Source: Bacteroidota bacterium
GTDB taxonomy: Bacteria > Bacteroidota > Bacteroidia > Bacteroidales > JAGNHN01
Assembly: GCA_022710185.1 (NCBI GenBank)
Contig: JAKLHK010000002.1
Location: 1 to 64,000 of the forward strand
Direction of reading: 5' to 3'
Length of the DNA stretch: 64,000 nt
Under the pieces are notes generated by a model. The model was not told the origin of the DNA, ran no database searches, and saw only the letters and a program-made list of their open reading frames with translations. The number at the start of each line of letters is the position of its first letter. Within the stretch, counting starts at the first letter, position 1. The position numbers and the translations under genes were made by a program. Below, one piece after another: positions 1-64,000 of the stretch.

Positions 1-3000
1 ATGGAGGTGGTTGCCGTGTTGGCGCACACACCCACCGAGATAGCATAGCTGATGGTGTAGCTGGCACCCGGGGTAACCAGGGTCGGATCGAAGGTGTTGC
101 CAACCACGCCGGTACCGGAGAATACTCCACCGGCCGGGGAGCCAACCAGCGTCACGGCGCTGCCATTGGCACAGAGTGCCGGCACCGGAGTGATGCTTAC
201 GTTGGGCAGGTTGATCACATAGATCGTATCCACCGAGGTGCAGACACAACCGTTGCCATCGGTATAGACATAGGTGAGGGCATGGGCACCCACGCCATAG
301 CTGGCCGGGTTGAAGCTGGTAGCCACCACACCATTCACATAATATACACCGCCGGCAGGCGTGCCAGTCGTCAGGGCGAAGCTCTGGGCATCGATGCAAT
401 AGGTACCACCGGTCACATCGCAGGTTGGCAGGGCGTTGACATCAACCACCTTGCTCACGCTGTTCGTGCAACCATTGCTGTTGGTATAGGTGTAAACCAC
501 GGTGTGGCTTCCCACGCCAAGGGCTGCGGCATCGAACCAGGTGGCGGCCACCCCGTCGATAGTGTAGCTACCCATGCCAGGCATACCCATATCCAGCGTA
601 TCGGCCGGTGCGTCCACGCAGTAGTCGCTGGGCAGATAGTTCAGGCTGACGGTCGGGAGAGGATTGACGGTAATGCTTACAGAACCGGTAGCGGTATTGA
701 AGCAAAGTGAGTCAGCCACTTCCACGATCTGATAGGTGTAGGTGCCGGCAGCCAGGCTGCTGGTAGTATAGGTGAAGGTATTGCTCATGATCCCGGTGAA
801 GTACTGCAGAGTGTCGCTGTTCTCGTACACCAGTACGGAGAACGGTGCGGTACCGGCAGTGAAGTTCACGGTGAAGCTCACAGGCTCGCCTTCGCATACC
901 GTACCACCACCGCTGATGTTGGCTGCGGGAATCGGGTAGAAGTAACATACGGCGCTGCTATTCATGAAGGTAGCACAACCGGTGACCTCGTTCACGGCGC
1001 GGATGGTATAGGTGCCGGCCTGGGTCATATAACCCCACTGGATAGCATTGCCTGTACCGTACTTGGGCGGGAAGAGGGCGTTGTTGTAGAGCACCCCGTT
1101 GCGCCACAGCTCGTAGCGAATATTCGGGTTGTTCTCGGTATCGTCCAGACCCACATACAGGACGGTGCAGCCAAGGCAGCACTCACCACCACCAGTTACG
1201 TTGTAAACGGTGGGCAGCGGGTTGATGGAGATGGTCACGGTACCCGTCATAGGACCAGTACACTGGTTGGCGTCGATGGTGCCGATGATGCTGTACACGC
1301 CGGCTGCAGTCTGCAGACCGAAGCTGATGGCAGCACCGGTACCGGCCATGGTCTGGCCAGTAGCCACACCATTCACATAGAGTGCATAGGTCACCCCGTT
1401 CTGGGAACCGTTCAGACCGACCACCTTACCGGCGTCACCGGCACAGTACACCCCACCACCGGTGATGGTGTACGGGGTCGGCAGGCTGACCGTGATCGTG
1501 GCGGAGCTGCCACCGGTATTGTCGCAATACAGGTCCTCAACCACACTCACCGTATAGGTCGTAGTGGTCAGCGGAGCAAAGTTCTGCGTCCATACATAGT
1601 TGTTGGTGGTGTAGCCCACACCGTTCATGCTGAAGTAGAACGGAGGCGTACCGGTCAGGGTCACGGTGATCAGTGAACTCTGGCCCTTGCAGATGGTGGC
1701 GTTGCCGCTCACATTGGCCGTCGGCAGCGGACGGATACCCACGAGGATCGTGCCATTCATCAGACTGATGCAATGGGTCACGTCATCGATACCCTGTACC
1801 GTGTACTCACCAGGTACGGTCACATGGCCGAAGCTGATCTGGCCACCCGTTCCGTCAACCTGGACTCCGGTGCTGATGCCGAAGAGCAGCAGTTCATAGG
1901 TCACACCGACCTGGCTGTAGTTCATCCAGATCTCGCTGGAATCGCCGGCGCAATAGAAGCCGTCACCATAAACATTGTATACGGTCGGCAGCGTACCACT
2001 GGTGATCTCAGCGTATCCGTTCATGTATTCGTCGCAACCGGTCACATCATTCACAGCCAGTACAGTATACATACCTACCTGGGTCTGCGGACCAAAGGTG
2101 AGGGCTGCACCCGTGCCAGCGATCGTGTCGATCGGGTTGCTGTTGAGATACAGTACATAGCTTACATTCAGCTGGCTTCCGGCCAGACCCACCGGGATCC
2201 CGATGTTGCAGTAGTAACCACCACCGTTCACATCGTATACCGTAGGCAGCGGGAGAACCTCGACCATGGCTGTGTCACCATTGCGGAAGCATACGCTGTC
2301 CTCAACGAGATCAATACCAATGTAGGCCGGGGCACTGCTGCCGCAGATCTGGATGGTATAGGTCCAGGTTTCGATATTGTTCACCAGACCGACATAGGTC
2401 AGGTCGCCGGTGTTGAAGGTCTCGACCACACCCGTGGTGTAGTGGATCTTGAAGGGCGGCAGACCCGTCAGGGTGACCAGCATATCTTCGCAGGCATCAG
2501 CGCATACGTCGATATCATTGATCGATACGGTCGGGGCAGGACGGGTGCCGATGAGGATCTCATTGGACATCCAGTTCTCGCAACCGGTCAGGACGTTCAC
2601 GCCCAGCACCTTGTAGTATCCCGGAACTTCCAGGTCGCCGAAGTAAAGGGTATCGTTAACACCCAGGAGGGTATCCACGGCCACCCAGGTGCTTCCGCTC
2701 TGGAGGTCTTTCCAGTACAGTACATAGTTCACAGTGGAATCGCTGTACACGAGGTTCACGGGGATGCCGAAGCAACCGAAGCAGTAGATGCCATCGCGCG
2801 TCAGCACATAGGGCTCGGGCAGCGGGTTGACCGTTACTTCTACAGTATCATAATCTTCGCAGCTTACCTGTCCATGGTGATCGATCACTGTAAGGTAATA
2901 GGTGGTTGTATAGGCCGGAGCCACAGCAATGCTCTGGGTGTTCCAGGTGCTCACACCGTCACTCCAGATATAGGCATCGCCACCGTTTCCGGTCAGCGTT

Positions 3001-6000
3001 GTCGTGTCACCGAAGCAGATCTCCACATCCTGACCGGCATTGGCTACCGGGAGGGCGTGTACGGTTACGGTAGTGGTCGTAGAGGCCATACAGCCGTAGC
3101 TATCCACAACCGTGAGGCTGTAGGTGCCGCCCATGGCGAGGGTAGCCGGACCGAAGGTGGTATCTGCGGCGCCGCTGGCGAAGCCGGCAGGACCAGACCA
3201 AATGTAATCCACGATGCTGGCGCTGCTGGTCGAATAGCTGTACTGGCCGCTGATGTCGATCATGTCACCTACGCAAACTACATCACCGGTAGCATAAGCT
3301 ACGGGCAGGCTGTAGATATTGACAGTAACATTGTCGTAGTTCACACAACCCGTTACGGTGTTGGTCACCGTCAGGTAATAGGTTCCGGCATTGGCGGTGG
3401 TTACATTATTGATCACCGGGTTCTGCAGGCTGGAGGTGAAGCTGTTGGGACCGCTCCACTGGTAGCTCATGGCTCCCGGTAGTGCGCTCAACTGCAGCGT
3501 CTGTCCAACGCAGGGGGTGCTCATGAAGTAACTGGCGTCTGCGTTCGGCAGCGGGTTAACGGTCACCGTCACACCCAGGGTGGTGTAGGTCTGTACACAA
3601 CCGTTGGCATCGGTCACAGAGTTCACATAATAGGTGGTCGTGCTCAGCGGGCTCACCGGGATGACCAGGCTGCTGGTCATGGTGTTGTAGGTCACACCGT
3701 TGATCACGGCAGTGAACGGAGCCTTGCCTGTGAAGTTCAGGGTCAGGTTGGTCGACTGTCCGTAGCAGATGGAAGCGGTACCACTGATGGTAGCCGTAGG
3801 CAGCGGGTTGATGCTGATGTACACACAATTCTTCATGTAATTGTCGCACATCGTATTGGTCTGATAGTAATAGGCGCGTACGTGGTAGTACCCAGGCAGG
3901 GTCTGGTAGCCAAAGCTGATCTGGCTGCCCGTGCCATTTACTGCAGTGATCATGGTATCGGGACAGTTGCAGCAATAGGGAGCATACCACAGTTCATAGC
4001 GCACGCCGATCTGCGAACCGGTGAGGCGCACCGGCAGACCACCCGTACCTTCGCAATAGTCTCCGCTGATCACGGCGAGGCCGTTGTCGATCACACGCAG
4101 GTCAAAGGCAAAGGGAACGGGGTCGATCTTCACGGTAGCATAACCGTCCATGTAGATGTCGCACATCGTAGGCTCAGTGGTGTCGATGGCCATCACGGTA
4201 AATACGTGGGTGCCGAGGACCTGGTTGCCGAGGCTCACCGGACCGAAGGTGATGGAGTCACCGGTACCGTTGATCACGTAAGCCGGGTATCCGGCGGGGT
4301 GCCATACATTACCATTGTACATCAGGTAATACTTCACGCCTACCTGGGAACCATCGAGACCAATCTCAACAGCGCCACCGACGCAAGCCTCTCCACCACC
4401 GATCACGTTGAATAGCTCCGGCAGCGGGTTAACCTGGACAAAGAAGGAAGTATCGTGTGCACAACCGTTGTTGTCGGTCACGAAGTAGCTGTAGGTGCCT
4501 TCATCAGCAAGAACTGCAGTGAAGGTGGTATCATCGGCAAAGATGTACCCGGCCACACCGCGGGCTGCGTTCGGCAGCACCCAGTAACCGGCCACAGGAT
4601 TGCCATCCGGATCCATTTCAGGACTGTACGGAGAGGCGTCAAGCGTCAGCACGTCACCTTCACAGATCGGATTGGGCATGATGTTCACATTAGGCACGGG
4701 GAGCTTGAGGCCGCGGACCTGACCATCGAAGTAATGTACCTTCAGGTCATACGGATCCGGGCTGGTAATCTGGCAGGCGCCGCCGGTGAGCAGATCCCAC
4801 TCGAGCAGGCTGAAGCCGCCATTGTTCCCCATCTTGAAGTGGATGTTGCAGAGCACTGCGCTCGGGCCGAGGTTGATCGGGTTGATGCTGAAGGCACCAA
4901 AACTGATCCTGCCGGCTGCACTGGTACCACCCTGGAAGGACGGAGCAAGCAGCGGATGGATGTTGGTGAAGCCCTTCGACAGACCGGTACCCACGCTGGT
5001 ATCGAGCTGCATCTGCATGTAGTCGAACAGGAAGGACAGGGACAGGGATCCCAGGCTGTCGAGGTGCTCGGCATAGATGGGGATCACGATGTCGTTGGAG
5101 CACTGTACGCTGTCGGCACCATTATAGGTGGACGGACCCTTGGGCAGGATCGGCATACCAGCGTATACACTCACTTCAGGACGTACCTCGAGGGTGATCA
5201 CATCCGAGGTGTCGTTGCCGCAATGGGCAAACACCACGAAACGGAACTTGTAACCCTTCATGGACGGGTAAGCTACCGGGTCGATCCAGAGGCTGTCGGT
5301 AGTGGCACCGTAGTAAGGAGCCGTAGCCGGAACATTCACCCAGGTGCTGCCACCGGTGGTGCTCATCTGCCACTGGAAGCTGTGCGGCTGGCTGTCCACG
5401 GTCACGTCAACGGCCAGGTAAGCCTCGTCACCGCCATCAATGGTCAGGCTGTGCGGGGTAGCCGGGGTCAGGTCGTTGGTGCGCAGGGCATCCACAGAAG
5501 CGTAGATGTATTCGCATACCTCGATCGTGCCCAGGTTACGTACGCATACGGTCGACCAGTTGCCGTTGGGCAGCAGGCTGCTTCCGAAGTACCAGGGGTT
5601 AGTACCGTTGCTGGGTTTGTAGGCGATCACGGTATAGATACCAACCGGCTTCACCGGAGCAAAACTTGTCGTACCCGTAATGGTATCCACAGGGTTCATG
5701 GAAGGATCGTACAGCACATAGTATACGGTAGGCTCAGCCGAACCCACGATGCTGATGATCGTCGATTCGTGAGGACACTGGCATACGTTGTTCTTGGTCA
5801 GCGTCTTGACCAGCGGCTTGGGATCCATGGTCACGGTTACAACGTCAAGCATTTCCTTCGGACAGTTGGCCGGGGTGCTGATGTCATAGGCGATCACATA
5901 GTACTGGCCGGCGGTGAAGGTTCCGGGGAACCACTGACCGGTTCCGGAAATGGCGTTACCCATCATGGTAGCCACGAGCACATCCGGGCTTCCCTTCTTG

Positions 6001-9000
6001 TACAGATCATAACGATCCTCAGGGTTGGTAGCATACATCCCGATCTGAACGCCGGTGCAGGGACCGGTTTCGCAGGCGCCATCTTCACAGTAATGTCCAC
6101 CGTTGCTCACGATGAGGTTGTACTGCTGCGGACGCTCTTCCTTGATCAGGGTTACGGTATCGCTGGCCACGTCGGTGCAGCCGGTTACCATCTTGGTACC
6201 GATCACATAGTAGTCGCCATCGCCGGCAAACTTGCCGAAGCTCAGGTAACCACCTGTACCGTTGACCGTAGCTACGTTGTAGAAGGTGACGATGCCACCA
6301 TCCAGGTAGAGGTCATAGACCACATCAGCTTCGGAGGCATTCATGTAGATCTCGGCGCTGTCGCCATCGCAGAAGTGACCACCATTGGTCGGGCTGACGG
6401 CAAACAGTTGCTGCTTGATCGGCAGGGGCCATACGGTGAAGGTCGTTGAAGCGCTGTCGGTGCAGCCATGGACGTTGGTGTAGAAGTACCATACGTTGTG
6501 CGTACCGGCACCCAGGGTAGCGGGGTTCACGGTTACCGTAGCCACGCCGTTGATCTCATAGGTACCGCCGGCAGGCATGCCGTTGAAGTTGGTCACCGGG
6601 AAGCTGGCAGCGTCGGCGCAAACCGGGGCCACCGTACCGATGGTTACGGTCGGGTTCGACCATACCGTGGTCGTCATGCTGTGCTCATACTCACATACCG
6701 GATAGAGCGGATAGGCGCTGCTGTCGGCATAGGTATAGGTGATGGTGATGGGGGCATCCAGGGTAGTGACATTGGTCGGATAGAACACACCGTTCACCAC
6801 GCCTTCACCGCTCCAGGTACCACCCAGCGGGCTGATGTTGGTCAGGGTCACCGGACCATCCACTTCACAATAGCTGGTTCCCAGTCCGTCGAAGAACACG
6901 GGGGTAGCCGGGTGTACGTAGACGGTCACCTGCGATACGGCCGGGCCGCAGCTGTCATGGTTGACGCGCAGGTAATAGGTGGTGGTCGTCAGCGGAGTGA
7001 CGCTCACATAAGCTGTAGTAGCGATCAGGTTGAGGCTGTCGTAACCGGGGGCATCAAACCAGGCATAGGTTCCGCCGCCGCTTCCGGCCAGCTGTACCGT
7101 GGTGCCTTCGCAGATGTACTGGTCAGCACCAGCGCTGATGCTCGGGCCCGGGGTTACCGTGACATTCACAGAGTCCTCAGCCACACAGCCGTTGGCATCG
7201 GTTACTTCCAGGTAGAAGGTATAGATCCCGTTGTTTACACCAGCCAGGGTTACCGTGGGGTTGATGGTGTTGGCGATGCTCAGGCCCGTGGTCGGGTTGC
7301 TGGGGCTCTCACTCCAGGCAATGTTCACGATGGCCGGGCTGGCAGTTACGATGGGATTGAAGTTGATCTCACCCCAGATGCAGCTCTGGTAGGGGCCGTT
7401 CATGTCGATGGTGGGGGCGGCGTATACTTCCACGGTGATGGAATCGTATCCATAGCAACCCAGACCGGCATCGAATACGGTCACATAATAGGTGGTGGTA
7501 GCAGCCGGGGTCACGTTGATCGAAGCGGTGGTCTCGGTGGTGCTCCAGGTGTAAGTGAACGGACCGGTGCCGAAGGGCACGTTGGCCGTCAGGGTAGTAT
7601 CATAACCGGGGCATACGCTGGCCGGTACATTGTTATTGATATTGACGATGGGGGCTGCGCTCACGAACACGTTCACGCTGTCCACACCGGTACAACCGTT
7701 GGCGTCGGTTACCGTTACGCTATAGGTACGCGGAGCGGTAGCGGCGATGTTCACACCGGCGATGTTGCCATTGATGGCACCCGGGGTGATCTCGGTCAGG
7801 GGGCTCCAAACCACACTGGTCACCGCGGCGTCGCCCAGCACCCAGCTCACCTGCAGGTCAATCGAGGAGAACAGGCAGATGGTGGTATCGCTAACCTTGG
7901 CGATGCTGTTGGCGCTGTCGCCGATGCTGGGCTCGGGGCCCTGGAGCACGGTCAGGAAGAAGCTGTCGGTAGCCTGGCAGAGCGGATCGGTGCCGATCAC
8001 GGTCACATAATACCAGGTATCCACATCACCCGGGAGGGCCAGGCCAGTGCCATAACCATCGGGAGTGAACTTGGCATCCGGATCCCAGTCGAAGGTGAAG
8101 GGACCATAACCAGTGGTATCGGAAGGCGTGAAGTCCACCGTCATGCGACTGGTGAAGTCTTCGCACACCTGGCTGAACTCGCTGAGCAGGTCGATCACGA
8201 TGGTATCGCTGACCAGGGTCAGGGTGTCGAGCATCCAGTCTTCGCAACCGGTCACCGTATTCACGGCATGTACATAATAATCACCAGGGATGTTGAAGTT
8301 GCCCCAGGTGATGGAGTCGCCGTCACCGGCCAGGGGTGCACCCACGGTAGCACCATCGCGATAGAGCTGGTAGTTGATGCCCACCTGCGAGCTGTCAAGA
8401 TAGAGCTCAGGACCGGTGGTATTCCAGCAGAAGGTCAGGTCGCCATCGTTCATCAGGGCGAAGGGGGTCGGGGTAACCCAGACCACGGCATCAATGTAGG
8501 CCGTATCGGAGCATCCGTCGGCACTGAAGGCGATCACCATGATTTCGAAAGTATCCGGTGCGGTGAAGTCAGCGCCGCAAACCTCGAGGGTATCGGAGGT
8601 TTCAGCCACCTTGGTTCCATCCACGAACCAGACATAGCTATCGTAATCGTTGGCTTCATACACCTTGCCACATTCGTTGGCGCAGATGAAGAGGGTATCG
8701 GCATCCGGACCCTGGGCCATGATTTCCGGCTCGGGCAGGGGGAATACCTTTACATAGGCGGTGTCATAGGCATAGCAACCGGTGCTTGAGTCAAGCAGGG
8801 TAGCGGTCACCGTCCAGTACTGCACCGTCGGGTAAGCGTTGGGGTTGTATGCCGGGCTTTCCGGGAGGCCGTACACATTGGTGTAGCTGGCCACCGGGCT
8901 GCCGGTGCCAATGCCGTTATATATTGTCCAGTCGACAGCATACCCGCCGAAGCCGGTACCCAGACCAGGGATGATATCGGCATAGAGGCTATCTACATCC

Positions 9001-11219
9001 TCTTCACAATAGATAAATGTGTCGCTCACCGCCACTACGCCTTCGTTCGACTTGATGGAGAACACCGGCAGGGGGTTAACCACTACATCGAAGGTATCGT
9101 AGTTGGTGCAGTAGGCACCCACATACTCAGCGCGGATCTGTCCGGAACCCACGGTGGTCCATTCGATCTGGACGGCGGTGGAGTCAGGGCCGAATACGTT
9201 GAGGATGTTTCCACCATCCACGGTCCAGTTTACCTGGATCAGGGCGCCCGGGAGGAAGCCGGCCACATGGACCGTGACATCGTTCAGGCAGACCGTGTCG
9301 GGGCCAACAGTGAACAGGAAGGGGGTAGAGCTCGGCCACACCTGTACGTTGAAGCTATCCACGGCCTGGCAGCCGTTGGCGCTTTCGATCGTATAATATA
9401 ATGTGTAGGTCGTGAAGGGCAGGGAGGCGGCATGGCTGGGATCGAAGAACCCGTTGTATACGCCAGGGCCGCTGAAGGTACCGCCAGCCGGGCTGGGCTG
9501 GAGGCTGGCTGCCAGGTCGATCAGGGGATCGGTGGAGCACACTTCATAGGGGCCTGCATTCAGGAAGGTCGGAGCGGCCGGGGTCGGGGACACATTCACG
9601 GTCATGAAGGCCGTGGCCGGTCCGCAGCTCGAGGTGAGGTCGCAGAACACCTGGAAGGAGGCATGCGTGCCGGTAGCCGTGATCTCGGTGGTCACCGTGT
9701 TGGTGGCCGAGAAGGTAGCGGCGCCGGAAGGTACCACATACCAGTTCCAGGTACTCCCGCCGTAGGCCGAGAGCGTGGCGCTCTGTCCTTCGCAAAGAAG
9801 TACATTGTTGGGAACGATATCGACGAAGGGATAACCGGAAACCACACTGATGTCTACATCATCCGTGGCGGTATTGCCCAGAGCGTCGGTTACGGTCACC
9901 GTATACACAATATTATTATTGGTGGTGGAGTACACGACGGCAGTATTGGTGGGGGCCAGATTGGTGGTCGGGCTCCAGGCATAGGTATAGGGCGGAACAC
10001 CGCCGGTAGCGAAGGCGAAGAGCGGGGTGGTGGCCGTATCGCAGACGGTGAACCCGTCATATTCGGCTTCCACTTCCAGCGGATCGATCACAGCCACGGC
10101 TGAACCGGCATAGACCCAGGTCGGACCGCCCTTGGGAGGAAGTGGTCCGAAGTTGCTCGGGTCATACCAGAACCCGGGCATGAAAGGCCATGCGGTAGCA
10201 ATACCCTGGCAAGGCATAAAGCTGCCGTTGTTGATCACAGCATAATAGAAGGTGGAACTGTCGGGGCATACATTGATGGAATCCCCGGTACCTACGAGGT
10301 CGCAGGTCCAGCTGGAAACGTTGCCGCTATAGGGAGGGGCGTTGAAGAAGCATCCCATGGCAGCACCGATGCTATACATGTGGTCGCACCACCAAGAGTT
10401 GACGCTGACCTGGTCGGCGGTCATGGAGTACCAGTGAATACTGGTCACGGGTACGTTACCATAAACCTCAGCCTTGAGGGTGATGCATTCGCCGTTCTGG
10501 ATAGAGAAACCGGGGTCATCGGAAACCTGGGTGGCGTCTGAAGTGATCGCCACGCCGAAGCTTTCAAAGATGTGGAGGTTGTCGAAAGCCACTACGTCGG
10601 CATTGCTCCCTCCGACGAAGTACATACGGAAATCGACGTAGGATTCCCCGGCCAGACCGGTCAGGGTATGCACTGCGTCAATCCAGCCATTGGAGTTTCC
10701 ACTCCAGCCGGGACCGCCCATGAAGTTCATCACGGCCGTATTATACCAGTTCTCGGCGTATACGTCCTGATCGTTCAGGCCGCCCACGGGGAACCAGTTG
10801 ATATTGTCGGTCGTGTAAGCGAGCCGCATACCATAACCGCTGGTGGTGTTGTAGAAGATGTCCAGGTCAACGACCGGGTCGAACACGAAGTTCGAGAAGT
10901 CGAAGGCCGGGAAATCCACATACGACCACTCGGTCAACGGAAGGGATGGGGACTTGGCCGTTTCATTACGGTACCAGCCTCTTCCGTAGGTGGATGGGAT
11001 CGCTCCGGAGGGTGTGCCATACGTCCAATTGTCCGACGTCATGAACTGCCCATGACTCCAGCCCGTAGGAGCTGTGGTGCTGGTGAAGCTCTCCGTGTAC
11101 TCATTGTTCGTTGGCTGGATCGAGCTGACAGGGAGTGGTGCCGCCATGGCCGTCCAGAAGGACAGCAACAGCACAGTCACAATCATGCCGGCCCGAGAGC
11201 GCGTAGTCTTTGTCTTCAT
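1..11219 (-). CDS. Giant multidomain Ig-like/PKD-like cell-surface protein, C-terminus beyond the left edge
   Basis: Translation from the ATG at 11219 is open in one register wherever I sampled it (about 11.2, 10, 8.8, 7.7, 5, 4, 2 and 0 kb), giving at least 3,739 residues with no stop before base 1. The N-terminus is a signal peptide: basic MKTKTTRSRAG, then a hydrophobic core ending near FWTAMAAP. A galactose-binding-like or MAM-like beta-sandwich of about 200 residues follows. The rest is tandem modules. One recurring type of about 90 residues ends in a GxYxVxA...TxCxxxM motif followed by a PLPT linker; about ten copies are visible. The other is the usual Bacteroidota Ig-like type (ICxGQS ... 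TTTYxVxVTDxxGC). Such proteins are normally exported by the type IX system and act as adhesins or gliding-associated surface proteins, but the C-terminal sorting domain lies outside the window. An in-frame ATG at 11288 is an alternative start; no Shine-Dalgarno helps to choose. Confidence 0.88.
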   Translation of the reverse strand, partial: MKTKTTRSRAGMIVTVLLLSFWTAMAAPLPVSSIQPTNNEYTESFTSTTAPTGWSHGQFMTSDNWTYGTPSGAIPSTYGRGWYRNETAKSPSLPLTEWSYVDFPAFDFSNFVFDPVVDLDIFYNTTSGYGMRLAYTTDNINWFPVGGLNDQDVYAENWYNTAVMNFMGGPGWSGNSNGWIDAVHTLTGLAGESYVDFRMYFVGGSNADVVAFDNLHIFESFGVAITSDATQVSDDPGFSIQNGECITLKAEVYGNVPVTSIHWYSMTADQVSVNSWWCDHMYSIGAAMGCFFNAPPYSGNVSSWTCDLVGTGDSINVCPDSSTFYYAVINNGSFMPCQGIATAWPFMPGFWYDPSNFGPLPPKGGPTWVYAGSAVAVIDPLEVEAEYDGFTVCDTATTPLFAFATGGVPPYTYAWSPTTNLAPTNTAVVYSTTNNNIVYTVTVTDALGNTATDDVDISVVSGYPFVDIVPNNVLLCEGQSATLSAYGGSTWNWYVVPSGAATFSATNTVTTEITATGTHASFQVFCDLTSSCGPATAFMTVNVSPTPAAPTFLNAGPYEVCSTDPLIDLAASLQPSPAGGTFSGPGVYNGFFDPSHAASLPFTTYTLYYTIESANGCQAVDSFNVQVWPSSTPFLFTVGPDTVCLNDVTVHVAGFLPGALIQVNWTVDGGNILNVFGPDSTAVQIEWTTVGSGQIRAEYVGAYCTNYDTFDVVVNPLPVFSIKSNEGVVAVSDTFIYCEEDVDSLYADIIPGLGTGFGGYAVDWTIYNGIGTGSPVASYTNVYGLPESPAYNPNAYPTVQYWTVTATLLDSSTGCYAYDTAYVKVFPLPEPEIMAQGPDADTLFICANECGKVYEANDYDSYVWFVDGTKVAETSDTLEVCGADFTAPDTFEIMVIAFSADGCSDTAYIDAVVWVTPTPFALMNDGDLTFCWNTTGPELYLDSSQVGINYQLYRDGATVGAPLAGDGDSITWGNFNIPGDYYVHAVNTVTGCEDWMLDTLTLVSDTIVIDLLSEFSQVCEDFTSRMTVDFTPSDTTGYGPFTFDWDPDAKFTPDGYGTGLALPGDVDTWYYVTVIGTDPLCQATDSFFLTVLQGPEPSIGDSANSIAKVSDTTICLFSSIDLQVSWVLGDAAVTSVVWSPLTEITPGAINGNIAGVNIAATAPRTYSVTVTDANGCTGVDSVNVFVSAAPIVNINNNVPASVCPGYDTTLTANVPFGTGPFTYTWSTTETTASINVTPAATTTYYVTVFDAGLGCYGYDSITVEVYAAPTIDMNGPYQSCIWGEINFNPIVTASPAIVNIAWSESPSNPTTGLSIANTINPTVTLAGVNNGIYTFYLEVTDANGCVAEDSVNVTVTPGPSISAGADQYICEGTTVQLAGSGGGTYAWFDAPGYDSLNLIATTAYVSVTPLTTTTYYLRVNHDSCGPAVSQVTVYVHPATPVFFDGLGTSYCEVDGPVTLTNISPLGGTWSGEGVVNGVFYPTNVTTLDAPITITYTYADSSAYPLYPVCEYEHSMTTTVWSNPTVTIGTVAPVCADAASFPVTNFNGMPAGGTYEINGVATVTVNPATLGAGTHNVWYFYTNVHGCTDSASTTFTVWPLPIKQQLFAVSPTNGGHFCDGDSAEIYMNASEADVVYDLYLDGGIVTFYNVATVNGTGGYLSFGKFAGDGDYYVIGTKMVTGCTDVASDTVTLIKEERPQQYNLIVSNGGHYCEDGACETGPCTGVQIGMYATNPEDRYDLYKKGSPDVLVATMMGNAISGTGQWFPGTFTAGQYYVIAYDISTPANCPKEMLDVVTVTMDPKPLVKTLTKNNVCQCPHESTIISIVGSAEPTVYYVLYDPSMNPVDTITGTTSFAPVKPVGIYTVIAYKPSNGTNPWYFGSSLLPNGNWSTVCVRNLGTIEVCEYIYASVDALRTNDLTPATPHSLTIDGGDEAYLAVDVTVDSQPHSFQWQMSTTGGSTWVNVPATAPYYGATTDSLWIDPVAYPSMKGYKFRFVVFAHCGNDTSDVITLEVRPEVSVYAGMPILPKGPSTYNGADSVQCSNDIVIPIYAEHLDSLGSLSLSFLFDYMQMQLDTSVGTGLSKGFTNIHPLLAPSFQGGTSAAGRISFGAFSINPINLGPSAVLCNIHFKMGNNGGFSLLEWDLLTGGACQITSPDPYDLKVHYFDGQVRGLKLPVPNVNIMPNPICEGDVLTLDASPYSPEMDPDGNPVAGYWVLPNAARGVAGYIFADDTTFTAVLADEGTYSYFVTDNNGCAHDTSFFVQVNPLPELFNVIGGGEACVGGAVEIGLDGSQVGVKYYLMYNGNVWHPAGYPAYVINGTGDSITFGPVSLGNQVLGTHVFTVMAIDTTEPTMCDIYMDGYATVKIDPVPFAFDLRVIDNGLAVISGDYCEGTGGLPVRLTGSQIGVRYELWYAPYCCNCPDTMITAVNGTGSQISFGYQTLPGYYHVRAYYYQTNTMCDNYMKNCVYISINPLPTATISGTASICYGQSTNLTLNFTGKAPFTAVINGVTYNTMTSSLVIPVSPLSTTTYYVNSVTDANGCVQTYTTLGVTVTVNPLPNADASYFMSTPCVGQTLQLSALPGAMSYQWSGPNSFTSSLQNPVINNVTTANAGTYYLTVTNTVTGCVNYDNVTVNIYSLPVAYATGDVVCVGDMIDISGQYSYSTSSASIVDYIWSGPAGFASGAADTTFGPATLAMGGTYSLTVVDSYGCMASTTTTVTVHALPVANAGQDVEICFGDTTTLTGNGGDAYIWSDGVSTWNTQSIAVAPAYTTTYYLTVIDHHGQVSCEDYDTVEVTVNPLPEPYVLTRDGIYCFGCFGIPVNLVYSDSTVNYVLYWKDLQSGSTWVAVDTLLGVNDTLYFGDLEVPGYYKVLGVNVLTGCENWMSNEILIGTRPAPTVSINDIDVCADACEDMLVTLTGLPPFKIHYTTGVVETFNTGDLTYVGLVNNIETWTYTIQICGSSAPAYIGIDLVEDSVCFRNGDTAMVEVLPLPTVYDVNGGGYYCNIGIPVGLAGSQLNVSYVLYLNSNPIDTIAGTGAALTFGPQTQVGMYTVLAVNDVTGCDEYMNGYAEITSGTLPTVYNVYGDGFYCAGDSSEIWMNYSQVGVTYELLLFGISTGVQVDGTGGQISFGHVTVPGEYTVQGIDDVTHCISLMNGTILVGIRPLPTANVSGNATICKGQSSLITVTLTGTPPFYFSMNGVGYTTNNYVWTQNFAPLTTTTYTVSVVEDLYCDNTGGSSATITVSLPTPYTITGGGVYCAGDAGKVVGLNGSQNGVTYALYVNGVATGQTMAGTGAAISFGLQTAAGVYSIIGTIDANQCTGPMTGTVTISINPLPTVYNVTGGGECCLGCTVLYVGLDDTENNPNIRYELWRNGVLYNNALFPPKYGTGNAIQWGYMTQAGTYTIRAVNEVTGCATFMNSSAVCYFYPIPAANISGGGTVCEGEPVSFTVNFTAGTAPFSVLVYENSDTLQYFTGIMSNTFTYTTSSLAAGTYTYQIVEVADSLCFNTATGSVSITVNPLPTVSLNYLPSDYCVDAPADTLDMGMPGMGSYTIDGVAATWFDAAALGVGSHTVVYTYTNSNGCTNSVSKVVDVNALPTCDVTGGTYCIDAQSFALTTGTPAGGVYYVNGVVATSFNPASYGVGAHALTYVYTDGNGCVCTSVDTIYVINLPNVSITPVPALCANGSAVTLVGSPAGGVFSGTGVVGNTFDPTLVTPGASYTISYAISVGVCANTATTS

Positions 11220-11356
11220 AAGCGTAGACTTTGATTGAATGTACTTCAGATGATTGGCTTTCATTAGGGTAAAATTATTGGTTTCCATAAGCAAGGCGTT
11301 CAGTTCGTATGTCGCAGATGTCCGAAATCTTACGGCGGTGCAGAGTAATTAAGGTG

Positions 11357-11387
11357 CAAAATAAGGACATAATCGGTTAAATTACAA
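11357..11387 (-). promoter_or_regulatory. Possible promoter of the giant surface-protein gene
   Basis: On the minus strand a TTG (11387-11385) is followed after 21 bases by TATTTTG (11363-11357), which is one base short of the Bacteroidota -7 consensus TAnnTTTG. It lies about 70 bases upstream of the ATG at 11288 and about 140 upstream of the preferred ATG at 11219. It is the best candidate in the spacer but weaker than other promoters in this window. Confidence 0.3.
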
Positions 11388-11743
11388 AAAATGACCCAAA
11401 ATTCTCAACACCACGACCACTTTGCGAACATCTCACCTCCGACATGGTTCTCCAGGGAACCATCAAGGGTGATTGCAGCAATGGTCAGTCCATTCACCGG
11501 TGCCTGCCCTGCTTTCTTGTCCAGTCGGACCATCCGGACCCGGGCGCAACACCTTAATATTTTCAGCCGCAAGGGCCTATTGATCTTGGCAGTTATACAG
11601 CAGTTCGCGGAAAAGGTTACGTCCCGTTGCGGCTCTACCCTACTTTTCCGTTCCTTGCGTCGTATCAGAGCTGTCAAAGTATTGTCAAAAGTAAGCATTC
11701 AGCACTCCACCGTCAAACAATCCCTGAAAAAGTTATTGTTAAG

Positions 11744-11771
11744 CCGGTGTTAATAATGTTGATAACACCGG
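11744..11771. other. Perfect 9-bp hairpin in spacer
   Basis: CCGGTGTTA (11744-11752) and its reverse complement TAACACCGG (11763-11771) enclose a 10-base loop. No clear T tract follows on either strand, so it is not an obvious intrinsic terminator. Its right arm overlaps one of the TTATCAACA sites. It may be a regulatory or structural element. Confidence 0.4.
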
Positions 11772-12189
11772 GCTCCGGCAGAGCGAGGCGCAAATATACA
11801 ACGCCGCCCCTCAACACCACCGATTCCTGAAGATAAAAATATCTCCGAATCACTACAGGCCATCCATTGCAGGCACATCTATACATATCTTATTGATATC
11901 GTGATACATAATGAAAGACATGGTTAACGGGGCACCCCCTCGTCAATGCGCGGCCTGGTCCCCAACCCCTCGCCTTAGCAGGGCTTGCCCCCAGCCGGAA
12001 CACTGTCCCAGCTTACGAGCTCCCGCCACTGAAATCTCGTCAGGAATCGGCTCCTCCATGTTTCATGTCGTTGTATATCTGCATATTAACAACGAATCCC
12101 CTCATCTACTGTCAAGGGTTATCAACAATCTTCCTAACGCCATCCGCTGTAAGTACCCGCTTTGCACCCAGGCGGCATACATTATTGTT

Positions 12190-12197
12190 TACTTTTG
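12190..12197 (+). promoter_or_regulatory. pepD -7 box
   Basis: TACTTTTG matches the Bacteroidota -7 consensus TAnnTTTG exactly. It predicts transcription from about 12204, a 38-base leader before the ATG at 12242. The nearest upstream TTG (12162-12164) is spaced too widely (25 bases) to be a good -33 element. Confidence 0.5.
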
Positions 12198-12241
12198 CGG
12201 GCATACCATACGTTTAACCCAATTCAATACCTCTCCCAGTT

Positions 12242-13711
12242 ATGAATGAGACTATTGCTCGCCTCCGCCCGGAGGCCATCTGGCGGAACTTCGCCAAACT
12301 GCTTGCCATTCCGCGACCCAGCAAGCATGAGGGCCGGGTCATCGCCTTTATGAAGGCATTCGGTGAAAACCTGGGCCTGGAGACCCTCGTGGACGAGACA
12401 GGGAACGTTATCATCCGCAAACCGGCCACCCCCGGCATGGAAGACCGCATGGGGGTAATCCTGCAGGGCCACCTGGATATGGTGCCCCAGAAGAACAGCG
12501 ACGTAGCCCACAACTTCGAAAACGATGCCATCAATGCCTGGATCGACGGAGAATGGGTTAAAGCGCAGGGAACCACCCTGGGTGCCGACAATGGGATGGG
12601 TGTTGCCGCCGCCATGGCTGTGCTGGAATCAACGGATATCCCTCATGGCCCGGTGGAAGCACTCTTCACCATCGATGAGGAGACCGGCATGACCGGTGCC
12701 TTCAATCTCCAGCCCGGGGTACTGAAGGGCGACATCCTGATGAATATGGATTCAGAGGACGAAGGGGAACTGTATATCGGCTGCGCAGGCGGCATGAACG
12801 CCACCATGCAGTTCGACTATACGGATGATCCGGTCCCTGCAGGGCATGCCGCCTTCCGCATCGCCATCACCGGCATGAAGGGCGGGCATTCGGGCATGGA
12901 TATCAACCTGGGGCGCGGCAATGCCATCAGGTCCCTGGTGCGCTTCATCTGGGAAAACCAGGATCAGCTCGGAATACGCATCGCTCTGGTGGATGGGGGC
13001 GGACTGCGCAACGCCATCCCGAGGGAGGCCATTGCCCTGATCACCTTGCCCAGCGAAAAAGCAGGACAATTGAAAACGAATTTCAACGTATTTTCTACGG
13101 TCATCAAATCCGAGCTTAAAAGCACTGAACCCGAACTAAAGACAAGCATTGAAGCCGTTGAAATTCCTGACTCACTCATCGATATCAAGGCACAAAAAAG
13201 TATGCTTGATGCGGTTTATGCCTGCCCCAACGGGGTGATCAGGATGAGCCCGGAGATGGAAGGTCTGGTGGAGACCTCCACCAACCTGGCGATACTGAAG
13301 TCGGAAGGGGGGAAGATCAATGTAATGTGCCTGCTCCGCAGTTCGGTGGACACGGCCAAGGAAGATCTGGCGAATATGATCCACAGCGTATTCCGCCTGG
13401 CCGGTGCCCGCAGCACCTTCGACGGCTCCTATCCGGGTTGGAAACCCAATCCCGACTCCCCTATCCTCCACCACATGCGCCATATATATAATGTGCGCTT
13501 CGGCAAGCTGCCCGAGATCAAGGCGATCCACGCCGGCCTGGAATGCGGCATCCTGGGCGCCGTTTATCCTCATTGGGACATGATCTCCTTCGGTCCAACG
13601 ATTCGCTACCCTCATTCCCCGGACGAGAAAGTGAACATCCCCTCGGTGGAGAAGTTCTGGGACTTCCTGGTGGAGACGCTGAAACAAATTCCTTCTAAGC
13701 CTGTGGCTTAG
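12242..13711 (+). CDS. pepD: Aminoacyl-histidine dipeptidase (cytosol non-specific dipeptidase, M20 family)
   Basis: 489 residues, the usual size for PepD. This cytoplasmic di-zinc peptidase hydrolyses Xaa-His and other dipeptides, releasing amino acids for growth. Visible M20 landmarks are QGHLDMVPQ (zinc ligand His and the catalytic Asp region, about residue 80), GADNGMG (bridging Asp, about 117), DEETGMTGA (catalytic and ligand Glu, about 148), NMDSEDEGE (ligand Asp, about 172) and HAGLECG near the C-terminus (about 429). The dimerisation lid domain lies between about 200 and 390. The start is supported by the -7 box 45 bases upstream and by the typical opening of the family. The last five codons and the stop are inside a long hairpin. 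It is monocistronic; rpmH downstream has its own promoter. Confidence 0.95.
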   Translation: MNETIARLRPEAIWRNFAKLLAIPRPSKHEGRVIAFMKAFGENLGLETLVDETGNVIIRKPATPGMEDRMGVILQGHLDMVPQKNSDVAHNFENDAINAWIDGEWVKAQGTTLGADNGMGVAAAMAVLESTDIPHGPVEALFTIDEETGMTGAFNLQPGVLKGDILMNMDSEDEGELYIGCAGGMNATMQFDYTDDPVPAGHAAFRIAITGMKGGHSGMDINLGRGNAIRSLVRFIWENQDQLGIRIALVDGGGLRNAIPREAIALITLPSEKAGQLKTNFNVFSTVIKSELKSTEPELKTSIEAVEIPDSLIDIKAQKSMLDAVYACPNGVIRMSPEMEGLVETSTNLAILKSEGGKINVMCLLRSSVDTAKEDLANMIHSVFRLAGARSTFDGSYPGWKPNPDSPILHHMRHIYNVRFGKLPEIKAIHAGLECGILGAVYPHWDMISFGPTIRYPHSPDEKVNIPSVEKFWDFLVETLKQIPSKPVA

Positions 13712-13720
13712 AAGGAATTT
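13686..13720 (+). terminator. 16-bp perfect hairpin across the pepD stop codon
   Basis: Bases 13686-13701 are the exact reverse complement of 13705-13720, separated by the 3-base loop tgt. The right arm contains the pepD stop TAG (13709-13711), so the stem is partly coding. No T run follows (gcatttatc), so it is either an atypical terminator or a 3'-end stabilising structure. Confidence 0.6.
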
Positions 13721-13729
13721 GCATTTATC

Positions 13730-13764
13730 ATTGCTCAGCGCTCAGTGCTCATTGATATTGAACC
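13730..13764. repeat. Degenerate 7-base tandem array (H1)
   Basis: Five successive 7-base units starting at 13730, 13737, 13744, 13751 and 13758. The first three share a gctc core (attgctc, then agcgctc). It lies directly downstream of the pepD hairpin. Confidence 0.6.
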
Positions 13765-13788
13765 CTGAGTATAGAGCCATGCGAAATG

Positions 13789-13818
13789 AAAAAGTTTTTG
13801 CGTTCGCAAAAACTTTTT
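13789..13818. promoter_or_regulatory. 14-bp inverted repeat overlapping the rpmH -33 element
   Basis: aaaaagtttttgcg (13789-13802) and its exact reverse complement (13805-13818) flank a 2-base centre. The -33 TTG of the rpmH promoter lies in the left arm and the right arm ends two bases before the -7 box. It could be an operator or a pepD-side terminator; its placement favours an operator. Confidence 0.5.
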
Positions 13819-13827
13819 ATACCTTTG
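13798..13827 (+). promoter_or_regulatory. rpmH promoter, canonical Bacteroidota -33/-7
   Basis: TTG (13798-13800), a 19-base spacer, then TACCTTTG (13820-13827). Both elements and the spacing match the major-sigma-factor promoter described for Bacteroides and Flavobacterium. The predicted start of transcription near 13834 leaves a leader of about 15 bases before the rpmH ATG. Confidence 0.8.
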
Positions 13828-13848
13828 CCGCTCGCAAACTGAAACGCT

Positions 13849-14010
13849 ATGACAAAGAGGACCTTTCAGCCTTCGAGAAGAAAACGCAGGAACAAGCACG
13901 GTTTCAGGTCGCGTATGGCTACGGCCAACGGACGCAAGGTGTTGGCTGCACGCAGGGCCAAGGGCCGCAAGAAGCTGACCGTTTCAGACGAAACCCAGGA
14001 CAAGCGTTAA
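13849..14010 (+). CDS. rpmH: 50S ribosomal protein bL34
   Basis: A 53-residue, very basic protein beginning [18 protein letters not shown] and continuing [18 protein letters not shown], the unmistakable bL34 signature (KRTxQPSxxKRxxxHGFRxRMxTxxGRxVLxxRRxKGRKxL). It binds 23S rRNA in the large subunit. The C-terminus carries an extra acidic tail (about [10 protein letters not shown]), common in Bacteroidota. It has its own canonical promoter and a strong intrinsic terminator, so it is a single-gene unit here, not the rpmH-rnpA operon seen in many bacteria; dnaA and rnpA are not in the window. Confidence 0.97.
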
Positions 14011-14034
14011 GCACGAAACCATAAGATCGTGAGG

Positions 14035-14068
14035 AAGGGCCTCTCCATTGGAGCAGGCCCTTTTTATT
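14035..14068 (+). terminator. rpmH intrinsic terminator
   Basis: Stem aagggcct / aggccctt with an inner ctcc-att-ggag stem, followed by ttttt at 14061-14065. GC-rich stem plus T run, 25 bases after the rpmH stop, is a classic Rho-independent terminator. Confidence 0.88.
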
Positions 14069-14092
14069 GTTGGGTCTGCCTTTGGTAGACAT

Positions 14093-14150
<58 letters not shown>

Positions 14151-14280
14151 GAATTGAGATGTTGTCCGAATGCGGTATGTGGGGGATATTCATTGCGCTC
14201 TTCTCGCCTTCTGTGCGCTCATTGCGGTTAAATATTTAACGTCCAAAGGTTTACCTGCTTTTAAAATATTAATTTGTGAT

Positions 14281-14302
14281 AATCTGTGTTATCTGTGGTG
14301 AA
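14281..14302. repeat. Dispersed aatctgtgt element, first copy
   Basis: 22 bases matching 32784-32805 at 21 positions, in the same orientation. It lies in the spacer between rpmH and the DUF4834-like gene. Two copies 18 kb apart in spacers suggest a genome-wide family. Confidence 0.6.
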
Positions 14303-14349
14303 TAAAAAAACTGCGAGATGCCTTTGACAACACAAGTACTCAAACCATC

Positions 14350-14405
14350 AGGGACCAGGGACCAAGTACCAAAGAACATTTAGCATTTAACATACAACAT
14401 ATTAA
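14350..14405. repeat. Degenerate 7-base tandem array (H3)
   Basis: Eight consecutive 7-base units from 14350: two identical agggacc units, then units that drift stepwise (aagtacc, later atttaac). Each unit differs from its neighbour by one to a few bases, so the array grades from one word into another. Confidence 0.6.
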
Positions 14406-14634
14406 CCTAACATTTTCATATATGTATACGTAGTATGTATAAAATTCCGGCTTTATTAGGCGCGATTTGCGGCATTTTTAAATACTTTTCAGGACATCGT
14501 GCCAAAAAAGGGGCTGATTGCGCCAGAAAGCCCGAAATTTGGTCGGCGAAAAACTTGGTCCGCCAATGTGCTCCCAATTTTAACAATGCTTCCCATTTTT
14601 AGCCGTTTCTCATTATAATACTCATTTCCATAAT

Positions 14635-14880
14635 ATGTTAAAGCTCCTATTCTGGCTTTTAATTATCTATTTTATCTATCGCCTCCTCAACGGATGGATT
14701 GTCCCCACGGCTACTCGTTCCTATATCCGGAAACAGGAGGCCAGATATAAACCATCCTCCCCGGCCGGGAGCCGGGTGATCTTAGAGGAAGGAGAGCGCG
14801 AGCTGATTATCCCACCCCGGCCCAGGCGCGACAAGAACCCGGCGGACCACCTGGGGGAAGAGGCGGAGTATGAAAACTGA
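14635..14880 (+). CDS. Small membrane protein, DUF4834-like
   Basis: 81 residues. One hydrophobic N-terminal helix (LKLLFWLLIIYFIYRLL, residues 2-18) is followed by a charged, proline-rich tail rich in Arg, Lys and Glu that probably faces the cytoplasm. This matches the DUF4834 type of small Bacteroidota proteins (one N-terminal transmembrane helix with YRL, then a polar tail). Function unknown. Start: ATG at 14635, with no clear Shine-Dalgarno or -7 box. It stands alone between repeat-filled spacers, upstream of wecB by about 150 bases. Being short and unsupported by an operon, it is a moderately confident gene. Confidence 0.65.
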   Translation: MLKLLFWLLIIYFIYRLLNGWIVPTATRSYIRKQEARYKPSSPAGSRVILEEGERELIIPPRPRRDKNPADHLGEEAEYEN

Positions 14881-14912
14881 GTTTGGAGTTTGAGCAACAG
14901 TGTGGAGGAAGG

Positions 14913-14940
14913 GAATATCGAACACCGAACAAGAAATGTT
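14913..14940. repeat. 7-base tandem array, gaatatc/gaacaag type (H4)
   Basis: Units gaatatc (14913), gaacacc (14920) and gaacaag (14927), then a drifted unit. The same words in the same order recur near 32636 and, in related form, at 45270. Confidence 0.65.
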
Positions 14941-14972
14941 AAAGGATTGAAGCGAGAAGCGGATATGTATCC

Positions 14973-15013
14973 ATCGCCCATCATAAATCAAAATCAACCA
15001 TCAACCATCACTA
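14973..15013. repeat. 7-base tandem array, atcaacc type (H5), abutting wecB
   Basis: Units start at 14973, 14980, 14987 (6 bases), 14993, 15000 and 15007. Two are identical atcaacc, the reverse complement of the ggttgat unit of the array at 36622. It ends 13 bases before the wecB ATG and runs into tatcttta (15012-15019), a near match to a -7 box. Confidence 0.65.
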
Positions 15014-15026
15014 TCTTTACCGCCCG

Positions 15027-16130
15027 ATGACTTCGCGAAGCCCAATACTCATCGTGGCCGGCACCCGCCCCAATTTCATCAAGGTGGCGCCCCTGCTCCA
15101 CGCACTCCGTCAACACGGCGGCCTGCCCTTCCGCCTGGTGCATTCGGGCCAGCACCACGACGAAAACCTTTTCGACATCTTCTTCCGGGAACTGCATATT
15201 CCCCCACCTGATGAGGTGCTGGAGCCATTCCAGGGCAGCACGATGGAACGCTTTGGCCGCATCATGGTGGAGATGGAACGCCTTATCCAGGGGATGTCGC
15301 CCCGACTGGTCTTTGTGGTAGGGGACGTGGACACCACCCTGGCTGCCGCCCTGGCCGCCGTTAAGTGCAAGGTGCCCCTGGCCCATCTGGAAGCCGGCCT
15401 CCGCAGCGGCGACCGGCGTATGCCTGAAGAGGTCAACCGCATCATGACCGATGCCGTGGCAGACCACCTGCTGTCAACGGGCACGCGGGCCACCAGCCAC
15501 CTGCTGGCCGAGGGCCAGCCCAGGGAGCGCATCGTTGAGGTGGGCAACATCATGATCGACACCCTGCACCGCATGCAGGGGGCTATTGACCGCTCCATCG
15601 TACTGAAACAGCTGGGCCTCCCCCCCCGGGGGTATGCCCTGCTGACCCTGCACCGCCCCGGCAATGTGGACGAGGTGGGTCCGCTTTCCCGCCTCATGGA
15701 AGCCACCGCTACGCTCAGCCGGCAATTGCCGGTATTGTTCCCTGTCCATCCGCGTACGCGAAAGATGCTGGAACACTTCGGGTTATGGGAACAGCTACAG
15801 CTGCTGCCCGGTTTGCGCCTGTGCGGGCCCCTGGGCTATCTCGACTTCGGGCGCCTGGTGCGCGATGCCCGCCTGGTGCTCACCGACAGCGGTGGGGTGC
15901 AGGAAGAGACTACCGTATATGGGATTCCCTGCATCACCCTGCGCGACACCACCGAAAGGCCAGAGACCGTGGAGCTGGGCACCAGCCGGCTGGCGGCCGA
16001 CGACACGCATCGTATACTGGAACTGGCATCTCAGGCCCTTGCAGGGGACTGGCCCCAGGGCAGCATTCCCCCGCTTTGGGACGGCCGCACTGCGGAGCGC
16101 GTGGTAGCGTGGATGGAACAGCTGGATTAA
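15027..16130 (+). CDS. wecB: UDP-N-acetylglucosamine 2-epimerase (non-hydrolysing)
   Basis: 367 residues, the normal WecB length. The enzyme interconverts UDP-GlcNAc and UDP-ManNAc in the cytoplasm, supplying ManNAc units for surface glycans. Visible family motifs are GTRPNFIKVAPLL (residues 12-24), TGQHHDE-type SGQHHDENLFD (about 40), GDVDTTLAAALAA (about 99), HLEAGLRSGDRRMPEEVNR (about 121), LTLHRPGNVD (about 205), DSGGVQEE (about 288) and TERPETVELG (about 312). The catalytic acids and the substrate-binding loop are intact. The start ATG at 15027 fits the family N-terminus. It lies upstream of YfhO and GT2 genes and near the nonulosonic acid operon, so a role in exopolysaccharide or glycoprotein glycan assembly is likely. 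Confidence 0.93.
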   Translation: MTSRSPILIVAGTRPNFIKVAPLLHALRQHGGLPFRLVHSGQHHDENLFDIFFRELHIPPPDEVLEPFQGSTMERFGRIMVEMERLIQGMSPRLVFVVGDVDTTLAAALAAVKCKVPLAHLEAGLRSGDRRMPEEVNRIMTDAVADHLLSTGTRATSHLLAEGQPRERIVEVGNIMIDTLHRMQGAIDRSIVLKQLGLPPRGYALLTLHRPGNVDEVGPLSRLMEATATLSRQLPVLFPVHPRTRKMLEHFGLWEQLQLLPGLRLCGPLGYLDFGRLVRDARLVLTDSGGVQEETTVYGIPCITLRDTTERPETVELGTSRLAADDTHRILELASQALAGDWPQGSIPPLWDGRTAERVVAWMEQLD

Positions 16131-16246
16131 GCCCTTACCTCCCTGCCGACCCAAGCGCTTACTGCTTCACAATAATTTCTAATTTTAGCCCTCGTAAGCC
16201 TGAAACCGGGCCCAGCGCCTTGTAGCCACCATACCAACCCCTACCT

Positions 16247-18829
16247 ATGAACGTCACGGACCTGCTGAAAAAAGTCCTCCCCCACCTGGTTGCCATCCTG
16301 GTGATGCTGATCGTATCCAGCCTTTACTTTTACCCCTCCATGGAGGGCAAGTCGCTGCAAGGGCATGATATGATGATGAACTACGGAAAGTGGAGAGAGA
16401 TCAATGACTACGACCATTTCAATGGAGAGCGCCCGCTGTGGAACGGAGCGATATTCAGTGGGATGCCGGAATTCCTGGCCACTCACTATGAGGGATCCTC
16501 AGTGATCGCCCAGCTGTTCGTGATCCCACAGAAACTGGGGCTCCCCCTGGAAGTGATGTCCTTGTTCTGGTACATGCTCGGGTTCTACATCCTTATGGTG
16601 GCTGCAGGAGCAAGTCCCTGGATCGCCGTGGCCACGGCGATCGGTTTCGGTTTGACTACCTATAACATCATCATCATCGGAGCAGGCCACTTCAAAAAGG
16701 TGCACACCCTCGCCCTCATCCCCCCTACCCTGGGAGGGATACTTCTCCTGCTCCGGGGCCGGTATATCGGGGGCTTTGTTCTGACCACGCTCTTCCTTTC
16801 CCTGCAGATCGTGATGGCCCATGTGCAGATGACCTATTATTATGGTATCGGGCTTATCCTGATCCTGGGGGTCGAAGCGATCTATGCTTTCCGCGAGCAT
16901 ACCTGGCCACGCCTGCTCAAGGCTGGCGGGTTGATGGTGCTGGCGGCCCTGCTGGCGACGGCCCCCAATTATGCCAAGCTTATCAATTTATACGACTACA
17001 ACGAACACACCATCAGGGGCGGGGGAAGTGTTACTGCCCAGGAGGAAGGGGTGACCACCCAGGGGCTGGATAAAGGCTATATCAATGCCTGGAGCAGCGG
17101 GGTGGATGAAGCTCTGATGATACTTATCCCCGACGTCAAGGGAGGGAAGTCCGGGGCGGTCAGCCAGAACCGGGAGTTGATGCGCAAGGCCCCGGCCGAG
17201 TACCGCAATACCCTGGGTGGCATGAACGAATACTGGGGCGACCAGCCCTTTTCGGGAGGTCCCAACTACATCGGTGCTGTCTTCGCCTTTCTTTTTGTAC
17301 TGGGCCTTTTCATCGTGAGGGACCGCATCCGGTACGGACTGCTGGCCGCCGTGGCGCTGCTCACCCTGTTGTCCATGGGCGGGCATTTCCCTGCGCTTAC
17401 CAACCTCTTCATCGATCATGTGCCCCTGTACAATAAATTTCGCGCCCCGGTGTCCATCCTGGCTATAGTGGCGATCTATCTTCCCCTGCTGGCAGCCCTT
17501 GCCCTGCATGAGCTCAGCACCCGCAAGGACCTCCTGGAGGCGAAGCGCAAACTCCCCGGGTTGGGTAAGCCTTATCCCGTATTGTACCTTGCTGCCTTTG
17601 GCTACCTCGCCTTCCTGCTCCTGATTCTGGTCCTCCCTTCCGCTTTCAACTCATTCTTCAGCAAGGCCGAAATGGAGCAGATCGGGCCCATGCTCAGCAA
17701 TCCCGAATCCGCCGGGCAGATGGCCCAGATCGTGGATGCCATCGAGCGCTTCAGGATCAGCGTCTTTCGTGGGGATATCGTCAGGACTTTGCTGTTCACC
17801 CTGCTCAGCCTGGTATTTATCTGGCTGGTCGTCAAACGCAAGATCAAAGCCCCTGTGTTCGTGGCGGCTATGGCTCTGCTGATCGTAGTGGACCTGTGGC
17901 CGGTAGGGCGGCGCTATGTCCCGTTGAAAGATTTCACCCGCAAGACGGCCACCAAGGAAGCCCATCAGTTGACCGCCAACGACCGGCAGATCTATCAGAT
18001 GGAGATGGCCTTCACCCCAGGGATAGGAGAACGGATGAAGGAGCTGGAAACCACCTTCCCGGCAGCGAATGCGGAGGAAAGCGACCGTTTGCTCACCTAT
18101 GCCGTGAATACCCGCTCCCATTACAGGGTATTCAACGTGACCCAGTCGCCCTTCAATGAAAACACCACCTCCAATGCCCATCGGTCCATCGGGGGCTACC
18201 ACGCCGCCAAGCTGCGCAGGTACCAGGATATGATAGAGCAGCACATAGGCAAGAGCAGTATGCCGGTGATCAATATGCTGAACACCAAATACTTCATCAC
18301 CAAGGAAGGCCTGCAGGTGAATCCCGGCGCCCTGGGTGCCGCCTGGTTTGTGGACAGTATAAAATACGTTGAGGGCCCTACGGAAGAGATCGGAGCCCTG
18401 AACGGACTGGACCCTACCCGTACCGCCGTGGCGTCAAGAGATATACAGGAAAAGGTGGGAGCGTTTGACACTACCGCCCCCGGGGATACGGTAGCCTACC
18501 TGGGTTCTGCCCCGGACGAACTGACCTACCGCAGCCGCAGCGGAGGCGAACGTTTACTGGTGTTCTCGGAGGTTTATTACCCAGACTGGAAGTTGTATGT
18601 GGACGAGCAGGAGGTGCCGGTCTTCCGTGTAAACTATATCCTGAGGGCCGCAGTGGTCCCCGCAGGGGAACATACGCTACGCATGAGCTTCGAACCCAAG
18701 CTCTACCACGATTCCAACCTGATCTCACAGTACAGCTTTTACCTGTTTGTGCTGGTGCTGCTCGGGCTGTTGGCCTGGGGAGTGGTCCGGGAGCTGAGGA
18801 AATCGCAACCCGACAGCAAGCAAGCCTGA
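16247..18829 (+). CDS. YfhO-family multi-pass membrane protein
   Basis: 860 residues. A large N-terminal membrane region (about 12 hydrophobic segments between residues 12 and 545, first one LVAILVMLIVSSLYFYPSM) is followed by a long extracytoplasmic domain (about 560-830) with the NTKYFITKEG and FSEVYYPDWKLYVD motifs typical of YfhO proteins, and a final C-terminal helix (YLFVLVLLGLLAWGVV). YfhO proteins resemble GT-C glycosyltransferases that use lipid-linked sugars, and some members modify teichoic or lipoteichoic acid; the substrate here is unknown. The gene ends 5 bases before a GT2 gene that may make the lipid-linked donor, so the two probably form an operon. Confidence 0.88.
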   Translation: MNVTDLLKKVLPHLVAILVMLIVSSLYFYPSMEGKSLQGHDMMMNYGKWREINDYDHFNGERPLWNGAIFSGMPEFLATHYEGSSVIAQLFVIPQKLGLPLEVMSLFWYMLGFYILMVAAGASPWIAVATAIGFGLTTYNIIIIGAGHFKKVHTLALIPPTLGGILLLLRGRYIGGFVLTTLFLSLQIVMAHVQMTYYYGIGLILILGVEAIYAFREHTWPRLLKAGGLMVLAALLATAPNYAKLINLYDYNEHTIRGGGSVTAQEEGVTTQGLDKGYINAWSSGVDEALMILIPDVKGGKSGAVSQNRELMRKAPAEYRNTLGGMNEYWGDQPFSGGPNYIGAVFAFLFVLGLFIVRDRIRYGLLAAVALLTLLSMGGHFPALTNLFIDHVPLYNKFRAPVSILAIVAIYLPLLAALALHELSTRKDLLEAKRKLPGLGKPYPVLYLAAFGYLAFLLLILVLPSAFNSFFSKAEMEQIGPMLSNPESAGQMAQIVDAIERFRISVFRGDIVRTLLFTLLSLVFIWLVVKRKIKAPVFVAAMALLIVVDLWPVGRRYVPLKDFTRKTATKEAHQLTANDRQIYQMEMAFTPGIGERMKELETTFPAANAEESDRLLTYAVNTRSHYRVFNVTQSPFNENTTSNAHRSIGGYHAAKLRRYQDMIEQHIGKSSMPVINMLNTKYFITKEGLQVNPGALGAAWFVDSIKYVEGPTEEIGALNGLDPTRTAVASRDIQEKVGAFDTTAPGDTVAYLGSAPDELTYRSRSGGERLLVFSEVYYPDWKLYVDEQEVPVFRVNYILRAAVVPAGEHTLRMSFEPKLYHDSNLISQYSFYLFVLVLLGLLAWGVVRELRKSQPDSKQA

Positions 18830-18834
18830 ACGCG

Positions 18835-19848
18835 ATGGAGTTTACGCTGATCATCCCCGTATTCAACCGCCTGGAAGAAGTCAGGGAGCTCCTGGCCTCC
18901 GCGGAAGCCATGGATCACCCCCGGACCACCTTCGAATTCCTCTTTGTGGACGATGGTTCCACGGACGGGCTGACGGATTTCCTGGACGATTACGAAAGCC
19001 CTTCCGGTTTACAGGTGAGGTATTACCGCCAGGCCAACCAGGGCCCCGGGGCGGCGCGCAACAACGGCATGGCCCAGGCCAGGGGGGATTATTACATCTT
19101 TCTGGATTCGGATATTCTTCTACCTCCGGAATACCTGAGCACCATGGCCGCTTGTTTGAAAGAAAGGCCCCTGGATGCTTTTGGTGGCCCCGATGCTGCC
19201 CATCCCTCCTTCAGCGATGTGCAGAAGGCCATCAATTACGCCATGACCTCGCCCTTCACTACCGGGGGTATACGGGGCCGCAAGAAACAGCTGGACGCCT
19301 TTCAGCCCCGCTCCTTCAATATGGGCATCGCCCGTAAGGTATACGAGACCGTAGGCGGATTTTCGACCATACACCCGGGCGAGGATCCCGACCTCAGTCT
19401 GAGGATCAAGAAGGCCGGCTTCAGTGTGGGCAATTATCCGGAGCTCTATGTTTACCATAAGCGCCGCATCGATTTCGGCAAGTTCCGCAAGCAGGTGCAG
19501 AAGTTTGGGATGGTACGCAATATCCTCTTCAAGTGGCATCCGGGGACGATGAAGGCGGTGTACTTTCTTCCGGCGGTCTTTGTGCTGGGCAGCGCCTTCC
19601 TGGTACTCCTGTCCCTTGCCTGGTCCGCCTGGTTCCTTCTCCCCCTTGGGCTGCTGGCCCTGGTGCTGTTCCTCCACGCCCTGGGGCAGACCCGCAGCCT
19701 GAAGATCGCCGCCCTGGCCGTGCTGGCGAGCTTTATCCAGCTCTTTGGTTATGGATGGGGCTTCCTGCGCACCTTTGTAGCCGTCATCCTGCTGAAGAAG
19801 GACGAGCGTAAGGCCTTTCCGAAGCTTTTCTTCGAAAAGAAAGCCTGA
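18835..19848 (+). CDS. Family 2 glycosyltransferase with C-terminal membrane anchor
   Basis: 337 residues. GT-A fold: FTLIIPVFNRLEEV (3-16), FLFVDDGSTDGL (nucleotide-binding Asp, about 40), GPGAARNNGMAQARGDYYIFLDSD (DxD-type motif, about 67-90), and a GEDPDLSLRI acceptor-site acid pair near 182. The last third has two or three hydrophobic segments (about 240-285 and 295-325), so the enzyme is membrane-bound and may use undecaprenyl or polyprenyl phosphate or a lipid-linked acceptor. It follows the YfhO gene by 5 bases. It ends 1 base before the convergent gene at 19850, leaving no room for a terminator between them. Confidence 0.88.
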   Translation: MEFTLIIPVFNRLEEVRELLASAEAMDHPRTTFEFLFVDDGSTDGLTDFLDDYESPSGLQVRYYRQANQGPGAARNNGMAQARGDYYIFLDSDILLPPEYLSTMAACLKERPLDAFGGPDAAHPSFSDVQKAINYAMTSPFTTGGIRGRKKQLDAFQPRSFNMGIARKVYETVGGFSTIHPGEDPDLSLRIKKAGFSVGNYPELYVYHKRRIDFGKFRKQVQKFGMVRNILFKWHPGTMKAVYFLPAVFVLGSAFLVLLSLAWSAWFLLPLGLLALVLFLHALGQTRSLKIAALAVLASFIQLFGYGWGFLRTFVAVILLKKDERKAFPKLFFEKKA

Positions 19849-19849
19849 C

Positions 19850-21328
19850 CTATTTGTACCGGATCAGGGACCGCAGGGAGAACCCTTTTCCGTAGTATAG
19901 GCGGTGCAGCTTCAGCCAGAGTCCCGTGCGACGGAGGTAACGGAACACCAAGAGCAGCCCAACGGAATACATCAGCCGGATGCGCTTGCCCTTATACGTA
20001 CTTCCCCGTAAACCCCTGAACTGAAAGTGGGTGGTTTGCCGGCCGAACCGTGACATATAATGGCCATAGACCAGGGCCCCATCCCTGGACAGGGGAGGAA
20101 GGTCCGGGTAGTCGATCAGGGCAACCAACGCATCGAAGGAATCCGGGCGGTAAACACTCCCCAGGTTTTCGTAGAATGCCCTTCCATAAAGTATGGAAGG
20201 ACGGCCCCAGAAGGCCGCTTCTATCCCCGTCGATGAGCCGAAAGTGATCACCTTCTCACAGGCATCGATCAGTTTGTAGGTGCTGATCTTTGAATCCGGC
20301 GGAATGATGGTCAGGTTGGGGAAACTCATCTTCCGGATTTCCCGCATCTGGATATTGTCCACCGTGCCGAGATTGGGGTGGATCCGGAGGTAGAAATGCA
20401 GGTCGTTTCTGTCCCTGAAATGGTTCAGAATTTGTCGGATAGCCTCATTCTGAAACTCATACAACGGGGTTTTCCATTCCGGCACGGCCATCTGCTCATC
20501 CTGGGAGGAATTCAGCAGGGCGATATTCCTCCGTGCGGGTTGATAATCATCGGGAAGCCGCTCCTGGTCCTGATGTCGCGTGAACGAAGGCTCTATGCTT
20601 TCATCCCCCGACCGCTTCATCTCAAACCAACGGGAACCTACCCCAACCCTCTCCTCTGCATCGGTAGCCTCCCAGAGCAGGTGCATGCTTTTCTCCCTTG
20701 AGGCAATACTGTGTGGAAGGTGATTCCGGAACATTTCATAATTATTCCCTGCCCCGGACTCCAGGGTATAGAAAGGCAAGTTAACGGCCCTGGCCAGCTC
20801 CATCACGGGAAATACTTCGGCAAAACGGCCATTGAACAGATAGAGTTCATCCGGTTGATAGCTCTTGAAAATATCCCTGAAGTTCAGCAGCACGTTGATC
20901 GACTTGTGCAGTTCTACCTTGATCAGGCCGAGGTAGGGCTCCTGGATGAGGTCAAAATCACGGGTATAGGAGATCACAGAAGAGGCGACTCCCCGGCCGA
21001 CATTGATCCCTTCGAAGGAAAAGCCATAGAGATCATCCATGGAACGGAAGGGGGGCAGCGGGGCGCTGTAAGCCTCAGGATACCGCTTCAGTCGATGGAT
21101 TTCCTCTTTTCTGAGCCCTCCCTGCTTGAGCAGCGTGAGCATCCTGGACTGGCATGAGGCACAGCCCAGAACATTATGGACACGGTTGAAATAGCAGTTG
21201 TCCAGGACATTGTCGCAGAGCACCAGCATCAACTGATTTCCGGATCCCCGAAGATTCTCGATGATCTCTGCAGTTAACCCGAGCTGTTTCGAGGTTAGCC
21301 CGGTATTGGAATAGATCAGATACTTCAT
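19850..21328 (-). CDS. Capsule-polysaccharide-biosynthesis-type glycosyltransferase
   Basis: 492 residues from the ATG at 21328, which overlaps the upstream stop codon as ATGA; longer in-frame starts would lie inside the preceding gene. The fold appears to be GT-B. The C-terminal half has LNSSQDE (about 268), YLRIHPNLG (about 305), and ITFGSSTGIEAAFWGRPSILYG (about 350-372), the nucleotide-sugar-binding pattern of KpsC/KpsS-like and other capsule transferases. The N-terminal part has CASCQ with neighbouring cysteines, of unknown role. As the last gene of the nonulosonic acid operon, it may transfer the CMP-sugar product or extend the glycan. The specific donor and acceptor cannot be read from sequence. 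Confidence 0.7.
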   Translation of the reverse strand: MKYLIYSNTGLTSKQLGLTAEIIENLRGSGNQLMLVLCDNVLDNCYFNRVHNVLGCASCQSRMLTLLKQGGLRKEEIHRLKRYPEAYSAPLPPFRSMDDLYGFSFEGINVGRGVASSVISYTRDFDLIQEPYLGLIKVELHKSINVLLNFRDIFKSYQPDELYLFNGRFAEVFPVMELARAVNLPFYTLESGAGNNYEMFRNHLPHSIASREKSMHLLWEATDAEERVGVGSRWFEMKRSGDESIEPSFTRHQDQERLPDDYQPARRNIALLNSSQDEQMAVPEWKTPLYEFQNEAIRQILNHFRDRNDLHFYLRIHPNLGTVDNIQMREIRKMSFPNLTIIPPDSKISTYKLIDACEKVITFGSSTGIEAAFWGRPSILYGRAFYENLGSVYRPDSFDALVALIDYPDLPPLSRDGALVYGHYMSRFGRQTTHFQFRGLRGSTYKGKRIRLMYSVGLLLVFRYLRRTGLWLKLHRLYYGKGFSLRSLIRYK

Positions 21329-22869
21329 GACCTGCCCAGGAGCTTGTCGATGTGGAATAGCATGGCCTTGCTCAGGACTTCTATCTGTACTTCCCTTGAA
21401 ATCTCGCTCCTGGAGAACTTTTCTTCCCAGTTGGAAGCCCGCACCAGGTGTCCTTGTTGTGAAAAATAGGCCAGGTAGCGGAGAAGGTCCTTTTGAACCT
21501 CTTCGGGGCTCATCCGGATCAGCTCCTGGATATCCTTGCGGCACTCTTCCACCGAGAGCGGGCTGCGTACCGCGTGACACGGCTTGTAATAGGAGTCACC
21601 GAAGGCAATAACGGGTTTCCCGGACTTCAGCCCTTCCCATCCCAGGGTACCGGTGAGCGTGGCCACCAGCCTGGCCCGGGAGATCAGTTCGGAAGATGGA
21701 GTGTTCAGACTGACCAGGCGGATGTTGGGCACCCTCCGTAAGGTATCGTAGAAGTGGGTGTTCCGGTAGTTGGCATTGGCAATCTTGCGGTCGTTGAATT
21801 GGTTGGGATGCTCTTTCACGTACAGCATCCAGCCTTCAGGCAGGCTTTGGGCCAGCATCAGGATGGGGAACAGCTGATGGTCGAAGTCGCCGCCCAGGGG
21901 CTGACTGGTCTTCTCCGGCTGCATGTGCATGCCGAAGAAGATGAAGTCCCGATCCAGATCCGGGTCAACAGACACCTTGTTGTAGTACGCATGCAGCCGG
22001 ATCAGCTGCAGGAGGCGGGCATTGATGCTGATCCGGTAGAAGAACCGCGTCCTGATTTCGTTCAGTGAGGTGAAATGCAGGATCTCCCTTTTAAAGAGGA
22101 ATGGAAACACGCCCATAATAATATTTGCCGTGGCTTTCTTCAGATAGCGGTAGACCAGCCTGAAGTTTGCCATGGACGAACGCCCGATGAGCTTGCGCTT
22201 TTCCCTGGCGTTCGCGCGCGCGATGAACTGGCTGTACACCCCAAAATCCTGTCGCAGCGCCTCGGGAAGTGAATCCCAGATTGTCCTGGCCTCCTCATCC
22301 CGGAGAAAATCCGCGGGGATTACCGGCAATTGATGGGACAGGATGATGGAATGATTCTCAATGAAGTGGTGCTCCAGCCTCAGGATAGGGATCCTGAGCT
22401 GGCGTGCCAGGCTGTATAGCGTGAAGGAATGGTAGGAATGCGGGGTATCGAAGGTGAGCACCAGGTCAGGCTTCTGTGTAGCCAGAATATGATTGAAGTA
22501 ATTAAGGATCAGTAGATAATATTGGCGCCGTATATGTACTGAAATCGGGAAGACCGCATTGCGGTCGCTGAGCCTGAGGAAATAGTTCTCTATTGGTTTG
22601 CACTGTTCGATCCTGTCCAGGCCCAGGGTCCATGGAGTGTCGGAAAACCGGTCGATTTCCCTGGGGTAGATGAAGCGGGTGACGGGATCGATGATCGTAT
22701 CCCCTGAGGTAATCCTGGCGGTGATTTCCTGGATGCGTGAGGCTTTCCCGTGGAAATTGTATGAAGTCCCGGATATCAGATACACGAACTCACACTTCAG
22801 TTCGGTCTGAAGCTTTTCCAGCACTTCGAAATGGAATTCATGGTAAGCGTCGATGACGGCTATTTTCAT
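21325..22869 (-). CDS. Putative surface-glycan transferase, capsule-type GT-B fold
   Basis: 514 residues from the ATG at 22869 (MKIAVIDAYHEFHFEV), which overlaps the flippase stop as ATGA. It has no clear membrane segment. Landmarks: VLTFDTPHS (about 137), FIFFGMHMQPEKTSQPLGG (about 310), YVKEHPNQF (about 350), and ATLTGTLGWEGLKSGKPVIAFGDSYY (about 410-435), the pattern of a capsule-type transferase in which a Thr-Gly-Glu cluster binds the nucleotide sugar. It is distantly similar in architecture to the next gene of the operon. It probably acts on the same glycan, in the cytoplasm before export by the flippase. The family assignment is by pattern and context. Confidence 0.65.
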   Translation of the reverse strand: MKIAVIDAYHEFHFEVLEKLQTELKCEFVYLISGTSYNFHGKASRIQEITARITSGDTIIDPVTRFIYPREIDRFSDTPWTLGLDRIEQCKPIENYFLRLSDRNAVFPISVHIRRQYYLLILNYFNHILATQKPDLVLTFDTPHSYHSFTLYSLARQLRIPILRLEHHFIENHSIILSHQLPVIPADFLRDEEARTIWDSLPEALRQDFGVYSQFIARANAREKRKLIGRSSMANFRLVYRYLKKATANIIMGVFPFLFKREILHFTSLNEIRTRFFYRISINARLLQLIRLHAYYNKVSVDPDLDRDFIFFGMHMQPEKTSQPLGGDFDHQLFPILMLAQSLPEGWMLYVKEHPNQFNDRKIANANYRNTHFYDTLRRVPNIRLVSLNTPSSELISRARLVATLTGTLGWEGLKSGKPVIAFGDSYYKPCHAVRSPLSVEECRKDIQELIRMSPEEVQKDLLRYLAYFSQQGHLVRASNWEEKFSRSEISREVQIEVLSKAMLFHIDKLLGRS

Positions 22870-24314
22870 TCTTTGGTTCGTTTTAAGAGGCTGAAGAACT
22901 CCTGTCCTCCTTTTTTCCAGGCCAGGAAGGCAAGTAGGATGATCATCCCTGCGGCTAGGCCACTGCGGATCCAGGGGGATGCGCCAGTGAGCTGGTAACA
23001 ACACAGCAGGAGCAGGGTATTGGCCAGGGTGACCAGGCTAAGGTCGCGGAGGACATGCGGCATCATTTGTATGGCCAGCTTACGAATGAAGGGGAAGGCC
23101 AGGCCGATCCAGGGGGTAAGCATATACGAGAAGAAAGTGACCCAGAGCGCCACCTGAAAGCCGTAGGCCGGGATAAGGAAGATATTGAGAAGGATGCTTA
23201 CCCCAGCCGGGATAAGGATCAGCAGCGGGAGCAGACGGGTTTTCTCGTTGATGAACAAAGGCATGGAGATCACGAAATACCATACGTGGAAGCTCGCTGC
23301 GAACACGGCGATGCTTGCCAGCGGAGCAGCGACGTGCAGGGCTTCGTTCCGCACCAGCACCTGGAATACCTCCTCCATCATCAGGCTACCGCTCACGGTA
23401 CACATAAGCACGAGCAGGTAGGCCAGCCAGGAGATCCTCATGAATTTATCGAACCGGCCGCTGCGGTAATACTGCTGCAGGCGCGGGGTGAGGGCTGCCG
23501 TAACGCCAGCCACCAGGGTGAACATATAGTTGGCCATACGGTAGCTCAGGGAGTAGATGCCGATGTCGCCCACGGGCACATTCAGGCGCTCCATGATGAT
23601 GCGGTCGGAAGAACTGAGAAGGACCAGGGCCAGGGTGTAGGGGATGATAGGAACCGACACTTTCAGGCTGGCCTTGACGCGGGCCCATCGAAGACGAAGC
23701 CGTGGCCATATCCCTTCCCTGACATAGAGGAAGGGGATGAAGGAGAAATAGAAAAATGCTGCATTGACCAGGTAGGCGACAGCCCAGCCCCAGAAGCCCA
23801 GCCTGAACACCGCGATGATGAGGTATGTGGCCGCGACCGAGAGTATGGCGGCGAACAATTTACGATACGTTATGGGAAGGGCTTGCTCCCGCAGCAGGAA
23901 CAGGCGCATGGCAATGGCATTGATATTTTGAAAGAAGATGGGGGCGGAAGCGATCACCACCAGGAGCAGCTTATGTTCGAGGGGGGGGAGCACCTGGTAG
24001 ATGATGATCCCGAAGAGGATGGAGAACAGGATCCCGGCATAGTGGGATAATCCGGAAAGCACCCGCCAGGGGAAAGCGAAACGTGAACGATGGGTAAAGA
24101 AGGCATTCGTGAAGTTAACCTCCAGTCCCAGCGTAGAAATGGCCAGCCCCAGGCCGAAGTATGAGGACACGATCCCCCATATCCCGAAGTCTTCTTCCGT
24201 GAGGAAAGGGGTGATGAGGGGAAAGATGAACAACGATAGGATGGCATCCAGCCGGGGGGTGATGGAGAAAAGGAAAATGTTGAGGACAACCTTTCTATTT
24301 GAGCCTGTGGCCAA
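22866..24314 (-). CDS. Oligosaccharide flippase (Wzx-like, MOP superfamily)
   Basis: 482 residues with about 12 to 14 hydrophobic helices across the whole length, beginning NRKVVLNIFLFSITPRLDAI and LSLFIFPLITPFLTEEDFGIW, a typical start for polysaccharide-biosynthesis exporters. It would move the lipid-linked, pseudaminate-containing oligosaccharide to the periplasmic face. The start is unusual: the frame opens after a TGA at 24321-24323 and the only plausible initiator is TTG at 24314. A nearby ATG (24324) is out of frame and runs into a stop after nine codons. It has its own -7 box 24 bases upstream, though it also lies within the pse operon. Either a rare TTG start or a sequencing slip near the 5' end is possible. 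Confidence 0.85.
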   Translation of the reverse strand: MATGSNRKVVLNIFLFSITPRLDAILSLFIFPLITPFLTEEDFGIWGIVSSYFGLGLAISTLGLEVNFTNAFFTHRSRFAFPWRVLSGLSHYAGILFSILFGIIIYQVLPPLEHKLLLVVIASAPIFFQNINAIAMRLFLLREQALPITYRKLFAAILSVAATYLIIAVFRLGFWGWAVAYLVNAAFFYFSFIPFLYVREGIWPRLRLRWARVKASLKVSVPIIPYTLALVLLSSSDRIIMERLNVPVGDIGIYSLSYRMANYMFTLVAGVTAALTPRLQQYYRSGRFDKFMRISWLAYLLVLMCTVSGSLMMEEVFQVLVRNEALHVAAPLASIAVFAASFHVWYFVISMPLFINEKTRLLPLLILIPAGVSILLNIFLIPAYGFQVALWVTFFSYMLTPWIGLAFPFIRKLAIQMMPHVLRDLSLVTLANTLLLLCCYQLTGASPWIRSGLAAGMIILLAFLAWKKGGQEFFSLLKRTKE

Positions 24315-24337
24315 AACCGCTCATTGTTGATAATCTG

Positions 24338-24345
24338 CAAAACTA
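24338..24345 (-). promoter_or_regulatory. Internal -7 box upstream of the flippase gene
   Basis: TAGTTTTG on the minus strand is an exact TAnnTTTG match in the 78-base gap between pseI and the flippase gene, the only real gap in the operon's second half. No TTG is seen at the right spacing. It may give separate expression of the flippase and the two transferases. Confidence 0.4.
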
Positions 24346-24392
24346 AGGCTTTTGTCCTTCAGCAGGCCGCTAAGGCCGGGGATATGCCAGGC

Positions 24393-25442
24393 TCAGGCCT
24401 CAAACATGCCCGGCTGCAGGGGTTCACCCCGTTTCAGGTCACGGGTGGCCCGCCTCCCGAGCACTTCAGCGTAGTACCTGGGGTGCATGCCATAACCCGG
24501 CCGTATGGAGCGGACATTGTGTTCTGACAGCAGCTCTCCCGATGGTATATCTTCCACCACGAACAAGGAGCGGGAGAATACCCTTGACGACTTCACCTTC
24601 TCGCTGAGTTCGTAGGTCACCTTTCCGATGGCCAGTTCCGCTTCGCGCACAGCCTTGACCATAGCCGAAAACTCCTCTACATTGAGAGAGAAGGCGGCAT
24701 CCGGGCCGCCGATGGAGCGGTCGAGGATGAAATGCTTCTCGATGACCCGGGCACCCATGGCCACGGCGGCCACCGGAACACTGATCCCCATGGTATGGTC
24801 CGAAAGGCCGGTGACCACACCGAAGCGCTGGGCCATATCCCGTATGTTCATCAGGTTTGCCTCTTCCACCGGTGCAGGATAGGAGGAGGTGCACTTGAGC
24901 AGAACGGTCTGAGTATTACCCATGCGGTGACAGGCTTGCACAGCCAGTTCGATATCCTCGAGTGTGGCGATCCCTGTGGAAATGATCACCGGCCTGCCTT
25001 TGGATGCGACATACTCTATCAAGGGGATGTCATTGATCTCAAACGATGCGATCTTGTATGCAGGTGGATCGAAGGACTCCAGGAAGTCTACGGCGCTGCG
25101 GTCGAATGGGGAGGAGAAACATTCCAGGCCTTCCTCCCGGGCCACACGGAACAGTTCCTCATGCCACTCCCATGGGGTATAGGCTTCTTTGTACAGGTCA
25201 TACAGCACCTTCCCGTCCCATAGCGTCCCCTGCCTGATCTGGAAATACTCGTTGCGGCAATCGATGGTGATGGTATCCGCGGTATAGGTCTGGAGCTTGA
25301 TGGCATCGGCCCCCGCCTGTCTGGCTGCACGGATGGTGTCGATCGCGATATCTTTTCTTTGATTGTGGTTTGCAGATAGTTCGGCAATGATGAAACACTT
25401 GCCGTGCTGAAGCCGATGGATGAGCAGATCATTCATTTCCAT
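24393..25442 (-). CDS. pseI: Pseudaminic acid synthase
   Basis: 349 residues, full length. NeuB-family TIM barrel (FIIAELSANHNQ at about 16; DAIKLQTYTADTITID at about 45; CFSSPFD, YKIASFEI and STGIATLEDIE in order; GLSDHTMG and VIEKHFILDRSIGGPD at about 195-245) followed by a C-terminal SAF antifreeze-like domain (RSLFVVEDIPSGELLSEHNVRSIRPG). It condenses 6-deoxy-AltdiNAc with phosphoenolpyruvate. The IKLQTYTADTIT...GTLWDGKxLYDLYKEA sequence is closer to PseI than to sialic acid synthase NeuB, and the pseB, pseC and pseG neighbours agree. Starts at 25442 and 25436 are both possible; either overlaps the upstream GNAT gene. Confidence 0.93.
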   Translation of the reverse strand: MEMNDLLIHRLQHGKCFIIAELSANHNQRKDIAIDTIRAARQAGADAIKLQTYTADTITIDCRNEYFQIRQGTLWDGKVLYDLYKEAYTPWEWHEELFRVAREEGLECFSSPFDRSAVDFLESFDPPAYKIASFEINDIPLIEYVASKGRPVIISTGIATLEDIELAVQACHRMGNTQTVLLKCTSSYPAPVEEANLMNIRDMAQRFGVVTGLSDHTMGISVPVAAVAMGARVIEKHFILDRSIGGPDAAFSLNVEEFSAMVKAVREAELAIGKVTYELSEKVKSSRVFSRSLFVVEDIPSGELLSEHNVRSIRPGYGMHPRYYAEVLGRRATRDLKRGEPLQPGMFEA

Positions 25443-25896
25443 ACAAGATATAAAGAAAACAAGGGATCCCGTTCACTTCGTCCTCCTGAAGAAAGCGGAA
25501 GCCGGCACGCTCAAACGACCGGACCGAGGAAGGGTTATCCTTCTTGATATATGCCAGCACGGGCAGTTGATGTAACCCGCGAAAGTGCATGCAGGCCTGT
25601 TCTATCATCTGTTTGCCGTAACCCTGGCCCCGGGCAGCCTCATCGATGGATATTCCAATGATAGCACCTTCTTCCCCGATCTCAAACCTGACAATACCCA
25701 CTGCCGAACTTTCCTTTTCAAAGATCAGTAGAAGAGAAGATCCCGAACCAAGTCGTCGCTCCAACCACTGAAGATGTTCGGGCCAGGTGATGGCGGTGCT
25801 GTGGAACGATGCCTTTCTGACCTCCGGATCGTTGGCCCATCGGAAAAGCAATGCTGCATCCTCCGCCTTAGCATACCTGTGGTTTAACTCACTCAT
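25429..25896 (-). CDS. pseH: GNAT N-acetyltransferase, PseH-like
   Basis: 155 residues from the ATG at 25896, which overlaps the pseG stop by 8 bases; a longer frame to 25920 exists but would eat further into pseG. A GNAT fold is visible: FRWANDPEVRKASFHS near the N-terminus, IGISIDEAARGQGYGKQMI with the R/Q-x-x-G-x-G/A acetyl-CoA loop (about residue 90), and NPSSVRSFERAGF. PseH acetylates the 4-amino group of UDP-4-amino-4,6-dideoxy-AltNAc, the step between PseC and PseG. The position directly after pseG and the FRWxNDPEVR start favour this assignment over the second GNAT gene of the operon (29808-30347). Confidence 0.68.
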   Translation of the reverse strand: MSELNHRYAKAEDAALLFRWANDPEVRKASFHSTAITWPEHLQWLERRLGSGSSLLLIFEKESSAVGIVRFEIGEEGAIIGISIDEAARGQGYGKQMIEQACMHFRGLHQLPVLAYIKKDNPSSVRSFERAGFRFLQEDEVNGIPCFLYILYGNE

Positions 25897-26890
25897 GTAC
25901 CAGGGTTTTAAATAAATCACGGAACCGACCCGGTGTTTCGGTATCCATGGCCTGATTCATTGCCTCTTCCAGGCGCTGCCTTGCCCATCCGTCCTGCCAG
26001 AGGAAAACAAGTGCCCGGGCCAGTTCATCGGCATCTATCTCCCGCAGATCCCCCATGGCAGACACCACCCTCCCCTCCATAAGTCCTTTGTAAAGGTACT
26101 TCTGATTTACTGCTGTATAGCCAACAATAGAAGGCAAGCGGGATGAGATGGCCTCCAGGGCAAGGGTGCTTGCAGGGAAAAGACCCACGGCGCTGCGGGC
26201 CATTTCCTCATGCATCGCCAGACTGTCAAGACGACCTAAGAACTCAAATCGATGATCATTACGGAATGAAGCCGCCAGTTCCTCGCTGACAATACCTGCT
26301 ACATGATACCGGAGGGCTGCAGAGGTGTCCGCCAATGCGTTGAGCAGGCGGAAGAGGAGGTCGTCCTGAATGGATCCTCCCAGGGAAATCAAGACCTGGT
26401 CTGATTTGCGGTCCAAGGCACCGGCACCTCCCCTGAAGACGCTCCTGAGCATGGCATACTTCATCCCGAGAAATAGCCGGGTATACGCTTCGCATGAATA
26501 ATCCTCAGGACGAATGCCCCCGGCATGATTGATAACTGCATCTGCCACGAAGTGCCGGTCGGCCAAATCGTCGATACATACCAGGAGGCACCCTTTCCCC
26601 CGTATCTTCCGTTGATACTCTGTGTCAAAAAAATAGTTATCGAGGATAACTACCTCATCACCCTGCAAGCGTCCCAGAAATTCATCAAAATGGGAATTAT
26701 CCCCCGCAAGTGGATACCATTGATCTACAATGGCCGACATCTCCCGGACCTGGAACTCAGAGGGGCTGGTAGTGAAGAAAACCATGGGGAAGTCCTCTTT
26801 CAGCATTTCAGCTACGGCCAATGAGCGCATGAAATGACCCAGACCGATCTCCGGACCGGCATCCGCACGGAATACCAGGGTTCTCCTCAC
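25889..26890 (-). CDS. pseG: UDP-2,4-diacetamido-2,4,6-trideoxy-beta-L-altropyranose hydrolase
   Basis: 333 residues. GT-B-like fold related to MurG. Signature elements: FRADAGPEIGLGHFMRSLAVAEML (residues 7-30), where the Gly-His of GLGHFMR is the catalytic His region; ILDNYFFD and CIDDLADRHFVADAVINH (about 95-120); LISLGGSIQDD (about 165); and FPASTLALEAISSRLPSIVG (about 235-255). PseG cleaves the UDP-sugar to the free 6-deoxy-AltdiNAc used by PseI. It starts 10 bases after the fusion gene ends and overlaps the following pseH-like gene by 8 bases. Confidence 0.92.
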   Translation of the reverse strand: MRRTLVFRADAGPEIGLGHFMRSLAVAEMLKEDFPMVFFTTSPSEFQVREMSAIVDQWYPLAGDNSHFDEFLGRLQGDEVVILDNYFFDTEYQRKIRGKGCLLVCIDDLADRHFVADAVINHAGGIRPEDYSCEAYTRLFLGMKYAMLRSVFRGGAGALDRKSDQVLISLGGSIQDDLLFRLLNALADTSAALRYHVAGIVSEELAASFRNDHRFEFLGRLDSLAMHEEMARSAVGLFPASTLALEAISSRLPSIVGYTAVNQKYLYKGLMEGRVVSAMGDLREIDADELARALVFLWQDGWARQRLEEAMNQAMDTETPGRFRDLFKTLVHE

Positions 26891-26900
26891 AGTGACGGTG

Positions 26901-28955
26901 TTAGTTCAAACGCTTGAAACCCCCATGGCATACCGGGCCCTTCAGTTCCTTCATCACGTCCTTACCCTCTTCGAACTCCCTGATCCGGTTGAACAGCCCA
27001 TCGAGAGCCTGATAGTACCCTTCCAATACTGCTGGGGTATGCTCAGTGCAAACGTAGATGCTGTTCCCTGCCAGATAGCCCTTGGCAAGCATCTCCTGGG
27101 TAATGAAAGTCTTGTATGCCAGATTATTGGGACTATTGAAGCTAAAACCGGCCAAGGCAGGGATTCCCCACTGGGATATGCTTAATCCATGCCGGTCAGC
27201 CAGCTGCTGCCACTGGGCCTTGATGGAGAGGCCGGTGGCCGTGATCGTCTCCCAGGACCTGACCCTCTCCATAACATCAAGCGTTGCCAATGCTGCGCTT
27301 GGCCCGATCCTTTCTGTCCAGAAGGTACTGCTGATGAACGTCTTCTGGGCTGCCTCCATCACGCTCCGCCGGCCGATGGTCCCTGTGATGGCGTAACCGT
27401 TGCCGAGGGCCTTGCCGAACAGCGCCATGTCGGGCTCCACGCCATAGATCTTGTGCAAACCACCGAACGACTGGCGGAACCCGGAGGTACACTCGTCGAA
27501 GATGAGCACAATGCCGCGCTCGGTGGCCAACTGCCTGACCTTATGCAGGAAATTATCCTCCGGCCCCATGTTGCGGGAGACCTCCATCTTGATGACCCCA
27601 ACATTGTGGATATCCACTACCGACAGTAGCTCCTCATAATTATTGTAATTGAAGGGGATCACCGAACCGCGGAGGTTGGCAGGAACCCCTGCCGGATCGA
27701 GGCCCGGCAGCAAGTGACCAGCAAGGTTCTGTTCATCGCCCAGGTTCGCGGCGAGGTACCAGTCGTGCCAGCCATGATACCCGCAGATGGCCACCTTGTC
27801 GCGGCCCGATGCGGCCCTGGCAATGCGGATGGCCACGGCATTGGCCTCGCCCCCGGTGCGGGCAAAGCGTGCCATCTCGGCCCAGGGGTGCAGCTCGATG
27901 AGGCGCTCCGCCAGCCGCACTTCCTCCGGACAATTGAAGGTGGACATATTTCCGGCCTTCACGGTCCGCAGCACGGCGGCATCCACCTCTTCATGCCCGT
28001 ATCCGAGGGTATTGGTACCTATGCCCATGATCGACACATCGGTGTATTCCCTCCCGTCGAGATCCCAGACCTTGCAGCCTTTGGCCTTGCTGAAATAGGC
28101 CGGCCACTGGTCCGGAAGGAACATCTCCGGGCGTTTCGAGAGCAGCATGGTGCCTCCCGGGATGAGCTGCTTGGCTTTCTTGTATAGCTCCTGCCCCTTA
28201 CCGGTACCCTCCAGCGCATTCCAATACCCTTCATTCCTCGAATATTGCTGGGTAAGCGAGCTCAGGTCCGGGCGTTCCTGCAGCATGTGGACATAATCCA
28301 TCCAGGGCCTGTCAGTACCCAGTGTTTCAACCAGGGTGCGGATCACTTCATAGTCCTCGGGCTTGTCGATGGTCAGTCTGACGAAGGAATAGTCCGCCTC
28401 ATTCTTCAGGCAATCGGATGTAAACAAGGCACCCCCATTGAAGGAGGAGTTGCGCCAGATGTATGGGGTTACGTGTTCCCGGTCCGATTTCTCTGTGACT
28501 TCCTGCATGGCCTTCTCCAGTGCGGAGAACTTGAACACCTCAACATCGAGGCCGTCGGGATAGGTGGTAAGCAGGGTATTTGATGCATAGTCCAGGTCGT
28601 GCTCCAGGGCAAAGCGGATGACCTGGTCCACGACTTCGGCGTCGATCAGGGGACAGTCGGAGGTAAAGCGCACGACCCAGTCGGGCTGCTCAGGCGCAGC
28701 CGTTTCGTAGAAACGCTCCAGGACATTGTCAATGGATCCCTTATGGGCGGCGATGCCCAGTTTGGCGGCTACATCCACGATGCGATCTGCTTCCGGTTCC
28801 CGCGTGGTCGCCACCTTGATCTTATTGATCATGTCAGAGCGCTGTATCCTTTTCAGATGTAGCTCCAGCAGGGTCATCCCGGACACGGTCTTCATGATCT
28901 TTTCAGGGAAGCGGGTAGAGCCAAGCCGTGCTTGGGTAATGGCCAGTATATTCAT
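26901..28955 (-). CDS. Cytidylyltransferase (SpsF/PseF-like)-class III aminotransferase fusion
   Basis: 684 residues from the ATG at 28955, two bases after the upstream stop (an overlapping GTG at 28961 is the alternative). Domain 1 (about 1-240) is a nucleotidyltransferase: ILAITQARLGSTRFPEKIM, VRFTSDCPLIDAEVVDQVI and HVTPYIW, closest in pattern to SpsF-type CMP-sugar synthetases. Domain 2 (about 255-684) is a PLP class III aminotransferase of glutamate-1-semialdehyde type: RTGGEANAVAIRIARA, CGYHGWHDWY, FDECTSGFRQ, and FGKALGNGYAITG with the PLP lysine. No separate pseF exists in the operon, so domain 1 is the candidate CMP-pseudaminate synthetase. What the aminotransferase does is not settled by the sequence. 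Confidence 0.85.
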   Translation of the reverse strand: MNILAITQARLGSTRFPEKIMKTVSGMTLLELHLKRIQRSDMINKIKVATTREPEADRIVDVAAKLGIAAHKGSIDNVLERFYETAAPEQPDWVVRFTSDCPLIDAEVVDQVIRFALEHDLDYASNTLLTTYPDGLDVEVFKFSALEKAMQEVTEKSDREHVTPYIWRNSSFNGGALFTSDCLKNEADYSFVRLTIDKPEDYEVIRTLVETLGTDRPWMDYVHMLQERPDLSSLTQQYSRNEGYWNALEGTGKGQELYKKAKQLIPGGTMLLSKRPEMFLPDQWPAYFSKAKGCKVWDLDGREYTDVSIMGIGTNTLGYGHEEVDAAVLRTVKAGNMSTFNCPEEVRLAERLIELHPWAEMARFARTGGEANAVAIRIARAASGRDKVAICGYHGWHDWYLAANLGDEQNLAGHLLPGLDPAGVPANLRGSVIPFNYNNYEELLSVVDIHNVGVIKMEVSRNMGPEDNFLHKVRQLATERGIVLIFDECTSGFRQSFGGLHKIYGVEPDMALFGKALGNGYAITGTIGRRSVMEAAQKTFISSTFWTERIGPSAALATLDVMERVRSWETITATGLSIKAQWQQLADRHGLSISQWGIPALAGFSFNSPNNLAYKTFITQEMLAKGYLAGNSIYVCTEHTPAVLEGYYQALDGLFNRIREFEEGKDVMKELKGPVCHGGFKRLN

Positions 28956-28957
28956 AA

Positions 28958-29815
28958 TCACCAGTTTTTAGGATATAGAAGCTCAGTATCGGTTACACGT
29001 ATTTGATTGACCTTTTCAATCAGGTCTTTCGGCAAGCTTTTACCGGGGCTCAAGCGGTGGTCTTCCAGCTGCTGGCGGGAATCCACACCAATGACCACTT
29101 CAGCAATGTCCTCCTGCTGAAGCACATAGTGGAGTGCCAATTGCTGGATCGGCACATCATAGGCACGGGCCAGCCGGTGAATCTCCTCCAGCCAGGGCCG
29201 CAAGGGCAGGAGCCTGGCAGGGATCTTATCCAAAGGAAGGAAGAACAGGCCCTGGAGGTAGACCGACCGGGCCTGGACGCTCACCCTCTGCTCATGGGCC
29301 CTGGCGAGGCACTCCCCGCGCTGGGTCCGGTTATCGAGCATATTGAAGGGAATCTGCACCACATCTACCCATCCTGCGTCCAGCACTGCTCGGAACTCCT
29401 CATTCCCGTATACCGAGACGCCGATGAACCTGATGAGGCCATCCTGCTTCAATTGGGCCAGCTCATCCCTTAGCTCAGGCCAGGCCATGAAATCAGCGAA
29501 ACTATGGTAGAAATACACATGGAAGGCTGGGATTCCCAATAGCCCAAGGGAACGCAGCAGGTGATCCTTCAATTGACCGGGATGGCCCTTGAACTTGGAG
29601 TTGATCTGAAAACGGCCGGGATGAAGGCGGTTATAATTCCCCAGGACTTCGACAGCTGTCCCATAGGCGTCGGCTGTATCCAGGCAACGGATCCCCTGGA
29701 AAAAGGCCTGATCGAGTATCGCACCAACCTCGGATTCGGAAGGCTTACCGGCCTCGTTGCTGATGCCGTAGTCCAATCCGAACTGAACAGTTCCCAATAC
29801 CAGTCGTTCACTCAT
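28958..29815 (-). CDS. Aldo/keto reductase
   Basis: 285 residues, (beta/alpha)8 NADPH-dependent oxidoreductase. Family marks: LVLGTVQFGLDYGISN at the N-terminus, FQGIRCLDTADAYGTA with the catalytic Asp and Tyr (about 40-52), KFKG with the lysine (about 74), FYHSFADF replacing the usual His region (about 104), and VVIGVDSRQQLEDH at the cofactor-binding end (about 240). It sits between the RimL-like GNAT gene (overlap 8 bases) and the fusion gene. In nonulosonic acid loci such reductases are suspected of making derivatives of the sugar; its substrate here is an inference from context only. Confidence 0.85.
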   Translation of the reverse strand: MSERLVLGTVQFGLDYGISNEAGKPSESEVGAILDQAFFQGIRCLDTADAYGTAVEVLGNYNRLHPGRFQINSKFKGHPGQLKDHLLRSLGLLGIPAFHVYFYHSFADFMAWPELRDELAQLKQDGLIRFIGVSVYGNEEFRAVLDAGWVDVVQIPFNMLDNRTQRGECLARAHEQRVSVQARSVYLQGLFFLPLDKIPARLLPLRPWLEEIHRLARAYDVPIQQLALHYVLQQEDIAEVVIGVDSRQQLEDHRLSPGKSLPKDLIEKVNQIRVTDTELLYPKNW

Positions 29816-30347
29816 CGTCTATCATCGGGTTAAACATCGCCATGCGAACGATATTGCAGTATTTTCCCTGATACAAGCCATGCCGTTTGTACACCCCCTC
29901 GGTTTCGAAACCCAGCTTTCGGTACAACCCATAGGCTCCGGCATTATCCTCCACTACGCCCAGGGTAATCTTCCTGAGCATTACCTCCTGGAAACAAAAA
30001 TCCAGGATACGCCGGGTCGCTTCATGCGCATAGCCTTTCCCCCACTCCGCGCGTTCCCCCATCATAATGCCGTATTCTGCAAAGCCATGCTTCCAGTTTA
30101 CCGGATCGATCTTGATGTTGCCGATATGCTTGCCATTCTCCTTCAGATGGATCGCCCAGAACAGGATCTCCGTCCGTTCCACGCCTTCCAGGTAATCACG
30201 GAGCATATCGAGGGTATAGTTTCCCCCGGTTTCCAGGTAGCGGTATACCTCCGGGTCGTTAAGCCATCCGACATACTGATCCGTACAATGACCCAGTCCA
30301 AGGGGTTTATACATCAGACGGGGTGATTCCAGGGCAGGTGCTTTCAT
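29808..30347 (-). CDS. GNAT N-acetyltransferase, RimJ/RimL type
   Basis: 179 residues. Start ATG at 30347 overlaps the pseC stop as ATGA. Typical RimJ/RimL-like acetyltransferase: YVGWLNDPEVYRYLETG, HIGNIKIDPVNWKHGFAEYGIMMG, EWGKGYAHEATRRILDF carrying the acetyl-CoA loop, and LRKITLGVVEDNAGAYGLYRKLGF. It is the second acetyltransferase of the operon. It could perform the PseH step or add a further N-acyl group to the finished sugar, as happens with 5- or 7-N-acyl variants of pseudaminic and legionaminic acid. Sequence alone does not decide. Confidence 0.85.
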   Translation of the reverse strand: MKAPALESPRLMYKPLGLGHCTDQYVGWLNDPEVYRYLETGGNYTLDMLRDYLEGVERTEILFWAIHLKENGKHIGNIKIDPVNWKHGFAEYGIMMGERAEWGKGYAHEATRRILDFCFQEVMLRKITLGVVEDNAGAYGLYRKLGFETEGVYKRHGLYQGKYCNIVRMAMFNPMIDDE

Positions 30348-31498
30348 GCAGGGAGATATTCGAGTACTCGGTTAATAACAAATTCCTGCTCCTCCTCTGT
30401 GTGTGCAGGATACATGGGCAGGCTGAGGCACTGAGTGTAATAGGCTTCGGCTATGGGGAGGTCGCCGGGCTTCCAGCCGTACTGCCGGTAATAGGGTTGC
30501 AGGTGGACCGGGATATAATGCACCTGGGCCAGGATGCCGTGGCGGCGAAGGTGGTCGTACAGTCCGGCCCGGTCGGGTGACTGGATGACATAAAGGTGGA
30601 AGGCGTGAAAAACGGAAGCATCCCGCCAGGGCAGGTGTAGGGATTTACCGGCAAAGGCATCGTCGTAGCGGCGGGCGATGGCCTGACGACGACTGAGCCC
30701 CTGGGCGGCGCGTTCGAGCTGACTGATGCCGAGAGCGGCCTGAAAGTCGGTCAATCGGTAATTGTATCCCAATTCCTGCATCTCATAATACCAGGGGCCG
30801 TGGTTATCCTGCATCAGGGCCGGATCCTTGGTGATTCCGTGGGTCCGGAGCAGCATCAGTTTTTCATAGAGCGCCTGGTCATTGGTGGTGATCATCCCGC
30901 CTTCCCCGGTAGCAATATGCTTCACCGGATGGAAGGAGAAGATGGCCAGTTCGGCATACTTTCCGTTCCCGCAGTGCTGCGCGTTGCCCGAACTGTCCGT
31001 GAAATACCCCCCGGGAGCATGGCAGGCGTCCTCGAGGATCCATAATCCGTATCGGTCCGCCAGTTCACGGAAGCGTTCCAGGTCGGCCGGGTAGCCGGCA
31101 AAGTCTACCGGCACTATGCCCTGATAGGTCCCCGGGGGGCTTGACTGCAACAGGTGCTCCACTGTATTGGGGTCGAGCAGGTAGGTGTGCGGGTCGATAT
31201 CGGCGAACACCACTTCTCCCCCGCAATAGCGTATGCAGTTGGCACTGGCGGCAAAGGTAATGGGGCTGGTAATGACCTTATCGCCAGGCTTCACCCCCAG
31301 GGCCAGGGCGCTGAGGTGGAGGGCCGCGGTGCCATTGGCCACGGCCACGGCGTATCGGCTCCCGATCATGGAGGCAAAGGCCTCTTCAAAACGATGGATC
31401 TCCGGTCCCTGGGTAAGGTAATCGCTTTGCAGGACCCGGGCGACAGCCTTCAGGTCCTCATCCGTTATGGTCTGCCTGCCGTAAGGAATGATCTTCAT
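30344..31498 (-). CDS. pseC: UDP-4-amino-4,6-dideoxy-N-acetyl-beta-L-altrosamine transaminase
   Basis: 384 residues from the ATG at 31498 (MKIIPYGRQTITDEDL), overlapping the pseB stop as ATGA; longer frames would run inside pseB. DegT/DnrJ/EryC1-type PLP aminotransferase: YAVAVANGTAALHLSALALG (about 47-66), TSPITFAASANCIRYCGG, ILEDACHAPGG with the cofactor Asp (about 160), FSFHPVKHIATGEGG with the PLP lysine (about 190), and GYNYRLTDFQAALG. It aminates the 4-keto product of PseB. The assignment as PseC rests on its exact place behind pseB. Confidence 0.92.
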   Translation of the reverse strand: MKIIPYGRQTITDEDLKAVARVLQSDYLTQGPEIHRFEEAFASMIGSRYAVAVANGTAALHLSALALGVKPGDKVITSPITFAASANCIRYCGGEVVFADIDPHTYLLDPNTVEHLLQSSPPGTYQGIVPVDFAGYPADLERFRELADRYGLWILEDACHAPGGYFTDSSGNAQHCGNGKYAELAIFSFHPVKHIATGEGGMITTNDQALYEKLMLLRTHGITKDPALMQDNHGPWYYEMQELGYNYRLTDFQAALGISQLERAAQGLSRRQAIARRYDDAFAGKSLHLPWRDASVFHAFHLYVIQSPDRAGLYDHLRRHGILAQVHYIPVHLQPYYRQYGWKPGDLPIAEAYYTQCLSLPMYPAHTEEEQEFVINRVLEYLPA

Positions 31499-32511
31499 AC
31501 GATCGGATTGAAGCCGGGATCCAGATGTTCGCGGATCAGGGTGCGCAGGGCCTGGGCATCGAGCCACTCGCTGTTGGTCCCGGAATTGTATTTGAACCCC
31601 GGGCTAACGGGGCGGGCGTCGTAATGTTGCAGGTAAACCTCCTTTTGGGCATCAGAGGGCAGGATAGCATAATAGCGGTCGAACTCAATGGTGTTGTAGG
31701 AATCGCTTTCCGTAATCATTTCCTCGTGGAGCTTCTCCCCGGGACGTATGCCGATATCCACCAGACGGGCGCCGGGAGCAATGGCCTCCGCTACGTCCAG
31801 GATTCGGTAGGAAGGGATCTTGGGAACGAAAATCTCCCGTCCCAGCCCGTGCTGGATAGCCCAAAGGACCATTTCCACCCCCTCCTGCAAGGAGATGTTG
31901 AAGCGCGTCATTTCACGGTGAGTGATGGGAAGCTCGCCTTCCCTGGCCTTATTCATGAAGAAGGGAATCACGGAACCTCTGGATCCCATTACATTGCCGT
32001 AGCGGACCACGGAGAACCGGAGATCCCGCTTGCCCTTGATGTTGTTGGCGGCAATGAAGAGCTTGTCGCTCACAAGCTTGGTTGCACCATACAGATTGAT
32101 CGGTGCCGCAGCCTTGTCGGTGGATAGGGCAACCACCACCTTTACGTTGTTATGCAAGGCGGCATCAATGATGTTCTCCGCTCCCCCGATATTGGTCTTG
32201 ATGCATTCGTCGGGATTGTACTCAGCCGCGGGTACCTGTTTCAGGGCGGCGGCATGTACGATGATGTCTATCCCTTCGCAGGCCCGGGCGAGCCTGGCCT
32301 TGTCGCGCACATCCCCGATGAAATAGCGCAACCCTTTGTACTGGTCGGAGCTGTACACCTGCGACATCTCGAACTGCTTCAGCTCATCGCGGGAATAGAT
32401 CACCAGGCGGCGTATGTTGGGGTACATGCTGAGGATGGTACGGGTGAACTCTTTGCCGAACGACCCGGTGCCACCGGTGACCAGGATGGAGCTGTTCTCG
32501 TTGAGGATCAT
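31495..32511 (-). CDS. pseB: UDP-N-acetylglucosamine 4,6-dehydratase (5-inverting)
   Basis: 338 residues. Extended SDR: ILVTGGTGSFGKEF (Gly-rich NAD(P) loop, 9-22), VIYSRDELKQFEM, DVRDKARL, HAAALKQVPAAEYNP, STDKAAAPINLYGATK (catalytic Asp-Lys and Tyr-x-x-x-Lys region, about 130-146), and RYGNVMGSRGSVIPFF. The DKAAAPINLYGATK pattern is diagnostic of PseB/FlaA1. The enzyme starts pseudaminic acid synthesis from UDP-GlcNAc and is the first gene of the operon, behind a -7 box at 32573-32580. Confidence 0.94.
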   Translation of the reverse strand: MILNENSSILVTGGTGSFGKEFTRTILSMYPNIRRLVIYSRDELKQFEMSQVYSSDQYKGLRYFIGDVRDKARLARACEGIDIIVHAAALKQVPAAEYNPDECIKTNIGGAENIIDAALHNNVKVVVALSTDKAAAPINLYGATKLVSDKLFIAANNIKGKRDLRFSVVRYGNVMGSRGSVIPFFMNKAREGELPITHREMTRFNISLQEGVEMVLWAIQHGLGREIFVPKIPSYRILDVAEAIAPGARLVDIGIRPGEKLHEEMITESDSYNTIEFDRYYAILPSDAQKEVYLQHYDARPVSPGFKYNSGTNSEWLDAQALRTLIREHLDPGFNPIV

Positions 32512-32558
32512 GATATTATGCGTTTAGGCAGTGTTTACTTCCGGCAGGGAAGCTCTCC

Positions 32559-32580
32559 CGGCCGGACGGCCGCAAAGGTA
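32559..32580 (-). promoter_or_regulatory. Promoter of the pse operon with palindrome at the start site
   Basis: On the minus strand TACCTTTG (32580-32573) matches TAnnTTTG. Immediately after it comes cggccg-tc-cggccg (32572-32559), a 6-bp inverted repeat covering the expected transcription start. The leader to the pseB ATG is about 55 bases. No good TTG is present at -33 (TTC at the right place). The palindrome may be an operator or an mRNA 5' hairpin. Confidence 0.55.
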
Positions 32581-32598
32581 GGGGAAATGGGGGATATC

Positions 32599-32677
32599 GA
32601 ATATCGATCAACGATCTTAGATTTCAGAAGGGAAGGAATATTGAATACCGAACAAGAAACAAGAAACAAGAAATAAG
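32599..32677. repeat. Two 7-base tandem arrays (H6)
   Basis: First block from 32599: gaatatc, then four units beginning ga at exact 7-base steps (32606, 32613, 32620, 32627). Second block from 32636: gaatatt, gaatacc (32643), gaacaag (32650), then aaacaag (32657 and 32664) and aaataag (32671). The gaatatt-to-gaacaag stretch is nearly identical to array H4 at 14913. The array starts 19 bases upstream of the pseB -7 box. Confidence 0.7.
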
Positions 32678-32783
32678 AAACCTTGAAGGAACCGCAGCCT
32701 CCGAAGACCAGACTCTCCCGGTACTCATAACTCTTTCACCTTTAGGAACTTTAGCTCACTTAAGGCACTTACTCCTCTGTGAA

Positions 32784-32805
32784 AATCTGTGTAATCTGTG
32801 GTGAA
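32784..32805. repeat. Dispersed aatctgtgt element, second copy
   Basis: A 22-base element beginning aatctgtgt and ending ctgtggtgaa. It differs by one base from the element at 14281-14302. Internally it is a near-repeat of a 9-base unit (atctgtgxx). It sits just downstream of higA's 3' end. Confidence 0.6.
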
Positions 32806-32831
32806 ATGAAAAATCCCTTACGTTTCCTTGA

Positions 32832-33131
32832 TCAGGCAACGTTCTCTTTATACTTTGTGATTGAACTAAAGAGCTCTTTGTTCAGGTTGAACTGCTCTTC
32901 AATATCAAAATCATCCTGAAGCCCCAGCCAGAACTTGGCAGAATTTCCAAAGTAGTTACTGAGCCGGAGTGCCGTGTCCGCGGTAATTCTCCTTCGCCCT
33001 TTTAATATTTCACTAATCCTGGTTTGGGGGATCTTGAGGTCCTTGGAGAGTTTGTATGCTGAAATTTGGAGCGGAATCAGGAATTCCTCCATTAAGATCT
33101 CCCCGGGATGTTTGTTACTCAGTTTTTCCAT
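32832..33131 (-). CDS. higA: HigA-family antitoxin, XRE-type helix-turn-helix
   Basis: 99 residues. HigA signature HPGEILMEEFLIPLQIS (residues 8-24), then a helix-turn-helix AYKLSKDLKIPQTRISEILKGRRRITADTALRLSNYF (about 25-61), and the SAKFWLGLQDDFDIE tail. It should bind and neutralise HigB and repress the higBA promoter. The ATG at 33131 lies 13 bases beyond the last codon of the ancestral higB frame (33145). Because higB carries a nonsense codon, higA may now be an orphan repressor or an anti-addiction remnant. Confidence 0.9.
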   Translation of the reverse strand: MEKLSNKHPGEILMEEFLIPLQISAYKLSKDLKIPQTRISEILKGRRRITADTALRLSNYFGNSAKFWLGLQDDFDIEEQFNLNKELFSSITKYKENVA

Positions 33132-33144
33132 AATATCTTAATCC

Positions 33145-33423
33145 ATGATAATCAACTATTTCCACATCAAATGCTGTACCGTTCCTTTACCTGAAGACAA
33201 TCCGCCATTGCTCATTTATCCTTATGCTGTAATACCCGGATCGTTCGCCTTTCAATCTTTCCAGACGATTTGCAGGTGGAATTCTCAGGTCGGCAAGGTC
33301 AACGGCGCTATGAATCATCCTAAGCTTCCTTCTTGCCACATTCTGGATCTCGCCTGGTAACCGGGTGGATCGAATCCCGTTCCAAATCCGCTCCGTCTCC
33401 CGAGAACCGAATGTTTGAATCAT
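33145..33423 (-). pseudogene. higB: HigB-family toxin gene with in-frame TAA near the C-terminus
   Basis: The intact frame (33187-33423) gives 78 residues: MIQTFGSRETERIWNG, LPGEIQNVARRKLRMI, DLRIPPANRLERLKGE and YYSIRINEQWRIVFR, all classic RelE/HigB features. A TAA then replaces the position where the family has tryptophan. The same frame continues after it with RNGTAFDVEIVDYH, precisely the conserved last strand of HigB toxins, ending at 33145. So the gene has a nonsense change rather than a natural early end. HigB normally cleaves ribosome-associated mRNA, and the lost strand carries the conserved DYH, so activity is probably lost. Confidence 0.8.
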
Positions 33424-33434
33424 ACCTACCCTTC

Positions 33435-33447
33435 GCGTTACTAACGC
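33435..33447. promoter_or_regulatory. Palindrome upstream of higB, candidate HigA operator
   Basis: gcgtta-c-taacgc is a perfect 6-bp inverted repeat with a one-base centre, 11 bases upstream of the higB ATG (33423). Small dyads at this place are typical operators for HigA autoregulation. No other dyad of this quality is in the higBA upstream region. Confidence 0.45.
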
Positions 33448-33518
33448 CAGAGGTAAGTAATATGGTCTGAACAACCAATTAATTACATTAAAGTTTGATG
33501 CTTGGCGTGAAATTATTC

Positions 33519-33545
33519 CACGCAAAGACGCGAAGACGCAAAGAA
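33519..33545. repeat. Dispersed 27-base acgcaaag element, copy 1
   Basis: Made of three 8-base units (acgcaaag, acgcgaag, acgcaaag) plus flanking bases. All 27 bases are identical to 34747-34773. It lies in the spacer upstream of higB. Confidence 0.75.
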
Positions 33546-33557
33546 AGCGAGAAGCAA

Positions 33558-33585
33558 ACAGCGAACAGCGAACAGCGAACAGCGA
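33558..33585. repeat. 7-base tandem array acagcga (H7)
   Basis: Four perfect acagcga units at 33558, 33565, 33572 and 33579, directly following the acgcaaag element. Confidence 0.85.
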
Positions 33586-33612
33586 AAAGCAGCATCCAAT
33601 GACCCGGCACAC

Positions 33613-33704
33613 CAAGTACTCCTAACTTTAAGTACTTTAGGCACTCTAAGTACTTTAAGTACTCCTAACTTTAGGCACATTAGCTCACTTTAGGCACTCC
33701 TAAC
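33613..33704. repeat. 9-base degenerate array, actttaagt/actttaggc type
   Basis: Roughly nine units of 9 bases built from actttaagt and actttaggc variants, reaching the yihY stop codon. Related words (tttagctcactt, aggcactt) occur at 32741-32772 on the other side of higBA, so the toxin-antitoxin module is bracketed by the same repeat vocabulary. Confidence 0.55.
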
Positions 33705-33706
33705 TT

Positions 33707-34648
33707 CTAACTCCCGTTTTTCGCGGAGCGATGGGCATTGCGGATGCTGGCGTTGAGTTCGAAGCCGATGAGCAGGATGAGGGCGTTGAAATAAATCCAC
33801 AGCATGATCACCAGGAGGGTGCCGATGGACCCATACAGGACATTGTAACGGCCAAAATTGCTGATGTAGAAATTGAACCCGACCATGGTTAGGATGGACA
33901 AGATTGTGGCCAGGCTGGACCCTGCGGAAACGAAGCGGAAATGGCTCTTACGGGAAGGCGCCAGGTAATAGGAGAAGGAGATGACGAAAAAGACCATGGC
34001 CAGGATCACTATCCATTTCCCCAGCTGCAGCAGGAAAATGGTGAAGGCATCCTTCAGCACATTGACATCCACCAGGTAGTTGATGACCATGGTACCCGTG
34101 GTGAGCAGGGCAATGGCCACAATCACGATGACGGAGATGATGAATACCAGCACCAGTGAGATGACGCGCTGCCTGACCCAGGTGCGCGTCTCGATGGCAT
34201 GATAGGTTTGGTTGAAGGCCTCCACCATACTGCTGATGCCGGTGGTTGCAAAATACAGGGCCAGGATGAAACCCACACTGAGCAGTCCGCCCCTGGGTTG
34301 ACTGATGATGTCCTCCACCGTGCCCCAAACAGTTTCAAAGGCGCTGCGCGGAAGGAGCTGCATGAGCAGTTCCATGAGCTGGTCGTGGAAATCCTGGATC
34401 GGGATATATGGGATGAGGGTAAAGAAGAAGATGATACCGGGAAAGATGGCGATGAAGAAGTTATAGGACATGGCGGCGGCGCGCATGGTAAGGGCGCCTT
34501 TCTGCATTCCCTTGATGAAGAAGGCCGCTACATCGTAGAGGGGCATGCGGTCGAACCCTGGCAGGATGATCCTGCGGCTAAGCCTCAGGATACGGTCGAC
34601 CCAGGGCCAGGCTATGATACGGTCGATATATTCCTGGTAACGGGGCAT
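33707..34648 (-). CDS. yihY: YihY/BrkB-family inner-membrane protein
   Basis: 313 residues with six hydrophobic segments. Characteristic features: FFIKGMQKGALTMRAAAMSYNFFIAIFPGIIFF (about 42-75), SVGFILALYFATTGISSMVEAFNQTYH (about 122-150), and YGSIGTLLVIMLWIYFNALILLIGFELNA (about 270-300). YihY proteins were once called ribonuclease BN, but that label belongs to another gene; their biochemical function is unknown. It lies 142 bases downstream of nadC on the same strand, with a repeat-filled gap between, so co-transcription is uncertain. Confidence 0.9.
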   Translation of the reverse strand: MPRYQEYIDRIIAWPWVDRILRLSRRIILPGFDRMPLYDVAAFFIKGMQKGALTMRAAAMSYNFFIAIFPGIIFFFTLIPYIPIQDFHDQLMELLMQLLPRSAFETVWGTVEDIISQPRGGLLSVGFILALYFATTGISSMVEAFNQTYHAIETRTWVRQRVISLVLVFIISVIVIVAIALLTTGTMVINYLVDVNVLKDAFTIFLLQLGKWIVILAMVFFVISFSYYLAPSRKSHFRFVSAGSSLATILSILTMVGFNFYISNFGRYNVLYGSIGTLLVIMLWIYFNALILLIGFELNASIRNAHRSAKNGS

Positions 34649-34746
34649 AGAGTGATCCTGCTTACTATCTCATCCTACAACACTATTCTCACGCAAGGGC
34701 GCAAAGGAAACAAATATTCTATCAAGGATCCCGACATCATTTGTTT

Positions 34747-34773
34747 CACGCAAAGACGCGAAGACGCAAAGAA
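34747..34773. repeat. Dispersed 27-base acgcaaag element, copy 2
   Basis: Identical over 27 bases to 33519-33545 and in the same orientation, 1.2 kb away, between nadC and yihY. A decayed third copy (acgcaagg-gcgcaaag) is at 34691-34706. Confidence 0.75.
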
Positions 34774-34790
34774 CCTGCATCTTCAGCGCT

Positions 34791-35642
34791 CTATTTAACC
34801 GCTTTCAGGCTCATATCGAGGCTTTCGATCTGATGGGTCAGGGCGCCTACGCTGATGAAATCCACGCCCGTCTCGGCCACGGCACGGATGGTCTCCGCAC
34901 TTATCCCTCCCGACGCTTCAGTCTCGTAACCCCCTCCTATGCGCTCCACGGCCTGGCGAAGCTCGGGCAGGGAAAAGTTGTCGAGCATGATGCGGTCCAC
35001 CCCGCCCCGGCGCAGCACCTGTTCCAGTTCGTTGGCATTGCGCACCTCGATTTCTATGGCCAGCTCCAGTCCGGTCTCATGCAGGTAGTTCCACACCGCG
35101 TCGATGGCCTGGGGGATGCCGCCGGCGAAATCGACGTGGTTGTCCTTGATCATCACCATATCATAAAGGCCCATGCGGTGGTTGCCACCCCCTCCGATCC
35201 TTACCGCCTCCTTTTCCATGAGCCGGAGCACCGGGGTGGTTTTACGGGTGTCGAGGATGGTCGCTCCGGTCCCTTCCACCAGGCTTACCAGACGGCGGGT
35301 ACGGGTAGCGATGGCGCTCATACGCTGAAGGAAGTTGAGGACCAGGCGCTCGGCCGACAGTATCGACCGGGAGTTGCCGCTTACTGTGAAGGCCGTTTCC
35401 CCGGGGAGCATGGGGTCCCCATCCGACTTGATCAGGTGAAGCTCCAGTTGAGGATCGACCTGACGGAACACTTCTGCAGCGATCCGCAATCCGGCCATAA
35501 TCCCTTCTTCCTTGATCAGGAGCCGGGCTTTGCCCTGGGCTTCCGCTGGTATCGTAGCCAGGGAGGTATGGTCGCCATCCCCCAGGTCCTCCCGCAGGGC
35601 CAGGGCCACGATCCCTTCCATACTGAGGTTAGGATCTCTCAT
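34791..35642 (-). CDS. nadC: Nicotinate-nucleotide diphosphorylase (carboxylating), QPRTase
   Basis: 283 residues, usual length. It converts quinolinate and PRPP to nicotinate mononucleotide in de novo NAD synthesis. Motifs: ALREDLGDGDHTS (residues 15-27), ERLVLNFLQRMSAIAT (about 98), DTRKTTPVLRLMEKEAVRIGGG (substrate-binding Arg and Lys, about 131-152), NHRMGLYDMVMIKDNH (about 154-169), IEIEVRN (about 195), IMLDNF (about 218) and EASGGI (about 242). Nine bases separate it from the DUF4783 gene upstream, so the two share a transcript. nadA and nadB are not in the window. Confidence 0.96.
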   Translation of the reverse strand: MRDPNLSMEGIVALALREDLGDGDHTSLATIPAEAQGKARLLIKEEGIMAGLRIAAEVFRQVDPQLELHLIKSDGDPMLPGETAFTVSGNSRSILSAERLVLNFLQRMSAIATRTRRLVSLVEGTGATILDTRKTTPVLRLMEKEAVRIGGGGNHRMGLYDMVMIKDNHVDFAGGIPQAIDAVWNYLHETGLELAIEIEVRNANELEQVLRRGGVDRIMLDNFSLPELRQAVERIGGGYETEASGGISAETIRAVAETGVDFISVGALTHQIESLDMSLKAVK

Positions 35643-35650
35643 CAGTGGGT

Positions 35651-36058
35651 TCAGTTCTCTGGTTCAAAGCGAAGCTGATGCACGAGGAAGGCACCCCCGG
35701 ACCGCTTCATCAGGTAATATACCCTGAAGCTGCGTGCCGGGGTGGCATAGGAGCCGATGGCGTAGGTAGCCCCTTCGCCGGAGTTTCCGCTATGTCTGAG
35801 GCTGAAGCCGGATACCGGGTGCTCCCTGAAGAAGTCGCGGAGTATGATGGATGCCTGCGTTCGGCTGTATATCCCTTCCTTTCCGGGGAGCTCCAGGTCG
35901 AGGCGCTCAGCGAGCAGGGGGCCGAGGGCCGTAGCATCCGCCCGCCCGAGGGCCAGGGCTACCTTGTCGGAAGCCGCTTTCCCGTCCTGGGCAAAGGCTG
36001 GTCGGCTATAGAAGCCCAGCACGCTGAGCAGCAACAGGAATGTCAGGATCTGACGCAT
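35651..36058 (-). CDS. DUF4783-type exported protein
   Basis: 135 residues with a signal peptide (MRQILTFLLLLSVLGFYSRPAFAQ, cleavage likely after FAQ at about 24). The mature part is a small alpha+beta domain (SDKVALALGRADATALGPLLAERLDLEL ... RTQASIILRDFFREHPVSGFSLRHSG ... RVYYLMKRSGGAFLVHQLRFE), resembling NTF2-like folds and the DUF4783 family often found beside nadC in Bacteroidota. Function unknown. Predicted to be periplasmic. A -7 box at 36111-36118 gives a leader of about 46 bases. Confidence 0.82.
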   Translation of the reverse strand: MRQILTFLLLLSVLGFYSRPAFAQDGKAASDKVALALGRADATALGPLLAERLDLELPGKEGIYSRTQASIILRDFFREHPVSGFSLRHSGNSGEGATYAIGSYATPARSFRVYYLMKRSGGAFLVHQLRFEPEN

Positions 36059-36110
36059 CGGCGTTTTCTTGGGTATCGAGCAAATTTCGCACCAAAGCGG
36101 TTGAGACCTT

Positions 36111-36118
36111 CAAAGATA
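36111..36118 (-). promoter_or_regulatory. -7 box of the DUF4783-nadC unit
   Basis: TATCTTTG on the minus strand, an exact TAnnTTTG match 53 bases upstream of the DUF4783 ATG. It lies in the divergent gap shared with rlmH. No TTG is seen at the ideal -33 distance. Confidence 0.5.
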
Positions 36119-36150
36119 CGACTTCGCCCGGATTTTGGTACCTTGGAGGC

Positions 36151-36627
36151 ATGAAGCTGAAGTTGATGGTAGTGGGCCGAACAGAGGGCGGCTGGATCAG
36201 TGATGGCTGCGACCAATACGCCAGGCGCATCGTGCATTATCTGCCGTTTACGCTGGAGGTTGTCCCTGACATAAGAGGAGCCGGCGGGCTGGGCCCCGCC
36301 CAGTTGCGCCGTAAAGAAGCAGAGAAAGTCCTGGAACGCCTGGGTCCCGATGACCGGCTCATCCTTATGGATGAACGGGGTCGTACCTATCCCTCCCTGG
36401 AGTTTGCCTCCCTCCTCTCCAAGGCAGCACTGGAGGGCGTGCGCAGCATGGTCTTTCTCATCGCAGGCGCCTACGGGGCCGACGAAAGCCTTAAAGCCCG
36501 CGCCGACCAGGTGATGAGTCTCTCCCCCATGACCTTCCCCCACCAGTTGGTCAGGGTACTCTTCCTGGAACAGCTCTACCGGGCGTGTACGATCAACAAA
36601 GGGGAGAAGTATCATAATGAAGGTTGA
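36151..36627 (+). CDS. rlmH: 23S rRNA (pseudouridine(1915)-N(3))-methyltransferase
   Basis: 158 residues from the ATG at 36151 (MKLKLMVVGRT), which has ggagg five bases upstream, the clearest Shine-Dalgarno in the window; longer frames to 36040 would overlap the divergent DUF4783 gene. SPOUT-fold methyltransferase: YARRIVHYLPF, LILMDERGRTYPSLEFAS, VFLIAGAYGADESLKARAD (SAM-binding knot, about 103-122) and SLSPMTFPHQLVRVLFLEQLYRA (about 126-148). It methylates pseudouridine 1915 in helix 69. The last codons are overrun by a 7-base repeat array (H8), giving the unusual KYHNEG end. Confidence 0.93.
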   Translation: MKLKLMVVGRTEGGWISDGCDQYARRIVHYLPFTLEVVPDIRGAGGLGPAQLRRKEAEKVLERLGPDDRLILMDERGRTYPSLEFASLLSKAALEGVRSMVFLIAGAYGADESLKARADQVMSLSPMTFPHQLVRVLFLEQLYRACTINKGEKYHNEG

Positions 36628-36670
36628 AGGTTGATGGCTCATGGTTGATGGCTGATGGTTTATTGCTGAT
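36622..36670. repeat. 7-base tandem array ggttgat/ggctgat (H8) overlapping the rlmH stop
   Basis: Seven units at exact 7-base steps from 36622; two are identical ggttgat (36629, 36643), others include ggctgat (36650). The rlmH stop TGA (36625-36627) is inside the first unit. ggttgat is the reverse complement of atcaacc in array H5. Confidence 0.75.
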
Positions 36671-36706
36671 GGATAGCGGATGTATGGAAAAGCGCCACGA
36701 ATACAA

Positions 36707-36714
36707 TACCTTTG
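36707..36714 (+). promoter_or_regulatory. coaD -7 box
   Basis: TACCTTTG, an exact TAnnTTTG match, predicting transcription from about 36721 and a leader of 10 to 13 bases. It is preceded by repeat array H8. Confidence 0.5.
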
Positions 36715-36730
36715 ACTATTAAGGCAACGA

Positions 36731-37210
36731 ATGATGAGCAGGATCGCAGTATTTCCGGGCAGCTTCGACCCGGTCACCCGGGGGCATGAGGCCATAGTGC
36801 GCCGTGCCCTGGGGATGTTCGAACAGGTGGTGGTGGCCATAGGCCAGAATACGGGCAAGTCTTATTACTTCCCGTTGCAGTTGCGCCAGGAATGGCTCAG
36901 CCAGGTTTTCGCCCGGGATGCCGGGGTGAGCACCCTGGTGTACTCCGGCCTTACGGTGGAGCTTTGCCGCAGCCTGGGGGCCAGGTATATCCTCAGGGGA
37001 CTGCGTACGGCGGCCGACTTTGAGTTCGAGCGGACCATCGCGCAGGTCAACCGTCAGCTGGCCCCGGAGATCGAGACCCTCTTCCTGCTTTCGAGCCCGG
37101 AGTTCGATGCCCTGAATTCCTCCCTGGTGCGGGAGATCCACCGCTTCGGGGGCGATATCTCGGCCTTTGTCCCGGAAGGGCTCAGTATCCCTCCACCTAC
37201 CGGCCAATAA
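36731..37210 (+). CDS. coaD: Phosphopantetheine adenylyltransferase
   Basis: 159 residues. It catalyses the ATP-dependent adenylylation of 4'-phosphopantetheine, the penultimate step of coenzyme A synthesis. Nucleotidyltransferase motifs: VFPGSFDPVTRGHEAIV (residues 6-22; the (T/H)xGH motif appears as TRGH), AIGQNTGKSYYF, LVYSGLTVELCR, ILRGLRTAADFEFERTIAQVNR (about 86-107) and NSSLVREIHRFGGD (about 132), the ISSSxVRE equivalent. Two adjacent ATGs (36731, 36734) are possible starts. The TlpA-like gene begins 32 bases after its stop. Confidence 0.95.
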   Translation: MMSRIAVFPGSFDPVTRGHEAIVRRALGMFEQVVVAIGQNTGKSYYFPLQLRQEWLSQVFARDAGVSTLVYSGLTVELCRSLGARYILRGLRTAADFEFERTIAQVNRQLAPEIETLFLLSSPEFDALNSSLVREIHRFGGDISAFVPEGLSIPPPTGQ

Positions 37211-37242
37211 AATATTCGGGGAGGCCTTCCCGTTCCTGCGCT

Positions 37243-38658
37243 ATGATCCGCCTTTGCCTCATCTCCGGTATCCTCCTGTTCTCTTGCCTGGGCGCCCGGC
37301 CGGCCAACGCGACACGGCTGAGCGGTACCGCTACCGGGGCCGAGGGCAAGGTGATCCGGGTTCAGCGCTTCGACGACCTGATCTCGTTCCGGCGCATCCT
37401 GGCCGATGCGGACACTATAGGTCCGGACGGCACCTTTGACCTGGAATTCTTCCTGCCGTCCACGGCCTATGTCCGATTATCCATCGACTACCACAGCAAC
37501 GAAATCCTCCTGGAACCCGGACAGAGCTATTCCCTTCGGATAACAGATTCTGCCAGAGACCTGAACGGCCCGGGGCGCAATCCCTTTCTCGACCCACCCT
37601 TGCTGGAGTATGCGGTCACGGATGCCTCCAAACATCCCTTAATGGCCGCCATGGACACGCTCAACCAGCGCTACGACGCAGAGGTCCTCCGCATGTTCCG
37701 AAAACTCAGCGGACCAGGGCGGACTATGCCTTCCGACAGCCTCCGGGAGCGCTTCGGGGCAGGCCTGGACATTTCAGACCCCTTTCTGGCGCTCAGCATC
37801 CGATACCGCATCGGAACGCTGGATGACATGCTGCGTTCGGCGGGCCGTGCAGAGCTCTTCATCAGGTACTTTGCCGGGCAGCCTATCCTATACCAACATC
37901 CGGACTATATGGAGTTTTTCAACAGCTTCTTCTCGCGATACCTCACCCATGTCAGCCGGAAGATTCCCCTGGGAGAACTCGCCTACCGGGTGAACGAAGA
38001 GAAGAGCTATGCCTCGGTGCTGGACTTGCTGGGGCGCGACAGCCTGCTGCGCAGCGAGCCGATACGTGAACTGGTGCTCCTGCGCAACCTGAGGGAAATG
38101 TTCTACACCCCTGAGTTCGTACCTGAAGCCGTCATCGATATCCTTAACCAGCTTAAGCGCACTACCCGTATCCCTGAACACCGCCGCATTGCCGAGAACC
38201 TTTCATACCGACTTCTGCAGATGCGTGAGGGGAACCATCCTCCGGCCCTGACCTTCCTTACCCCTTCCGGTGATTCGCTGAATGTAGCGGAGCTGAGGGG
38301 AAAGTATGTCTACCTGCAGTTCTGGACATCGGACTGTGGTGTTTGCGCCGCGGATATGACCGCCATGGATGCCCTTCATGAGCGCTTTTCTGCAGATGTG
38401 GCCTTCATTGGGGTCTCCATGGATCTGGAACCTGCCGTTTTTCAGTCCTTCCTTAAGACCCAGGGGCACGCCTGGCCGTTGGTTTATTCCGGAGGGGATA
38501 TGGAGCTGATTGACGCGTTGAACATCCGAAGCTTTCCTACCTACCTCCTGCTCGATCGTGAGGGGAAGGTCCTGAGTTATCCGGCCCGTGGCCCCGCCGA
38601 CCAGACCGATGTGGCCTTTCGCCGGCTGCTGGCCACTGAGCGCACGCCAGGGCAATAG
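37243..38658 (+). CDS. TlpA-like thioredoxin-fold exported protein
   Basis: 471 residues. A signal peptide (MIRLCLISGILLFSCLGARPANA) includes a Cys at about 15, so lipoprotein processing is possible but the lipobox is poor. The N-terminal part (about 25-110) resembles the DUF4369-type beta domain that precedes TlpA-like domains in Bacteroidota; a helical middle region follows. The C-terminal thioredoxin fold (about 335-465) has YLQFWTSDCGVCAADM with an intact CxxC (CGVC) and RSFPTYLLLDREGKV with the cis-Pro. It is probably a periplasmic thiol-disulphide reductase or peroxiredoxin-like protein. It is cotranscribed with coaD by spacing. Confidence 0.85.
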   Translation: MIRLCLISGILLFSCLGARPANATRLSGTATGAEGKVIRVQRFDDLISFRRILADADTIGPDGTFDLEFFLPSTAYVRLSIDYHSNEILLEPGQSYSLRITDSARDLNGPGRNPFLDPPLLEYAVTDASKHPLMAAMDTLNQRYDAEVLRMFRKLSGPGRTMPSDSLRERFGAGLDISDPFLALSIRYRIGTLDDMLRSAGRAELFIRYFAGQPILYQHPDYMEFFNSFFSRYLTHVSRKIPLGELAYRVNEEKSYASVLDLLGRDSLLRSEPIRELVLLRNLREMFYTPEFVPEAVIDILNQLKRTTRIPEHRRIAENLSYRLLQMREGNHPPALTFLTPSGDSLNVAELRGKYVYLQFWTSDCGVCAADMTAMDALHERFSADVAFIGVSMDLEPAVFQSFLKTQGHAWPLVYSGGDMELIDALNIRSFPTYLLLDREGKVLSYPARGPADQTDVAFRRLLATERTPGQ

Positions 38659-38710
38659 AAAGTGTGGGTGTGAGCGCGGGAATAATATCTGAACGCGTTT
38701 ATCCCTGGGT

Positions 38711-38744
38711 ACCCGCACATGCTCTGATAAAAGAGCGTGCGGGT
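38711..38744. terminator. Hairpin between convergent genes
   Basis: acccgcac (38711-38718) pairs with gtgcgggt (38737-38744) and gctct (38721-38725) with agagc (38732-38736), with a 2-base bulge and a 6-base loop: a 13-bp stem. It lies between the convergent TlpA-like and rsmD genes. There is no T tract on either side, so it may be a weak bidirectional terminator. Confidence 0.5.
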
Positions 38745-38786
38745 GCGAGTGTATGAATCCTTATGGTCTACTCCTGTGCTGCCGCC

Positions 38787-39326
38787 TCAGGCTTGCTGAA
38801 AGAAGGAGAAATGCACGTGCCCGTATCGCCGCATTTCCTTGAATGCCGGGTGCTGCGAGAAATCAGGGCCTGGTGGGTGTTCAAGGACAAATACGGCAGC
38901 GGGTCCCAGGATGCCGGAGCCTATCACCAGCTCAGGGATATGGCCGAGGTAGGGATGGTTGAAGGGCGGGTCAGCGAATACCAGGTCCCAGGGCGGCCCG
39001 GCGCCCTTTTCCAGGAAGCGGAAGACATCCGTACGGATGATTTTTAGCCCTTCAATTTTCCAGGCGTCCACCTGTTGATAGATGCTGCGCACTGCTCCGG
39101 GGTTCTGCTCAATAGCCGTTACATCCCTGCATCCCCTGCTGGTGAATTCGAACGCTACAGCACCTGTACCCGAGAACAGGTCGAGTACGCGCAAGGTTTC
39201 CAGGTCGAAGCGATGGGACAGTATATTGAAGAGGGCTTCCCGCGCCATGTCGGTAGTGGGCCGGATGTTCGCCCCACGGGGCATGGGGATGGCCCTTCCG
39301 CTCAGGCTGCCGCCGATGATCCTCAC
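38787..39326 (-). CDS. rsmD: 16S rRNA (guanine(966)-N(2))-methyltransferase
   Basis: 179 residues. Class I methyltransferase: MRIIGGSLSGRAI start, IRPTTDMAREALFNIL (about 21-36), VLDLFSGTGAVAFEFTSRG SAM-binding loop (about 47-65), EQNPGAV and VFADPPFNHPY with the (D/N)PPF catalytic motif (about 115). It modifies G966 of 16S rRNA. Its ATG at 39326 overlaps the DUF3822 stop as ATGA, a neighbour pair often conserved in Bacteroidota. Confidence 0.94.
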   Translation of the reverse strand: MRIIGGSLSGRAIPMPRGANIRPTTDMAREALFNILSHRFDLETLRVLDLFSGTGAVAFEFTSRGCRDVTAIEQNPGAVRSIYQQVDAWKIEGLKIIRTDVFRFLEKGAGPPWDLVFADPPFNHPYLGHIPELVIGSGILGPAAVFVLEHPPGPDFSQHPAFKEMRRYGHVHFSFFQQA

Positions 39327-40156
39327 CGGAGCTGGTTTAGGAGGGTCACCAGATCAGCCCCGCCTCCGGGTGCCTCGGGATGAAGTTTCATTCCTGAGTC
39401 GATACTCAGGTGATGCCATTCTTTCAGATAAGGTGCTATGAAGGAAAGGGATCGCGTACCCTCTCCGAAGTCACCGGTAAGCATGACCATCGGCGGGTTG
39501 GGTTGTTGCCGGTATAGGTTGAGGAGGTGGAAGGCGGCATCTTCGGCAGTGCGCACGGGAAAGGCATTGGAATAACGCAATTCACCCCCGCAGGCGATGG
39601 CGGCATCCAGGTTGCGGCTGCCCAGGTCGGCCAGCAGGATTTCCTGTCTTCCGGCGCTGAGTCGCATGGCTTCCTGGGCTACAAGCATCCCATATGACCG
39701 TTGACTGAACTTACGGCAGCGTTCCTGCAGCAAGGTGGCCAGGGACTCCCTTCCCACAAAGAAACACGCCAGCTCGTCCTTCACCTGCTTTTCGGCAGGC
39801 TCAGCAGCCCCCAGGCTGAATCGGAGGTTGAGGAAATCGCGGGGTTCCGCTTCCCGTGCAAGGACTTCGGGCAGCAGGCTATAGCGCTCGTCGCGGTAAT
39901 ACAGGTCGAGCTGGTGGACCGTGCCCTGGGGGAGGCCCGACTGTTCGATGCGCGATCGAAGGGTGGCGATGTCGATGTGCTGGGCCTTGCGCGGCAGATC
40001 GGCCAGCCGGATGATGCCCGAGACCTGGCCCAATCGGGTCAGTACGAACGTCAGACTGTCGCGGAACGCCAGTACGGAGAGATCGTAATCGGGGAGGTTT
40101 TCCTGATCGAACTCAGGATCGAACCAGTGGGATGAAAGGGTGGAGTCGACGGACAT
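39323..40156 (-). CDS. DUF3822-family protein
   Basis: 277 residues, cytoplasmic by appearance (no signal or membrane segment). The N-terminal YDLSVLAFRDSLTFVL and the C-terminal LYRQQPNPPMVMLTGDFGEGTRSLSFIAPYL-type region match the DUF3822 family, an actin/Hsp70-like ATPase fold found almost only in Bacteroidota next to rsmD. Function unknown. It overlaps rsmD by 4 bases and follows the 189-residue gene by 12 bases, so the three form one operon. Confidence 0.8.
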   Translation of the reverse strand: MSVDSTLSSHWFDPEFDQENLPDYDLSVLAFRDSLTFVLTRLGQVSGIIRLADLPRKAQHIDIATLRSRIEQSGLPQGTVHQLDLYYRDERYSLLPEVLAREAEPRDFLNLRFSLGAAEPAEKQVKDELACFFVGRESLATLLQERCRKFSQRSYGMLVAQEAMRLSAGRQEILLADLGSRNLDAAIACGGELRYSNAFPVRTAEDAAFHLLNLYRQQPNPPMVMLTGDFGEGTRSLSFIAPYLKEWHHLSIDSGMKLHPEAPGGGADLVTLLNQLR

Positions 40157-40168
40157 CGGCCGGAAGGC

Positions 40169-40738
40169 TCATTCCCAGTTGCCGTCGGTGGAAGGCTCCT
40201 CCATGGAACCGACCTTTATACTCTTGACCTTGTCCTGTCCGATAAGATGCTTGTCGAGGCCAAGCAGGAACTTCTCCTTGGGGGCCAGGGCCTGGAACAC
40301 GCTAACCTGGATATTGCTCTTGGTGATGGTGCCTGCCTGGAGTTCTATAGGCTCATTCTCAGTATAGGGAATGAAGCGGACCAGGGAAAGGTCGGCATCC
40401 GGTCCGAAGATGGAGTCCCCCACGTTGATGTACCCTACGGTATCCTGGATGGATCGGGTGAAGGTGGTGTCGTTGGGATCGGGCACCATCTTGACCACGG
40501 GCACCTGGCCGGTCTCCATGAAGGCCACCAGGGTGTCGAAGGAACCGGTGTACTTTCCGTGTATGGACTTGTAGATGAGCTGGGCCGTACGGATGTGCTT
40601 CATCCGTTCGATAACCAATTCACTGCGTTTCCGGTATTCCTTATTGAAACGCACGGGAGCCATGATGCTTTCATATACCAGATAGCCCAGCACGATGATG
40701 AGGACGGAGAGGACGACCTGAATGATGACCTTTTTCAT
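40169..40738 (-). CDS. Membrane-anchored protein of unknown function
   Basis: 189 residues. One N-terminal transmembrane helix (VIIQVVLSVLIIVLGYLVYESI, residues 4-25), a Lys/Arg/Glu-rich helical linker (KEYRKRSELVIERMKHIRTAQLIYKS), then a mostly beta domain with a conserved-looking HGKYTGSFDTLVAFM segment that resembles the helix-to-sheet part of pseudopilin-like proteins. I do not recognise a named function. First gene of the operon with DUF3822 and rsmD; a -7 box at 40761-40768 gives a leader of about 16 bases. Confidence 0.78.
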   Translation of the reverse strand: MKKVIIQVVLSVLIIVLGYLVYESIMAPVRFNKEYRKRSELVIERMKHIRTAQLIYKSIHGKYTGSFDTLVAFMETGQVPVVKMVPDPNDTTFTRSIQDTVGYINVGDSIFGPDADLSLVRFIPYTENEPIELQAGTITKSNIQVSVFQALAPKEKFLLGLDKHLIGQDKVKSIKVGSMEEPSTDGNWE

Positions 40739-40760
40739 TAGAGCGGCTTTTGGTGAGGCA

Positions 40761-40768
40761 CAAAATTA
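40761..40768 (-). promoter_or_regulatory. -7 box of the 189-residue protein-DUF3822-rsmD operon
   Basis: TAATTTTG on the minus strand, exact TAnnTTTG, 23 bases upstream of the ATG at 40738. A TTC, not TTG, is at the -33 distance. Confidence 0.5.
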
Positions 40769-40930
40769 ATCCCTTTGCGGGAAAAAAGAAACTTTTCGGG
40801 GGTAAGCTGAGTGATCGGGTCAGGGAACGGCAGGAAGGGTATGATGGAAGGGGAAGGGGTGAATTCAGTTCAACTTATATACCTATTAATCTGTTAGTTA
40901 TACTGAAATTATTAACTATCCAGGCGATTA

Positions 40931-40990
40931 ATCCGTTAATAGCCGTTAATTACCGTTCATATCCGATGATAACCGTTTTTAACGGTTATT
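40931..40990. repeat. 10-base phased repeat, ccgttaat core
   Basis: Six consecutive 10-base blocks from 40931: atccgttaat, agccgttaat, then drifted blocks that keep ccgtt or ccgat at the same phase, ending in an inverted copy (aacggttatt). The last two blocks form a 9-bp hairpin (40969-40989, loop ttt). A 10-base spacing puts the sites on one face of the helix, as in operators or iterons. No gene lies in 40769-41073 otherwise. Confidence 0.6.
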
Positions 40991-41073
40991 TCGGCCGAGC
41001 ACCGATAATTACCTGTATATCAGGACAATATTTGTCAGGCTATCCTTCATTTCGCCGCGCATTTCCCGCCATC

Positions 41074-41541
41074 TCATTCCCCCTGCATATCCACATATCC
41101 TGGAACCCGATCCAGGACACGTATTTCCGGGCCGAGCTTCAGGCAGTAATGCCTCAGGCCATTGGAGATAAGCAGGTATTGCGCTCCGATGGGAAGATTG
41201 TAGCGCACCACCTGGTCGAGCACCTTCTGGCTCAACGCCACGGAAGGGGCTTTGAGCTCCACGACCATCAGGGGCTTCAAGCCAGAACCATATATGATGA
41301 GGTCGCAGCGCCGGCTCAGGCGGTGCACCTTCACACTGACTTCAACACCCATCAGATGGAGCGGCACACCTCTCTCTTTTTGCAGAAAGGCGATCATATG
41401 CTGTCTGACCCATTCTTCCGGAGTGAGGGCGACCAGGCGGCGACGGATGGGATCGAAGACCTCCCACTGTCCCTTCTCCCCGACCATCTGCAGTGCAGCT
41501 TCAGGGAGGTTGAGCGGTGGATAGGGGGGCAGCTGGCTCAT
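41074..41541 (-). CDS. HsdR_N-type (PD-(D/E)xK fold) protein
   Basis: 155 residues. It matches the N-terminal domain of type I restriction R subunits without the helicase: EEWVRQHMIAFLQKERGVP, VHRLSRRCDLIIYG and LKPLMVVELKAPS, where Asp and Glu-x-Lys form the PD-(D/E)xK site, then QVVRYNLPIGAQYLLISNGLRHYC. Stand-alone proteins of this kind are common in Bacteroidota and usually sit near holA; their role is not established, and no methylase or specificity gene is near. Its ATG overlaps the HlyD stop (ATGA at 41538-41541), so it is translationally coupled to the exporter operon. Confidence 0.82.
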   Translation of the reverse strand: MSQLPPYPPLNLPEAALQMVGEKGQWEVFDPIRRRLVALTPEEWVRQHMIAFLQKERGVPLHLMGVEVSVKVHRLSRRCDLIIYGSGLKPLMVVELKAPSVALSQKVLDQVVRYNLPIGAQYLLISNGLRHYCLKLGPEIRVLDRVPGYVDMQGE

Positions 41542-42899
41542 GGTGATGGGGAAGTTGAGGCGGGCATATCGCCTGTGCGCTGCTCCAGCAGGTAACGCAG
41601 GGGCCTGAGGATGCGTTCGAGGAGGCGGGCGGTGCGGGTGACCACTTCGGCCTCGCCATGGAGCACCCCACGGAACGGCAGGACCTGCTGATAGGAGGTC
41701 GTCAGGCCGTTCGTCAGGCGGGCCTCCGCCAGCAGCTGCTGTTCTTCGGGTATGGCATTGACCCTGATGATGACCGCCTCCAGGGTACCGTACTCCATGG
41801 CAGGGAAGTCGTCGAGGCGTATCCTCACCCGGGCGCCCGGAGCGACTAGTCCGCTGCCGCGTACGGGCAGACGGAGCCGGGCCAGCAACCGTTCCCTACC
41901 TCCGGGCAGCACATGGAGCAGCACTTCGCCGACCCCCACTTCCTGCCCACTAACCCAGTCGCGGCTGAAGCTCACCCTCCCGTGGGCGGGGCTGCGCAGC
42001 ACGTACTCCCTTTCCCAGGCCGACAGGGCCTCCAGTGCACGGGCACTATGCTCTGCCAGCCCACGCAGGGCTGCTTGCATGCCTTCCTCGCGACTGGCAA
42101 GAAACTCGTTCATCTCCTCACCATATTCGCCTTTTCGTATGACCACTTCTGCAATCCGGGTCCTCATGTCCTCGACATCCATGGCATGTCGTAACACCCT
42201 CGCCTGCCCCGCCTCCAGCTCCGCCGGGGAGAGGCCGCCCTCCAGGGCCAGCAGGGAGTCGCGCCGGTAGTCCCTGCGAATGAGGCGGCCTTCCTCGCGC
42301 ATCAACTGCAGCCGGCCCCTCAGGGTGCGGATCAGTTCTTCCTGCTCCTCTATCCTGCGGCCGAGGGACGCTGCCCTGGCCTGATCATAGCGTGTCACCT
42401 GCTCCAGCAGGGAACGGTAGGCCTTCCAGGCTGCTTCTGCCCCTGCGGCCGCCCCACTGAGGGCCTCCACGCCGGGATTCCCTGGCCCTCCCATCTGCGA
42501 CAGCTTCCACAGGCTGTCGGCGACCGTGTTCTTCACCAGGCGGGTGAGGCTGACCTTCCAGGCTTCCACCCGGTCCAGCCCGGCATGCTGCCCGAGGACC
42601 AACAGCACATCACCGGAATCCACGAGAGCGCTATCGGCTACCTTCAACAGGGAGATGCGTGCACTCACCCGGCTGGTCAGCGGAAGCGGGGGTTGTTCGG
42701 TGCTCACCTCAACGCGGCCGCGCACCTGGTCGGGATAGCGGATGAACCACGCCATCCCGGCCAGGAACAGCATCATCCCCAGGATCACCGCGATGCCGTA
42801 GCGCAGCACCCGCGGGGGCACCTGTCCCATAATCTCCTCCATCTCCGCACTGGGCAGGGCGCGCTCCGGGCTCGTTTCGTTGAGGGGCTTATCCTTCAT
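41538..42899 (-). CDS. HlyD-family secretion adaptor
   Basis: 453 residues. Short cytoplasmic N-terminus, one transmembrane helix (YGIAVILGMMLFLAGMAWFI, about 34-53), then a periplasmic part: a barrel-sandwich half (RVEVSTEQPPLPLTSRVSARI), a long coiled coil (about 160-300, rich in Glu, Arg and Leu), the second half (YVLRSPAHGRVSF) and a beta-barrel. This is the membrane fusion protein that links an ABC exporter to an outer-membrane channel. It follows the C39 ABC transporter gene by 6 bases. No TolC-type outer-membrane gene is nearby, so the channel must come from elsewhere. Confidence 0.9.
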   Translation of the reverse strand: MKDKPLNETSPERALPSAEMEEIMGQVPPRVLRYGIAVILGMMLFLAGMAWFIRYPDQVRGRVEVSTEQPPLPLTSRVSARISLLKVADSALVDSGDVLLVLGQHAGLDRVEAWKVSLTRLVKNTVADSLWKLSQMGGPGNPGVEALSGAAAGAEAAWKAYRSLLEQVTRYDQARAASLGRRIEEQEELIRTLRGRLQLMREEGRLIRRDYRRDSLLALEGGLSPAELEAGQARVLRHAMDVEDMRTRIAEVVIRKGEYGEEMNEFLASREEGMQAALRGLAEHSARALEALSAWEREYVLRSPAHGRVSFSRDWVSGQEVGVGEVLLHVLPGGRERLLARLRLPVRGSGLVAPGARVRIRLDDFPAMEYGTLEAVIIRVNAIPEEQQLLAEARLTNGLTTSYQQVLPFRGVLHGEAEVVTRTARLLERILRPLRYLLEQRTGDMPASTSPSP

Positions 42900-42905
42900 A
42901 GCGGG

Positions 42906-45095
42906 TCAGGTTCCAAGTTCGAGCTGGTTACGGATGAGACGGTAGTATCCACCGCGCAGCGCTACCAGCTCTTCATGTGTACCGGTTTCGCTCAGGCGGC
43001 CTTCCTCCAGCAGCAGGATCTGATCGGCATGCCGCACAGTACTGAGGCGGTGGGCGATGATGAGCACGGTGCGGCCACGGAAGTATTCCCGCATACGCTC
43101 CATGATCTCCCGCTCATTGGTGGCATCCAGGGCATTGGTGGCCTCGTCCATGAACAGGAAGGCAGGCTGCTTGTACAAGGCCCTGGCGATGAGTATGCGC
43201 TGCACCTGTCCCTGGCTGAGGCCCAGCCCGTCGCTTCCGATGCGGGTATGGTACCCCAGGGGCAGGCGCTCGGCGAAGCCGCGCACATTCGCCAGTGCGG
43301 CAGCCTGCATGAACCGTTCGCTGTCGGGGTCTTCCTCCCCTACCGCTACATTCTTGAGGATGGTATCGGAAAAGATGAAGCCGTCCTGCATCACCACCCC
43401 ACAGGCCTCGCGCCAGCGGCGCACATCCAGGGAAGGCAGGGGCGTGCCCCCGACCCTGATCTCCCCCTCCCCGGGGGCATAAAAGCCCAGCAACAGCTTG
43501 AGCAGGGTCGACTTCCCGCTTCCGCTGGGGCCGACCACTGCCGTGACGCTGCCCTCAGGCATGCTGAAACTGATATGGTCCAGCACCCGGGGCGAATGCG
43601 GGCCTTCGTACTGGAAACTGAGCCCTCTTACGCTGACCTCCTTGGCTGCGGGCAGGGAATGGATGAGGGAAGGTGCTGACTGTACCTCGTCCTCCCGGGT
43701 ATGCACCTCAGCCAGGCGTTCGAGGCTGATGCGCGCATCCTGGGCCGAAAGCATGAAGGCGATAAGCTGTTCCACGGGCCCGTTGAGTTGCCCGATGATG
43801 TATTGTACGGCCAGCATCATCCCCAGGGTCATAGAGCCATCCACCACGGCCGTGGCGGCCATTACGGTCACCAGTATATTCTTAGTTTCATTGATGAGCA
43901 CTGCCCCGGCCTGCTGGTATTGCTCCAGGGAGAGGGAGCGTACGCGGAGGCGGAACAGCGCCGCCTGTATGCGTTCCCATTCCCAGCGCCTCACGCGCTC
44001 GGCACCGTGCAGCTTGATCTCCTGCATGCCTGACAGGAGTTGGATCAGGGTGTTCTGGTTGTCCGAGAGGCGTTCGAAGCGCTGGAAGTCGAGCTTGCGC
44101 CTCCTGCGCATGAACAGGGTGATCCAGAGGACATAGAGTACGCTACCCCCAAGGAAGACAAAGAGTATGGGAAGGTCATAAACGGCCAGCACAATACCGA
44201 AAGCGATAAGGTTGATCCCGGAGAAGAGGACATGCAGGGAGGATGAGGTGAGGAAGGCCTCCACGCGTCGGTGATCGGCGATGCGTTGCATCAGGTCGCC
44301 CACCATGCGCGAGTCGAAGAAGCGGATGGGCAGGCGCATCAGTTTGGCCAGAAAATCGGAGATGAGGGCGATGTTGAGCCGGCTGCTGATGTGCAGCAGT
44401 ATCCATCCCCGGATGAATTCCACCGCGGTGCGGCTGAAGAAGAGCATCAGCTGTGCCACCAGGATGAGGTGGATGAAGGAGATGTCCTGGTTGGTGATCC
44501 CGATGTCGACGATGCTCTGGGTAAGGAAGGGCATCAGCAGCTGGACGACGCTGGCGGCCAGCACCCCGAGGGCCAGCTGCCCCAGTAATTTGCGGTAGGG
44601 CCTGAGGTAACGCAGCAGGAAACGGAAAGATAGCCGGTCGGAGCGCTCCCCTTCCCTTTCATAGAACTCGGGGCGAGGTTCCAGCAAGAGGGCGATACCC
44701 CCGGGCTGACCTTCAATGTCGAGGCTCGCCCATCCATCGAGGAACTCCCGGTGGGAATAGCGCAGCAGGCCGTGGGCGGGGTCGGCCACATAAACGCGCT
44801 GGCGGGTGGTCCGGTACACCACCACGAAGTGGCGCTGCCTCCAGTGTACTATGCAGGGCTTGGGCGCTTCCGTCAGCAGCTGCTGCAGGCTCAGTTTTGC
44901 ACCAGTGGAGCGCATCCCGATGGCTTCGGCGGCATCGCTGATGCCCAGCAGGGATACCCCTTCGCGTGTGATATGGCTGAACTCTCTGAGGCTTTGCAGG
45001 GTGTAATGACGACCGTGGTGCTTAGCCACCATACGCAGGCAGGCCGGGCCGCAGTCCATGGCATCGTGCTGCTCATAAAAGGGGAAACGGGCCAT
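42906..45095 (-). CDS. Peptidase C39-containing ABC exporter (PCAT)
   Basis: 729 residues in three parts. C39 cysteine peptidase (1-125): QHDAMDCGPACLRMV with the catalytic Cys (residue 15), HFVVVYR with the His and VADPAHG with the Asp, all present. Six-helix membrane domain (about 150-440). ABC ATPase (about 470-720): VVGPSGSGKSTLL Walker A, LSQGQVQRILIARAL signature, FLFMDEATNALD Walker B and AHRLSTV switch. Such proteins cleave a double-glycine leader peptide and export the cargo (bacteriocins or other peptides). The active site is intact, so the system should process a precursor, but I found no gene with a convincing leader nearby. Confidence 0.92.
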   Translation of the reverse strand: MARFPFYEQHDAMDCGPACLRMVAKHHGRHYTLQSLREFSHITREGVSLLGISDAAEAIGMRSTGAKLSLQQLLTEAPKPCIVHWRQRHFVVVYRTTRQRVYVADPAHGLLRYSHREFLDGWASLDIEGQPGGIALLLEPRPEFYEREGERSDRLSFRFLLRYLRPYRKLLGQLALGVLAASVVQLLMPFLTQSIVDIGITNQDISFIHLILVAQLMLFFSRTAVEFIRGWILLHISSRLNIALISDFLAKLMRLPIRFFDSRMVGDLMQRIADHRRVEAFLTSSSLHVLFSGINLIAFGIVLAVYDLPILFVFLGGSVLYVLWITLFMRRRRKLDFQRFERLSDNQNTLIQLLSGMQEIKLHGAERVRRWEWERIQAALFRLRVRSLSLEQYQQAGAVLINETKNILVTVMAATAVVDGSMTLGMMLAVQYIIGQLNGPVEQLIAFMLSAQDARISLERLAEVHTREDEVQSAPSLIHSLPAAKEVSVRGLSFQYEGPHSPRVLDHISFSMPEGSVTAVVGPSGSGKSTLLKLLLGFYAPGEGEIRVGGTPLPSLDVRRWREACGVVMQDGFIFSDTILKNVAVGEEDPDSERFMQAAALANVRGFAERLPLGYHTRIGSDGLGLSQGQVQRILIARALYKQPAFLFMDEATNALDATNEREIMERMREYFRGRTVLIIAHRLSTVRHADQILLLEEGRLSETGTHEELVALRGGYYRLIRNQLELGT

Positions 45096-45134
45096 CCGCG
45101 CTGTTCACTGATTGGGATAAGGTTATGATACGAA

Positions 45135-45269
45135 ATAGGGAGAGGGGAGGTTACGGTAGAGGAGGGAGAGGAAGAGGAAGAGGAAGAGGAAGAGGGAGAG
45201 GAAGAGGAAGAGGGAGAGGGAGAGGAGGAGGAGGAAGAGTGAGAGTGATAGTGCGAGTGAGAGGAAGAA
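45135..45269. repeat. Purine-only 6-base tandem tract
   Basis: About 105 bases of almost pure A and G (roughly 45162-45240) built from ggaaga, gggaga and ggagga units in exact 6-base steps, then decayed gagagt and gatagt units to 45269. Heptad array H9 follows without a gap. Mirror-symmetric polypurine of this length can form triplex DNA. It sits in the divergent gap between the exporter and AMP nucleosidase genes. Confidence 0.8.
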
Positions 45270-45311
45270 GAATATTGAATTTCGAACATCGATTGATGAA
45301 GGATGAAGTGG
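45270..45311. repeat. 7-base tandem array, gaatatt type (H9)
   Basis: Units at 45270 (gaatatt), 45277 (gaatttc), 45284 (gaacatc), 45291, 45298 and 45305, all beginning with ga. The words are those of arrays H4 and H6. Confidence 0.65.
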
Positions 45312-45346
45312 AGCCATGGCCTTGAGCGCTGAGCCTTGCGAAGTCT

Positions 45347-45354
45347 TATCTTTG
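45347..45354 (+). promoter_or_regulatory. -7 box of the AMP nucleosidase gene
   Basis: TATCTTTG, exact TAnnTTTG. It predicts transcription from about 45361 and so excludes the in-frame ATG at 45336 and supports the ATG at 45375. The nearest TTG (45322-45324) is spaced 22 bases away. Confidence 0.55.
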
Positions 45355-45374
45355 AACACGTCTATCCAGGCCTT

Positions 45375-46145
45375 ATGAGAACAAAGGAAGAGATCGTGGC
45401 CAACTGGCTGCCCAGGTATACCGGTACCGCATTGGAAGAATTCGGGGAATACGTGCTGCTGACGAATTTCAGCCATTACCTTGAGATGTTTGCCAGCAAG
45501 AAAGGCGTGGAGATCCGGGGGCAGCACAAGGCCATGCCATCGGCCACGGCCGATGGCATCACCATGATCAACTTTGGGATGGGCAGCGCCAATGCCGCCA
45601 CCATCATGGACCTGCTCTCGGCCATCCAGCCCAAGGCCGTACTCTTCCTGGGAAAATGCGGGGGATTGAAGAAGGTTGCCGAACTGGGCGACCTGGTGCT
45701 GCCTATTGCGGCCATACGGGGAGAAGGAACCTCCAACGACTACTTCCCCCCTGAAGTGCCGGCCCTTCCCGCCTTTAATCTTCAAAAAGCCATCTCTACC
45801 ACCATACGCGACAATCAGCTCGATTACTGGACCGGAACGGTATACACCACCAACCGCAGGGTATGGGAACATGACGAGGAGTTCAAGGAATACCTGCGTG
45901 GGATACGGTCCATGGCCATCGACCTGGAGACCGCCACCCTGTTCACCGTTGGCTTCCATAACGGTATCCCCACCGGGGCCCTGCTGCTGGTCTCGGACCA
46001 GCCGATGATCTCCTCGGGAGTAAAGACAGAAGCCAGCGACCGACAGGTGACGGAGCGTTTCGCGGAAATGCATGTCCGCATCGGCATCGAAAGCCTCAAC
46101 CAACTGATAAACAACGGACTGACGGTGAAACACCTGAGGTTCTGA
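45375..46145 (+). CDS. amn: AMP nucleosidase, short Bacteroidota type
   Basis: 256 residues from the ATG at 45375 (MRTKEEIVANWLPRYTGT); the upstream ATG at 45336 lies before the -7 box. Nucleoside phosphorylase-like fold: EFGEYVLLTNFSHY, MINFGMGSANAATIMDLL (about 67-84), AVLFLGKCGGLKK (about 92), LPIAAIRGEGTSNDY (about 114), AIDLETATLFTVGF (Glu of the nucleoside-binding site, about 180) and LVSDQPM (about 205). It splits AMP to adenine and ribose 5-phosphate, acting in purine balance. holA follows after 16 bases. Confidence 0.92.
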   Translation: MRTKEEIVANWLPRYTGTALEEFGEYVLLTNFSHYLEMFASKKGVEIRGQHKAMPSATADGITMINFGMGSANAATIMDLLSAIQPKAVLFLGKCGGLKKVAELGDLVLPIAAIRGEGTSNDYFPPEVPALPAFNLQKAISTTIRDNQLDYWTGTVYTTNRRVWEHDEEFKEYLRGIRSMAIDLETATLFTVGFHNGIPTGALLLVSDQPMISSGVKTEASDRQVTERFAEMHVRIGIESLNQLINNGLTVKHLRF

Positions 46146-46161
46146 CCTCTACTGCAGACGC

Positions 46162-47376
46162 ATGACCTTCGACCAGATCATCACCGACCTGCGGAACAAG
46201 ATCTACCATCCCGTGTATTTCCTCATGGGAGAGGAGTCCTATTATATCGATGTCATTTCGGACATCATCGAGGAAGAAGTGCTGAGCCCTGCGGAGAAGG
46301 GATTCAACCTGACGGTACTTTATGGCCGCGACTCCAGCCTGGCTCAGGTGGTGGCCCTGGCACGCAACTACCCCATGATGGCCAACTATCAGGTGATCAT
46401 CGTGCGCGAAGCCCAGGACCTTTTCCGCAAGCAGGACCATGATAAGCTCCAGGCGCTCATCAAGGCCCAGGAGGGACTGGAGACTCCCCGGAACCGCAAG
46501 ATTGCCGAGCAGGTGCGTGAGCTGAAACTGGTGAATGCCGCGGAAGCCGCACGGAGGCTGGGTATGGACAAGCCCTCCGATCAGAAGGTGTTGGAAGAAG
46601 TCTTCGGGCATATGGGGCTCATTGCCGGAGAAACAGGCAAGGGACTGGTGGAACTGCTCGGCCTGCTGGACCGTCCCGTCAAAAGCACCATCCTGGTCTT
46701 CGCCTATAAATATGAGAAGTTGGACCGCCGCAAGGCCTTCGCCAAGAAGCTGGAGAAATCAGGGGTTTTGTTCGAGTCCGTTCGTCTTTACGACAACAAG
46801 GTTCCCGAATGGATCGCGGCTTACCTGCGAAAAAAAGGCTACGGCATTGAGATCCCGACTACGGTGCTGCTGGCCGAATACCTCGGCAACGACCTGAGCC
46901 GCATTGCCAACGAACTGGAGAAGCTGGTGATCAACCTCCCCAAGGGCAGCAAGGTAAACAGCGACCATGTGGAGGCCAATATCGGCATCAGCAAGGAATA
47001 CAACATTTTTGAGCTTCAGAAGGCTCTGGGCGCAGGCGATACCGCGCGGGCGCAGCGCATTGTCAACCACTTTGCCGCCAATGCCCGGGAAAACCCGGCT
47101 GTCAAGACCATCGCCATCCTCTTCTCCTGGTTTTCCAAGCTCCTCATCCTGCATTCGCTCACTGACCGCAACCCCAACAGCATCGCTTCGGCCCTGTCCA
47201 TCAACCCCTATTTCGTGAAGGACTACCAGCAGGCCGCCCAGCGCTACTCCCGGGCACGGCTGGAGTATATCATTCAGCTGCTGCAGTCCTACGACATGAA
47301 GTCCAAGGGCCTCGACAATGCTTCTGCGGATGACGGGGAGCTTACCCGTGAGCTGATCTTCCGCATCATGCACTGA
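46162..47376 (+). CDS. holA: DNA polymerase III subunit delta
   Basis: 404 residues. Clamp-loader wrench subunit: HPVYFLMGEESYYIDVISDII (residues 16-36), FNLTVLYGRDSSLAQVV (about 52), YPMMANYQVIIVREAQDL (about 73), STILVFAYKYEKLDRRK (about 178), YLGNDLSRIANELEKLVI (about 245), ISKEYNIFELQKALGAG (about 275) and the DDGELTRELIFRIMH C-terminus. Typical homologues are about 340 residues. The excess is one insertion of roughly 65 residues between about 90 and 165 (after IIVREAQDL and before LLDRPVKSTIL), rich in Lys, Glu and Leu. Its 3' end overlaps the convergent acyl-CoA synthetase by 11 bases. Confidence 0.93.
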   Translation: MTFDQIITDLRNKIYHPVYFLMGEESYYIDVISDIIEEEVLSPAEKGFNLTVLYGRDSSLAQVVALARNYPMMANYQVIIVREAQDLFRKQDHDKLQALIKAQEGLETPRNRKIAEQVRELKLVNAAEAARRLGMDKPSDQKVLEEVFGHMGLIAGETGKGLVELLGLLDRPVKSTILVFAYKYEKLDRRKAFAKKLEKSGVLFESVRLYDNKVPEWIAAYLRKKGYGIEIPTTVLLAEYLGNDLSRIANELEKLVINLPKGSKVNSDHVEANIGISKEYNIFELQKALGAGDTARAQRIVNHFAANARENPAVKTIAILFSWFSKLLILHSLTDRNPNSIASALSINPYFVKDYQQAAQRYSRARLEYIIQLLQSYDMKSKGLDNASADDGELTRELIFRIMH

Positions 47377-49183
47377 TGCCCGCGTTGTTACGGTACAGCG
47401 CCTCAATGAGCCCTGCGTAGCGGTGCATGATCTCGTTTCTGCGGAGCTTGAGGGTAGGCGAAAGTTCTCCCGTTTCCACGGTCCAGTCGTCGCTGACCAG
47501 GGCAAAGCGCTTCACCTGCTCGGTATGGTCGAAATGGGCGTTGATGGAAGCCACTTCCAGACGGAAGCGGTTGACCACGGCAGGATCCATCAGCATTTCG
47601 GCATCGGTACGCCAGGGAATGCCCTTGTCGGCGCACCAGGTACTCAGATAGCTCCGGCTGGGCACGATGAGGGCTGCGGCATAGTTGCGGTTCTCGCCGA
47701 TGACGATGACATTTTCGATGAACTCGGACTCCCGGAAGCGTGTCTCAAGGACCTGGGGGGCGATATACTTCCCGCCGGAGGTCTTGAAAATCTCTTTCTT
47801 ACGGTCGGTGATGCGCAGGTAACGCCCGTCCACCATCGTTCCCACGTCGCCGGTGTGCAGCCAACCCTCTTCATCCAGCACTTTGGCAGTTCGTTCGGGG
47901 GCATTGAGGTACCCCGCCATGACGTTGGGTCCACGGACCAGGATCTCGCCATCGGAGGCGATCTTCACTTCCACACCCCGGATCAGAGGACCCACGGTAC
48001 CGAACCGGACCCCATCGGGGGCAAAGGTGCCCACCGATACTACCGGGCTGGTCTCGGTAAGCCCATAGCCTTCCATGACGCGAATCCCTGCGGCCCAATA
48101 GACCCGTGCCAGGTGTTCGTTGAGGCTGGCACCCCCCGAAACAATCACACGCAAACGACCCCCCATAGCCTTTCGCCAGTGCCGCAGGACCAGCCAGCGG
48201 GCCAGGAAAAGTCTGAAGGCATAGCCCTTGCCGTTGGCCCTGTTGAGCTCGTAGCGGTGGGCAAGCTGCAGGGAATGCACGAAGAGGCGGCGCGAGTTGC
48301 CCCGCAGATATTTGCCCCGCATAACGAAACGCTCATAGGTCTTTTCCAGCACCCGGGGCACCGCGCAGAGGATGTCCGGCCTCACCTCGCGGAAGGAATC
48401 GCGCAGGAACTCCAGGCTGCTGACATAGTACACCGTGATGCCCATATTCTGATACATATAGTTCAGAATACGTTCGTACACATGACAGAGGGGGAGGAAG
48501 GACAAAGCCCGTTTCAATCGCCTGCGGTAGTCCGGTGCGTCTTCAAGGATAGCAGACACGGCCAGAAAATTGCTAACGATGTTGGCATGCGTCAACATCA
48601 CTCCTTTGGGGTTTCCGGTGGTGCCTGAGGTATAGATGACGGTGGCCAGGTCGCCGGGCTGCACCTCACCGGCCCGTTGGCGAAGGCTTTCATCGAGGGT
48701 GGTATCCTCCGAGAAGAGTTCCCCCCAGGTACCAGGGCCTTCCCCCTTTACGGTATACACCTTCAAGGCAGCCATACCTTGTGCGGAAAGCGAGCGTATG
48801 CTTTCGCGCAGTTCGGTGTCGGCGCAAAACACATATTTTACCCCGGCATCCCGCAGGATATACGCGATGTTGTGCTGGCTGATGGTGGGGTAGACCGGGA
48901 CCTGCACTGCTCCCAGCCGCAGGAGCGCCATATCGAGGAAGTTCCACTCCGGGCCATTGCGGAGTATGGTGGCCACGCGTTCACCCTGACCTATGCCCAG
49001 GGCCATCAGCCCCCGGCTCAGGCGCAACACTTGCTCACGGTACCCGTCTCCGCCCAGGGTCTGCCAGTTTCCTTCGACCTTGAAGCCAAAGACCGGAGCA
49101 TCCCCTCGCTTTCCCCGGCGCCCGCAGTGCTCAAGGATATCGAAGACACGGGTGATGGCTCTATGCTCCGGCCCAGGGACCAT
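47366..49183 (-). CDS. AMP-dependent synthetase/ligase (long-chain acyl-CoA synthetase-like), paralogue 3
   Basis: 605 residues. ANL-family adenylating enzyme: VIYTSGTTGNPKGVMLTH (P-loop, about 186-203), LSFLPLCHVYERI, VIVSGGASLNEHL, MEGYGLTETSPVVSV (about 372-386), GWLHTGDVGTMVDGRYLRITDRKKEIFKTSGGKYIAPQ (about 440-478). Activates a fatty acid to acyl-AMP and then acyl-CoA. It begins one base after the stop of the previous paralogue and is the most divergent of the three (GGDGYREQV N-terminus, TDRKKEIFKTSGGKYIAP core). Its 3' end overlaps holA. Confidence 0.9.
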   Translation of the reverse strand: MVPGPEHRAITRVFDILEHCGRRGKRGDAPVFGFKVEGNWQTLGGDGYREQVLRLSRGLMALGIGQGERVATILRNGPEWNFLDMALLRLGAVQVPVYPTISQHNIAYILRDAGVKYVFCADTELRESIRSLSAQGMAALKVYTVKGEGPGTWGELFSEDTTLDESLRQRAGEVQPGDLATVIYTSGTTGNPKGVMLTHANIVSNFLAVSAILEDAPDYRRRLKRALSFLPLCHVYERILNYMYQNMGITVYYVSSLEFLRDSFREVRPDILCAVPRVLEKTYERFVMRGKYLRGNSRRLFVHSLQLAHRYELNRANGKGYAFRLFLARWLVLRHWRKAMGGRLRVIVSGGASLNEHLARVYWAAGIRVMEGYGLTETSPVVSVGTFAPDGVRFGTVGPLIRGVEVKIASDGEILVRGPNVMAGYLNAPERTAKVLDEEGWLHTGDVGTMVDGRYLRITDRKKEIFKTSGGKYIAPQVLETRFRESEFIENVIVIGENRNYAAALIVPSRSYLSTWCADKGIPWRTDAEMLMDPAVVNRFRLEVASINAHFDHTEQVKRFALVSDDWTVETGELSPTLKLRRNEIMHRYAGLIEALYRNNAGISA

Positions 49184-49184
49184 A

Positions 49185-50972
49185 TTATCCTGAAATATTG
49201 AAAATACGAAGGATGAGGTCGGTGTACTTTTGCTGGATGAACTCCCTGCGGTTCTTGAGCGAGGCCGTCAATTCGCCGGTCTCTATAGACCATTCGTGGT
49301 CGATGAGCTCGAACTTCCGGATCTTCTCGGTGTCCCCGAAGAACTCGTTGTATTTGTCCACCTCCTTCTGGAAGCGTTTCCTGACGCGGGCCTCCTTCAC
49401 CATTTCAGCATCGGTGGTATAGGGGATCTCCTTGATCTGGCACCAGCTGCGCAAATGGTAGAAACTGGGAACCACGAGGGCGGCGGCAAACTTCTGGTTC
49501 TCCCCGACGACCAGGATATTATCGATGAAGGGGGATTCCTTGAAGCGGTTCTCGATGAGGGCCGGGCTGATGTATTTTCCGAAGGAGGTCTTGAATATCT
49601 CCTTCTTGCGTCCGGTGATGCGCAGGTAGCGTCCCTGCTCCATGACCCCGATATCCCCGGTATGGAACCAGCCTTCTGTATCGATGGCCTCGGCGGTGAG
49701 CTCTGGTTCGCGATAATAGCCCAGCATCACGCTGGGGCCTTTGCAAAGGATCTCCCCGTCGTCGGCAATGCGGACCTCTACATTGTCCAGCACCGGGCCC
49801 ACGGTGCCAAAGGCCCATTCCCCCGGACGGAAATTATTGACGGCGATCACGGGCGAGGTCTCCGTCAGCCCGTATCCTTCGAGCACAGGGATCCCGGCAG
49901 CGGAAAATATGCGGGCCAGCCTGGGCTGGAGGGCGGCGCCCCCGGACACGATTACCTTGAAGTTGCCGCCCAGGGCGGCCTGCCACTTGGTAAATACCAG
50001 CTTGCGGGCGATCTTCAGCCTGAACTCATACCACCACCCGTTTGCGCCATTCAGTTCGTAGCGCAGTCCCAGGCTTACGGCCCAGAAGAAGAAGAATTTC
50101 TTGATCCCTTTCAGGCGGCGCCCGGTGCCGATGATCTTGTCGTAGAACTTTTCTAGCAGGCGGGGAACCGTGGTGAGTATGTCGGGCCTGATCTCCTTCA
50201 GGTTATCCCCGATGGTGCCTATATTCTCAGCATAGTAGATGGAAATTCCCTTGTACTGGAGAAGATAGGTAAGCATGCGCTCATAGATATGGCAAAGGGG
50301 CAGGTAGCTGAGGGCCCGTCCTTCGTGTCCAACGGGGGGGACATGTTCCACCCCGAAAACATTACTCAGGATGTTGCGGTGGGAGAGCATCACGCCCTTG
50401 GGGTTACCCGTGGTTCCTGAGGTATAGATGAGGGTGGCCAGATCGTCACCCTGGATGGCGGCCATGATGGCGGCCAGCTGCTCGGGGTTTCGTCCGCCAA
50501 CGCCTTTTTCTCTGAGTTCGCTGATATGGGGCACCCCTTCGAGCCGGTCGAAGGCATAGAGCCCGCTGACCAGGGGCAGGTCAGGAAGGATATGGGCGAT
50601 CTTGCGGTGAAGGTCACGGGATGAGACCACCACGAGCTTCACTTCGGCATGGCCGAGGATATAACGGTAATCCGCCTCGCTGATGGTTGGGTAAACGGGC
50701 ACATGGACAGCCCCGGCCATCATGATGGCCATATCCAGGAAGTTCCATTCCGGACGGTTGTTGCTGATGGAGGCCACCTTGTCGCCAGGGGCTATTCCCG
50801 CCGCAATCAGCCCATACGCCAGGGCTTCGGCCTCTTCAATATAGTGATCGATGGACCAGGCCTTCCATTTTCCGTCCTCCTTACCGGAGAGCAGGTCGGG
50901 TTTGGGCGGGTAGGCTTCCCTGATAAAGGGCAGCAGGTCGAAAAGGCGTTCGATCTGTTTCATGGGCTCCAT
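49185..50972 (-). CDS. Long-chain acyl-CoA synthetase-like, paralogue 2
   Basis: 595 residues (or 592 from the internal ATG three codons in). Domains as in the flanking paralogues: GIAPGDKVASISNNRPEWNFLD (about 60-81), TLIYTSGTTGNPKGVMLSH (about 183), LSYLPLCHIYERM, VIVSGGAALQPRL, LEGYGLTETSPVIAV, GWFHTGDIGVMEQGRYLRITGRKKEIFKTSFGKYISP. It is closely similar to paralogue 1 upstream. 12 bases separate it from that gene. The set may provide acyl-CoA for beta-oxidation or lipid remodelling with different chain-length preferences; no other fad gene is in the window. Confidence 0.9.
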   Translation of the reverse strand: MEPMKQIERLFDLLPFIREAYPPKPDLLSGKEDGKWKAWSIDHYIEEAEALAYGLIAAGIAPGDKVASISNNRPEWNFLDMAIMMAGAVHVPVYPTISEADYRYILGHAEVKLVVVSSRDLHRKIAHILPDLPLVSGLYAFDRLEGVPHISELREKGVGGRNPEQLAAIMAAIQGDDLATLIYTSGTTGNPKGVMLSHRNILSNVFGVEHVPPVGHEGRALSYLPLCHIYERMLTYLLQYKGISIYYAENIGTIGDNLKEIRPDILTTVPRLLEKFYDKIIGTGRRLKGIKKFFFFWAVSLGLRYELNGANGWWYEFRLKIARKLVFTKWQAALGGNFKVIVSGGAALQPRLARIFSAAGIPVLEGYGLTETSPVIAVNNFRPGEWAFGTVGPVLDNVEVRIADDGEILCKGPSVMLGYYREPELTAEAIDTEGWFHTGDIGVMEQGRYLRITGRKKEIFKTSFGKYISPALIENRFKESPFIDNILVVGENQKFAAALVVPSFYHLRSWCQIKEIPYTTDAEMVKEARVRKRFQKEVDKYNEFFGDTEKIRKFELIDHEWSIETGELTASLKNRREFIQQKYTDLILRIFNISG

Positions 50973-50984
50973 GGTTAATTAACC

Positions 50985-52763
50985 CTATTTGGCACCGTTG
51001 CCGAAGATGCGGTCGATGACCTCCTGGTATCGCTCTGTAACTACATTGCGCTTGAGTTTCAGGGTTGGCGTCAACTCCCCACCGTTCACGCTCCATTCGC
51101 GGGGGATGAGCTCGATCTTGCGTACCTGTTCGGCGCTCCCCAGCTCGTGGTTGTAGCGGTCCACCTCCTTGATGAACCGCCTTCTGATTCTTTCCATCTT
51201 AACCATTTCCTCATCGGTGGTATAGGGTATCTCTTTAATCCTGCACCAGGACTTCAGGTGGGCGAAGTCGGGAACGATGAGGGCTGCAGCAAAGCGCTGG
51301 TTCTCCCCCACCACCATGGCATTGTCGATGAAGGAAGAAGACTTGAGCTTATTCTCAATGAGTTCGGGGGCAATATATTTCCCGAGGGAAGTTTTGAAGA
51401 TTTCCTTTTTCCTTCCGGTGATCCTGAGCTGCCCTTCGGGCTCAATCATGCCCACATCACCGGTATGGAACCAGCCGTCGGAGTCGATGACCTGAGCGGT
51501 GAGTTCTGGTTCCTTGTAATAACCCTTCATGATATTGGGCCCCCGGGCCAGTATTTCGCCGTCACCGGCGATGCGCACCTCAACCCCACGCAGCGGGGGA
51601 CCCACGGTCCCGGCCCTGAGACCGTTGGGATCGGTACTCGTGACGGCCACCACCGGGGAGGTTTCGGTAAGCCCGTAGCCCTCGTATACTGGCAGTCCGG
51701 CAGCCCGGTATACCTTAACCAGGCGGGGCTGCAAGGCTGCGCTGCCCGATACGATGATCTTAAAATTGCCTCCCAGGGCGGCCCTCCACTTGCTCAGCAC
51801 CAATTTATCGGCCAGACGATGGCGGATACTGAAGTGCCAGGGGTTATGGCCGGTCTCGTTGTAATGCTCCGCGATGCTCACAGCCCAGAAGAAGATCATG
51901 CGCTTGACGCCCTTGAGTTTGCGCCCCTGGGTAAGGATGCGGTCGAACACCTTTTCCAGGAATCGCGGCACGGCGCTCATCATGTCGGGCTTTACCTCCC
52001 TTACATTATCCCCCACGGTGGCCAGGTTCTCGGCGTAGTAAACTGAGATGCCCAGATACTGATAGAGGTATACCAGCATGCGTTCATAAACATGACAAAG
52101 GGGCAGGAAGCTCAGGGCCCGGCCTTCTTCACCGAAAGTGGGGATATAGCTCACTGCAATGAAGTTGGAAATGAGGTTGGCGTGGGTGAGCATGACCCCC
52201 TTGGGATTGCCTGTGGTGCCGCTGGTATAGACGATGGTGGCCACATCATCGGTCTTCACAGCATCCATGCGCGCCTGCATCTCTTCACGATACGGGAGGG
52301 TGGCCGCACGCCCCACCATGTCCGAAAAGCGCCCGAGATCCTCCACCGCATCGATGCTGATGACCTGCTTCACACTCTCAATCCTGGGGAGCACCCCTAC
52401 GATCTTGCGATAGATCTCGTTCCCGCCCACGAACACCACGGGAGTCCCGGCATGTCGCAGGATATAGTCGTAGTCGGCTTCGGTAATCGTCGGATAGATG
52501 GGAACATGCACAGCCCCGGCCATCAGTATGCCCATATCCAGGAAATTCCATTCTGGGCGGTTGTTCATGATGGTGGCCACGTTGTCGCCCGGCCGAATGC
52601 CCATATCAATAAGGGCAAAGGCCACAGCCTCGGCCTGCCGGATGTAGGCCTGAATGTCGTACTTCTTCCATTCGCCATCAGACTTCCCGGCCAGGACGTC
52701 GTCCTTGGGCCTGAAGCTGGAAGCATACCGCGGCAAGAGGTCAAAAAGACGTTTGACTTCCAT
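50985..52763 (-). CDS. Long-chain acyl-CoA synthetase-like, paralogue 1
   Basis: 592 residues, first gene of the three-gene run. ANL landmarks: MGIRPGDNVATIMNNRPEWNFLD (about 56), TIVYTSGTTGNPKGVMLTHAN (about 178), LSFLPLCHVYERM, IIVSGSAALQPRL, YEGYGLTETSPVVAV, GWFHTGDVGMIEPEGQLRITGRKKEIFKTSLGKYIAPE. The C-terminal subdomain lysine region is present (GELTPTLKLKRNVVTERY). No -7 box of the standard type is visible within 100 bases upstream. Confidence 0.9.
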   Translation of the reverse strand: MEVKRLFDLLPRYASSFRPKDDVLAGKSDGEWKKYDIQAYIRQAEAVAFALIDMGIRPGDNVATIMNNRPEWNFLDMGILMAGAVHVPIYPTITEADYDYILRHAGTPVVFVGGNEIYRKIVGVLPRIESVKQVISIDAVEDLGRFSDMVGRAATLPYREEMQARMDAVKTDDVATIVYTSGTTGNPKGVMLTHANLISNFIAVSYIPTFGEEGRALSFLPLCHVYERMLVYLYQYLGISVYYAENLATVGDNVREVKPDMMSAVPRFLEKVFDRILTQGRKLKGVKRMIFFWAVSIAEHYNETGHNPWHFSIRHRLADKLVLSKWRAALGGNFKIIVSGSAALQPRLVKVYRAAGLPVYEGYGLTETSPVVAVTSTDPNGLRAGTVGPPLRGVEVRIAGDGEILARGPNIMKGYYKEPELTAQVIDSDGWFHTGDVGMIEPEGQLRITGRKKEIFKTSLGKYIAPELIENKLKSSSFIDNAMVVGENQRFAAALIVPDFAHLKSWCRIKEIPYTTDEEMVKMERIRRRFIKEVDRYNHELGSAEQVRKIELIPREWSVNGGELTPTLKLKRNVVTERYQEVIDRIFGNGAK

Positions 52764-52855
52764 AGTTAAAGATGTATTGTTCCCACCCCCTCAGAAGGAA
52801 GGGCTAATATACAAAAACCACGAACGGAAATACGCCCCTTAAGGGCAGTGATAAA

Positions 52856-53608
52856 CTACCGCTTATGCCACACCAACGCCCCGGCCTGGGCCAGCGGCAT
52901 GATCAGCAAGTCGTTGATGTTGACATGCGGGGGCAGGGTGGTAACATAGTGACAGACCTCGGCGATGTCTTCTCCCTTCAGCGGTTCATAGCCCTTGTAT
53001 ACGCCTGCCGCCATCTCCATATCCCATTTGAAACGTACCGCTGAGAACTCCGTTTCGGCGGCGCCGGGGGCAATCTGGGTGACTTTGATGCCATGACGGA
53101 GAAGATCCATGCGCATCCCTTTGGTCAGGGCATCCACGGCATGCTTGGTGGCAGAATACACTGCGCCATTAGGGTACACTTCCCGGCCGGCTACTGAGCC
53201 GATATTGATGATGTGACCGCAACCCCGGGCCACCATACCCGGGCTCAGGGCCCGGGTAACATAGAGCAGTCCTTTGATGTTGGTGTCTATCATGGTTTCC
53301 CAGTCGTCCACCTCCCCATCCTGCACAGGCTGCAGCCCCAGGGCCAGGCCGGCATTGTTCACCAGGACGTCGATATCCATCCATTCCTGGGGCAGGGTTT
53401 CCAGGGCCTGGGCGGTCTCCTGGCGGTCGCGCACATCGAAGACCAGCACCAGGCTTTCCGTCTGGTGCTCCAGGGCCAATTCCTCGGCAAGCTCTTCAAG
53501 GCGATCGGCCCTGCGGCCAGTGAGGATAAGCCGCCATCCCTCCCTGGCGAAACGTCGGGCGCAGGCCCCGCCAATGCCACTACTGGCGCCGGTAATGAGA
53601 ATTGTCAT
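52856..53608 (-). CDS. Short-chain dehydrogenase/reductase, YdfG-like
   Basis: 250 residues. Classical SDR: ILITGASSGIGGACARRFA (NADP loop TGxxxGIG, 3-21), LTGRRADRLEEL with the Arg typical of NADP preference, DVLVNNAGLALG (about 84-95), IINIGSVAGREVYPNGAVYSATKHAV with catalytic Ser, Tyr and Lys (about 132-157), and QIAPGAAETEFS (about 176). The pattern PGAAETEFSxVRF matches the YdfG type, which oxidises L-allo-threonine or serine and reduces 3-hydroxy acids. It lies 55 bases downstream of purL on the same strand, with a 7-base array in the gap. Confidence 0.9.
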   Translation of the reverse strand: MTILITGASSGIGGACARRFAREGWRLILTGRRADRLEELAEELALEHQTESLVLVFDVRDRQETAQALETLPQEWMDIDVLVNNAGLALGLQPVQDGEVDDWETMIDTNIKGLLYVTRALSPGMVARGCGHIINIGSVAGREVYPNGAVYSATKHAVDALTKGMRMDLLRHGIKVTQIAPGAAETEFSAVRFKWDMEMAAGVYKGYEPLKGEDIAEVCHYVTTLPPHVNINDLLIMPLAQAGALVWHKR

Positions 53609-53609
53609 G

Positions 53610-53644
53610 TTCTATTTTCTATGTTCTGTGTTCTGTGTTCGATA
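53610..53644. repeat. 7-base tandem array, ttctgtg type (H10)
   Basis: Units at 53610 (ttctatt), 53617 (ttctatg), 53624 and 53631 (both ttctgtg), 53638 (ttcgata). It lies between purL and the SDR gene, one base upstream of the SDR ATG. Confidence 0.75.
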
Positions 53645-53663
53645 CGCTGGTCATCAACTCTCC

Positions 53664-56600
53664 TCATGCTTGTTCATACAGGGGTTCCGGAAGGCGTTCT
53701 TCTACCCATTTGCGGGCGTTGACGAAGGCTTCGACCCAGGGTGTGATCTCATCGGCATGCCGGTCCTGGGGATACCATGCCCAATGCCAGGGCATGAAAG
53801 CGCGTTCGAGATGGGGCATCATGGCGAGGTGGCGGCCATCGGCGGAAGCCACGGCTGCGGCCTGAAAGTCGGATCCGTTGGGGTTTCCGGGGTAGGCAGC
53901 ATGGGTGTACTTCATCGGGATGAGGTGGTCCTGCAGCCCTCCGGGAAGGCTGAAGCGTCCTTCCCCATGGGCCACCCAGATGCCCAGGCGGCTCCCGCTG
54001 AGGCTGCCCAGCATGACGGTGTCGTTGCGGGGAATGTCCACACTAAGGAAGGCCGACTCGAACTTCCCCGAAGCATTGTGGTGCAATGAAGGCAGCTGCC
54101 CGTCCATACCTGGGATCAACTCCAGTGCCGCCATCAGCTGGCACCCGTTGCAAACCCCCAGGCTTAGCGTATCGCGGCGTTCGTAGAAGTCCTCAAGAGC
54201 CTTCCGGGCCCGGGGATTGTAGAGGAAGGCACCGGCCCATCCCCTGGCTGATCCCAATACGTCGGAATTGCTGAAGCCCCCAACGAAAACGATGAAGTTA
54301 ACGTCAGTGAGGTCTTCCCTGCCTTCGATCAGGTCTGTCATGTGCACATCCTTAACATCAAAGCCCGCCAGGTGCATCATGTAGGCCATTTCGCGGTCTC
54401 CGTTGACGCCCTTCTCCCTGATGATGGCCGCTGGAACGCCACTCCGGCCGCTGCGGTGGTGCGTCAGCCCATGGTCAGCAAGTCTCCCGCGGAAAGCAGG
54501 GGGAAATACAAAACTGAGGGGCTGTGCCGGGATGTTCTCCATGCGCATGCGGGCATGCGCCGTTCCGCACTGTTGCTGATCAAGGAGGTAAGAAGGCCGC
54601 ATCCAGAGCTGGCGCAGCGCATCCACTTCCCAACGCCCCTTCCATGTCTTATGGGTCCATCGGATGTCCGGGCTTTCTGACGGGCGGGCGAGGATGCATC
54701 CGTCCACATCTTCTGCTTCCAGAAGATCGAGCACACGCTGTGGCTCACGTGTCTGGACCACCACCGCCGGTCGCTCAGCAAAGAGCGCACGCACCGGATC
54801 TTCCGTTTCCATATCGCTGGTATCTACGGTCAATCCCATGCCTTCCATGGGGAAGAGCATTTCTGCCAGACAGGTGACCAGACCTCCAGCCGAAACATCG
54901 TGACCGGCCATGATGAGGCCCTCCCTGAGCAGCCTTTGGGTCAGGTTGAAAGCCCTGACCAGGTAATCGGCATCCGTGACATCGGCACTTTTCCGTCCGC
55001 TGCGGCCCAGGGTCTGGGCCAGGGCGGTGCCTCCCAGCTCGAGGGGCGTGCGGGTAAAGGGGATATAGATAAGTACGGCATCGGAAGCCCGCCTGATGGC
55101 GGCACTCACTGCCCCATTGACGGCCCCGGTTTCAGCCATGGCCGACACGATCACCGTACCTGGCGACAGCACCTGACGGCCATCGGGATAGCGTTGCGTC
55201 ATGGAGAGGGAATCCTTGCCAGTAGGGATATTGATGCCCAGGTCAACGGCAAAGTCGCTGATGGCTTTCACTGCGTGATACAGGCGGGCGTTCTCGCCCG
55301 GCTGACGGGCCGGCCACATCCAGTTGGCGCTAAGGGAAACCCCTTTCAACCCGTGGGTGAGGGGGGCGAACACCAGATTGGTCAGGGCTTCGGACACTGC
55401 CAACCGGCTACCAGCTGCCGGGTCGATGAGAGCTGCCCCTGGGGCATGCCCCAGGGAAGTGGCCACGCCAAGCGCCCCGCTATAATCCAGGGCCATCAGG
55501 CCCAGGTCGTTCACCGGCAACTGGATCTCCCCCGAACACTGTTGTAGTGCCACCCTCCCGGTAACCGAGCGGTCCACCTTGTTGGTCAGCCAGTCCTTGC
55601 ATGCCACCGCTTCCTGCTGAAGCACATCGCGGAGATATTCCCCGATGAAGGCGGGATCGGTGATCAGGTCTTCCAGGGGCAGCGTCACTGCTTCGTCACA
55701 GAGCTCGGTGCGGGGTGGTTTTCCGAACATATCTGCCATGTGCAGATCGATGGGGGCCCGACCATCTTTGCTGTCATGTACCACGAAGCGCTGGTCTCCG
55801 GTCACCTCGCCCACATCATACATGGGAGCACGCTCCCGCTCGGCCACACGTTTCAGCAGTTCCTCCTCTGAAGCAGGCAGCACCAGGCCCATGCGTTCCT
55901 GGCTTTCGTTGCCGATGATCTCACGGGCGCTCAGCGTCGGATCGCCCAGGGGCAGGTTGCGCAGGTCGATGCGCCCTCCGGTAGCCTCTACCAGTTCGGA
56001 GAGGGAGTTCAGGTGCCCTCCGGCTCCGTGGTCGTGGACCGAAACCACCGGGTTCTCTTCGCTCTCCACCATGGCGCGGATGGCATTGTAAACCCGCTTC
56101 TGCATTTCTGGGTTGGAACGCTGGACAGCATTCAGCTCGATGGAACGGCCAAATTCTCCCGTGGCTACAGAGGAGACGGCGCCCCCGCCCATGCCGATGC
56201 GGTAGTTGTCGCCGCCCAGCACGATCACCCTGTCGCCCGGCGCAGGCTCGCCTTTCCGGCTCTGCCCGGCATGTCCGTAGCCTACGCCCCCGGCCAGCAT
56301 GATCACTTTATCATAGCCGTAAAGGCGTTCGCCCAGCTGCTGCTCAAAGGTCAGCACACTGCCGCAGATGAGGGGCTGACCAAATTTGTTTCCGAAGTCG
56401 CTGGCACCGTTGGAAGCCTTGACCAGAATATCCCTGGGGTCCTGGTACAGCCAGTTGCGTGGCTGGGTATGGCCCTCGAAGCCCCGGTGTTCCCCGGCGC
56501 GGCTGTAAGAGGTCATGTATACTGCCGTGCCCGCGAGGGGAAAACTGCCCCGTCCTCCGGCCATGCGGTCCCTGATCTCGCCCCCGCTGCCCGTGGCAGC

Positions 56601-57377
56601 CCCGTTGAATGGCTCGACGGTGGTGGGGAAATTATGGGTTTCAGCCTTCAGCGAAAGGACCGTAGGAATGGGCCGGGGATCAAACCAGTCGGCCCTGTCC
56701 TGATGTCGGGGGGCGAACAGCATGGCTTCAGGTCCGCGGATGAACGCGACGTTGTCCTTATAGGCAGATACGATGAGGTTGGGATGCTCCCGTGAGGTCC
56801 GGCGTATCCATCCGAAGAGGCTATCCGGCATCTCTTCTCCGCCGATAATGAAGCGTCCGTTGAATATCTTGTGACGGCAATGCTCGGAATTCACCTGGGA
56901 AAAGCCGAACACTTCGCTGTCGGTCAACAGTCGGCCCAGGCGCCGGCTCAGTTCCGTAAGGTATTCTACCTCATCCTCGCTCAGGGCCAGGCCTTCGGAC
57001 TGATTGTATGCGCCGATGTCCTTGATGTCCTGCACGGGTTCCGGCACCTTGGCTATCCGGAAAAGCGACTGATCCAGGCCGTTGTAATGAGCCTGGAGCA
57101 TGGGATCAAAGCTGTCGCGGGGAGCGGCCAGTACAAAGGACTCGATGCGTGAAATCCCCGCAATGCCCATATTCTGTGTAATCTCAACGGCATTGGTGCT
57201 CCAGGGGGTCACCATTTCCTTGCGTGGACCAATGTATGCACCTTCCTGCCGCTCGTCGGGCAGCAGCTCTGCCCCCTGAAACAGCCAACGAAGCTTGTCC
57301 ACGGTCTCAGGGCTGAGCGGGGAAGTGGCCTCCAATGCTATAAGGCTCCGGTCGGCGGCGGCAAAGAAATGTATCAT
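53664..57377 (-). CDS. purL: Phosphoribosylformylglycinamidine synthase, large single-chain form
   Basis: 1,237 residues, the long type that joins the synthase and glutaminase domains. Order: PurS-like N-terminus; linker with FGFSQVNSEHCRHKIFNG (about 158-175, active-site His region); FGAM synthase halves with ETHNFPTTVEPFNGAATGSGGEIRD (about 250-275), VHDHGAGGHLNSLSELVEATGG and IPTGKDSLSMTQRY; and the class I glutaminase with GVCNGCQLMAAL (nucleophile Cys, about 1085), FESAFLSVDI and a His-Glu pair near PHLERAFMPWHW. It makes FGAM from FGAR in purine synthesis. A -7 box is at 57413-57420; no other pur gene is adjacent. Confidence 0.97.
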   Translation of the reverse strand: MIHFFAAADRSLIALEATSPLSPETVDKLRWLFQGAELLPDERQEGAYIGPRKEMVTPWSTNAVEITQNMGIAGISRIESFVLAAPRDSFDPMLQAHYNGLDQSLFRIAKVPEPVQDIKDIGAYNQSEGLALSEDEVEYLTELSRRLGRLLTDSEVFGFSQVNSEHCRHKIFNGRFIIGGEEMPDSLFGWIRRTSREHPNLIVSAYKDNVAFIRGPEAMLFAPRHQDRADWFDPRPIPTVLSLKAETHNFPTTVEPFNGAATGSGGEIRDRMAGGRGSFPLAGTAVYMTSYSRAGEHRGFEGHTQPRNWLYQDPRDILVKASNGASDFGNKFGQPLICGSVLTFEQQLGERLYGYDKVIMLAGGVGYGHAGQSRKGEPAPGDRVIVLGGDNYRIGMGGGAVSSVATGEFGRSIELNAVQRSNPEMQKRVYNAIRAMVESEENPVVSVHDHGAGGHLNSLSELVEATGGRIDLRNLPLGDPTLSAREIIGNESQERMGLVLPASEEELLKRVAERERAPMYDVGEVTGDQRFVVHDSKDGRAPIDLHMADMFGKPPRTELCDEAVTLPLEDLITDPAFIGEYLRDVLQQEAVACKDWLTNKVDRSVTGRVALQQCSGEIQLPVNDLGLMALDYSGALGVATSLGHAPGAALIDPAAGSRLAVSEALTNLVFAPLTHGLKGVSLSANWMWPARQPGENARLYHAVKAISDFAVDLGINIPTGKDSLSMTQRYPDGRQVLSPGTVIVSAMAETGAVNGAVSAAIRRASDAVLIYIPFTRTPLELGGTALAQTLGRSGRKSADVTDADYLVRAFNLTQRLLREGLIMAGHDVSAGGLVTCLAEMLFPMEGMGLTVDTSDMETEDPVRALFAERPAVVVQTREPQRVLDLLEAEDVDGCILARPSESPDIRWTHKTWKGRWEVDALRQLWMRPSYLLDQQQCGTAHARMRMENIPAQPLSFVFPPAFRGRLADHGLTHHRSGRSGVPAAIIREKGVNGDREMAYMMHLAGFDVKDVHMTDLIEGREDLTDVNFIVFVGGFSNSDVLGSARGWAGAFLYNPRARKALEDFYERRDTLSLGVCNGCQLMAALELIPGMDGQLPSLHHNASGKFESAFLSVDIPRNDTVMLGSLSGSRLGIWVAHGEGRFSLPGGLQDHLIPMKYTHAAYPGNPNGSDFQAAAVASADGRHLAMMPHLERAFMPWHWAWYPQDRHADEITPWVEAFVNARKWVEERLPEPLYEQA

Positions 57378-57412
57378 AGGTTCAGGGCTTGGAAGGAGAG
57401 GAATTCCATGCG

Positions 57413-57420
57413 CAAATATA
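57413..57420 (-). promoter_or_regulatory. purL -7 box
   Basis: TATATTTG on the minus strand, exact TAnnTTTG, giving a leader of about 29 bases before the ATG at 57377. No TTG at -33. No purine riboswitch-like structure was seen in the short leader. Confidence 0.5.
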
Positions 57421-57503
57421 AGGATAGAAGAGAAAGGGGGCTGCGCTGCGGGGCAATATCGCGCCCCGGCTTGCCGAAAGCAGGGATCAGACCAATGATA
57501 TGA

Positions 57504-58145
57504 TCAGTGAGGCGCTTTGACGCCGCTGAGCTCTATTCCGGCATACCTTCCCTGATGATAGGAACCTTCGGAGAAGGCATCATCCAAAATCTGGATCGAG
57601 AGACCGCTGAGCCCATGAAAGTCCTGCCTGAGCAAATCCTCGGTGTACAATAGGTCCACGTCCCTGGGCCCACCGGTGCCAAACTTCAACTGTTCAGGCC
57701 GGAAGGCTACCAGATGGAACGTGCCACCGGGGGCCAGCACCTCGAGTAGACGGTGGTGTACCTCTGTACGAATGGATCCTGGGAAATGCACGAAGATCAG
57801 TGAGATGAGATCGAAGGATCCCGATGGAAGGGGCATGGTGGCCAGGTCGCCGAGTTCGTAACGTATGACCACCCCCGACTCCTCCGCCAGGGCCAGGGCC
57901 TTGCAACGGCCCTCCTCACTCTGGTCGAGGGCAACCACTTCCCAACCCTGCTGCGCGGCAAATACCGCATTCCTCCCCTCCCCTTCCCCGGGCAGCAAAA
58001 GACGGCCAGGGCTCCGGTTTGAGATCAACCTGCTGAACCGCTCATTGGGTGACTTCCCGTAGATGTATTCCTTCGCGCTGTACCGCTCGTTCCAATGCTC
58101 CCTCATGGAGGCCTTAAACGAATTGAGAGGGGAAAGGTTCATCAC
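57504..58145 (-). CDS. Class I SAM-dependent methyltransferase
   Basis: 213 residues (200 if the ATG at 58106, MREHWNERYSAKEYIYG, is used; that start matches relatives better). Motifs: YIYGKSPNERFSRLI, LLLPGEGEGRNAVFAAQQGWEVVALDQSEEG (SAM-binding loop and the acidic end of strand 2, about 49-80), LGDLATMPLPSGSFDLISLIFVHFP (about 97-121) and LLEVLAPGGTFHLVAF. This is the TehB/thiopurine-methyltransferase-like group; the substrate is unknown. Divergent from hutU, sharing a gap of 70 to 110 bases. Confidence 0.85.
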   Translation of the reverse strand: MMNLSPLNSFKASMREHWNERYSAKEYIYGKSPNERFSRLISNRSPGRLLLPGEGEGRNAVFAAQQGWEVVALDQSEEGRCKALALAEESGVVIRYELGDLATMPLPSGSFDLISLIFVHFPGSIRTEVHHRLLEVLAPGGTFHLVAFRPEQLKFGTGGPRDVDLLYTEDLLRQDFHGLSGLSIQILDDAFSEGSYHQGRYAGIELSGVKAPH

Positions 58146-58181
58146 GGGATGTCACATCGCCACCCATCCCACGCTTCTCGC

Positions 58182-58189
58182 TATCTTTG
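58182..58189 (+). promoter_or_regulatory. hutU -7 box
   Basis: TATCTTTG, exact TAnnTTTG, predicting transcription from about 58196 and a 19-base leader. It excludes in-frame start codons further upstream. No TTG is at the -33 distance. Confidence 0.5.
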
Positions 58190-58214
58190 CCTGGCAACCA
58201 AACGCTCCGGTGCA

Positions 58215-60218
58215 ATGAACGAATTCCAGCAGTCCATCCTCGAAGGCATTCCTGAACAGCTGCCCCCTCCCAGGCCCTGGGACTCTGGGGTTAACCATGC
58301 CCCCCGGAGGAAGGATATCCTCAGTGCCGGGGAAAAGAAACTGGCACTGCGCAACGCATTGCGGTATTTCCACCCCAGGCACCACGCCGAACTTGCCCCG
58401 GAATTCTACCGGGAGCTCAGGGAATATGGCCGGATCTACATGTACCGTTTCCGGCCGGATTATCCCATTCATGCGCGTCCCATCGACGCTTTCCCTCACC
58501 GTTCGCGCCAGGCGGCCGCCATCATGCTGATGCTAAGCAATAACCTCGACCATGCAGTAGCCCAGCACCCCCACGAGCTCATCACCTACGGGGGCAATGG
58601 GGCGGTGTTCCAGAACTGGGCCCAGTACCGGCTCTGCATGAAATACCTGGCGGAGATGACCGACGAACAGACCCTGGTACTTTATTCGGGCCATCCCATG
58701 GGACTGTTCCCTTCGCATAAGGATGCCCCTCGTGTAGTGGTGACCAACGGAATGGTGATCCCCAATTACTCCTCTCCCGATCATTGGGAGAAGTTCAACG
58801 CCCTGGGTGTTTCCCAGTATGGCCAGATGACGGCCGGTTCCTTCATGTACATCGGTCCCCAGGGGATAGTGCACGGCACCACCATCACGGTGCTCAACGC
58901 CGGGCGTATGCTTCCGGAAGGCGGCGATGGGCTTGCCGGCAAGGTCTTCGTGACCTCGGGCCTCGGCGGGATGTCGGGTGCCCAGGCCAAGGCAGCGGTG
59001 ATCGCAGGCGCCATCGGTATAGTGGCCGAGATCAATCCGCGGGCGACCCGGGTGAGGCATGAGCAGGGTTGGGTTGATGAGGTGTACGATGACCTGGGCG
59101 CACTGATCGCCAGGGCACAACGTGCACGCGAGGGCAAAGAGGCGGTTTCCCTGGCCTACCAGGGAAATATTGTCGACCTGTGGGAACGCATCGTGGCCGA
59201 GGGCTTTGCGGTGGAACTCGGCAGCGACCAGACCTCCCTCCACAACCCCTGGGCAGGCGGCTATTATCCGGCCGGGTATTCCTATGAGGAGGCAAACGCC
59301 CTCATGGTAAATGACCCTGAAGGCTTCCGCTCCGCCGTGCGCGCCTCCCTGAAACGCCAGGTAGAGGCCATCAACGTCATGAGTACCCGGGGAATGTATT
59401 TCTGGGATTACGGCAATGCCTTTCTGCTGGAAGCCGGGCGTGCCGGGGCCGATGTGCTTCGTCCCGACGGGAGCTTCCGTTACCCCTCCTATGTTCAGGA
59501 CATTATGGGGCCTTTATGCTTCGACTACGGGTTCGGGCCTTTCCGATGGGTCTGCGCCTCCTGCGATCCTGCTGACCTCCGCCTCACCGACCGTATCGCT
59601 GGCGACGTGCTGGAAGAAATGGCACTTACCGCCCCGCCGGAGATCCGGCAGCAAATGGAAGACAACCTGCGCTGGATCCGTGCAGCGGAAGAAAACAAGA
59701 TGGTAGTCGGGTCCCAGGCACGCATCCTCTATGCTGATGCGGAAGGACGCATCCGCATCGCCGCGGCCTTCAACCAGGCCATACGCGAGGGCCGGCTGAG
59801 CGCTCCGGTCATCCTGGGCCGCGACCATCATGATGTTTCGGGGACCGATTCCCCTTATCGTGAAACCTCCAATATTTACGACGGCTCGCAGTTCACTGCA
59901 GACATGGCCATCCACAATGTCATCGGTGACAGCTTCCGCGGGGCTACCTGGGTCTCCATTCACAACGGAGGCGGCGTGGGCTGGGGCGAGGTGATCAACG
60001 GGGGATTCGGCATGGTACTCGATGGCAGCGAGGACGCCGACCGACGGCTGCGCTCCATGCTCTTCTGGGATGTGAACAACGGCATCGCACGCCGCAGCTG
60101 GGCCCGCAACCCGGAGGCCGTATTCGCCATCCGCAGGGCCATGCAACAGGAACCCAAACTGCGCGTCACCCTGCCCAACCTGGTTGAAGACGACCTCCTG
60201 GAAAAAATTACGGGGTGA
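58215..60218 (+). CDS. hutU: Urocanate hydratase
   Basis: 667 residues from the ATG at 58215 (MNEFQQSILEGIPEQLPPP), supported by the -7 box. It hydrates urocanate to imidazolonepropionate in histidine breakdown using tightly bound NAD. Visible: ELITYGGNGAVFQNWAQYRL (about 122-141), LYSGHPMGLFPSH, KVFVTSGLGGMSGAQAKAA (NAD-binding loop, about 241-259), VELGSDQTSLHNPWAGGYYPAGY (about 334-356), and LCFDYGFGPFRWVCASCDPADLRLTD (about 434-459). The length is that of the long Bacteroidota form. No hutH, hutI or hutG is within the window, so it is unlinked here. A hairpin covers the stop codon. Confidence 0.94.
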   Translation: MNEFQQSILEGIPEQLPPPRPWDSGVNHAPRRKDILSAGEKKLALRNALRYFHPRHHAELAPEFYRELREYGRIYMYRFRPDYPIHARPIDAFPHRSRQAAAIMLMLSNNLDHAVAQHPHELITYGGNGAVFQNWAQYRLCMKYLAEMTDEQTLVLYSGHPMGLFPSHKDAPRVVVTNGMVIPNYSSPDHWEKFNALGVSQYGQMTAGSFMYIGPQGIVHGTTITVLNAGRMLPEGGDGLAGKVFVTSGLGGMSGAQAKAAVIAGAIGIVAEINPRATRVRHEQGWVDEVYDDLGALIARAQRAREGKEAVSLAYQGNIVDLWERIVAEGFAVELGSDQTSLHNPWAGGYYPAGYSYEEANALMVNDPEGFRSAVRASLKRQVEAINVMSTRGMYFWDYGNAFLLEAGRAGADVLRPDGSFRYPSYVQDIMGPLCFDYGFGPFRWVCASCDPADLRLTDRIAGDVLEEMALTAPPEIRQQMEDNLRWIRAAEENKMVVGSQARILYADAEGRIRIAAAFNQAIREGRLSAPVILGRDHHDVSGTDSPYRETSNIYDGSQFTADMAIHNVIGDSFRGATWVSIHNGGGVGWGEVINGGFGMVLDGSEDADRRLRSMLFWDVNNGIARRSWARNPEAVFAIRRAMQQEPKLRVTLPNLVEDDLLEKITG

Positions 60219-60240
60219 GCACTGCTGCACCCACCCCGTA
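60209..60240. terminator. Hairpin across the hutU stop, between convergent genes
   Basis: tacggggtg (60209-60217) pairs with caccccgta (60232-60240), a 9-bp GC-rich stem with a 14-base loop. The hutU TGA (60216-60218) overlaps the left arm. It separates hutU from the convergent Omp28-like gene and could serve both; neither side has a T tract. Confidence 0.55.
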
Positions 60241-60256
60241 GAAGCCTTCGAAAGGG

Positions 60257-61939
60257 TCAGTGAATAATATTGAGCTTCAGGATGGACTCCTGGTTTCCGC
60301 TCTTCACCCTGACCATATATAAGCCATCTTCCAGATCGTCCAGCACCAAGGGCAGGTACTGTTCGCCCGGGGTGCTGAAATCTCCCTGGCGTCTGAGTAC
60401 CACCCGTCCATGCAGGTCCATTACCAGGGCCTCCACCCGGCCGGGCTGGTGCAGATCGATGCCCAGGATGGCCTCGTTGCTGGCAGGGTTCGGGAACACT
60501 ACAGCCGCCGAAAAGACCAGGTTCTCATCCAGGCCGGCGTATCCGCCAACCTTGAAGGCATGGATCCCTTCAGCGCCAAAATCGTCGCCCTCGCCCAGTA
60601 CCTGACCGGCTATGTCGGAAGTCAGCTGATACACCCCATAGCCGTTGGCACAACATATTCCGTTGCCGCCGGCATCCCTCAGGGTGAAGGTATAACAACC
60701 CGGATTGAGTGTGAAAGTCTGCTGCACCACCTGGCCTGCCTGGCTGTATGGCCCTCCGGAATGCACCACGGAGCCCTGGTCATCCACGAGCTCCCAGCTG
60801 GTTTGCTGAGGGAAGTTGTCGGTCTTGAGATAGAGGTAGACTTTTTGCGAAGTCCCCGGGGCCAGGGTAAAGGATTTGCCCAGGGTATCGTTTCCGTGAT
60901 ACCCGTCGGCTACACCGTTCACGGCACTCAGATATACCTTGATACCGTTGGAAGTGCCCAGTTCAAACCCGGTGGAGGGAAGGCTGATAGTCGCCTCCTC
61001 AAGGAAACCGAGGCTGCCGGTCCAGGTATGTACCACAGGAGTCTCCCCGTTCACAGAGTAACGGATCTCTGCCGAGCTCAAGGGCTGGCTGCCCTGGTTA
61101 CGCAGGATGATGCCGGGCTCAACCTCATCGCTGCACCCTTTGTCCCCAACACCAAGGAGGGTCCTCAGGGCACCGTCGTTGGCATGCAGGGGGACCAGGG
61201 CATTGGTGCTGCTGTTGGCTGCCTGCAGCACTTCCTTGGTGGTGCGGTTCTGTACCCAGCCTACCACACCCAGTTGTGCCACACTGTAAAAATTAGCCAG
61301 TTTCCATGAATGGCGGAAAATGACATAGTCGCCAGTATTCATACTGGCCGGCAGTGCATTCCCCAGGGCATTCGGAAGGAACTTCTTCATCACATGGTAG
61401 AAATTCTTCTCCCCGTTGCTGCCCGGAGCCGTGGCGAACTGGATGTGCTTCTCCACCACCCCGATCATGGCGACCAGGTTACCCGAAACCGGTCCTGTTG
61501 CCTTGACCAGCATGGTCACATGCACGCTGTCCTGAGCAGCAGAGAGGCTGTGCTGCATCTGGATCTCAATGGGTGTACTCATGGCGTAGCGGGCATTCAC
61601 CGTACCCACATTCCACCCAGAAGCGGAGCCATCGTAATAATTGCCGTCCAGAACGCTGTGCGGAACGCCCGACACTCCGTAATAGCCAACCCTTGAAGCG
61701 ACTTCTGTAGGGTTGTGCAGGTTCATCGGGTCGTAGCCCGGCCAGCTGGTCTGGTACTTGATATAGGTGATCTTGTCTGGATTGGCCGTGAGTATGGCCT
61801 GTACACCGGGGTTATAGGTGGCGCAGGGACCGCAGGAGGCCTGTGTAAAATGCTCCAGCAGGACAAGGCGCTGGCTCTGTGCGGCCAGCTGGAGGCCGAA
61901 GGCCGTCAGCAATGCAATAAGGACGATCGGTCGTTTCAT
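60257..61939 (-). CDS. Omp28-like thioredoxin-fold protein with T9SS sorting domain, paralogue B
   Basis: 560 residues. Signal peptide (MKRPIVLIALLTAFGLQLAAQ), Omp28-type N-terminal domain with LLEHFTQASCGPCATYNPG (CxxC at about 36-39) and GVPHSVLDG (cis-Pro region, about 96), a beta-sandwich middle, a module with CYTFTLRDAGGNGICCANGYGVYQL (about 415-440) and a C-terminal type A sorting domain: VVFPNPASNEAILGIDLHQPG, VMDLHGRVV, GLYMVRVKSGNQ. It is exported through T9SS and anchored on or released from the surface; a redox role is an inference. 24 bases after paralogue A, so the two are co-transcribed. Confidence 0.88.
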   Translation of the reverse strand: MKRPIVLIALLTAFGLQLAAQSQRLVLLEHFTQASCGPCATYNPGVQAILTANPDKITYIKYQTSWPGYDPMNLHNPTEVASRVGYYGVSGVPHSVLDGNYYDGSASGWNVGTVNARYAMSTPIEIQMQHSLSAAQDSVHVTMLVKATGPVSGNLVAMIGVVEKHIQFATAPGSNGEKNFYHVMKKFLPNALGNALPASMNTGDYVIFRHSWKLANFYSVAQLGVVGWVQNRTTKEVLQAANSSTNALVPLHANDGALRTLLGVGDKGCSDEVEPGIILRNQGSQPLSSAEIRYSVNGETPVVHTWTGSLGFLEEATISLPSTGFELGTSNGIKVYLSAVNGVADGYHGNDTLGKSFTLAPGTSQKVYLYLKTDNFPQQTSWELVDDQGSVVHSGGPYSQAGQVVQQTFTLNPGCYTFTLRDAGGNGICCANGYGVYQLTSDIAGQVLGEGDDFGAEGIHAFKVGGYAGLDENLVFSAAVVFPNPASNEAILGIDLHQPGRVEALVMDLHGRVVLRRQGDFSTPGEQYLPLVLDDLEDGLYMVRVKSGNQESILKLNIIH

Positions 61940-61963
61940 GGAGGGGGGGGGTAGTTGCGGGGT

Positions 61964-63649
61964 TTAGAGGGTATGGTTCACTTTTCGGGTGTAGACTTCG
62001 TTTCCAACCTTTACCTTCAGCAGGTAGAGCCCGGGCCGCAGCGAGCTTCCATCCAGGCTGAGCGTGCTTTCGCCCTGGGGCATAGGGCGTGGCAGGGTCT
62101 GGAGCACCCGGCTTCCCAGCAGGTCGAACAGCTCGAGGCCAACTTCCCCGGCCTGGTCAAGGTTTAACTGTACCCTGGCCTCCTGACGGAATGGATTGGG
62201 CACAACTTCAACCAGAGGTGCGTTCAGTTCTTCCTCCATGCCCACGCCGATCACCTCGAACTCCCCGACTTCAGTACTGGCGAAATTGCTCCCGGCAATG
62301 AAGTTCACCCCGTACTGGTCGGTAAGGCGGTAAAACCCAATGCCGCTGCTGCAACAGATTCCGTTACCCCCGGCATCGTTGATGGTGAAGGTATAACAGC
62401 CCAGAGACGACAGGGTCATCGGAACGGTGGTCATGGTCTGGGCTTGTGAATAGGGTCCGCCGGAATAGACGATGGTACCGCTGGCATCCTTCAGGTTCCA
62501 GGTGGTCTGGGCCGGGGCATTGTCGGTGCGCAGGGTCAGGGTAACCAGGTTGGTCGCGGTATGGGCCCCGTCGATCTCTTCCTGCAGGGTATCGTTGCCC
62601 GCAAACTGATCGGCCTGGCCATTGGGCAGGCTGGGATATACCTCCAGGGTGTTGTTGGCCTGGACCGGGAAGGTGATGACCGGAAGGCTGACCGAGGCCT
62701 CTGCGTAGAAGGGCAGGTTGCCCGTCCAGGCATAGGTGTGAAGGGTACCACCGTTCACGCGGTAGTTCAGGTTGAGGCTGGTGAGGGCAAAGGCCCCCAT
62801 GTTCTTGATCTTCACCACCGGGGCGATTTCGCCGCTGCAGGAAGCCGTAGGCAGTCCACCAAGGGTAAGGGCGGCCACATCGTAATTGAAAAGGGGAGCC
62901 GGAGGCAGGGGCGGGCTGTACTCGGCCTGGTGTACATACTTGGTAACCGGATCCTGAATGAAACCGACCACAGCGATTTCTTCCCAGTCATATACGTTGG
63001 CAAACTTCCAGAATGCGTTGATCACCACCGAATCTCCGGCAGCCCATGTGGAAGGCAGAGCAGTCCCTGCATTACTGGGCAGCATCTTCTTCATTACATT
63101 AAAAAAATCAGTCTCCCCGTTTGAACCCGGGGCGGTGGAAAAATGGATCTGCTCTTCCTCTACCACGATGTGGGCAATTGCACTACCTGAAAATCCCGCC
63201 GGGGCCTTGATGACCATGGTGATGAATACGGTATCGTGGGTAGCGGGAATACTATGGGAGATCTCGATCTGGAAAGGCGAGGCCACGGCATAGCGGGTGT
63301 TTACGGTATTGATGGTCCAGTTGGCCGGATGCCCCCCCCACCAGGCTCCGTCGAGCTGGGAATGGGGCACCCCGAAGCTGGGGGGGTAATAGTTTACCCT
63401 GGCCTGCACATCCACCGTATTGTGGTTGTACATCGGATCGCTGCCCGGCCACCATACCTGGTACTTGATCGGTACGATCTTGTCGGGATTGGCGTTCACT
63501 ACAGCCTGCATGGCCGGGTTGTAGGTAGCGCACGGGCCGCAGGAAGCCTGGGTGAAATGCTCGAGCAGCACCTTACGCTGCACCTGGGCCTGAAGCCCAC
63601 CGGCGAAAAGTACACTCAATGCAAAAAGGAGGGTAAAGGTTCTTTTCAT
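61964..63649 (-). CDS. Omp28-like thioredoxin-fold protein with T9SS sorting domain, paralogue A
   Basis: 561 residues from the ATG at 63649 (MKRTFTLLFALSVLFAGGLQAQ, a clean signal peptide); longer frames run upstream of the -7 box. Same domain order as paralogue B: LLEHFTQASCGPCATYNPA with CGPC, GVPHSQLDG, TAPGSNGETDF, CYTFTINDAGGNGICC and a sorting domain with VVPNPFRQEARVQLNLDQAGEV and GLYLLKVKVGNE. First gene of the two-gene unit. The pair is clearly a tandem duplication. Confidence 0.88.
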   Translation of the reverse strand: MKRTFTLLFALSVLFAGGLQAQVQRKVLLEHFTQASCGPCATYNPAMQAVVNANPDKIVPIKYQVWWPGSDPMYNHNTVDVQARVNYYPPSFGVPHSQLDGAWWGGHPANWTINTVNTRYAVASPFQIEISHSIPATHDTVFITMVIKAPAGFSGSAIAHIVVEEEQIHFSTAPGSNGETDFFNVMKKMLPSNAGTALPSTWAAGDSVVINAFWKFANVYDWEEIAVVGFIQDPVTKYVHQAEYSPPLPPAPLFNYDVAALTLGGLPTASCSGEIAPVVKIKNMGAFALTSLNLNYRVNGGTLHTYAWTGNLPFYAEASVSLPVITFPVQANNTLEVYPSLPNGQADQFAGNDTLQEEIDGAHTATNLVTLTLRTDNAPAQTTWNLKDASGTIVYSGGPYSQAQTMTTVPMTLSSLGCYTFTINDAGGNGICCSSGIGFYRLTDQYGVNFIAGSNFASTEVGEFEVIGVGMEEELNAPLVEVVPNPFRQEARVQLNLDQAGEVGLELFDLLGSRVLQTLPRPMPQGESTLSLDGSSLRPGLYLLKVKVGNEVYTRKVNHTL

Positions 63650-63695
63650 AGGATGATAAATCTTGATAACTGAATATGTTAACATGGAGAACCCC

Positions 63696-63703
63696 CAAAG
63701 ATA
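63696..63703 (-). promoter_or_regulatory. -7 box of the Omp28-like pair
   Basis: TATCTTTG on the minus strand, exact TAnnTTTG, about 47 bases upstream of the ATG at 63649. A TTG lies 16 bases further upstream, closer than the usual 19. Confidence 0.5.
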
Positions 63704-63827
63704 AACATTTCCCCTTCCGCAAATCCAGAGAGAAATTGCAGTCGGTGTCTCCTGCACCGTCGTGGGGCACAGTTCCCCGGCTCACGTTAAAAGTGGTTAA
63801 AAACGTGGGTTCAGCCCGGAATATGTA

Positions 63828-63835
63828 TATTTTTG
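63828..63835 (+). promoter_or_regulatory. -7 box of the right-edge gene
   Basis: TATTTTTG fits TAnnTTTG, about 48 bases upstream of the ATG at 63883, with a TGG, not TTG, near the -33 distance. Confidence 0.45.
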
Positions 63836-63882
63836 CAGATGAAATGGTGTAGAAGGATTCTCCACTGTTAACAGATACGACG

Positions 63883-64000
63883 ATGAAAAAGCTCATACTC
63901 CTTACCCTGGCCATGGCAGGTCTCGGACTCGCGCAGGGACAGTCTCTGCAGCTCTTCCGTGCCGACGGGGCCACCATCACCAACAATACCGTGGTCGTGC
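63883..64000 (+). CDS. Exported protein, N-terminus only
   Basis: 39 codons before the window ends. A signal peptide (MKKLILLTLAMAGLGLAQGQ) is followed by SLQLFRADGATITNNTVVV, the start of a beta-sandwich of the type found in T9SS cargo proteins. The start is supported by the -7 box at 63828-63835. The rest of the gene is beyond the right edge, so no function can be given. Confidence 0.75.
   Translation, partial: MKKLILLTLAMAGLGLAQGQSLQLFRADGATITNNTVVV

What the first reader, a model, noticed from the sequence alone, without database searches (positions are those of the whole stretch)
13730..53644. Strict 7-base period in at least ten unrelated spacer arrays
Reading the spacers shows short tandem arrays whose units step by exactly 7 bases at 13730, 14094, 14350, 14913, 14973, 32599, 33558, 36622, 45270 and 53610. 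Only some are perfect (ggctagt, acagcga); most drift gradually so that the consensus word changes along the array while the period stays 7. Heptanucleotide short tandem repeats (STRRs) are documented in cyanobacteria; I do not know of an established description in Bacteroidota. Inference: a common mechanism (slippage or templated copying with a 7-base register) seeds spacers in this genome.
Basis: partly seen in the sequence, partly recalled or inferred. Interest (0 to 1): 0.75.

Follow-up and report, generated by a model that had tools for sequence, protein, structure and literature searches.

The report
Seven-base repeat arrays between genes
The gaps between genes in this bacterium are crowded with short DNA words repeated in steps of exactly seven letters; this kind of repeat is already known in other bacteria, but here it is exceptionally dense, is mostly missing from the matching gaps of its nearest sampled relative, and follows a directional rule that also shows up in other phyla.

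Summary
Around all ten sites lag 7 is the best lag among 4-12; eight reach the floor of 1000 local shuffles, two are weak (14913, 45270; p 0.013, 0.027). In 57.9 kb of spacer from 464 kb of this genome, 75 period-7 segments occur against 0.2 in shuffles and 2 in 405 kb of coding DNA; lags 5, 6, 8 give 1, 8, 4. Words drift in register: unit identity falls from 0.91 (neighbours) to 0.73 (seven apart). Array density is about six times that of a congener; 27 syntenic spacers carry 6 arrays here, 0 there.

Heptameric intergenic repeats are a published kind (PMC4692102, PMC4679880), Bacteroidetes included. More general here: inverted array pairs put the G/T-rich arm first in 39 of 40; other inverted repeats show no such bias (90:106). 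Rehm 2015 reported this polarity for one word.

Best explanation: dispersal of heptad DNA plus slippage turnover in 7-nt steps, trimmed by selection at start and stop codons. No telomerase-like reverse transcriptase was found; a transposon origin is unproven. Why seven, and why the arm order, remain open.

The parts
13722..13754 (+). Drifting heptad array (CATTGCT/CAGCGCT/CAGTGCT), spacer between an M20 peptidase gene and the L34 gene
   Evidence: lag-7 score 11, p 0.001; flanking genes
14074..14090 (.). Degenerate copy (1 mismatch) of the dispersed hairpin GTCTGCC-NNN-GGCAGAC that accompanies many TAGTGGC arrays
   Evidence: 44 places in the genome at <=1 mismatch, backwards control 2
14093..14129 (+). 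TAGTGGC array, begins after a terminator-like hairpin behind the L34 gene; degenerate AGTGG units continue to about 14150
   Evidence: lag-7 score 27.5; TRF 14093-14150, 8.4 copies; the corresponding spacer of G001 is 246 bp and has no lag-7 segment, 624 bp here
14349..14372 (+). CAGGGAC/CAAGTAC heptads
   Evidence: score 12, p 0.001
14377..14401 (+). CATTTAG/CATTTAA/CATACAA heptads
   Evidence: score 10.5
14913..14931 (+). GAATATC GAACACC GAACA phrase, weak
   Evidence: score 7, p 0.013
14993..15010 (+). ATCAACC array before the UDP-GlcNAc 2-epimerase gene
   Evidence: score 11, p 0.001; Pfam PF02350
32651..32680 (+).
   Evidence: score 20.5
33545..33590 (+). CAGCGAA array with drift
   Evidence: score 26.5, p 0.001
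36618..36658 (+). TGATGGT/TGATGGC array; overlaps the 3' end of the SPOUT methyltransferase ORF, whose stop codon lies in the array
   Evidence: score 19, p 0.001; ORF ends 36627; Pfam PF02590
45295..45308 (+).
   Evidence: score 7, p 0.027; period 6
53607..53640 (-). AGAACAT/AGAACAC array (sense of the short-chain dehydrogenase gene), abuts its start; G001 has no spacer here
   Evidence: score 19.5, p 0.001; syntenic pair 55 against 0 bp

Best explanation
The arrays are a lineage-specific bloom of heptameric intergenic tandem repeats, the same kind as described in cyanobacteria, Xanthomonas, Beggiatoaceae and some Bacteroidetes. Shown: period 7 dominates, arrays lie outside genes, units drift from neighbour to neighbour, a few words recur at many loci, syntenic spacers of a congener lack them, and arrays next to genes are oriented. 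Inferred: heptad/hairpin DNA reaches new spacers by copying of existing segments; once there, units are gained, lost and miscopied in 7-nt steps by replication slippage; translation then filters what survives, so that an array running over a gene end must supply a stop codon (a heptad carrying one stops all three frames every 21 bp) and an array touching a start codon must be free of start codons. The step of seven may reflect how much primer-template duplex the polymerase holds, as proposed earlier (reported in PMC4692102); this was not tested here.
For: Lag-7 excess in spacers, not genes; exact two-copy repeats of 7 bp 144 against 6 in one shuffle, of 8 bp 4 against 0, of 6 bp 63 against 22, of 5 bp 83 against 70. 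Unit identity falls with separation in 15 own arrays (0.907 to 0.728) and 54 others (0.882 to 0.737), neighbours above 200 permutations of unit order: turnover, not decay of a once-perfect array. Paralogous copies with near-identical right flanks have arrays of 30, 37, 30 and 38 bp. Syntenic spacers: 6 arrays in 4 of 27 here, 0 in G001; sizes 55/0, 286/99, 74/5, 401/42 bp. A DinB-family polymerase gene is 385 aa here against 403 aa and ends inside a TAGTGGC array. Start-side words (within 50 bp) carry a start codon in sense in 7 of 49, in antisense in 30 of 49; arrays within 10 bp of a start are A/C-rich in 19 of 20; arrays overlapping a stop have a sense stop in 30 of 36, antisense 17, though ORF calling favours that. 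Density 0.4/kb in divergent, 1.6 in tandem, 1.8 in convergent spacers.
Against: Generic slippage does not explain why this genome has about 6 times the density of its congener: MutS and DinB-type polymerases occur in all 14 genomes checked, array-rich and -poor. The border filter does not explain the 39:1 arm order of inverted pairs nor the agreement of interior arrays in other Bacteroidota (19 of 24); interior arrays here (15 of 33) and in the GTDB loci (15 of 22, p 0.13) do not show it clearly. Arrays that begin after the stop have no stop-codon bias (27 sense, 25 antisense of 48), and in G000 are not significantly G/T-rich (8 to 6). Differences between neighbouring units are transversion-rich here (40 transitions, 55 transversions), unlike elsewhere (377, 223), which is unexplained. 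No copying route was identified and no close strain was available.
Confidence: 0.6

Rival explanations
1. Telomere-like end addition: at DNA breaks in or near spacers, G/T-rich heptads are added to both 3' ends (by an RNA-templated enzyme or by self-primed polymerase extension), and the ends are later joined, leaving G/T-rich arms pointing inward from both flanks, as in a head-to-head telomere fusion.
For: Inverted pairs put the G/T-rich arm first in 39 of 40 cases; inverted partners of TAGTGGC lie downstream in 24 of 78 and upstream in 0 of 78; other inverted repeats show no polarity; an array replaced the last codons of a gene; bacterial DRT10 enzymes make tandem-repeat cDNA, 9-nt units in the best studied case (PMC12632851, abstract and passages).
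Against: The only RT found in G000 is a group II intron RT/maturase; the DRT10 (UG17) profile hits only that protein here, hits weakly in G229 and G285, and not at all in the array-bearing G349, G135, G205, G326. Many different words per genome argue against one template. In the printed examples the arms are separated by a core of tens of bases, not directly fused.
Confidence: 0.08
2. Mobile element: the arrays are cargo or remains of a small transposable element, for instance a REP/SDR-like hairpin mobilised in trans.
For: A hairpin GTCTGCC-NNN-GGCAGAC occurs at 44 places and sits among TAGTGGC heptads in 10 of 20 printed loci, 11 with the 1-mismatch window copy; composite segments beyond the perfect heptads recur at several loci; insertions relative to G001.
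Against: About half of the printed TAGTGGC loci have no hairpin; G000 has a single Y1 transposase match of 30.9 bits while the array-poor G001 has four; no match of window 14060-14160 in 50,697 phage or 72,556 plasmid records; TAGTGGC x3 in viral contigs 8 stretches against 7 for the backwards control. Target-site duplications were not tested; only one transposase family was searched.
Confidence: 0.15
3. Selected function: the arrays are regulatory or termination elements at gene ends (RNA stem-loops, Rho loading, all-frame stops).
For: Lag-7 match near gene 3' ends 0.366 within 15 bp against 0.285-0.291 beyond 180 bp; inverted arms could form stems; consistent orientation near genes.
Against: Absent in the syntenic spacers of a congener; words change freely; an array has overwritten a gene end. 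RNA data were not available.
Confidence: 0.15

Closest known systems
Heptameric GGGAATC / GGGGA(C/T)T intergenic repeats of Xanthomonas and Nostoc (Rehm 2015, PMC4692102; abstract and sections 3, 13, 16 seen)
   Same: Unit 7, mostly intergenic, dispersed, variable copy number, scarce between divergent genes, may overlap stop codons, G-rich strand reading away from the nearer gene whatever the gene's orientation
   Different: One G-quadruplex-type word per genome there, preferably four units; here several words, drifting in register, mostly not G-tract words
TAACTGA heptamer repeats of Beggiatoaceae, cyanobacteria and five Bacteroidetes (MacGregor 2015, PMC4679880; abstract and sections 11, 12 seen)
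   Same: Unit 7, mostly intergenic, species-specific; close relatives have shorter spacers without them; 7-nt indels between Cyanothece strains; other heptamer words mixed in some Bacteroidetes spacers
   Different: In Beggiatoaceae a single word just upstream of starts, read as a regulator site; here several words, the commonest often at gene 3' ends
Four- and five-unit heptanucleotide elements of Geobacter metallireducens (PMC2700814; passages only)
   Same: Tandem heptamers dispersed through one genome
   Different: Fixed unit number; predicted regulatory elements, also inside genes
Small dispersed repeats of cyanobacteria (Elhai 2008; not held; recalled; cited in PMC3116915, passages seen)
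   Same: Short hairpin elements; their association with heptamer arrays is recalled, not checked
   Different: No sequence comparison was made; mobility untested here

Membership tests
Heptameric intergenic simple sequence repeats (STRR kind) | Tandem unit of 7 bp, in excess over other periods | tested here: met
   75 segments against 0.2 shuffled; lags 5, 6, 8, 9: 1, 8, 4, 6
Heptameric intergenic simple sequence repeats (STRR kind) | Intergenic and dispersed over the genome | tested here: met
   2 segments in 405 kb coding; TAGTGGC x2 169 hits, on at least 10 contigs in the part listed
Heptameric intergenic simple sequence repeats (STRR kind) | Copy number varies between close strains in steps of 7 | tested here: inconclusive
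   No close strain; paralogous copies 30, 37, 30, 38 bp
REP/REPIN with RAYT transposase | Palindromic element with a RAYT-type Y1 transposase in the genome | tested here: inconclusive
   44 hairpins, but one Y1_Tnp match of 30.9 bits (cut-off 23); subtype not examined
DRT10 / telomerase-like reverse transcriptase product | UG17-type RT in the genome | tested here: not met
   Only hit is the group II intron RT; genome 92% complete, so absence is not final
Phase-variation repeats | Copy-number change switches expression | not testable with these tools
   No strains, no expression data

The most novel reading that the evidence does not exclude
Heptad arrays record a bacterial process of strand-specific 3'-end extension: G/T-rich 7-nt repeats are written outward from DNA ends, like a telomere G-strand, and then joined head to head, which would explain both the fixed step of seven and the near-invariant G/T-first arm order across phyla.
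Probability: 0.07. Interest if true: 0.92.

Novelty: new variant of a known kind. Interest (0 to 1): 0.55.

Why it matters
An excess of heptamers in bacterial spacers has, according to Rehm 2015, been known since 2007, with a polymerase-footprint cause proposed; I found no test of that cause. This genome and its congener differ about six-fold in array density and share enough gene order that gain of arrays can be traced. The arm-order rule (39 of 40 pairs) is a sharp constraint on any mechanism; it separates plain slippage from strand-specific addition and can be tested in strain collections.

Tried and rejected
Telomerase-like RT: only a group II intron RT found. Loss of mismatch repair: MutS in 14 of 14 genomes; DinB-type polymerase likewise. 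Phage or plasmid origin: no BLAST match; viral scan of TAGTGGC x3 no better than its backwards control (8 and 7 stretches); AACATAG x3 gave 2 viral stretches, no control run. RNA family: no Rfam match in the window at gathering scores. A preference for 7-bp hairpin arms: stem lengths decline smoothly. Polarity by flank decay: TAGTGGC 0.363 upstream against 0.536 downstream, p 0.0008 (29 arrays), p 0.06 for the 14 without hairpin neighbours; ATCAACC 0.486 against 0.282, p 0.004 (10); TATCTGA and AACATAG not significant. Dropped before counts: bait arrays and the bait plus 150 bp; spacers under 40 bp; spacers at stretch ends in the position tests; spacers at stretch ends were kept. Three of 20 stretches asked for did not exist.
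Full report
What is there. The window is bases 1-64000 of a 222-kb contig of a 3.28-Mb, 53-contig genome. Lag 7 is the best lag around all ten sites named, eight of them at the floor of 1000 shuffles; at three the best segment lies 20 to 52 bp from the named base. In 464 kb (window plus 20 stretches) with 57,852 bp of spacer, base match at lag 7 is 0.292 against 0.255 in shuffles (z 19.9), with harmonics at 14, 21 and 28. Segments scoring at least 10 number 75 at lag 7, against 1, 8, 4 and 6 at lags 5, 6, 8 and 9, 0.2 in shuffles, and 2 in 405 kb of coding DNA. Counting only exact two-copy repeats in 85.8 kb of spacer, 7-mers number 144 against 6 in one shuffle, 6-mers 63 against 22, 8-mers 4 against 0.

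How the arrays look. They share a small vocabulary (TAGTGGC, AACATAG, ATCAACC, TATCTGA). Words change gradually: mean unit identity is 0.907 between neighbours and 0.728 seven units apart in 15 own arrays, 0.882 to 0.737 in 54 arrays of other genomes; permuted unit order gives 0.82 and 0.80 between neighbours. The simplest reading is that units are copied from their neighbours. A hairpin, GTCTGCC-NNN-GGCAGAC, is present at 44 places (backwards control 2), often in clusters of period 25 or 32, which differ by 7; in 10 of 20 printed TAGTGGC loci it lies among the heptads and is followed by AGTGGC and further TAGTGGC units; a copy with one mismatch is at window 14074-14090. Four paralogous copies in two neighbouring spacers have arrays of 30, 37, 30 and 38 bp before a nearly identical right flank.

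Where they sit. Lag-7 match is highest within 15 bp of gene 3' ends (0.366, against 0.298 at starts); arrays are about four times rarer in divergent spacers (8 in 19.8 kb) than in tandem (48 in 30.0 kb) or convergent ones (15 in 8.5 kb). Several arrays overlap the called stop codon; one holds the stop of the SPOUT methyltransferase ORF in the window (36618-36658). Between a DinB-family polymerase gene and a DNA polymerase III alpha gene (Pfam hits), the congener has a 5-bp gap and a 403-aa DinB; here the DinB is 385 aa, ends in the array, and the gap is 74 bp.

When they arose. The same-genus genome G001 (about 70% DNA identity over one gene; median protein identity 55% for 100 reciprocal best hits) has 11 lag-7 segments in 52.1 kb of spacer, this genome 106 in 85.8 kb; G001 has 0 to 2 at the other lags from 4 to 13, so it shares the preference at lower density. 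My first small sample of G001 (13.9 kb of spacer, 1 segment) understated this. Some own stretches were chosen for hairpins or a gene, but, taken before that, gives the same density. Of 43 adjacent syntenic gene pairs, 27 have a spacer of at least 40 bp in one genome; these hold 6 arrays here (in 4 spacers) and 0 in G001, and the four spacers are longer here (55/0, 286/99, 74/5, 401/42 bp). Spacers without arrays vary both ways. The spacer behind L34 is 624 bp here and 246 bp in G001; I judged the next small ORF to be the same gene by eye, and Pfam does not name it. TAGTGGC x2 has 169 hits here and none in 59 other genomes of the order (backwards control in 2 of 60). Loss in G001 rather than gain here is formally possible.

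Elsewhere. In 17 genomes of the phylum not chosen for arrays (54.2 kb of spacer), lag 7 gives 9 segments against 0.8 shuffled, other lags from 4 to 13 give 1 to 4; two genomes carry 7 of the 9. Loci fetched with ATCAACC x3 show drifting heptad arrays, several with other words. In 106 GTDB loci fetched with TAGTGGC x4, after masking 150 bp around the bait, lag 7 has 55 segments, lags 5, 6, 8 and 9 have 0, 13, 5 and 11; 27 of 106 loci contribute.

The directional rule. Among inverted pairs of arrays within 400 bp, found without gene calls, the first arm is the more G/T-rich in 4 of 4 pairs here, 6 of 6 in other Bacteroidota loci and 29 of 30 in the GTDB loci. The last set holds 24 loci, most with the bait word and at least seven from Brevundimonas or its family by their titles, so the pairs are not all independent. 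An inverted partner of a bait array lies downstream in 24 of 78 and upstream in 0 of 78. As control, the longest exact inverted repeat of spacers without heptads shows no such order (90 against 106); in spacers with heptads, where it need not be the heptad pair, it is 60 against 34, and 9 against 10 in the other Bacteroidota.

Relative to genes, arrays within 30 bp after a stop are G/T-rich in sense in 50 and A/C-rich in 9 cases, arrays within 30 bp before a start 5 and 23, and array-free spacers are near neutral. Because an ORF caller stops where an array supplies a stop, I repeated this with arrays that begin after the stop: 34 to 12 overall, but 8 to 6 in this genome, and 13 to 8 for words without a sense stop. 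On the start side the effect is confined to the last 10 bp (1 to 19) and absent at 11-50 bp (11 to 15). By spacer type, left-G/T right-A/C order holds in 34 of 38 arrays in convergent, 82 of 113 in tandem and 17 of 26 in divergent spacers; more than 50 bp from genes it holds in 15 of 33 here, 19 of 24 in other Bacteroidota and 15 of 22 in the GTDB loci. So near genes the rule is strong; away from genes in this genome only the few inverted pairs show it. Rehm 2015 states the same for GGGAATC: repeats lie nearer to the 5'-neighbouring ORF irrespective of ORF orientation, including overlap with stop codons (PMC4692102 section 13). The form over many words is what I add; searches listed no paper that I recognised as stating it, but most papers were seen only as listings.

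What it is. By kind these are heptameric intergenic simple sequence repeats. Rehm 2015 credits a 2007 survey (by recall Mrazek; not held) with finding heptamers over-represented in many bacteria and with proposing a polymerase-footprint cause; Mrazek and Huang 2014 (PMC4060949, passages) find units of 4 to 11 bp normally represented overall. Best account: dispersal by copying, then slippage turnover in 7-nt steps, then a translation filter at coding borders. Shown: the period, drift, difference from the congener, placement, orientation near genes. Inferred: slippage as the motor, the polymerase origin of seven, the copying route.

What was tested against it. Reverse transcriptase of the DRT10 type: not found. 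Mismatch repair loss: no. Phage or plasmid match: none. Limits: home-made gene caller, a fifth of the genome read, no conspecific strains, no RNA data.

Noticed in passing
   Followed up: no
window 33520-33544 and 34748-34772: The same 8-bp-period ACGCAAAG consensus occurs in two spacers 1.2 kb apart; period-9 AATCTGTG-type phrases at 14270-14297 and 32776-32800. Word families with periods 8 to 10 share these spacers.
   Followed up: no
window 1-11186: An open frame of about 11 kb was called on the minus strand at the window's edge; parts of this stretch match places elsewhere in the genome at about 70%.
   Followed up: no
L025:12855-13140, L016:2087-2218, L231:419-762: CCCTTCGACA...GCTCAGGGACC phrase beside AACATAG arrays; I recall similar phrases in unrelated bacteria (recalled, not checked).
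   Followed up: no
L028:1-1713 and 2842-3264: Four copies of a repeat of roughly 250 bp with a conserved hairpin-rich part and differing heptad arrays.
   Followed up: partly
L025:12855-17417: The operon of the genome's only DinB-type match and a DnaE-type polymerase itself carries heptad arrays, before the first gene and between the two.
   Followed up: partly
G000 C1 end, C3 start (L222, L011): Two contigs end in or near TAGTGGC arrays, so the assembly probably breaks at them and counts may be low.
   Followed up: no
L161:3540-5150: A contig titled Clostridiales has inverted heptad arrays with telomere-like words (TTAGGTT with CCTAAAA, TTAGGGG with CCCCTAA).
   Followed up: no

Follow-up and report, generated by a model that had tools for sequence, protein, structure and literature searches.

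A fused cytidylyltransferase-aminotransferase in a pseudaminic acid-type operon as a candidate route to 8-amino nonulosonic acids

Described C8-modified nonulosonic acids and the operon in the window

Among the described systems closest to the locus studied here is a pair of proteins from Acinetobacter baumannii prophages, EpaA (CTP_transf_3 and Aldo_ket_red domains) and EpaB (an SDR), which convert pseudaminic acid (Pse) to 8-epi-Pse in vivo, as determined by NMR (PMC12053666). An 8-amino sugar, 8-amino-3,5,7,8,9-pentadeoxy-manno-nonulosonic acid, has been described from the LPS of Flexibacter (Tenacibaculum) maritimus (reviewed in PMC3210612). In the literature we searched, which was mostly outside subscription journals, no assignment of any genes to an 8-amino Pse-type sugar was found.

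We analysed a 64,000-nucleotide stretch of DNA (the window), which carries a nonulosonic acid operon on its minus strand; all coordinates below refer to that strand. The gene order is pseB, pseC, a GNAT gene, an aldo/keto reductase (AKR) gene, a gene for a fused cytidylyltransferase and aminotransferase (CT-AT), pseG, a second GNAT gene and pseI; a flippase-like gene and genes for two Capsule_synth-type proteins come next. The inverting UDP-GlcNAc 4,6-dehydratase PseB (31495-32511; TIGR03589, 506.6 bits, cut-off 407.75), the UDP-4-amino-sugar transaminase PseC (30344-31498, start approximate, the longest ORF running from 31567; TIGR03588, 478 bits, cut-off 423.5) and the pseudaminic acid synthase PseI (24393-25442; TIGR03586, 517.8 bits, cut-off 340.25) all passed curated NCBIfam cut-offs within this one operon. 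No gene of the operon reached the curated cut-offs for PseG and PseH. The pseG-like UDP-sugar hydrolase (25889-26890) scored 151.2 bits with TIGR03590, slightly below the cut-off of 153.55. With the PseH model (cut-off 93.1), 41.4 bits were obtained for GNAT1, an N-acyltransferase encoded between pseC and the AKR gene (29808-30347; PF13302, 79.7 bits), and 42.1 bits for GNAT2, a PseH-like N-acetyltransferase (25429-25920; PF13302, 60.3 bits). These three genes are relatives by position and weak similarity, and both GNATs are, as judged from sequence, PseH-like only. The initial annotation had listed pseB, pseC, pseG, a pseH-like gene and pseI; the PseB, PseC and PseI calls hold, while PseG lies just under its cut-off and GNAT1 had gone unmentioned.

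The AKR (28958-29815; PF00248, 93.2 bits) is a candidate C8 oxidoreductase. Beyond pseI, the flippase-like membrane protein (22866-24314) matched PF01943 weakly (26.3 bits, under the cut-off of 28.2), and a Capsule_synth-type protein (21325-23004; PF05159, 25.4 bits, cut-off 20) is a possible candidate for the transferase of the sugar. Several neighbouring genes overlap by a few bases, so the operon is probably co-transcribed. Its GC content (0.52-0.59) is close to that of the flanks (0.565 and 0.587) and gave no sign of recent transfer of the operon. Directly upstream of pseB we found a HigB-like toxin gene (33187-33615, minus strand; PF05015, 59.3 bits) and, just downstream of it, a 99-aa ORF resembling a HigA-type antitoxin (32832-33131, minus strand); this stretch has a lower GC content (0.444).

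The fusion protein, the search for pseF and the spread of the fusion

The fusion gene occupies 26901-28955 and encodes 684 aa counted from the ATG at 28955; the start is either this ATG or a GTG at 28961. In the 686-aa form, Pfam placed CTP_transf_3 (PF02348) at residues 7-210 (86.5 bits, cut-off 22.6) and Aminotran_3 (PF00202) at residues 287-593 (125.6 bits, cut-off 30.5). The CT domain (28332-28943) contains QARLGSTRFPEK at residues 8-19 of the 684-aa form, and the PF02348 match together with this QARxGSTRxPxK-type motif identifies it as an SpsF-like cytidylyltransferase. The AT region (26904-28196, about residues 254-684), with PF00202 above its cut-off and the PLP lysine present, is a class III aminotransferase. 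This lysine we take to be K515, from established knowledge of the family; its codon lies at about 27413-27411, within FGKALGNG, which aligns with FGKIIGGG of a solved GSAM. The fusion scored well below the HemL glutamate-1-semialdehyde aminomutase model (TIGR00713, 178.4 bits against a cut-off of 527.3). Residues Q8, A9, R10, S13, R15, K19, D487 and K515 were invariant in an alignment of 30 fusions, which bears out the earlier statement that the PLP lysine and the nucleotidyltransferase motif are intact. An AlphaFold model gave a mean pLDDT of 83 and a pTM of 0.60, with low confidence at about residues 240-253 and at 268-287. The CT part matched the cytidylyltransferase 6oew, its nearest solved structure, and the AT part aligned with GSAM, FumI and gentamicin GenB3/GenB4. 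ORF, Pfam matches and gene order thus confirm the two-domain protein in a pse operon, with an AKR adjoining, that had been proposed at the outset.

The operon had also been described as lacking a free pseF, with a separate copy elsewhere in the genome named as grounds for refutation. None was found in the 3.28-Mb assembly (53 contigs, 92% complete), where the sole other PF02348 gene is KdsB-like; it was also the best match to the PseF model TIGR03584, at 37.6 bits against a cut-off of 205.7. The PseF cut-off was passed in four of 35 genomes that had been picked for carrying the AKR and CT-AT module. The fusion's CT domain probably takes the place of pseF. In two clusters (L025 and L068) a PseF gene lies together with the CT-AT gene; the two can thus coexist, and in some loci the CT domain may be something other than a plain PseF substitute. 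A 540-aa PF02348 match in another genome (G064) looked EpaA-like and was rejected, as its translation reads as a PseG-like protein and not as an AKR fusion.

The fusion is not confined to this operon: at least 583 relatives turned up in the genome collection, in 583 of the 587 candidate stretches listed, and often in an operon of the same kind. Split and CT-AKR versions occur, and a split arrangement of AKR, pseF and class III aminotransferase is already known from Aeromonas (PMC7874193). Judged by their titles, the loci kept for analysis come from Pseudomonadota, Bacteroidota, Chlorobiota, Cyanobacteriota and other groups, and many are MAGs. Strong matches to a fusion profile were obtained in nine of 295 genomes of the window's class, some of them to the AT part only. 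Among 60 relatives, one genome (G023) has a full-length fusion, another (G053) encodes AT and CT separately, in reverse order, and the sole same-genus genome (G001) gave a distant AT match only. The fusion is widespread and patchy, with versions in which CT and AT are adjacent genes or CT is joined to an AKR, and the patchiness suggests horizontal transfer.

Searches of phage records with the fusion and with the AKR returned distant, generic matches only. Six IMG/VR contigs classed as viral (L103, L104, L105, L107, L109 and L110) carry AT-like genes near PseB- and PseI-like genes, some with CT-like genes, and phages may carry nonulosonic acid genes of the CT-AT kind; the contigs are possibly host DNA. 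A plasmid of the haloarchaeon Halorussus aquaticus (L083) has adjacent CT and AT genes, 43.8% identical to the fusion, with N-acetylneuraminate synthase-family and DegT genes nearby.

A shared slot in the operons and the proposed product

An AKR of one family was present in 67 of the analysed loci, mostly directly upstream of the CT-AT gene. Three layouts were distinguished. Class A, to which the window belongs, has PseB, PseC, AKR, CT-AT, PseG and PseI. Class B has PseB, AKR, CT-AT, an RmlD-like reductase and a NeuB-like synthase, with no adjoining PseC or PseG; since AKR and CT-AT are kept there, the unit is independent of the C7 amine. Class C, from Bacteroidota, has separate CT and AT genes ahead of a NeuB-like synthase, without PseC or AKR, and PseB is present in three of the four loci. 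No module-type AKR was found anywhere in the four class C genomes (best 72 bits, against 264-365 in four AKR-bearing genomes). Genes for formyltransferases, PIG-L deacetylases and methyltransferases often lie near CT-AT loci. In class C loci (L061, L071, L073 and L077) the CT, AT and NeuB-like synthase genes are followed by genes for a DUF218 protein and a 207-213-aa protein, the latter without a Pfam match where checked (L071). Five loci (L010, L027, L035, L037 and L073) have a further CT gene that forms its own clade; it lies downstream of a NeuB/PseI-like gene, near a Gfo/Idh-type gene and a PseC-like gene.

The window shares with EpaA/EpaB an SpsF-like CT and an AKR in a pseudaminic acid setting, and similar pairs occupy the same operon slot (PMC12053666). 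The two differ in that the CT of EpaA is fused to the AKR and partnered by an SDR, whereas in the window the fusion partner of the CT is an aminotransferase and the AKR has a gene of its own; the operon contains neither CT and AKR in one protein nor an EpaB-like SDR. A search with a CT-AKR protein (from L003) of 341 genomes belonging to the order of the genome of L036 yielded five ORFs of about 540 aa with CT and AKR by similarity. One of the five was confirmed by Pfam, and the three SDRs of those loci that were scanned matched adh_short_C2. In four of the five, the locus comprises PseB, PseC, CT-AKR, SDR, PseG, one acyl- or formyltransferase and PseI, with one extra gene before PseI in L157; the fifth (L154) is alike except that the gene caller kept another frame in the place of PseC. 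The EpaA/EpaB-like pairs thus lie between pseC and pseG, the position held in the window by the AKR and CT-AT. A third set of partners was seen in this slot in L158 and L159, namely an AKR, a Gfo/Idh-type protein, an SDR and a separate CT.

A profile was made from the AKRs of CT-AT loci alone; with it the EpaA-like AKRs scored 197-218 bits, while other AKRs from relatives of the window reached 40-68. The tetrad D45, Y50, K73 and H103 (0-based, trimmed row) was kept in all 80 module AKRs compared. In the AKR tree the EpaA-like AKRs formed their own clade, joined weakly to the module AKRs (60/86), and in the CT tree a branch with SH-aLRT 98, which carries a long-branch warning, parted the EpaA-like and CT-AT domains from PseF and KdsB. 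These comparisons rest on EpaA-like relatives rather than on the EpaA sequence itself, which the search of IMG/VR and phage records with the L003 CT-AKR did not reach (no match). In two loci (L003 and L042) a CT-AKR gene adjoins the CT-AT gene, and their AKRs nest inside the module AKRs, so the CT-AKR fusion may have arisen more than once.

By comparison with EpaA/EpaB, the most likely change is amination, and C8 is its most likely site. The initial annotation had taken the AKR and aminotransferase as a sign that the end product may be a modified nonulosonic acid, and the comparison upholds and narrows this. We consider it somewhat probable that the operon makes a triamino Pse derivative, CMP-activated 8-amino-8-deoxy-Pse, probably N-acylated. 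PseB, PseC, one GNAT, PseG and PseI would give Pse5Ac7Ac by the standard route; oxidation by the AKR would turn the hydroxyl at C8 into a ketone, the AT domain would transaminate the 8-keto sugar to 8-amino-8-deoxy-Pse, the other GNAT would probably acylate the new amine, and the CT domain would form the CMP-sugar for a surface polysaccharide. In the version of the slot with an SDR partner, the putative 8-keto sugar would instead be reduced to the epimer. That the AKR and AT act on the nonulosonic acid, and at C8, is inferred, as are the direction in which the AKR works, whether CMP activation comes before or after these steps, and the acyl group. AKRs usually reduce, and the oxidation proposed here runs in the opposite direction, which counts against the scheme. 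FumI and the GenB enzymes act on polyols or sugars whose amino group lies near a methyl or at a terminal carbon, a setting that resembles, by analogy, C8-C9 of a 9-deoxy nonulosonic acid. Of 33 AT-type operons, 12 have a GNAT gene between pseC and the AKR gene, as against none of five SDR-containing operons, and our guess is that GNAT1 of the window acylates the new amine. In total acyl- and formyltransferase counts, the excess in AT-type over SDR-type operons was not significant (p about 0.10). The reading of C8 amination draws on gene order, domain make-up, intact catalytic residues, the failure to find PseF, the conservation of the unit and its replacement in the slot by EpaA/EpaB-like pairs.

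Other readings of the AKR and AT were weighed against these data. The AT might aminate another carbon, for example the PseB ketone (hexose C4, which becomes nonulosonic C7), with the AKR acting separately. Class C loci favour this, since they combine CT and AT with a NeuB-like synthase, PseB in three of four, and neither PseC nor a module AKR, which leaves the PseB ketone as the only obvious substrate; the AT can evidently work without the AKR there, and the C8-amination reading does not cover class C, which is its main difficulty. In class A operons, the window included, hexose C4 has however already been aminated by PseC, and in class B the RmlD-like reductase would consume the PseB ketone, and we regard this alternative as unlikely. 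That the two enzymes make or modify an N-acyl or aminoacyl substituent rather than the sugar ring would suit the unusual acyl groups common on pseudaminic acids and the acyl- and formyltransferases that cluster with the unit, but a CMP-sugar synthetase is the fusion partner or neighbour of the AT, and EpaA, in which CT and AKR are one protein, yields the 8-epimer; we find it distinctly unlikely.

A net epimerisation or amino-group shift, with no nitrogen added, has precedents in the aminomutases among GSAM relatives and in the epimerisation of C8 by the EpaA/EpaB pair. An SDR already serves epimerisation in the same slot, however, and an aminotransferase would be unnecessary for it, so we give this reading very little weight. 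Every canonical Pse step is covered in the operon, and plain Pse5Ac7Ac could be its product, with the CT in the role of PseF and with an AT and AKR that do nothing here or belong to another path. Against this, the catalytic residues of both enzymes are invariant across many phyla and the genes are kept together in most loci; we hold it to be the most improbable of the four. Returning to amination at C8, the slot as a whole resembles a unit for tailoring C8: AKR and CT are constant, and the change depends on the partner, epimerisation with an SDR and amination with an AT. The broader proposition, that AKR and CT-AT form a biosynthetic route to 8-amino pseudaminic acids across many phyla, within a swap-in slot where the partner (AT, SDR, or Gfo/Idh with SDR) sets the outcome, is one we put forward tentatively, a little short of even confidence.

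Significance and comparison with known systems

This analysis adds the comparison that points to amination at C8 and to a tailoring slot with exchangeable partners; the fusion as such is common. If the interpretation is right, it names candidate genes for the 8-amino nonulosonic acids, an orphan class among surface sugars, and offers enzymes for making them. It would also give a rule for reading pse operons, by which the gene beside AKR and CT predicts C8 epimerisation or amination, would correct annotations of such loci as plain pseudaminic acid clusters or of the aminotransferase as HemL, and would tell mass spectrometrists which masses to seek.

An odd residue mass indicates an odd number of nitrogens, which acetamidino or aminoacyl groups also give. 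A. hydrophila AH-1, cited as a strain whose flagellin bears a single nonulosonic acid (PMC7874193), has a 403-Da sugar, some of whose fragments are one mass unit off those of Pse5Ac7Ac9Ac. This fits the reading of a third nitrogen and is only suggestive, as the authors' formula is without nitrogen and AH-1 is not confirmed as subgroup IA. The Aeromonas flagellin glycosylation islands IA-IE themselves have pseC, an AKR, a cytidylyltransferase and a class III aminotransferase in the same order as the window, but as separate genes, named pseF and aminotransferase, and with a product that is not solved (PMC7874193). The O-antigen cluster of Legionella pneumophila serogroup 6/12 likewise contains PseB- and PseC-like genes, an oxidoreductase, a cytidylyltransferase, a GSAM-like gene and PseG; it differs in that the genes are separate and accompanied by extra HisH, HisF and LPS-biosynthesis genes (PMC3694923). 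In Vibrio B9-25K2 an SpsF-type CT replaces NeuA in a pse cluster, but there it forms an AKR fusion accompanied by a dehydrogenase, no aminotransferase was reported, and the product has the mass of PseAc2 (PMC7371886), as expected of an epimer. Apart from GSAM, the solved structures most closely related to the AT domain are those of FumI, an aminopentol aminotransferase, and of the gentamicin C-6' aminotransferases GenB3/GenB4; these enzymes act on other substrates and have no CT domain. The 8-amino sugar of Flexibacter maritimus (PMC3210612) is of the same class as the product predicted for the window.
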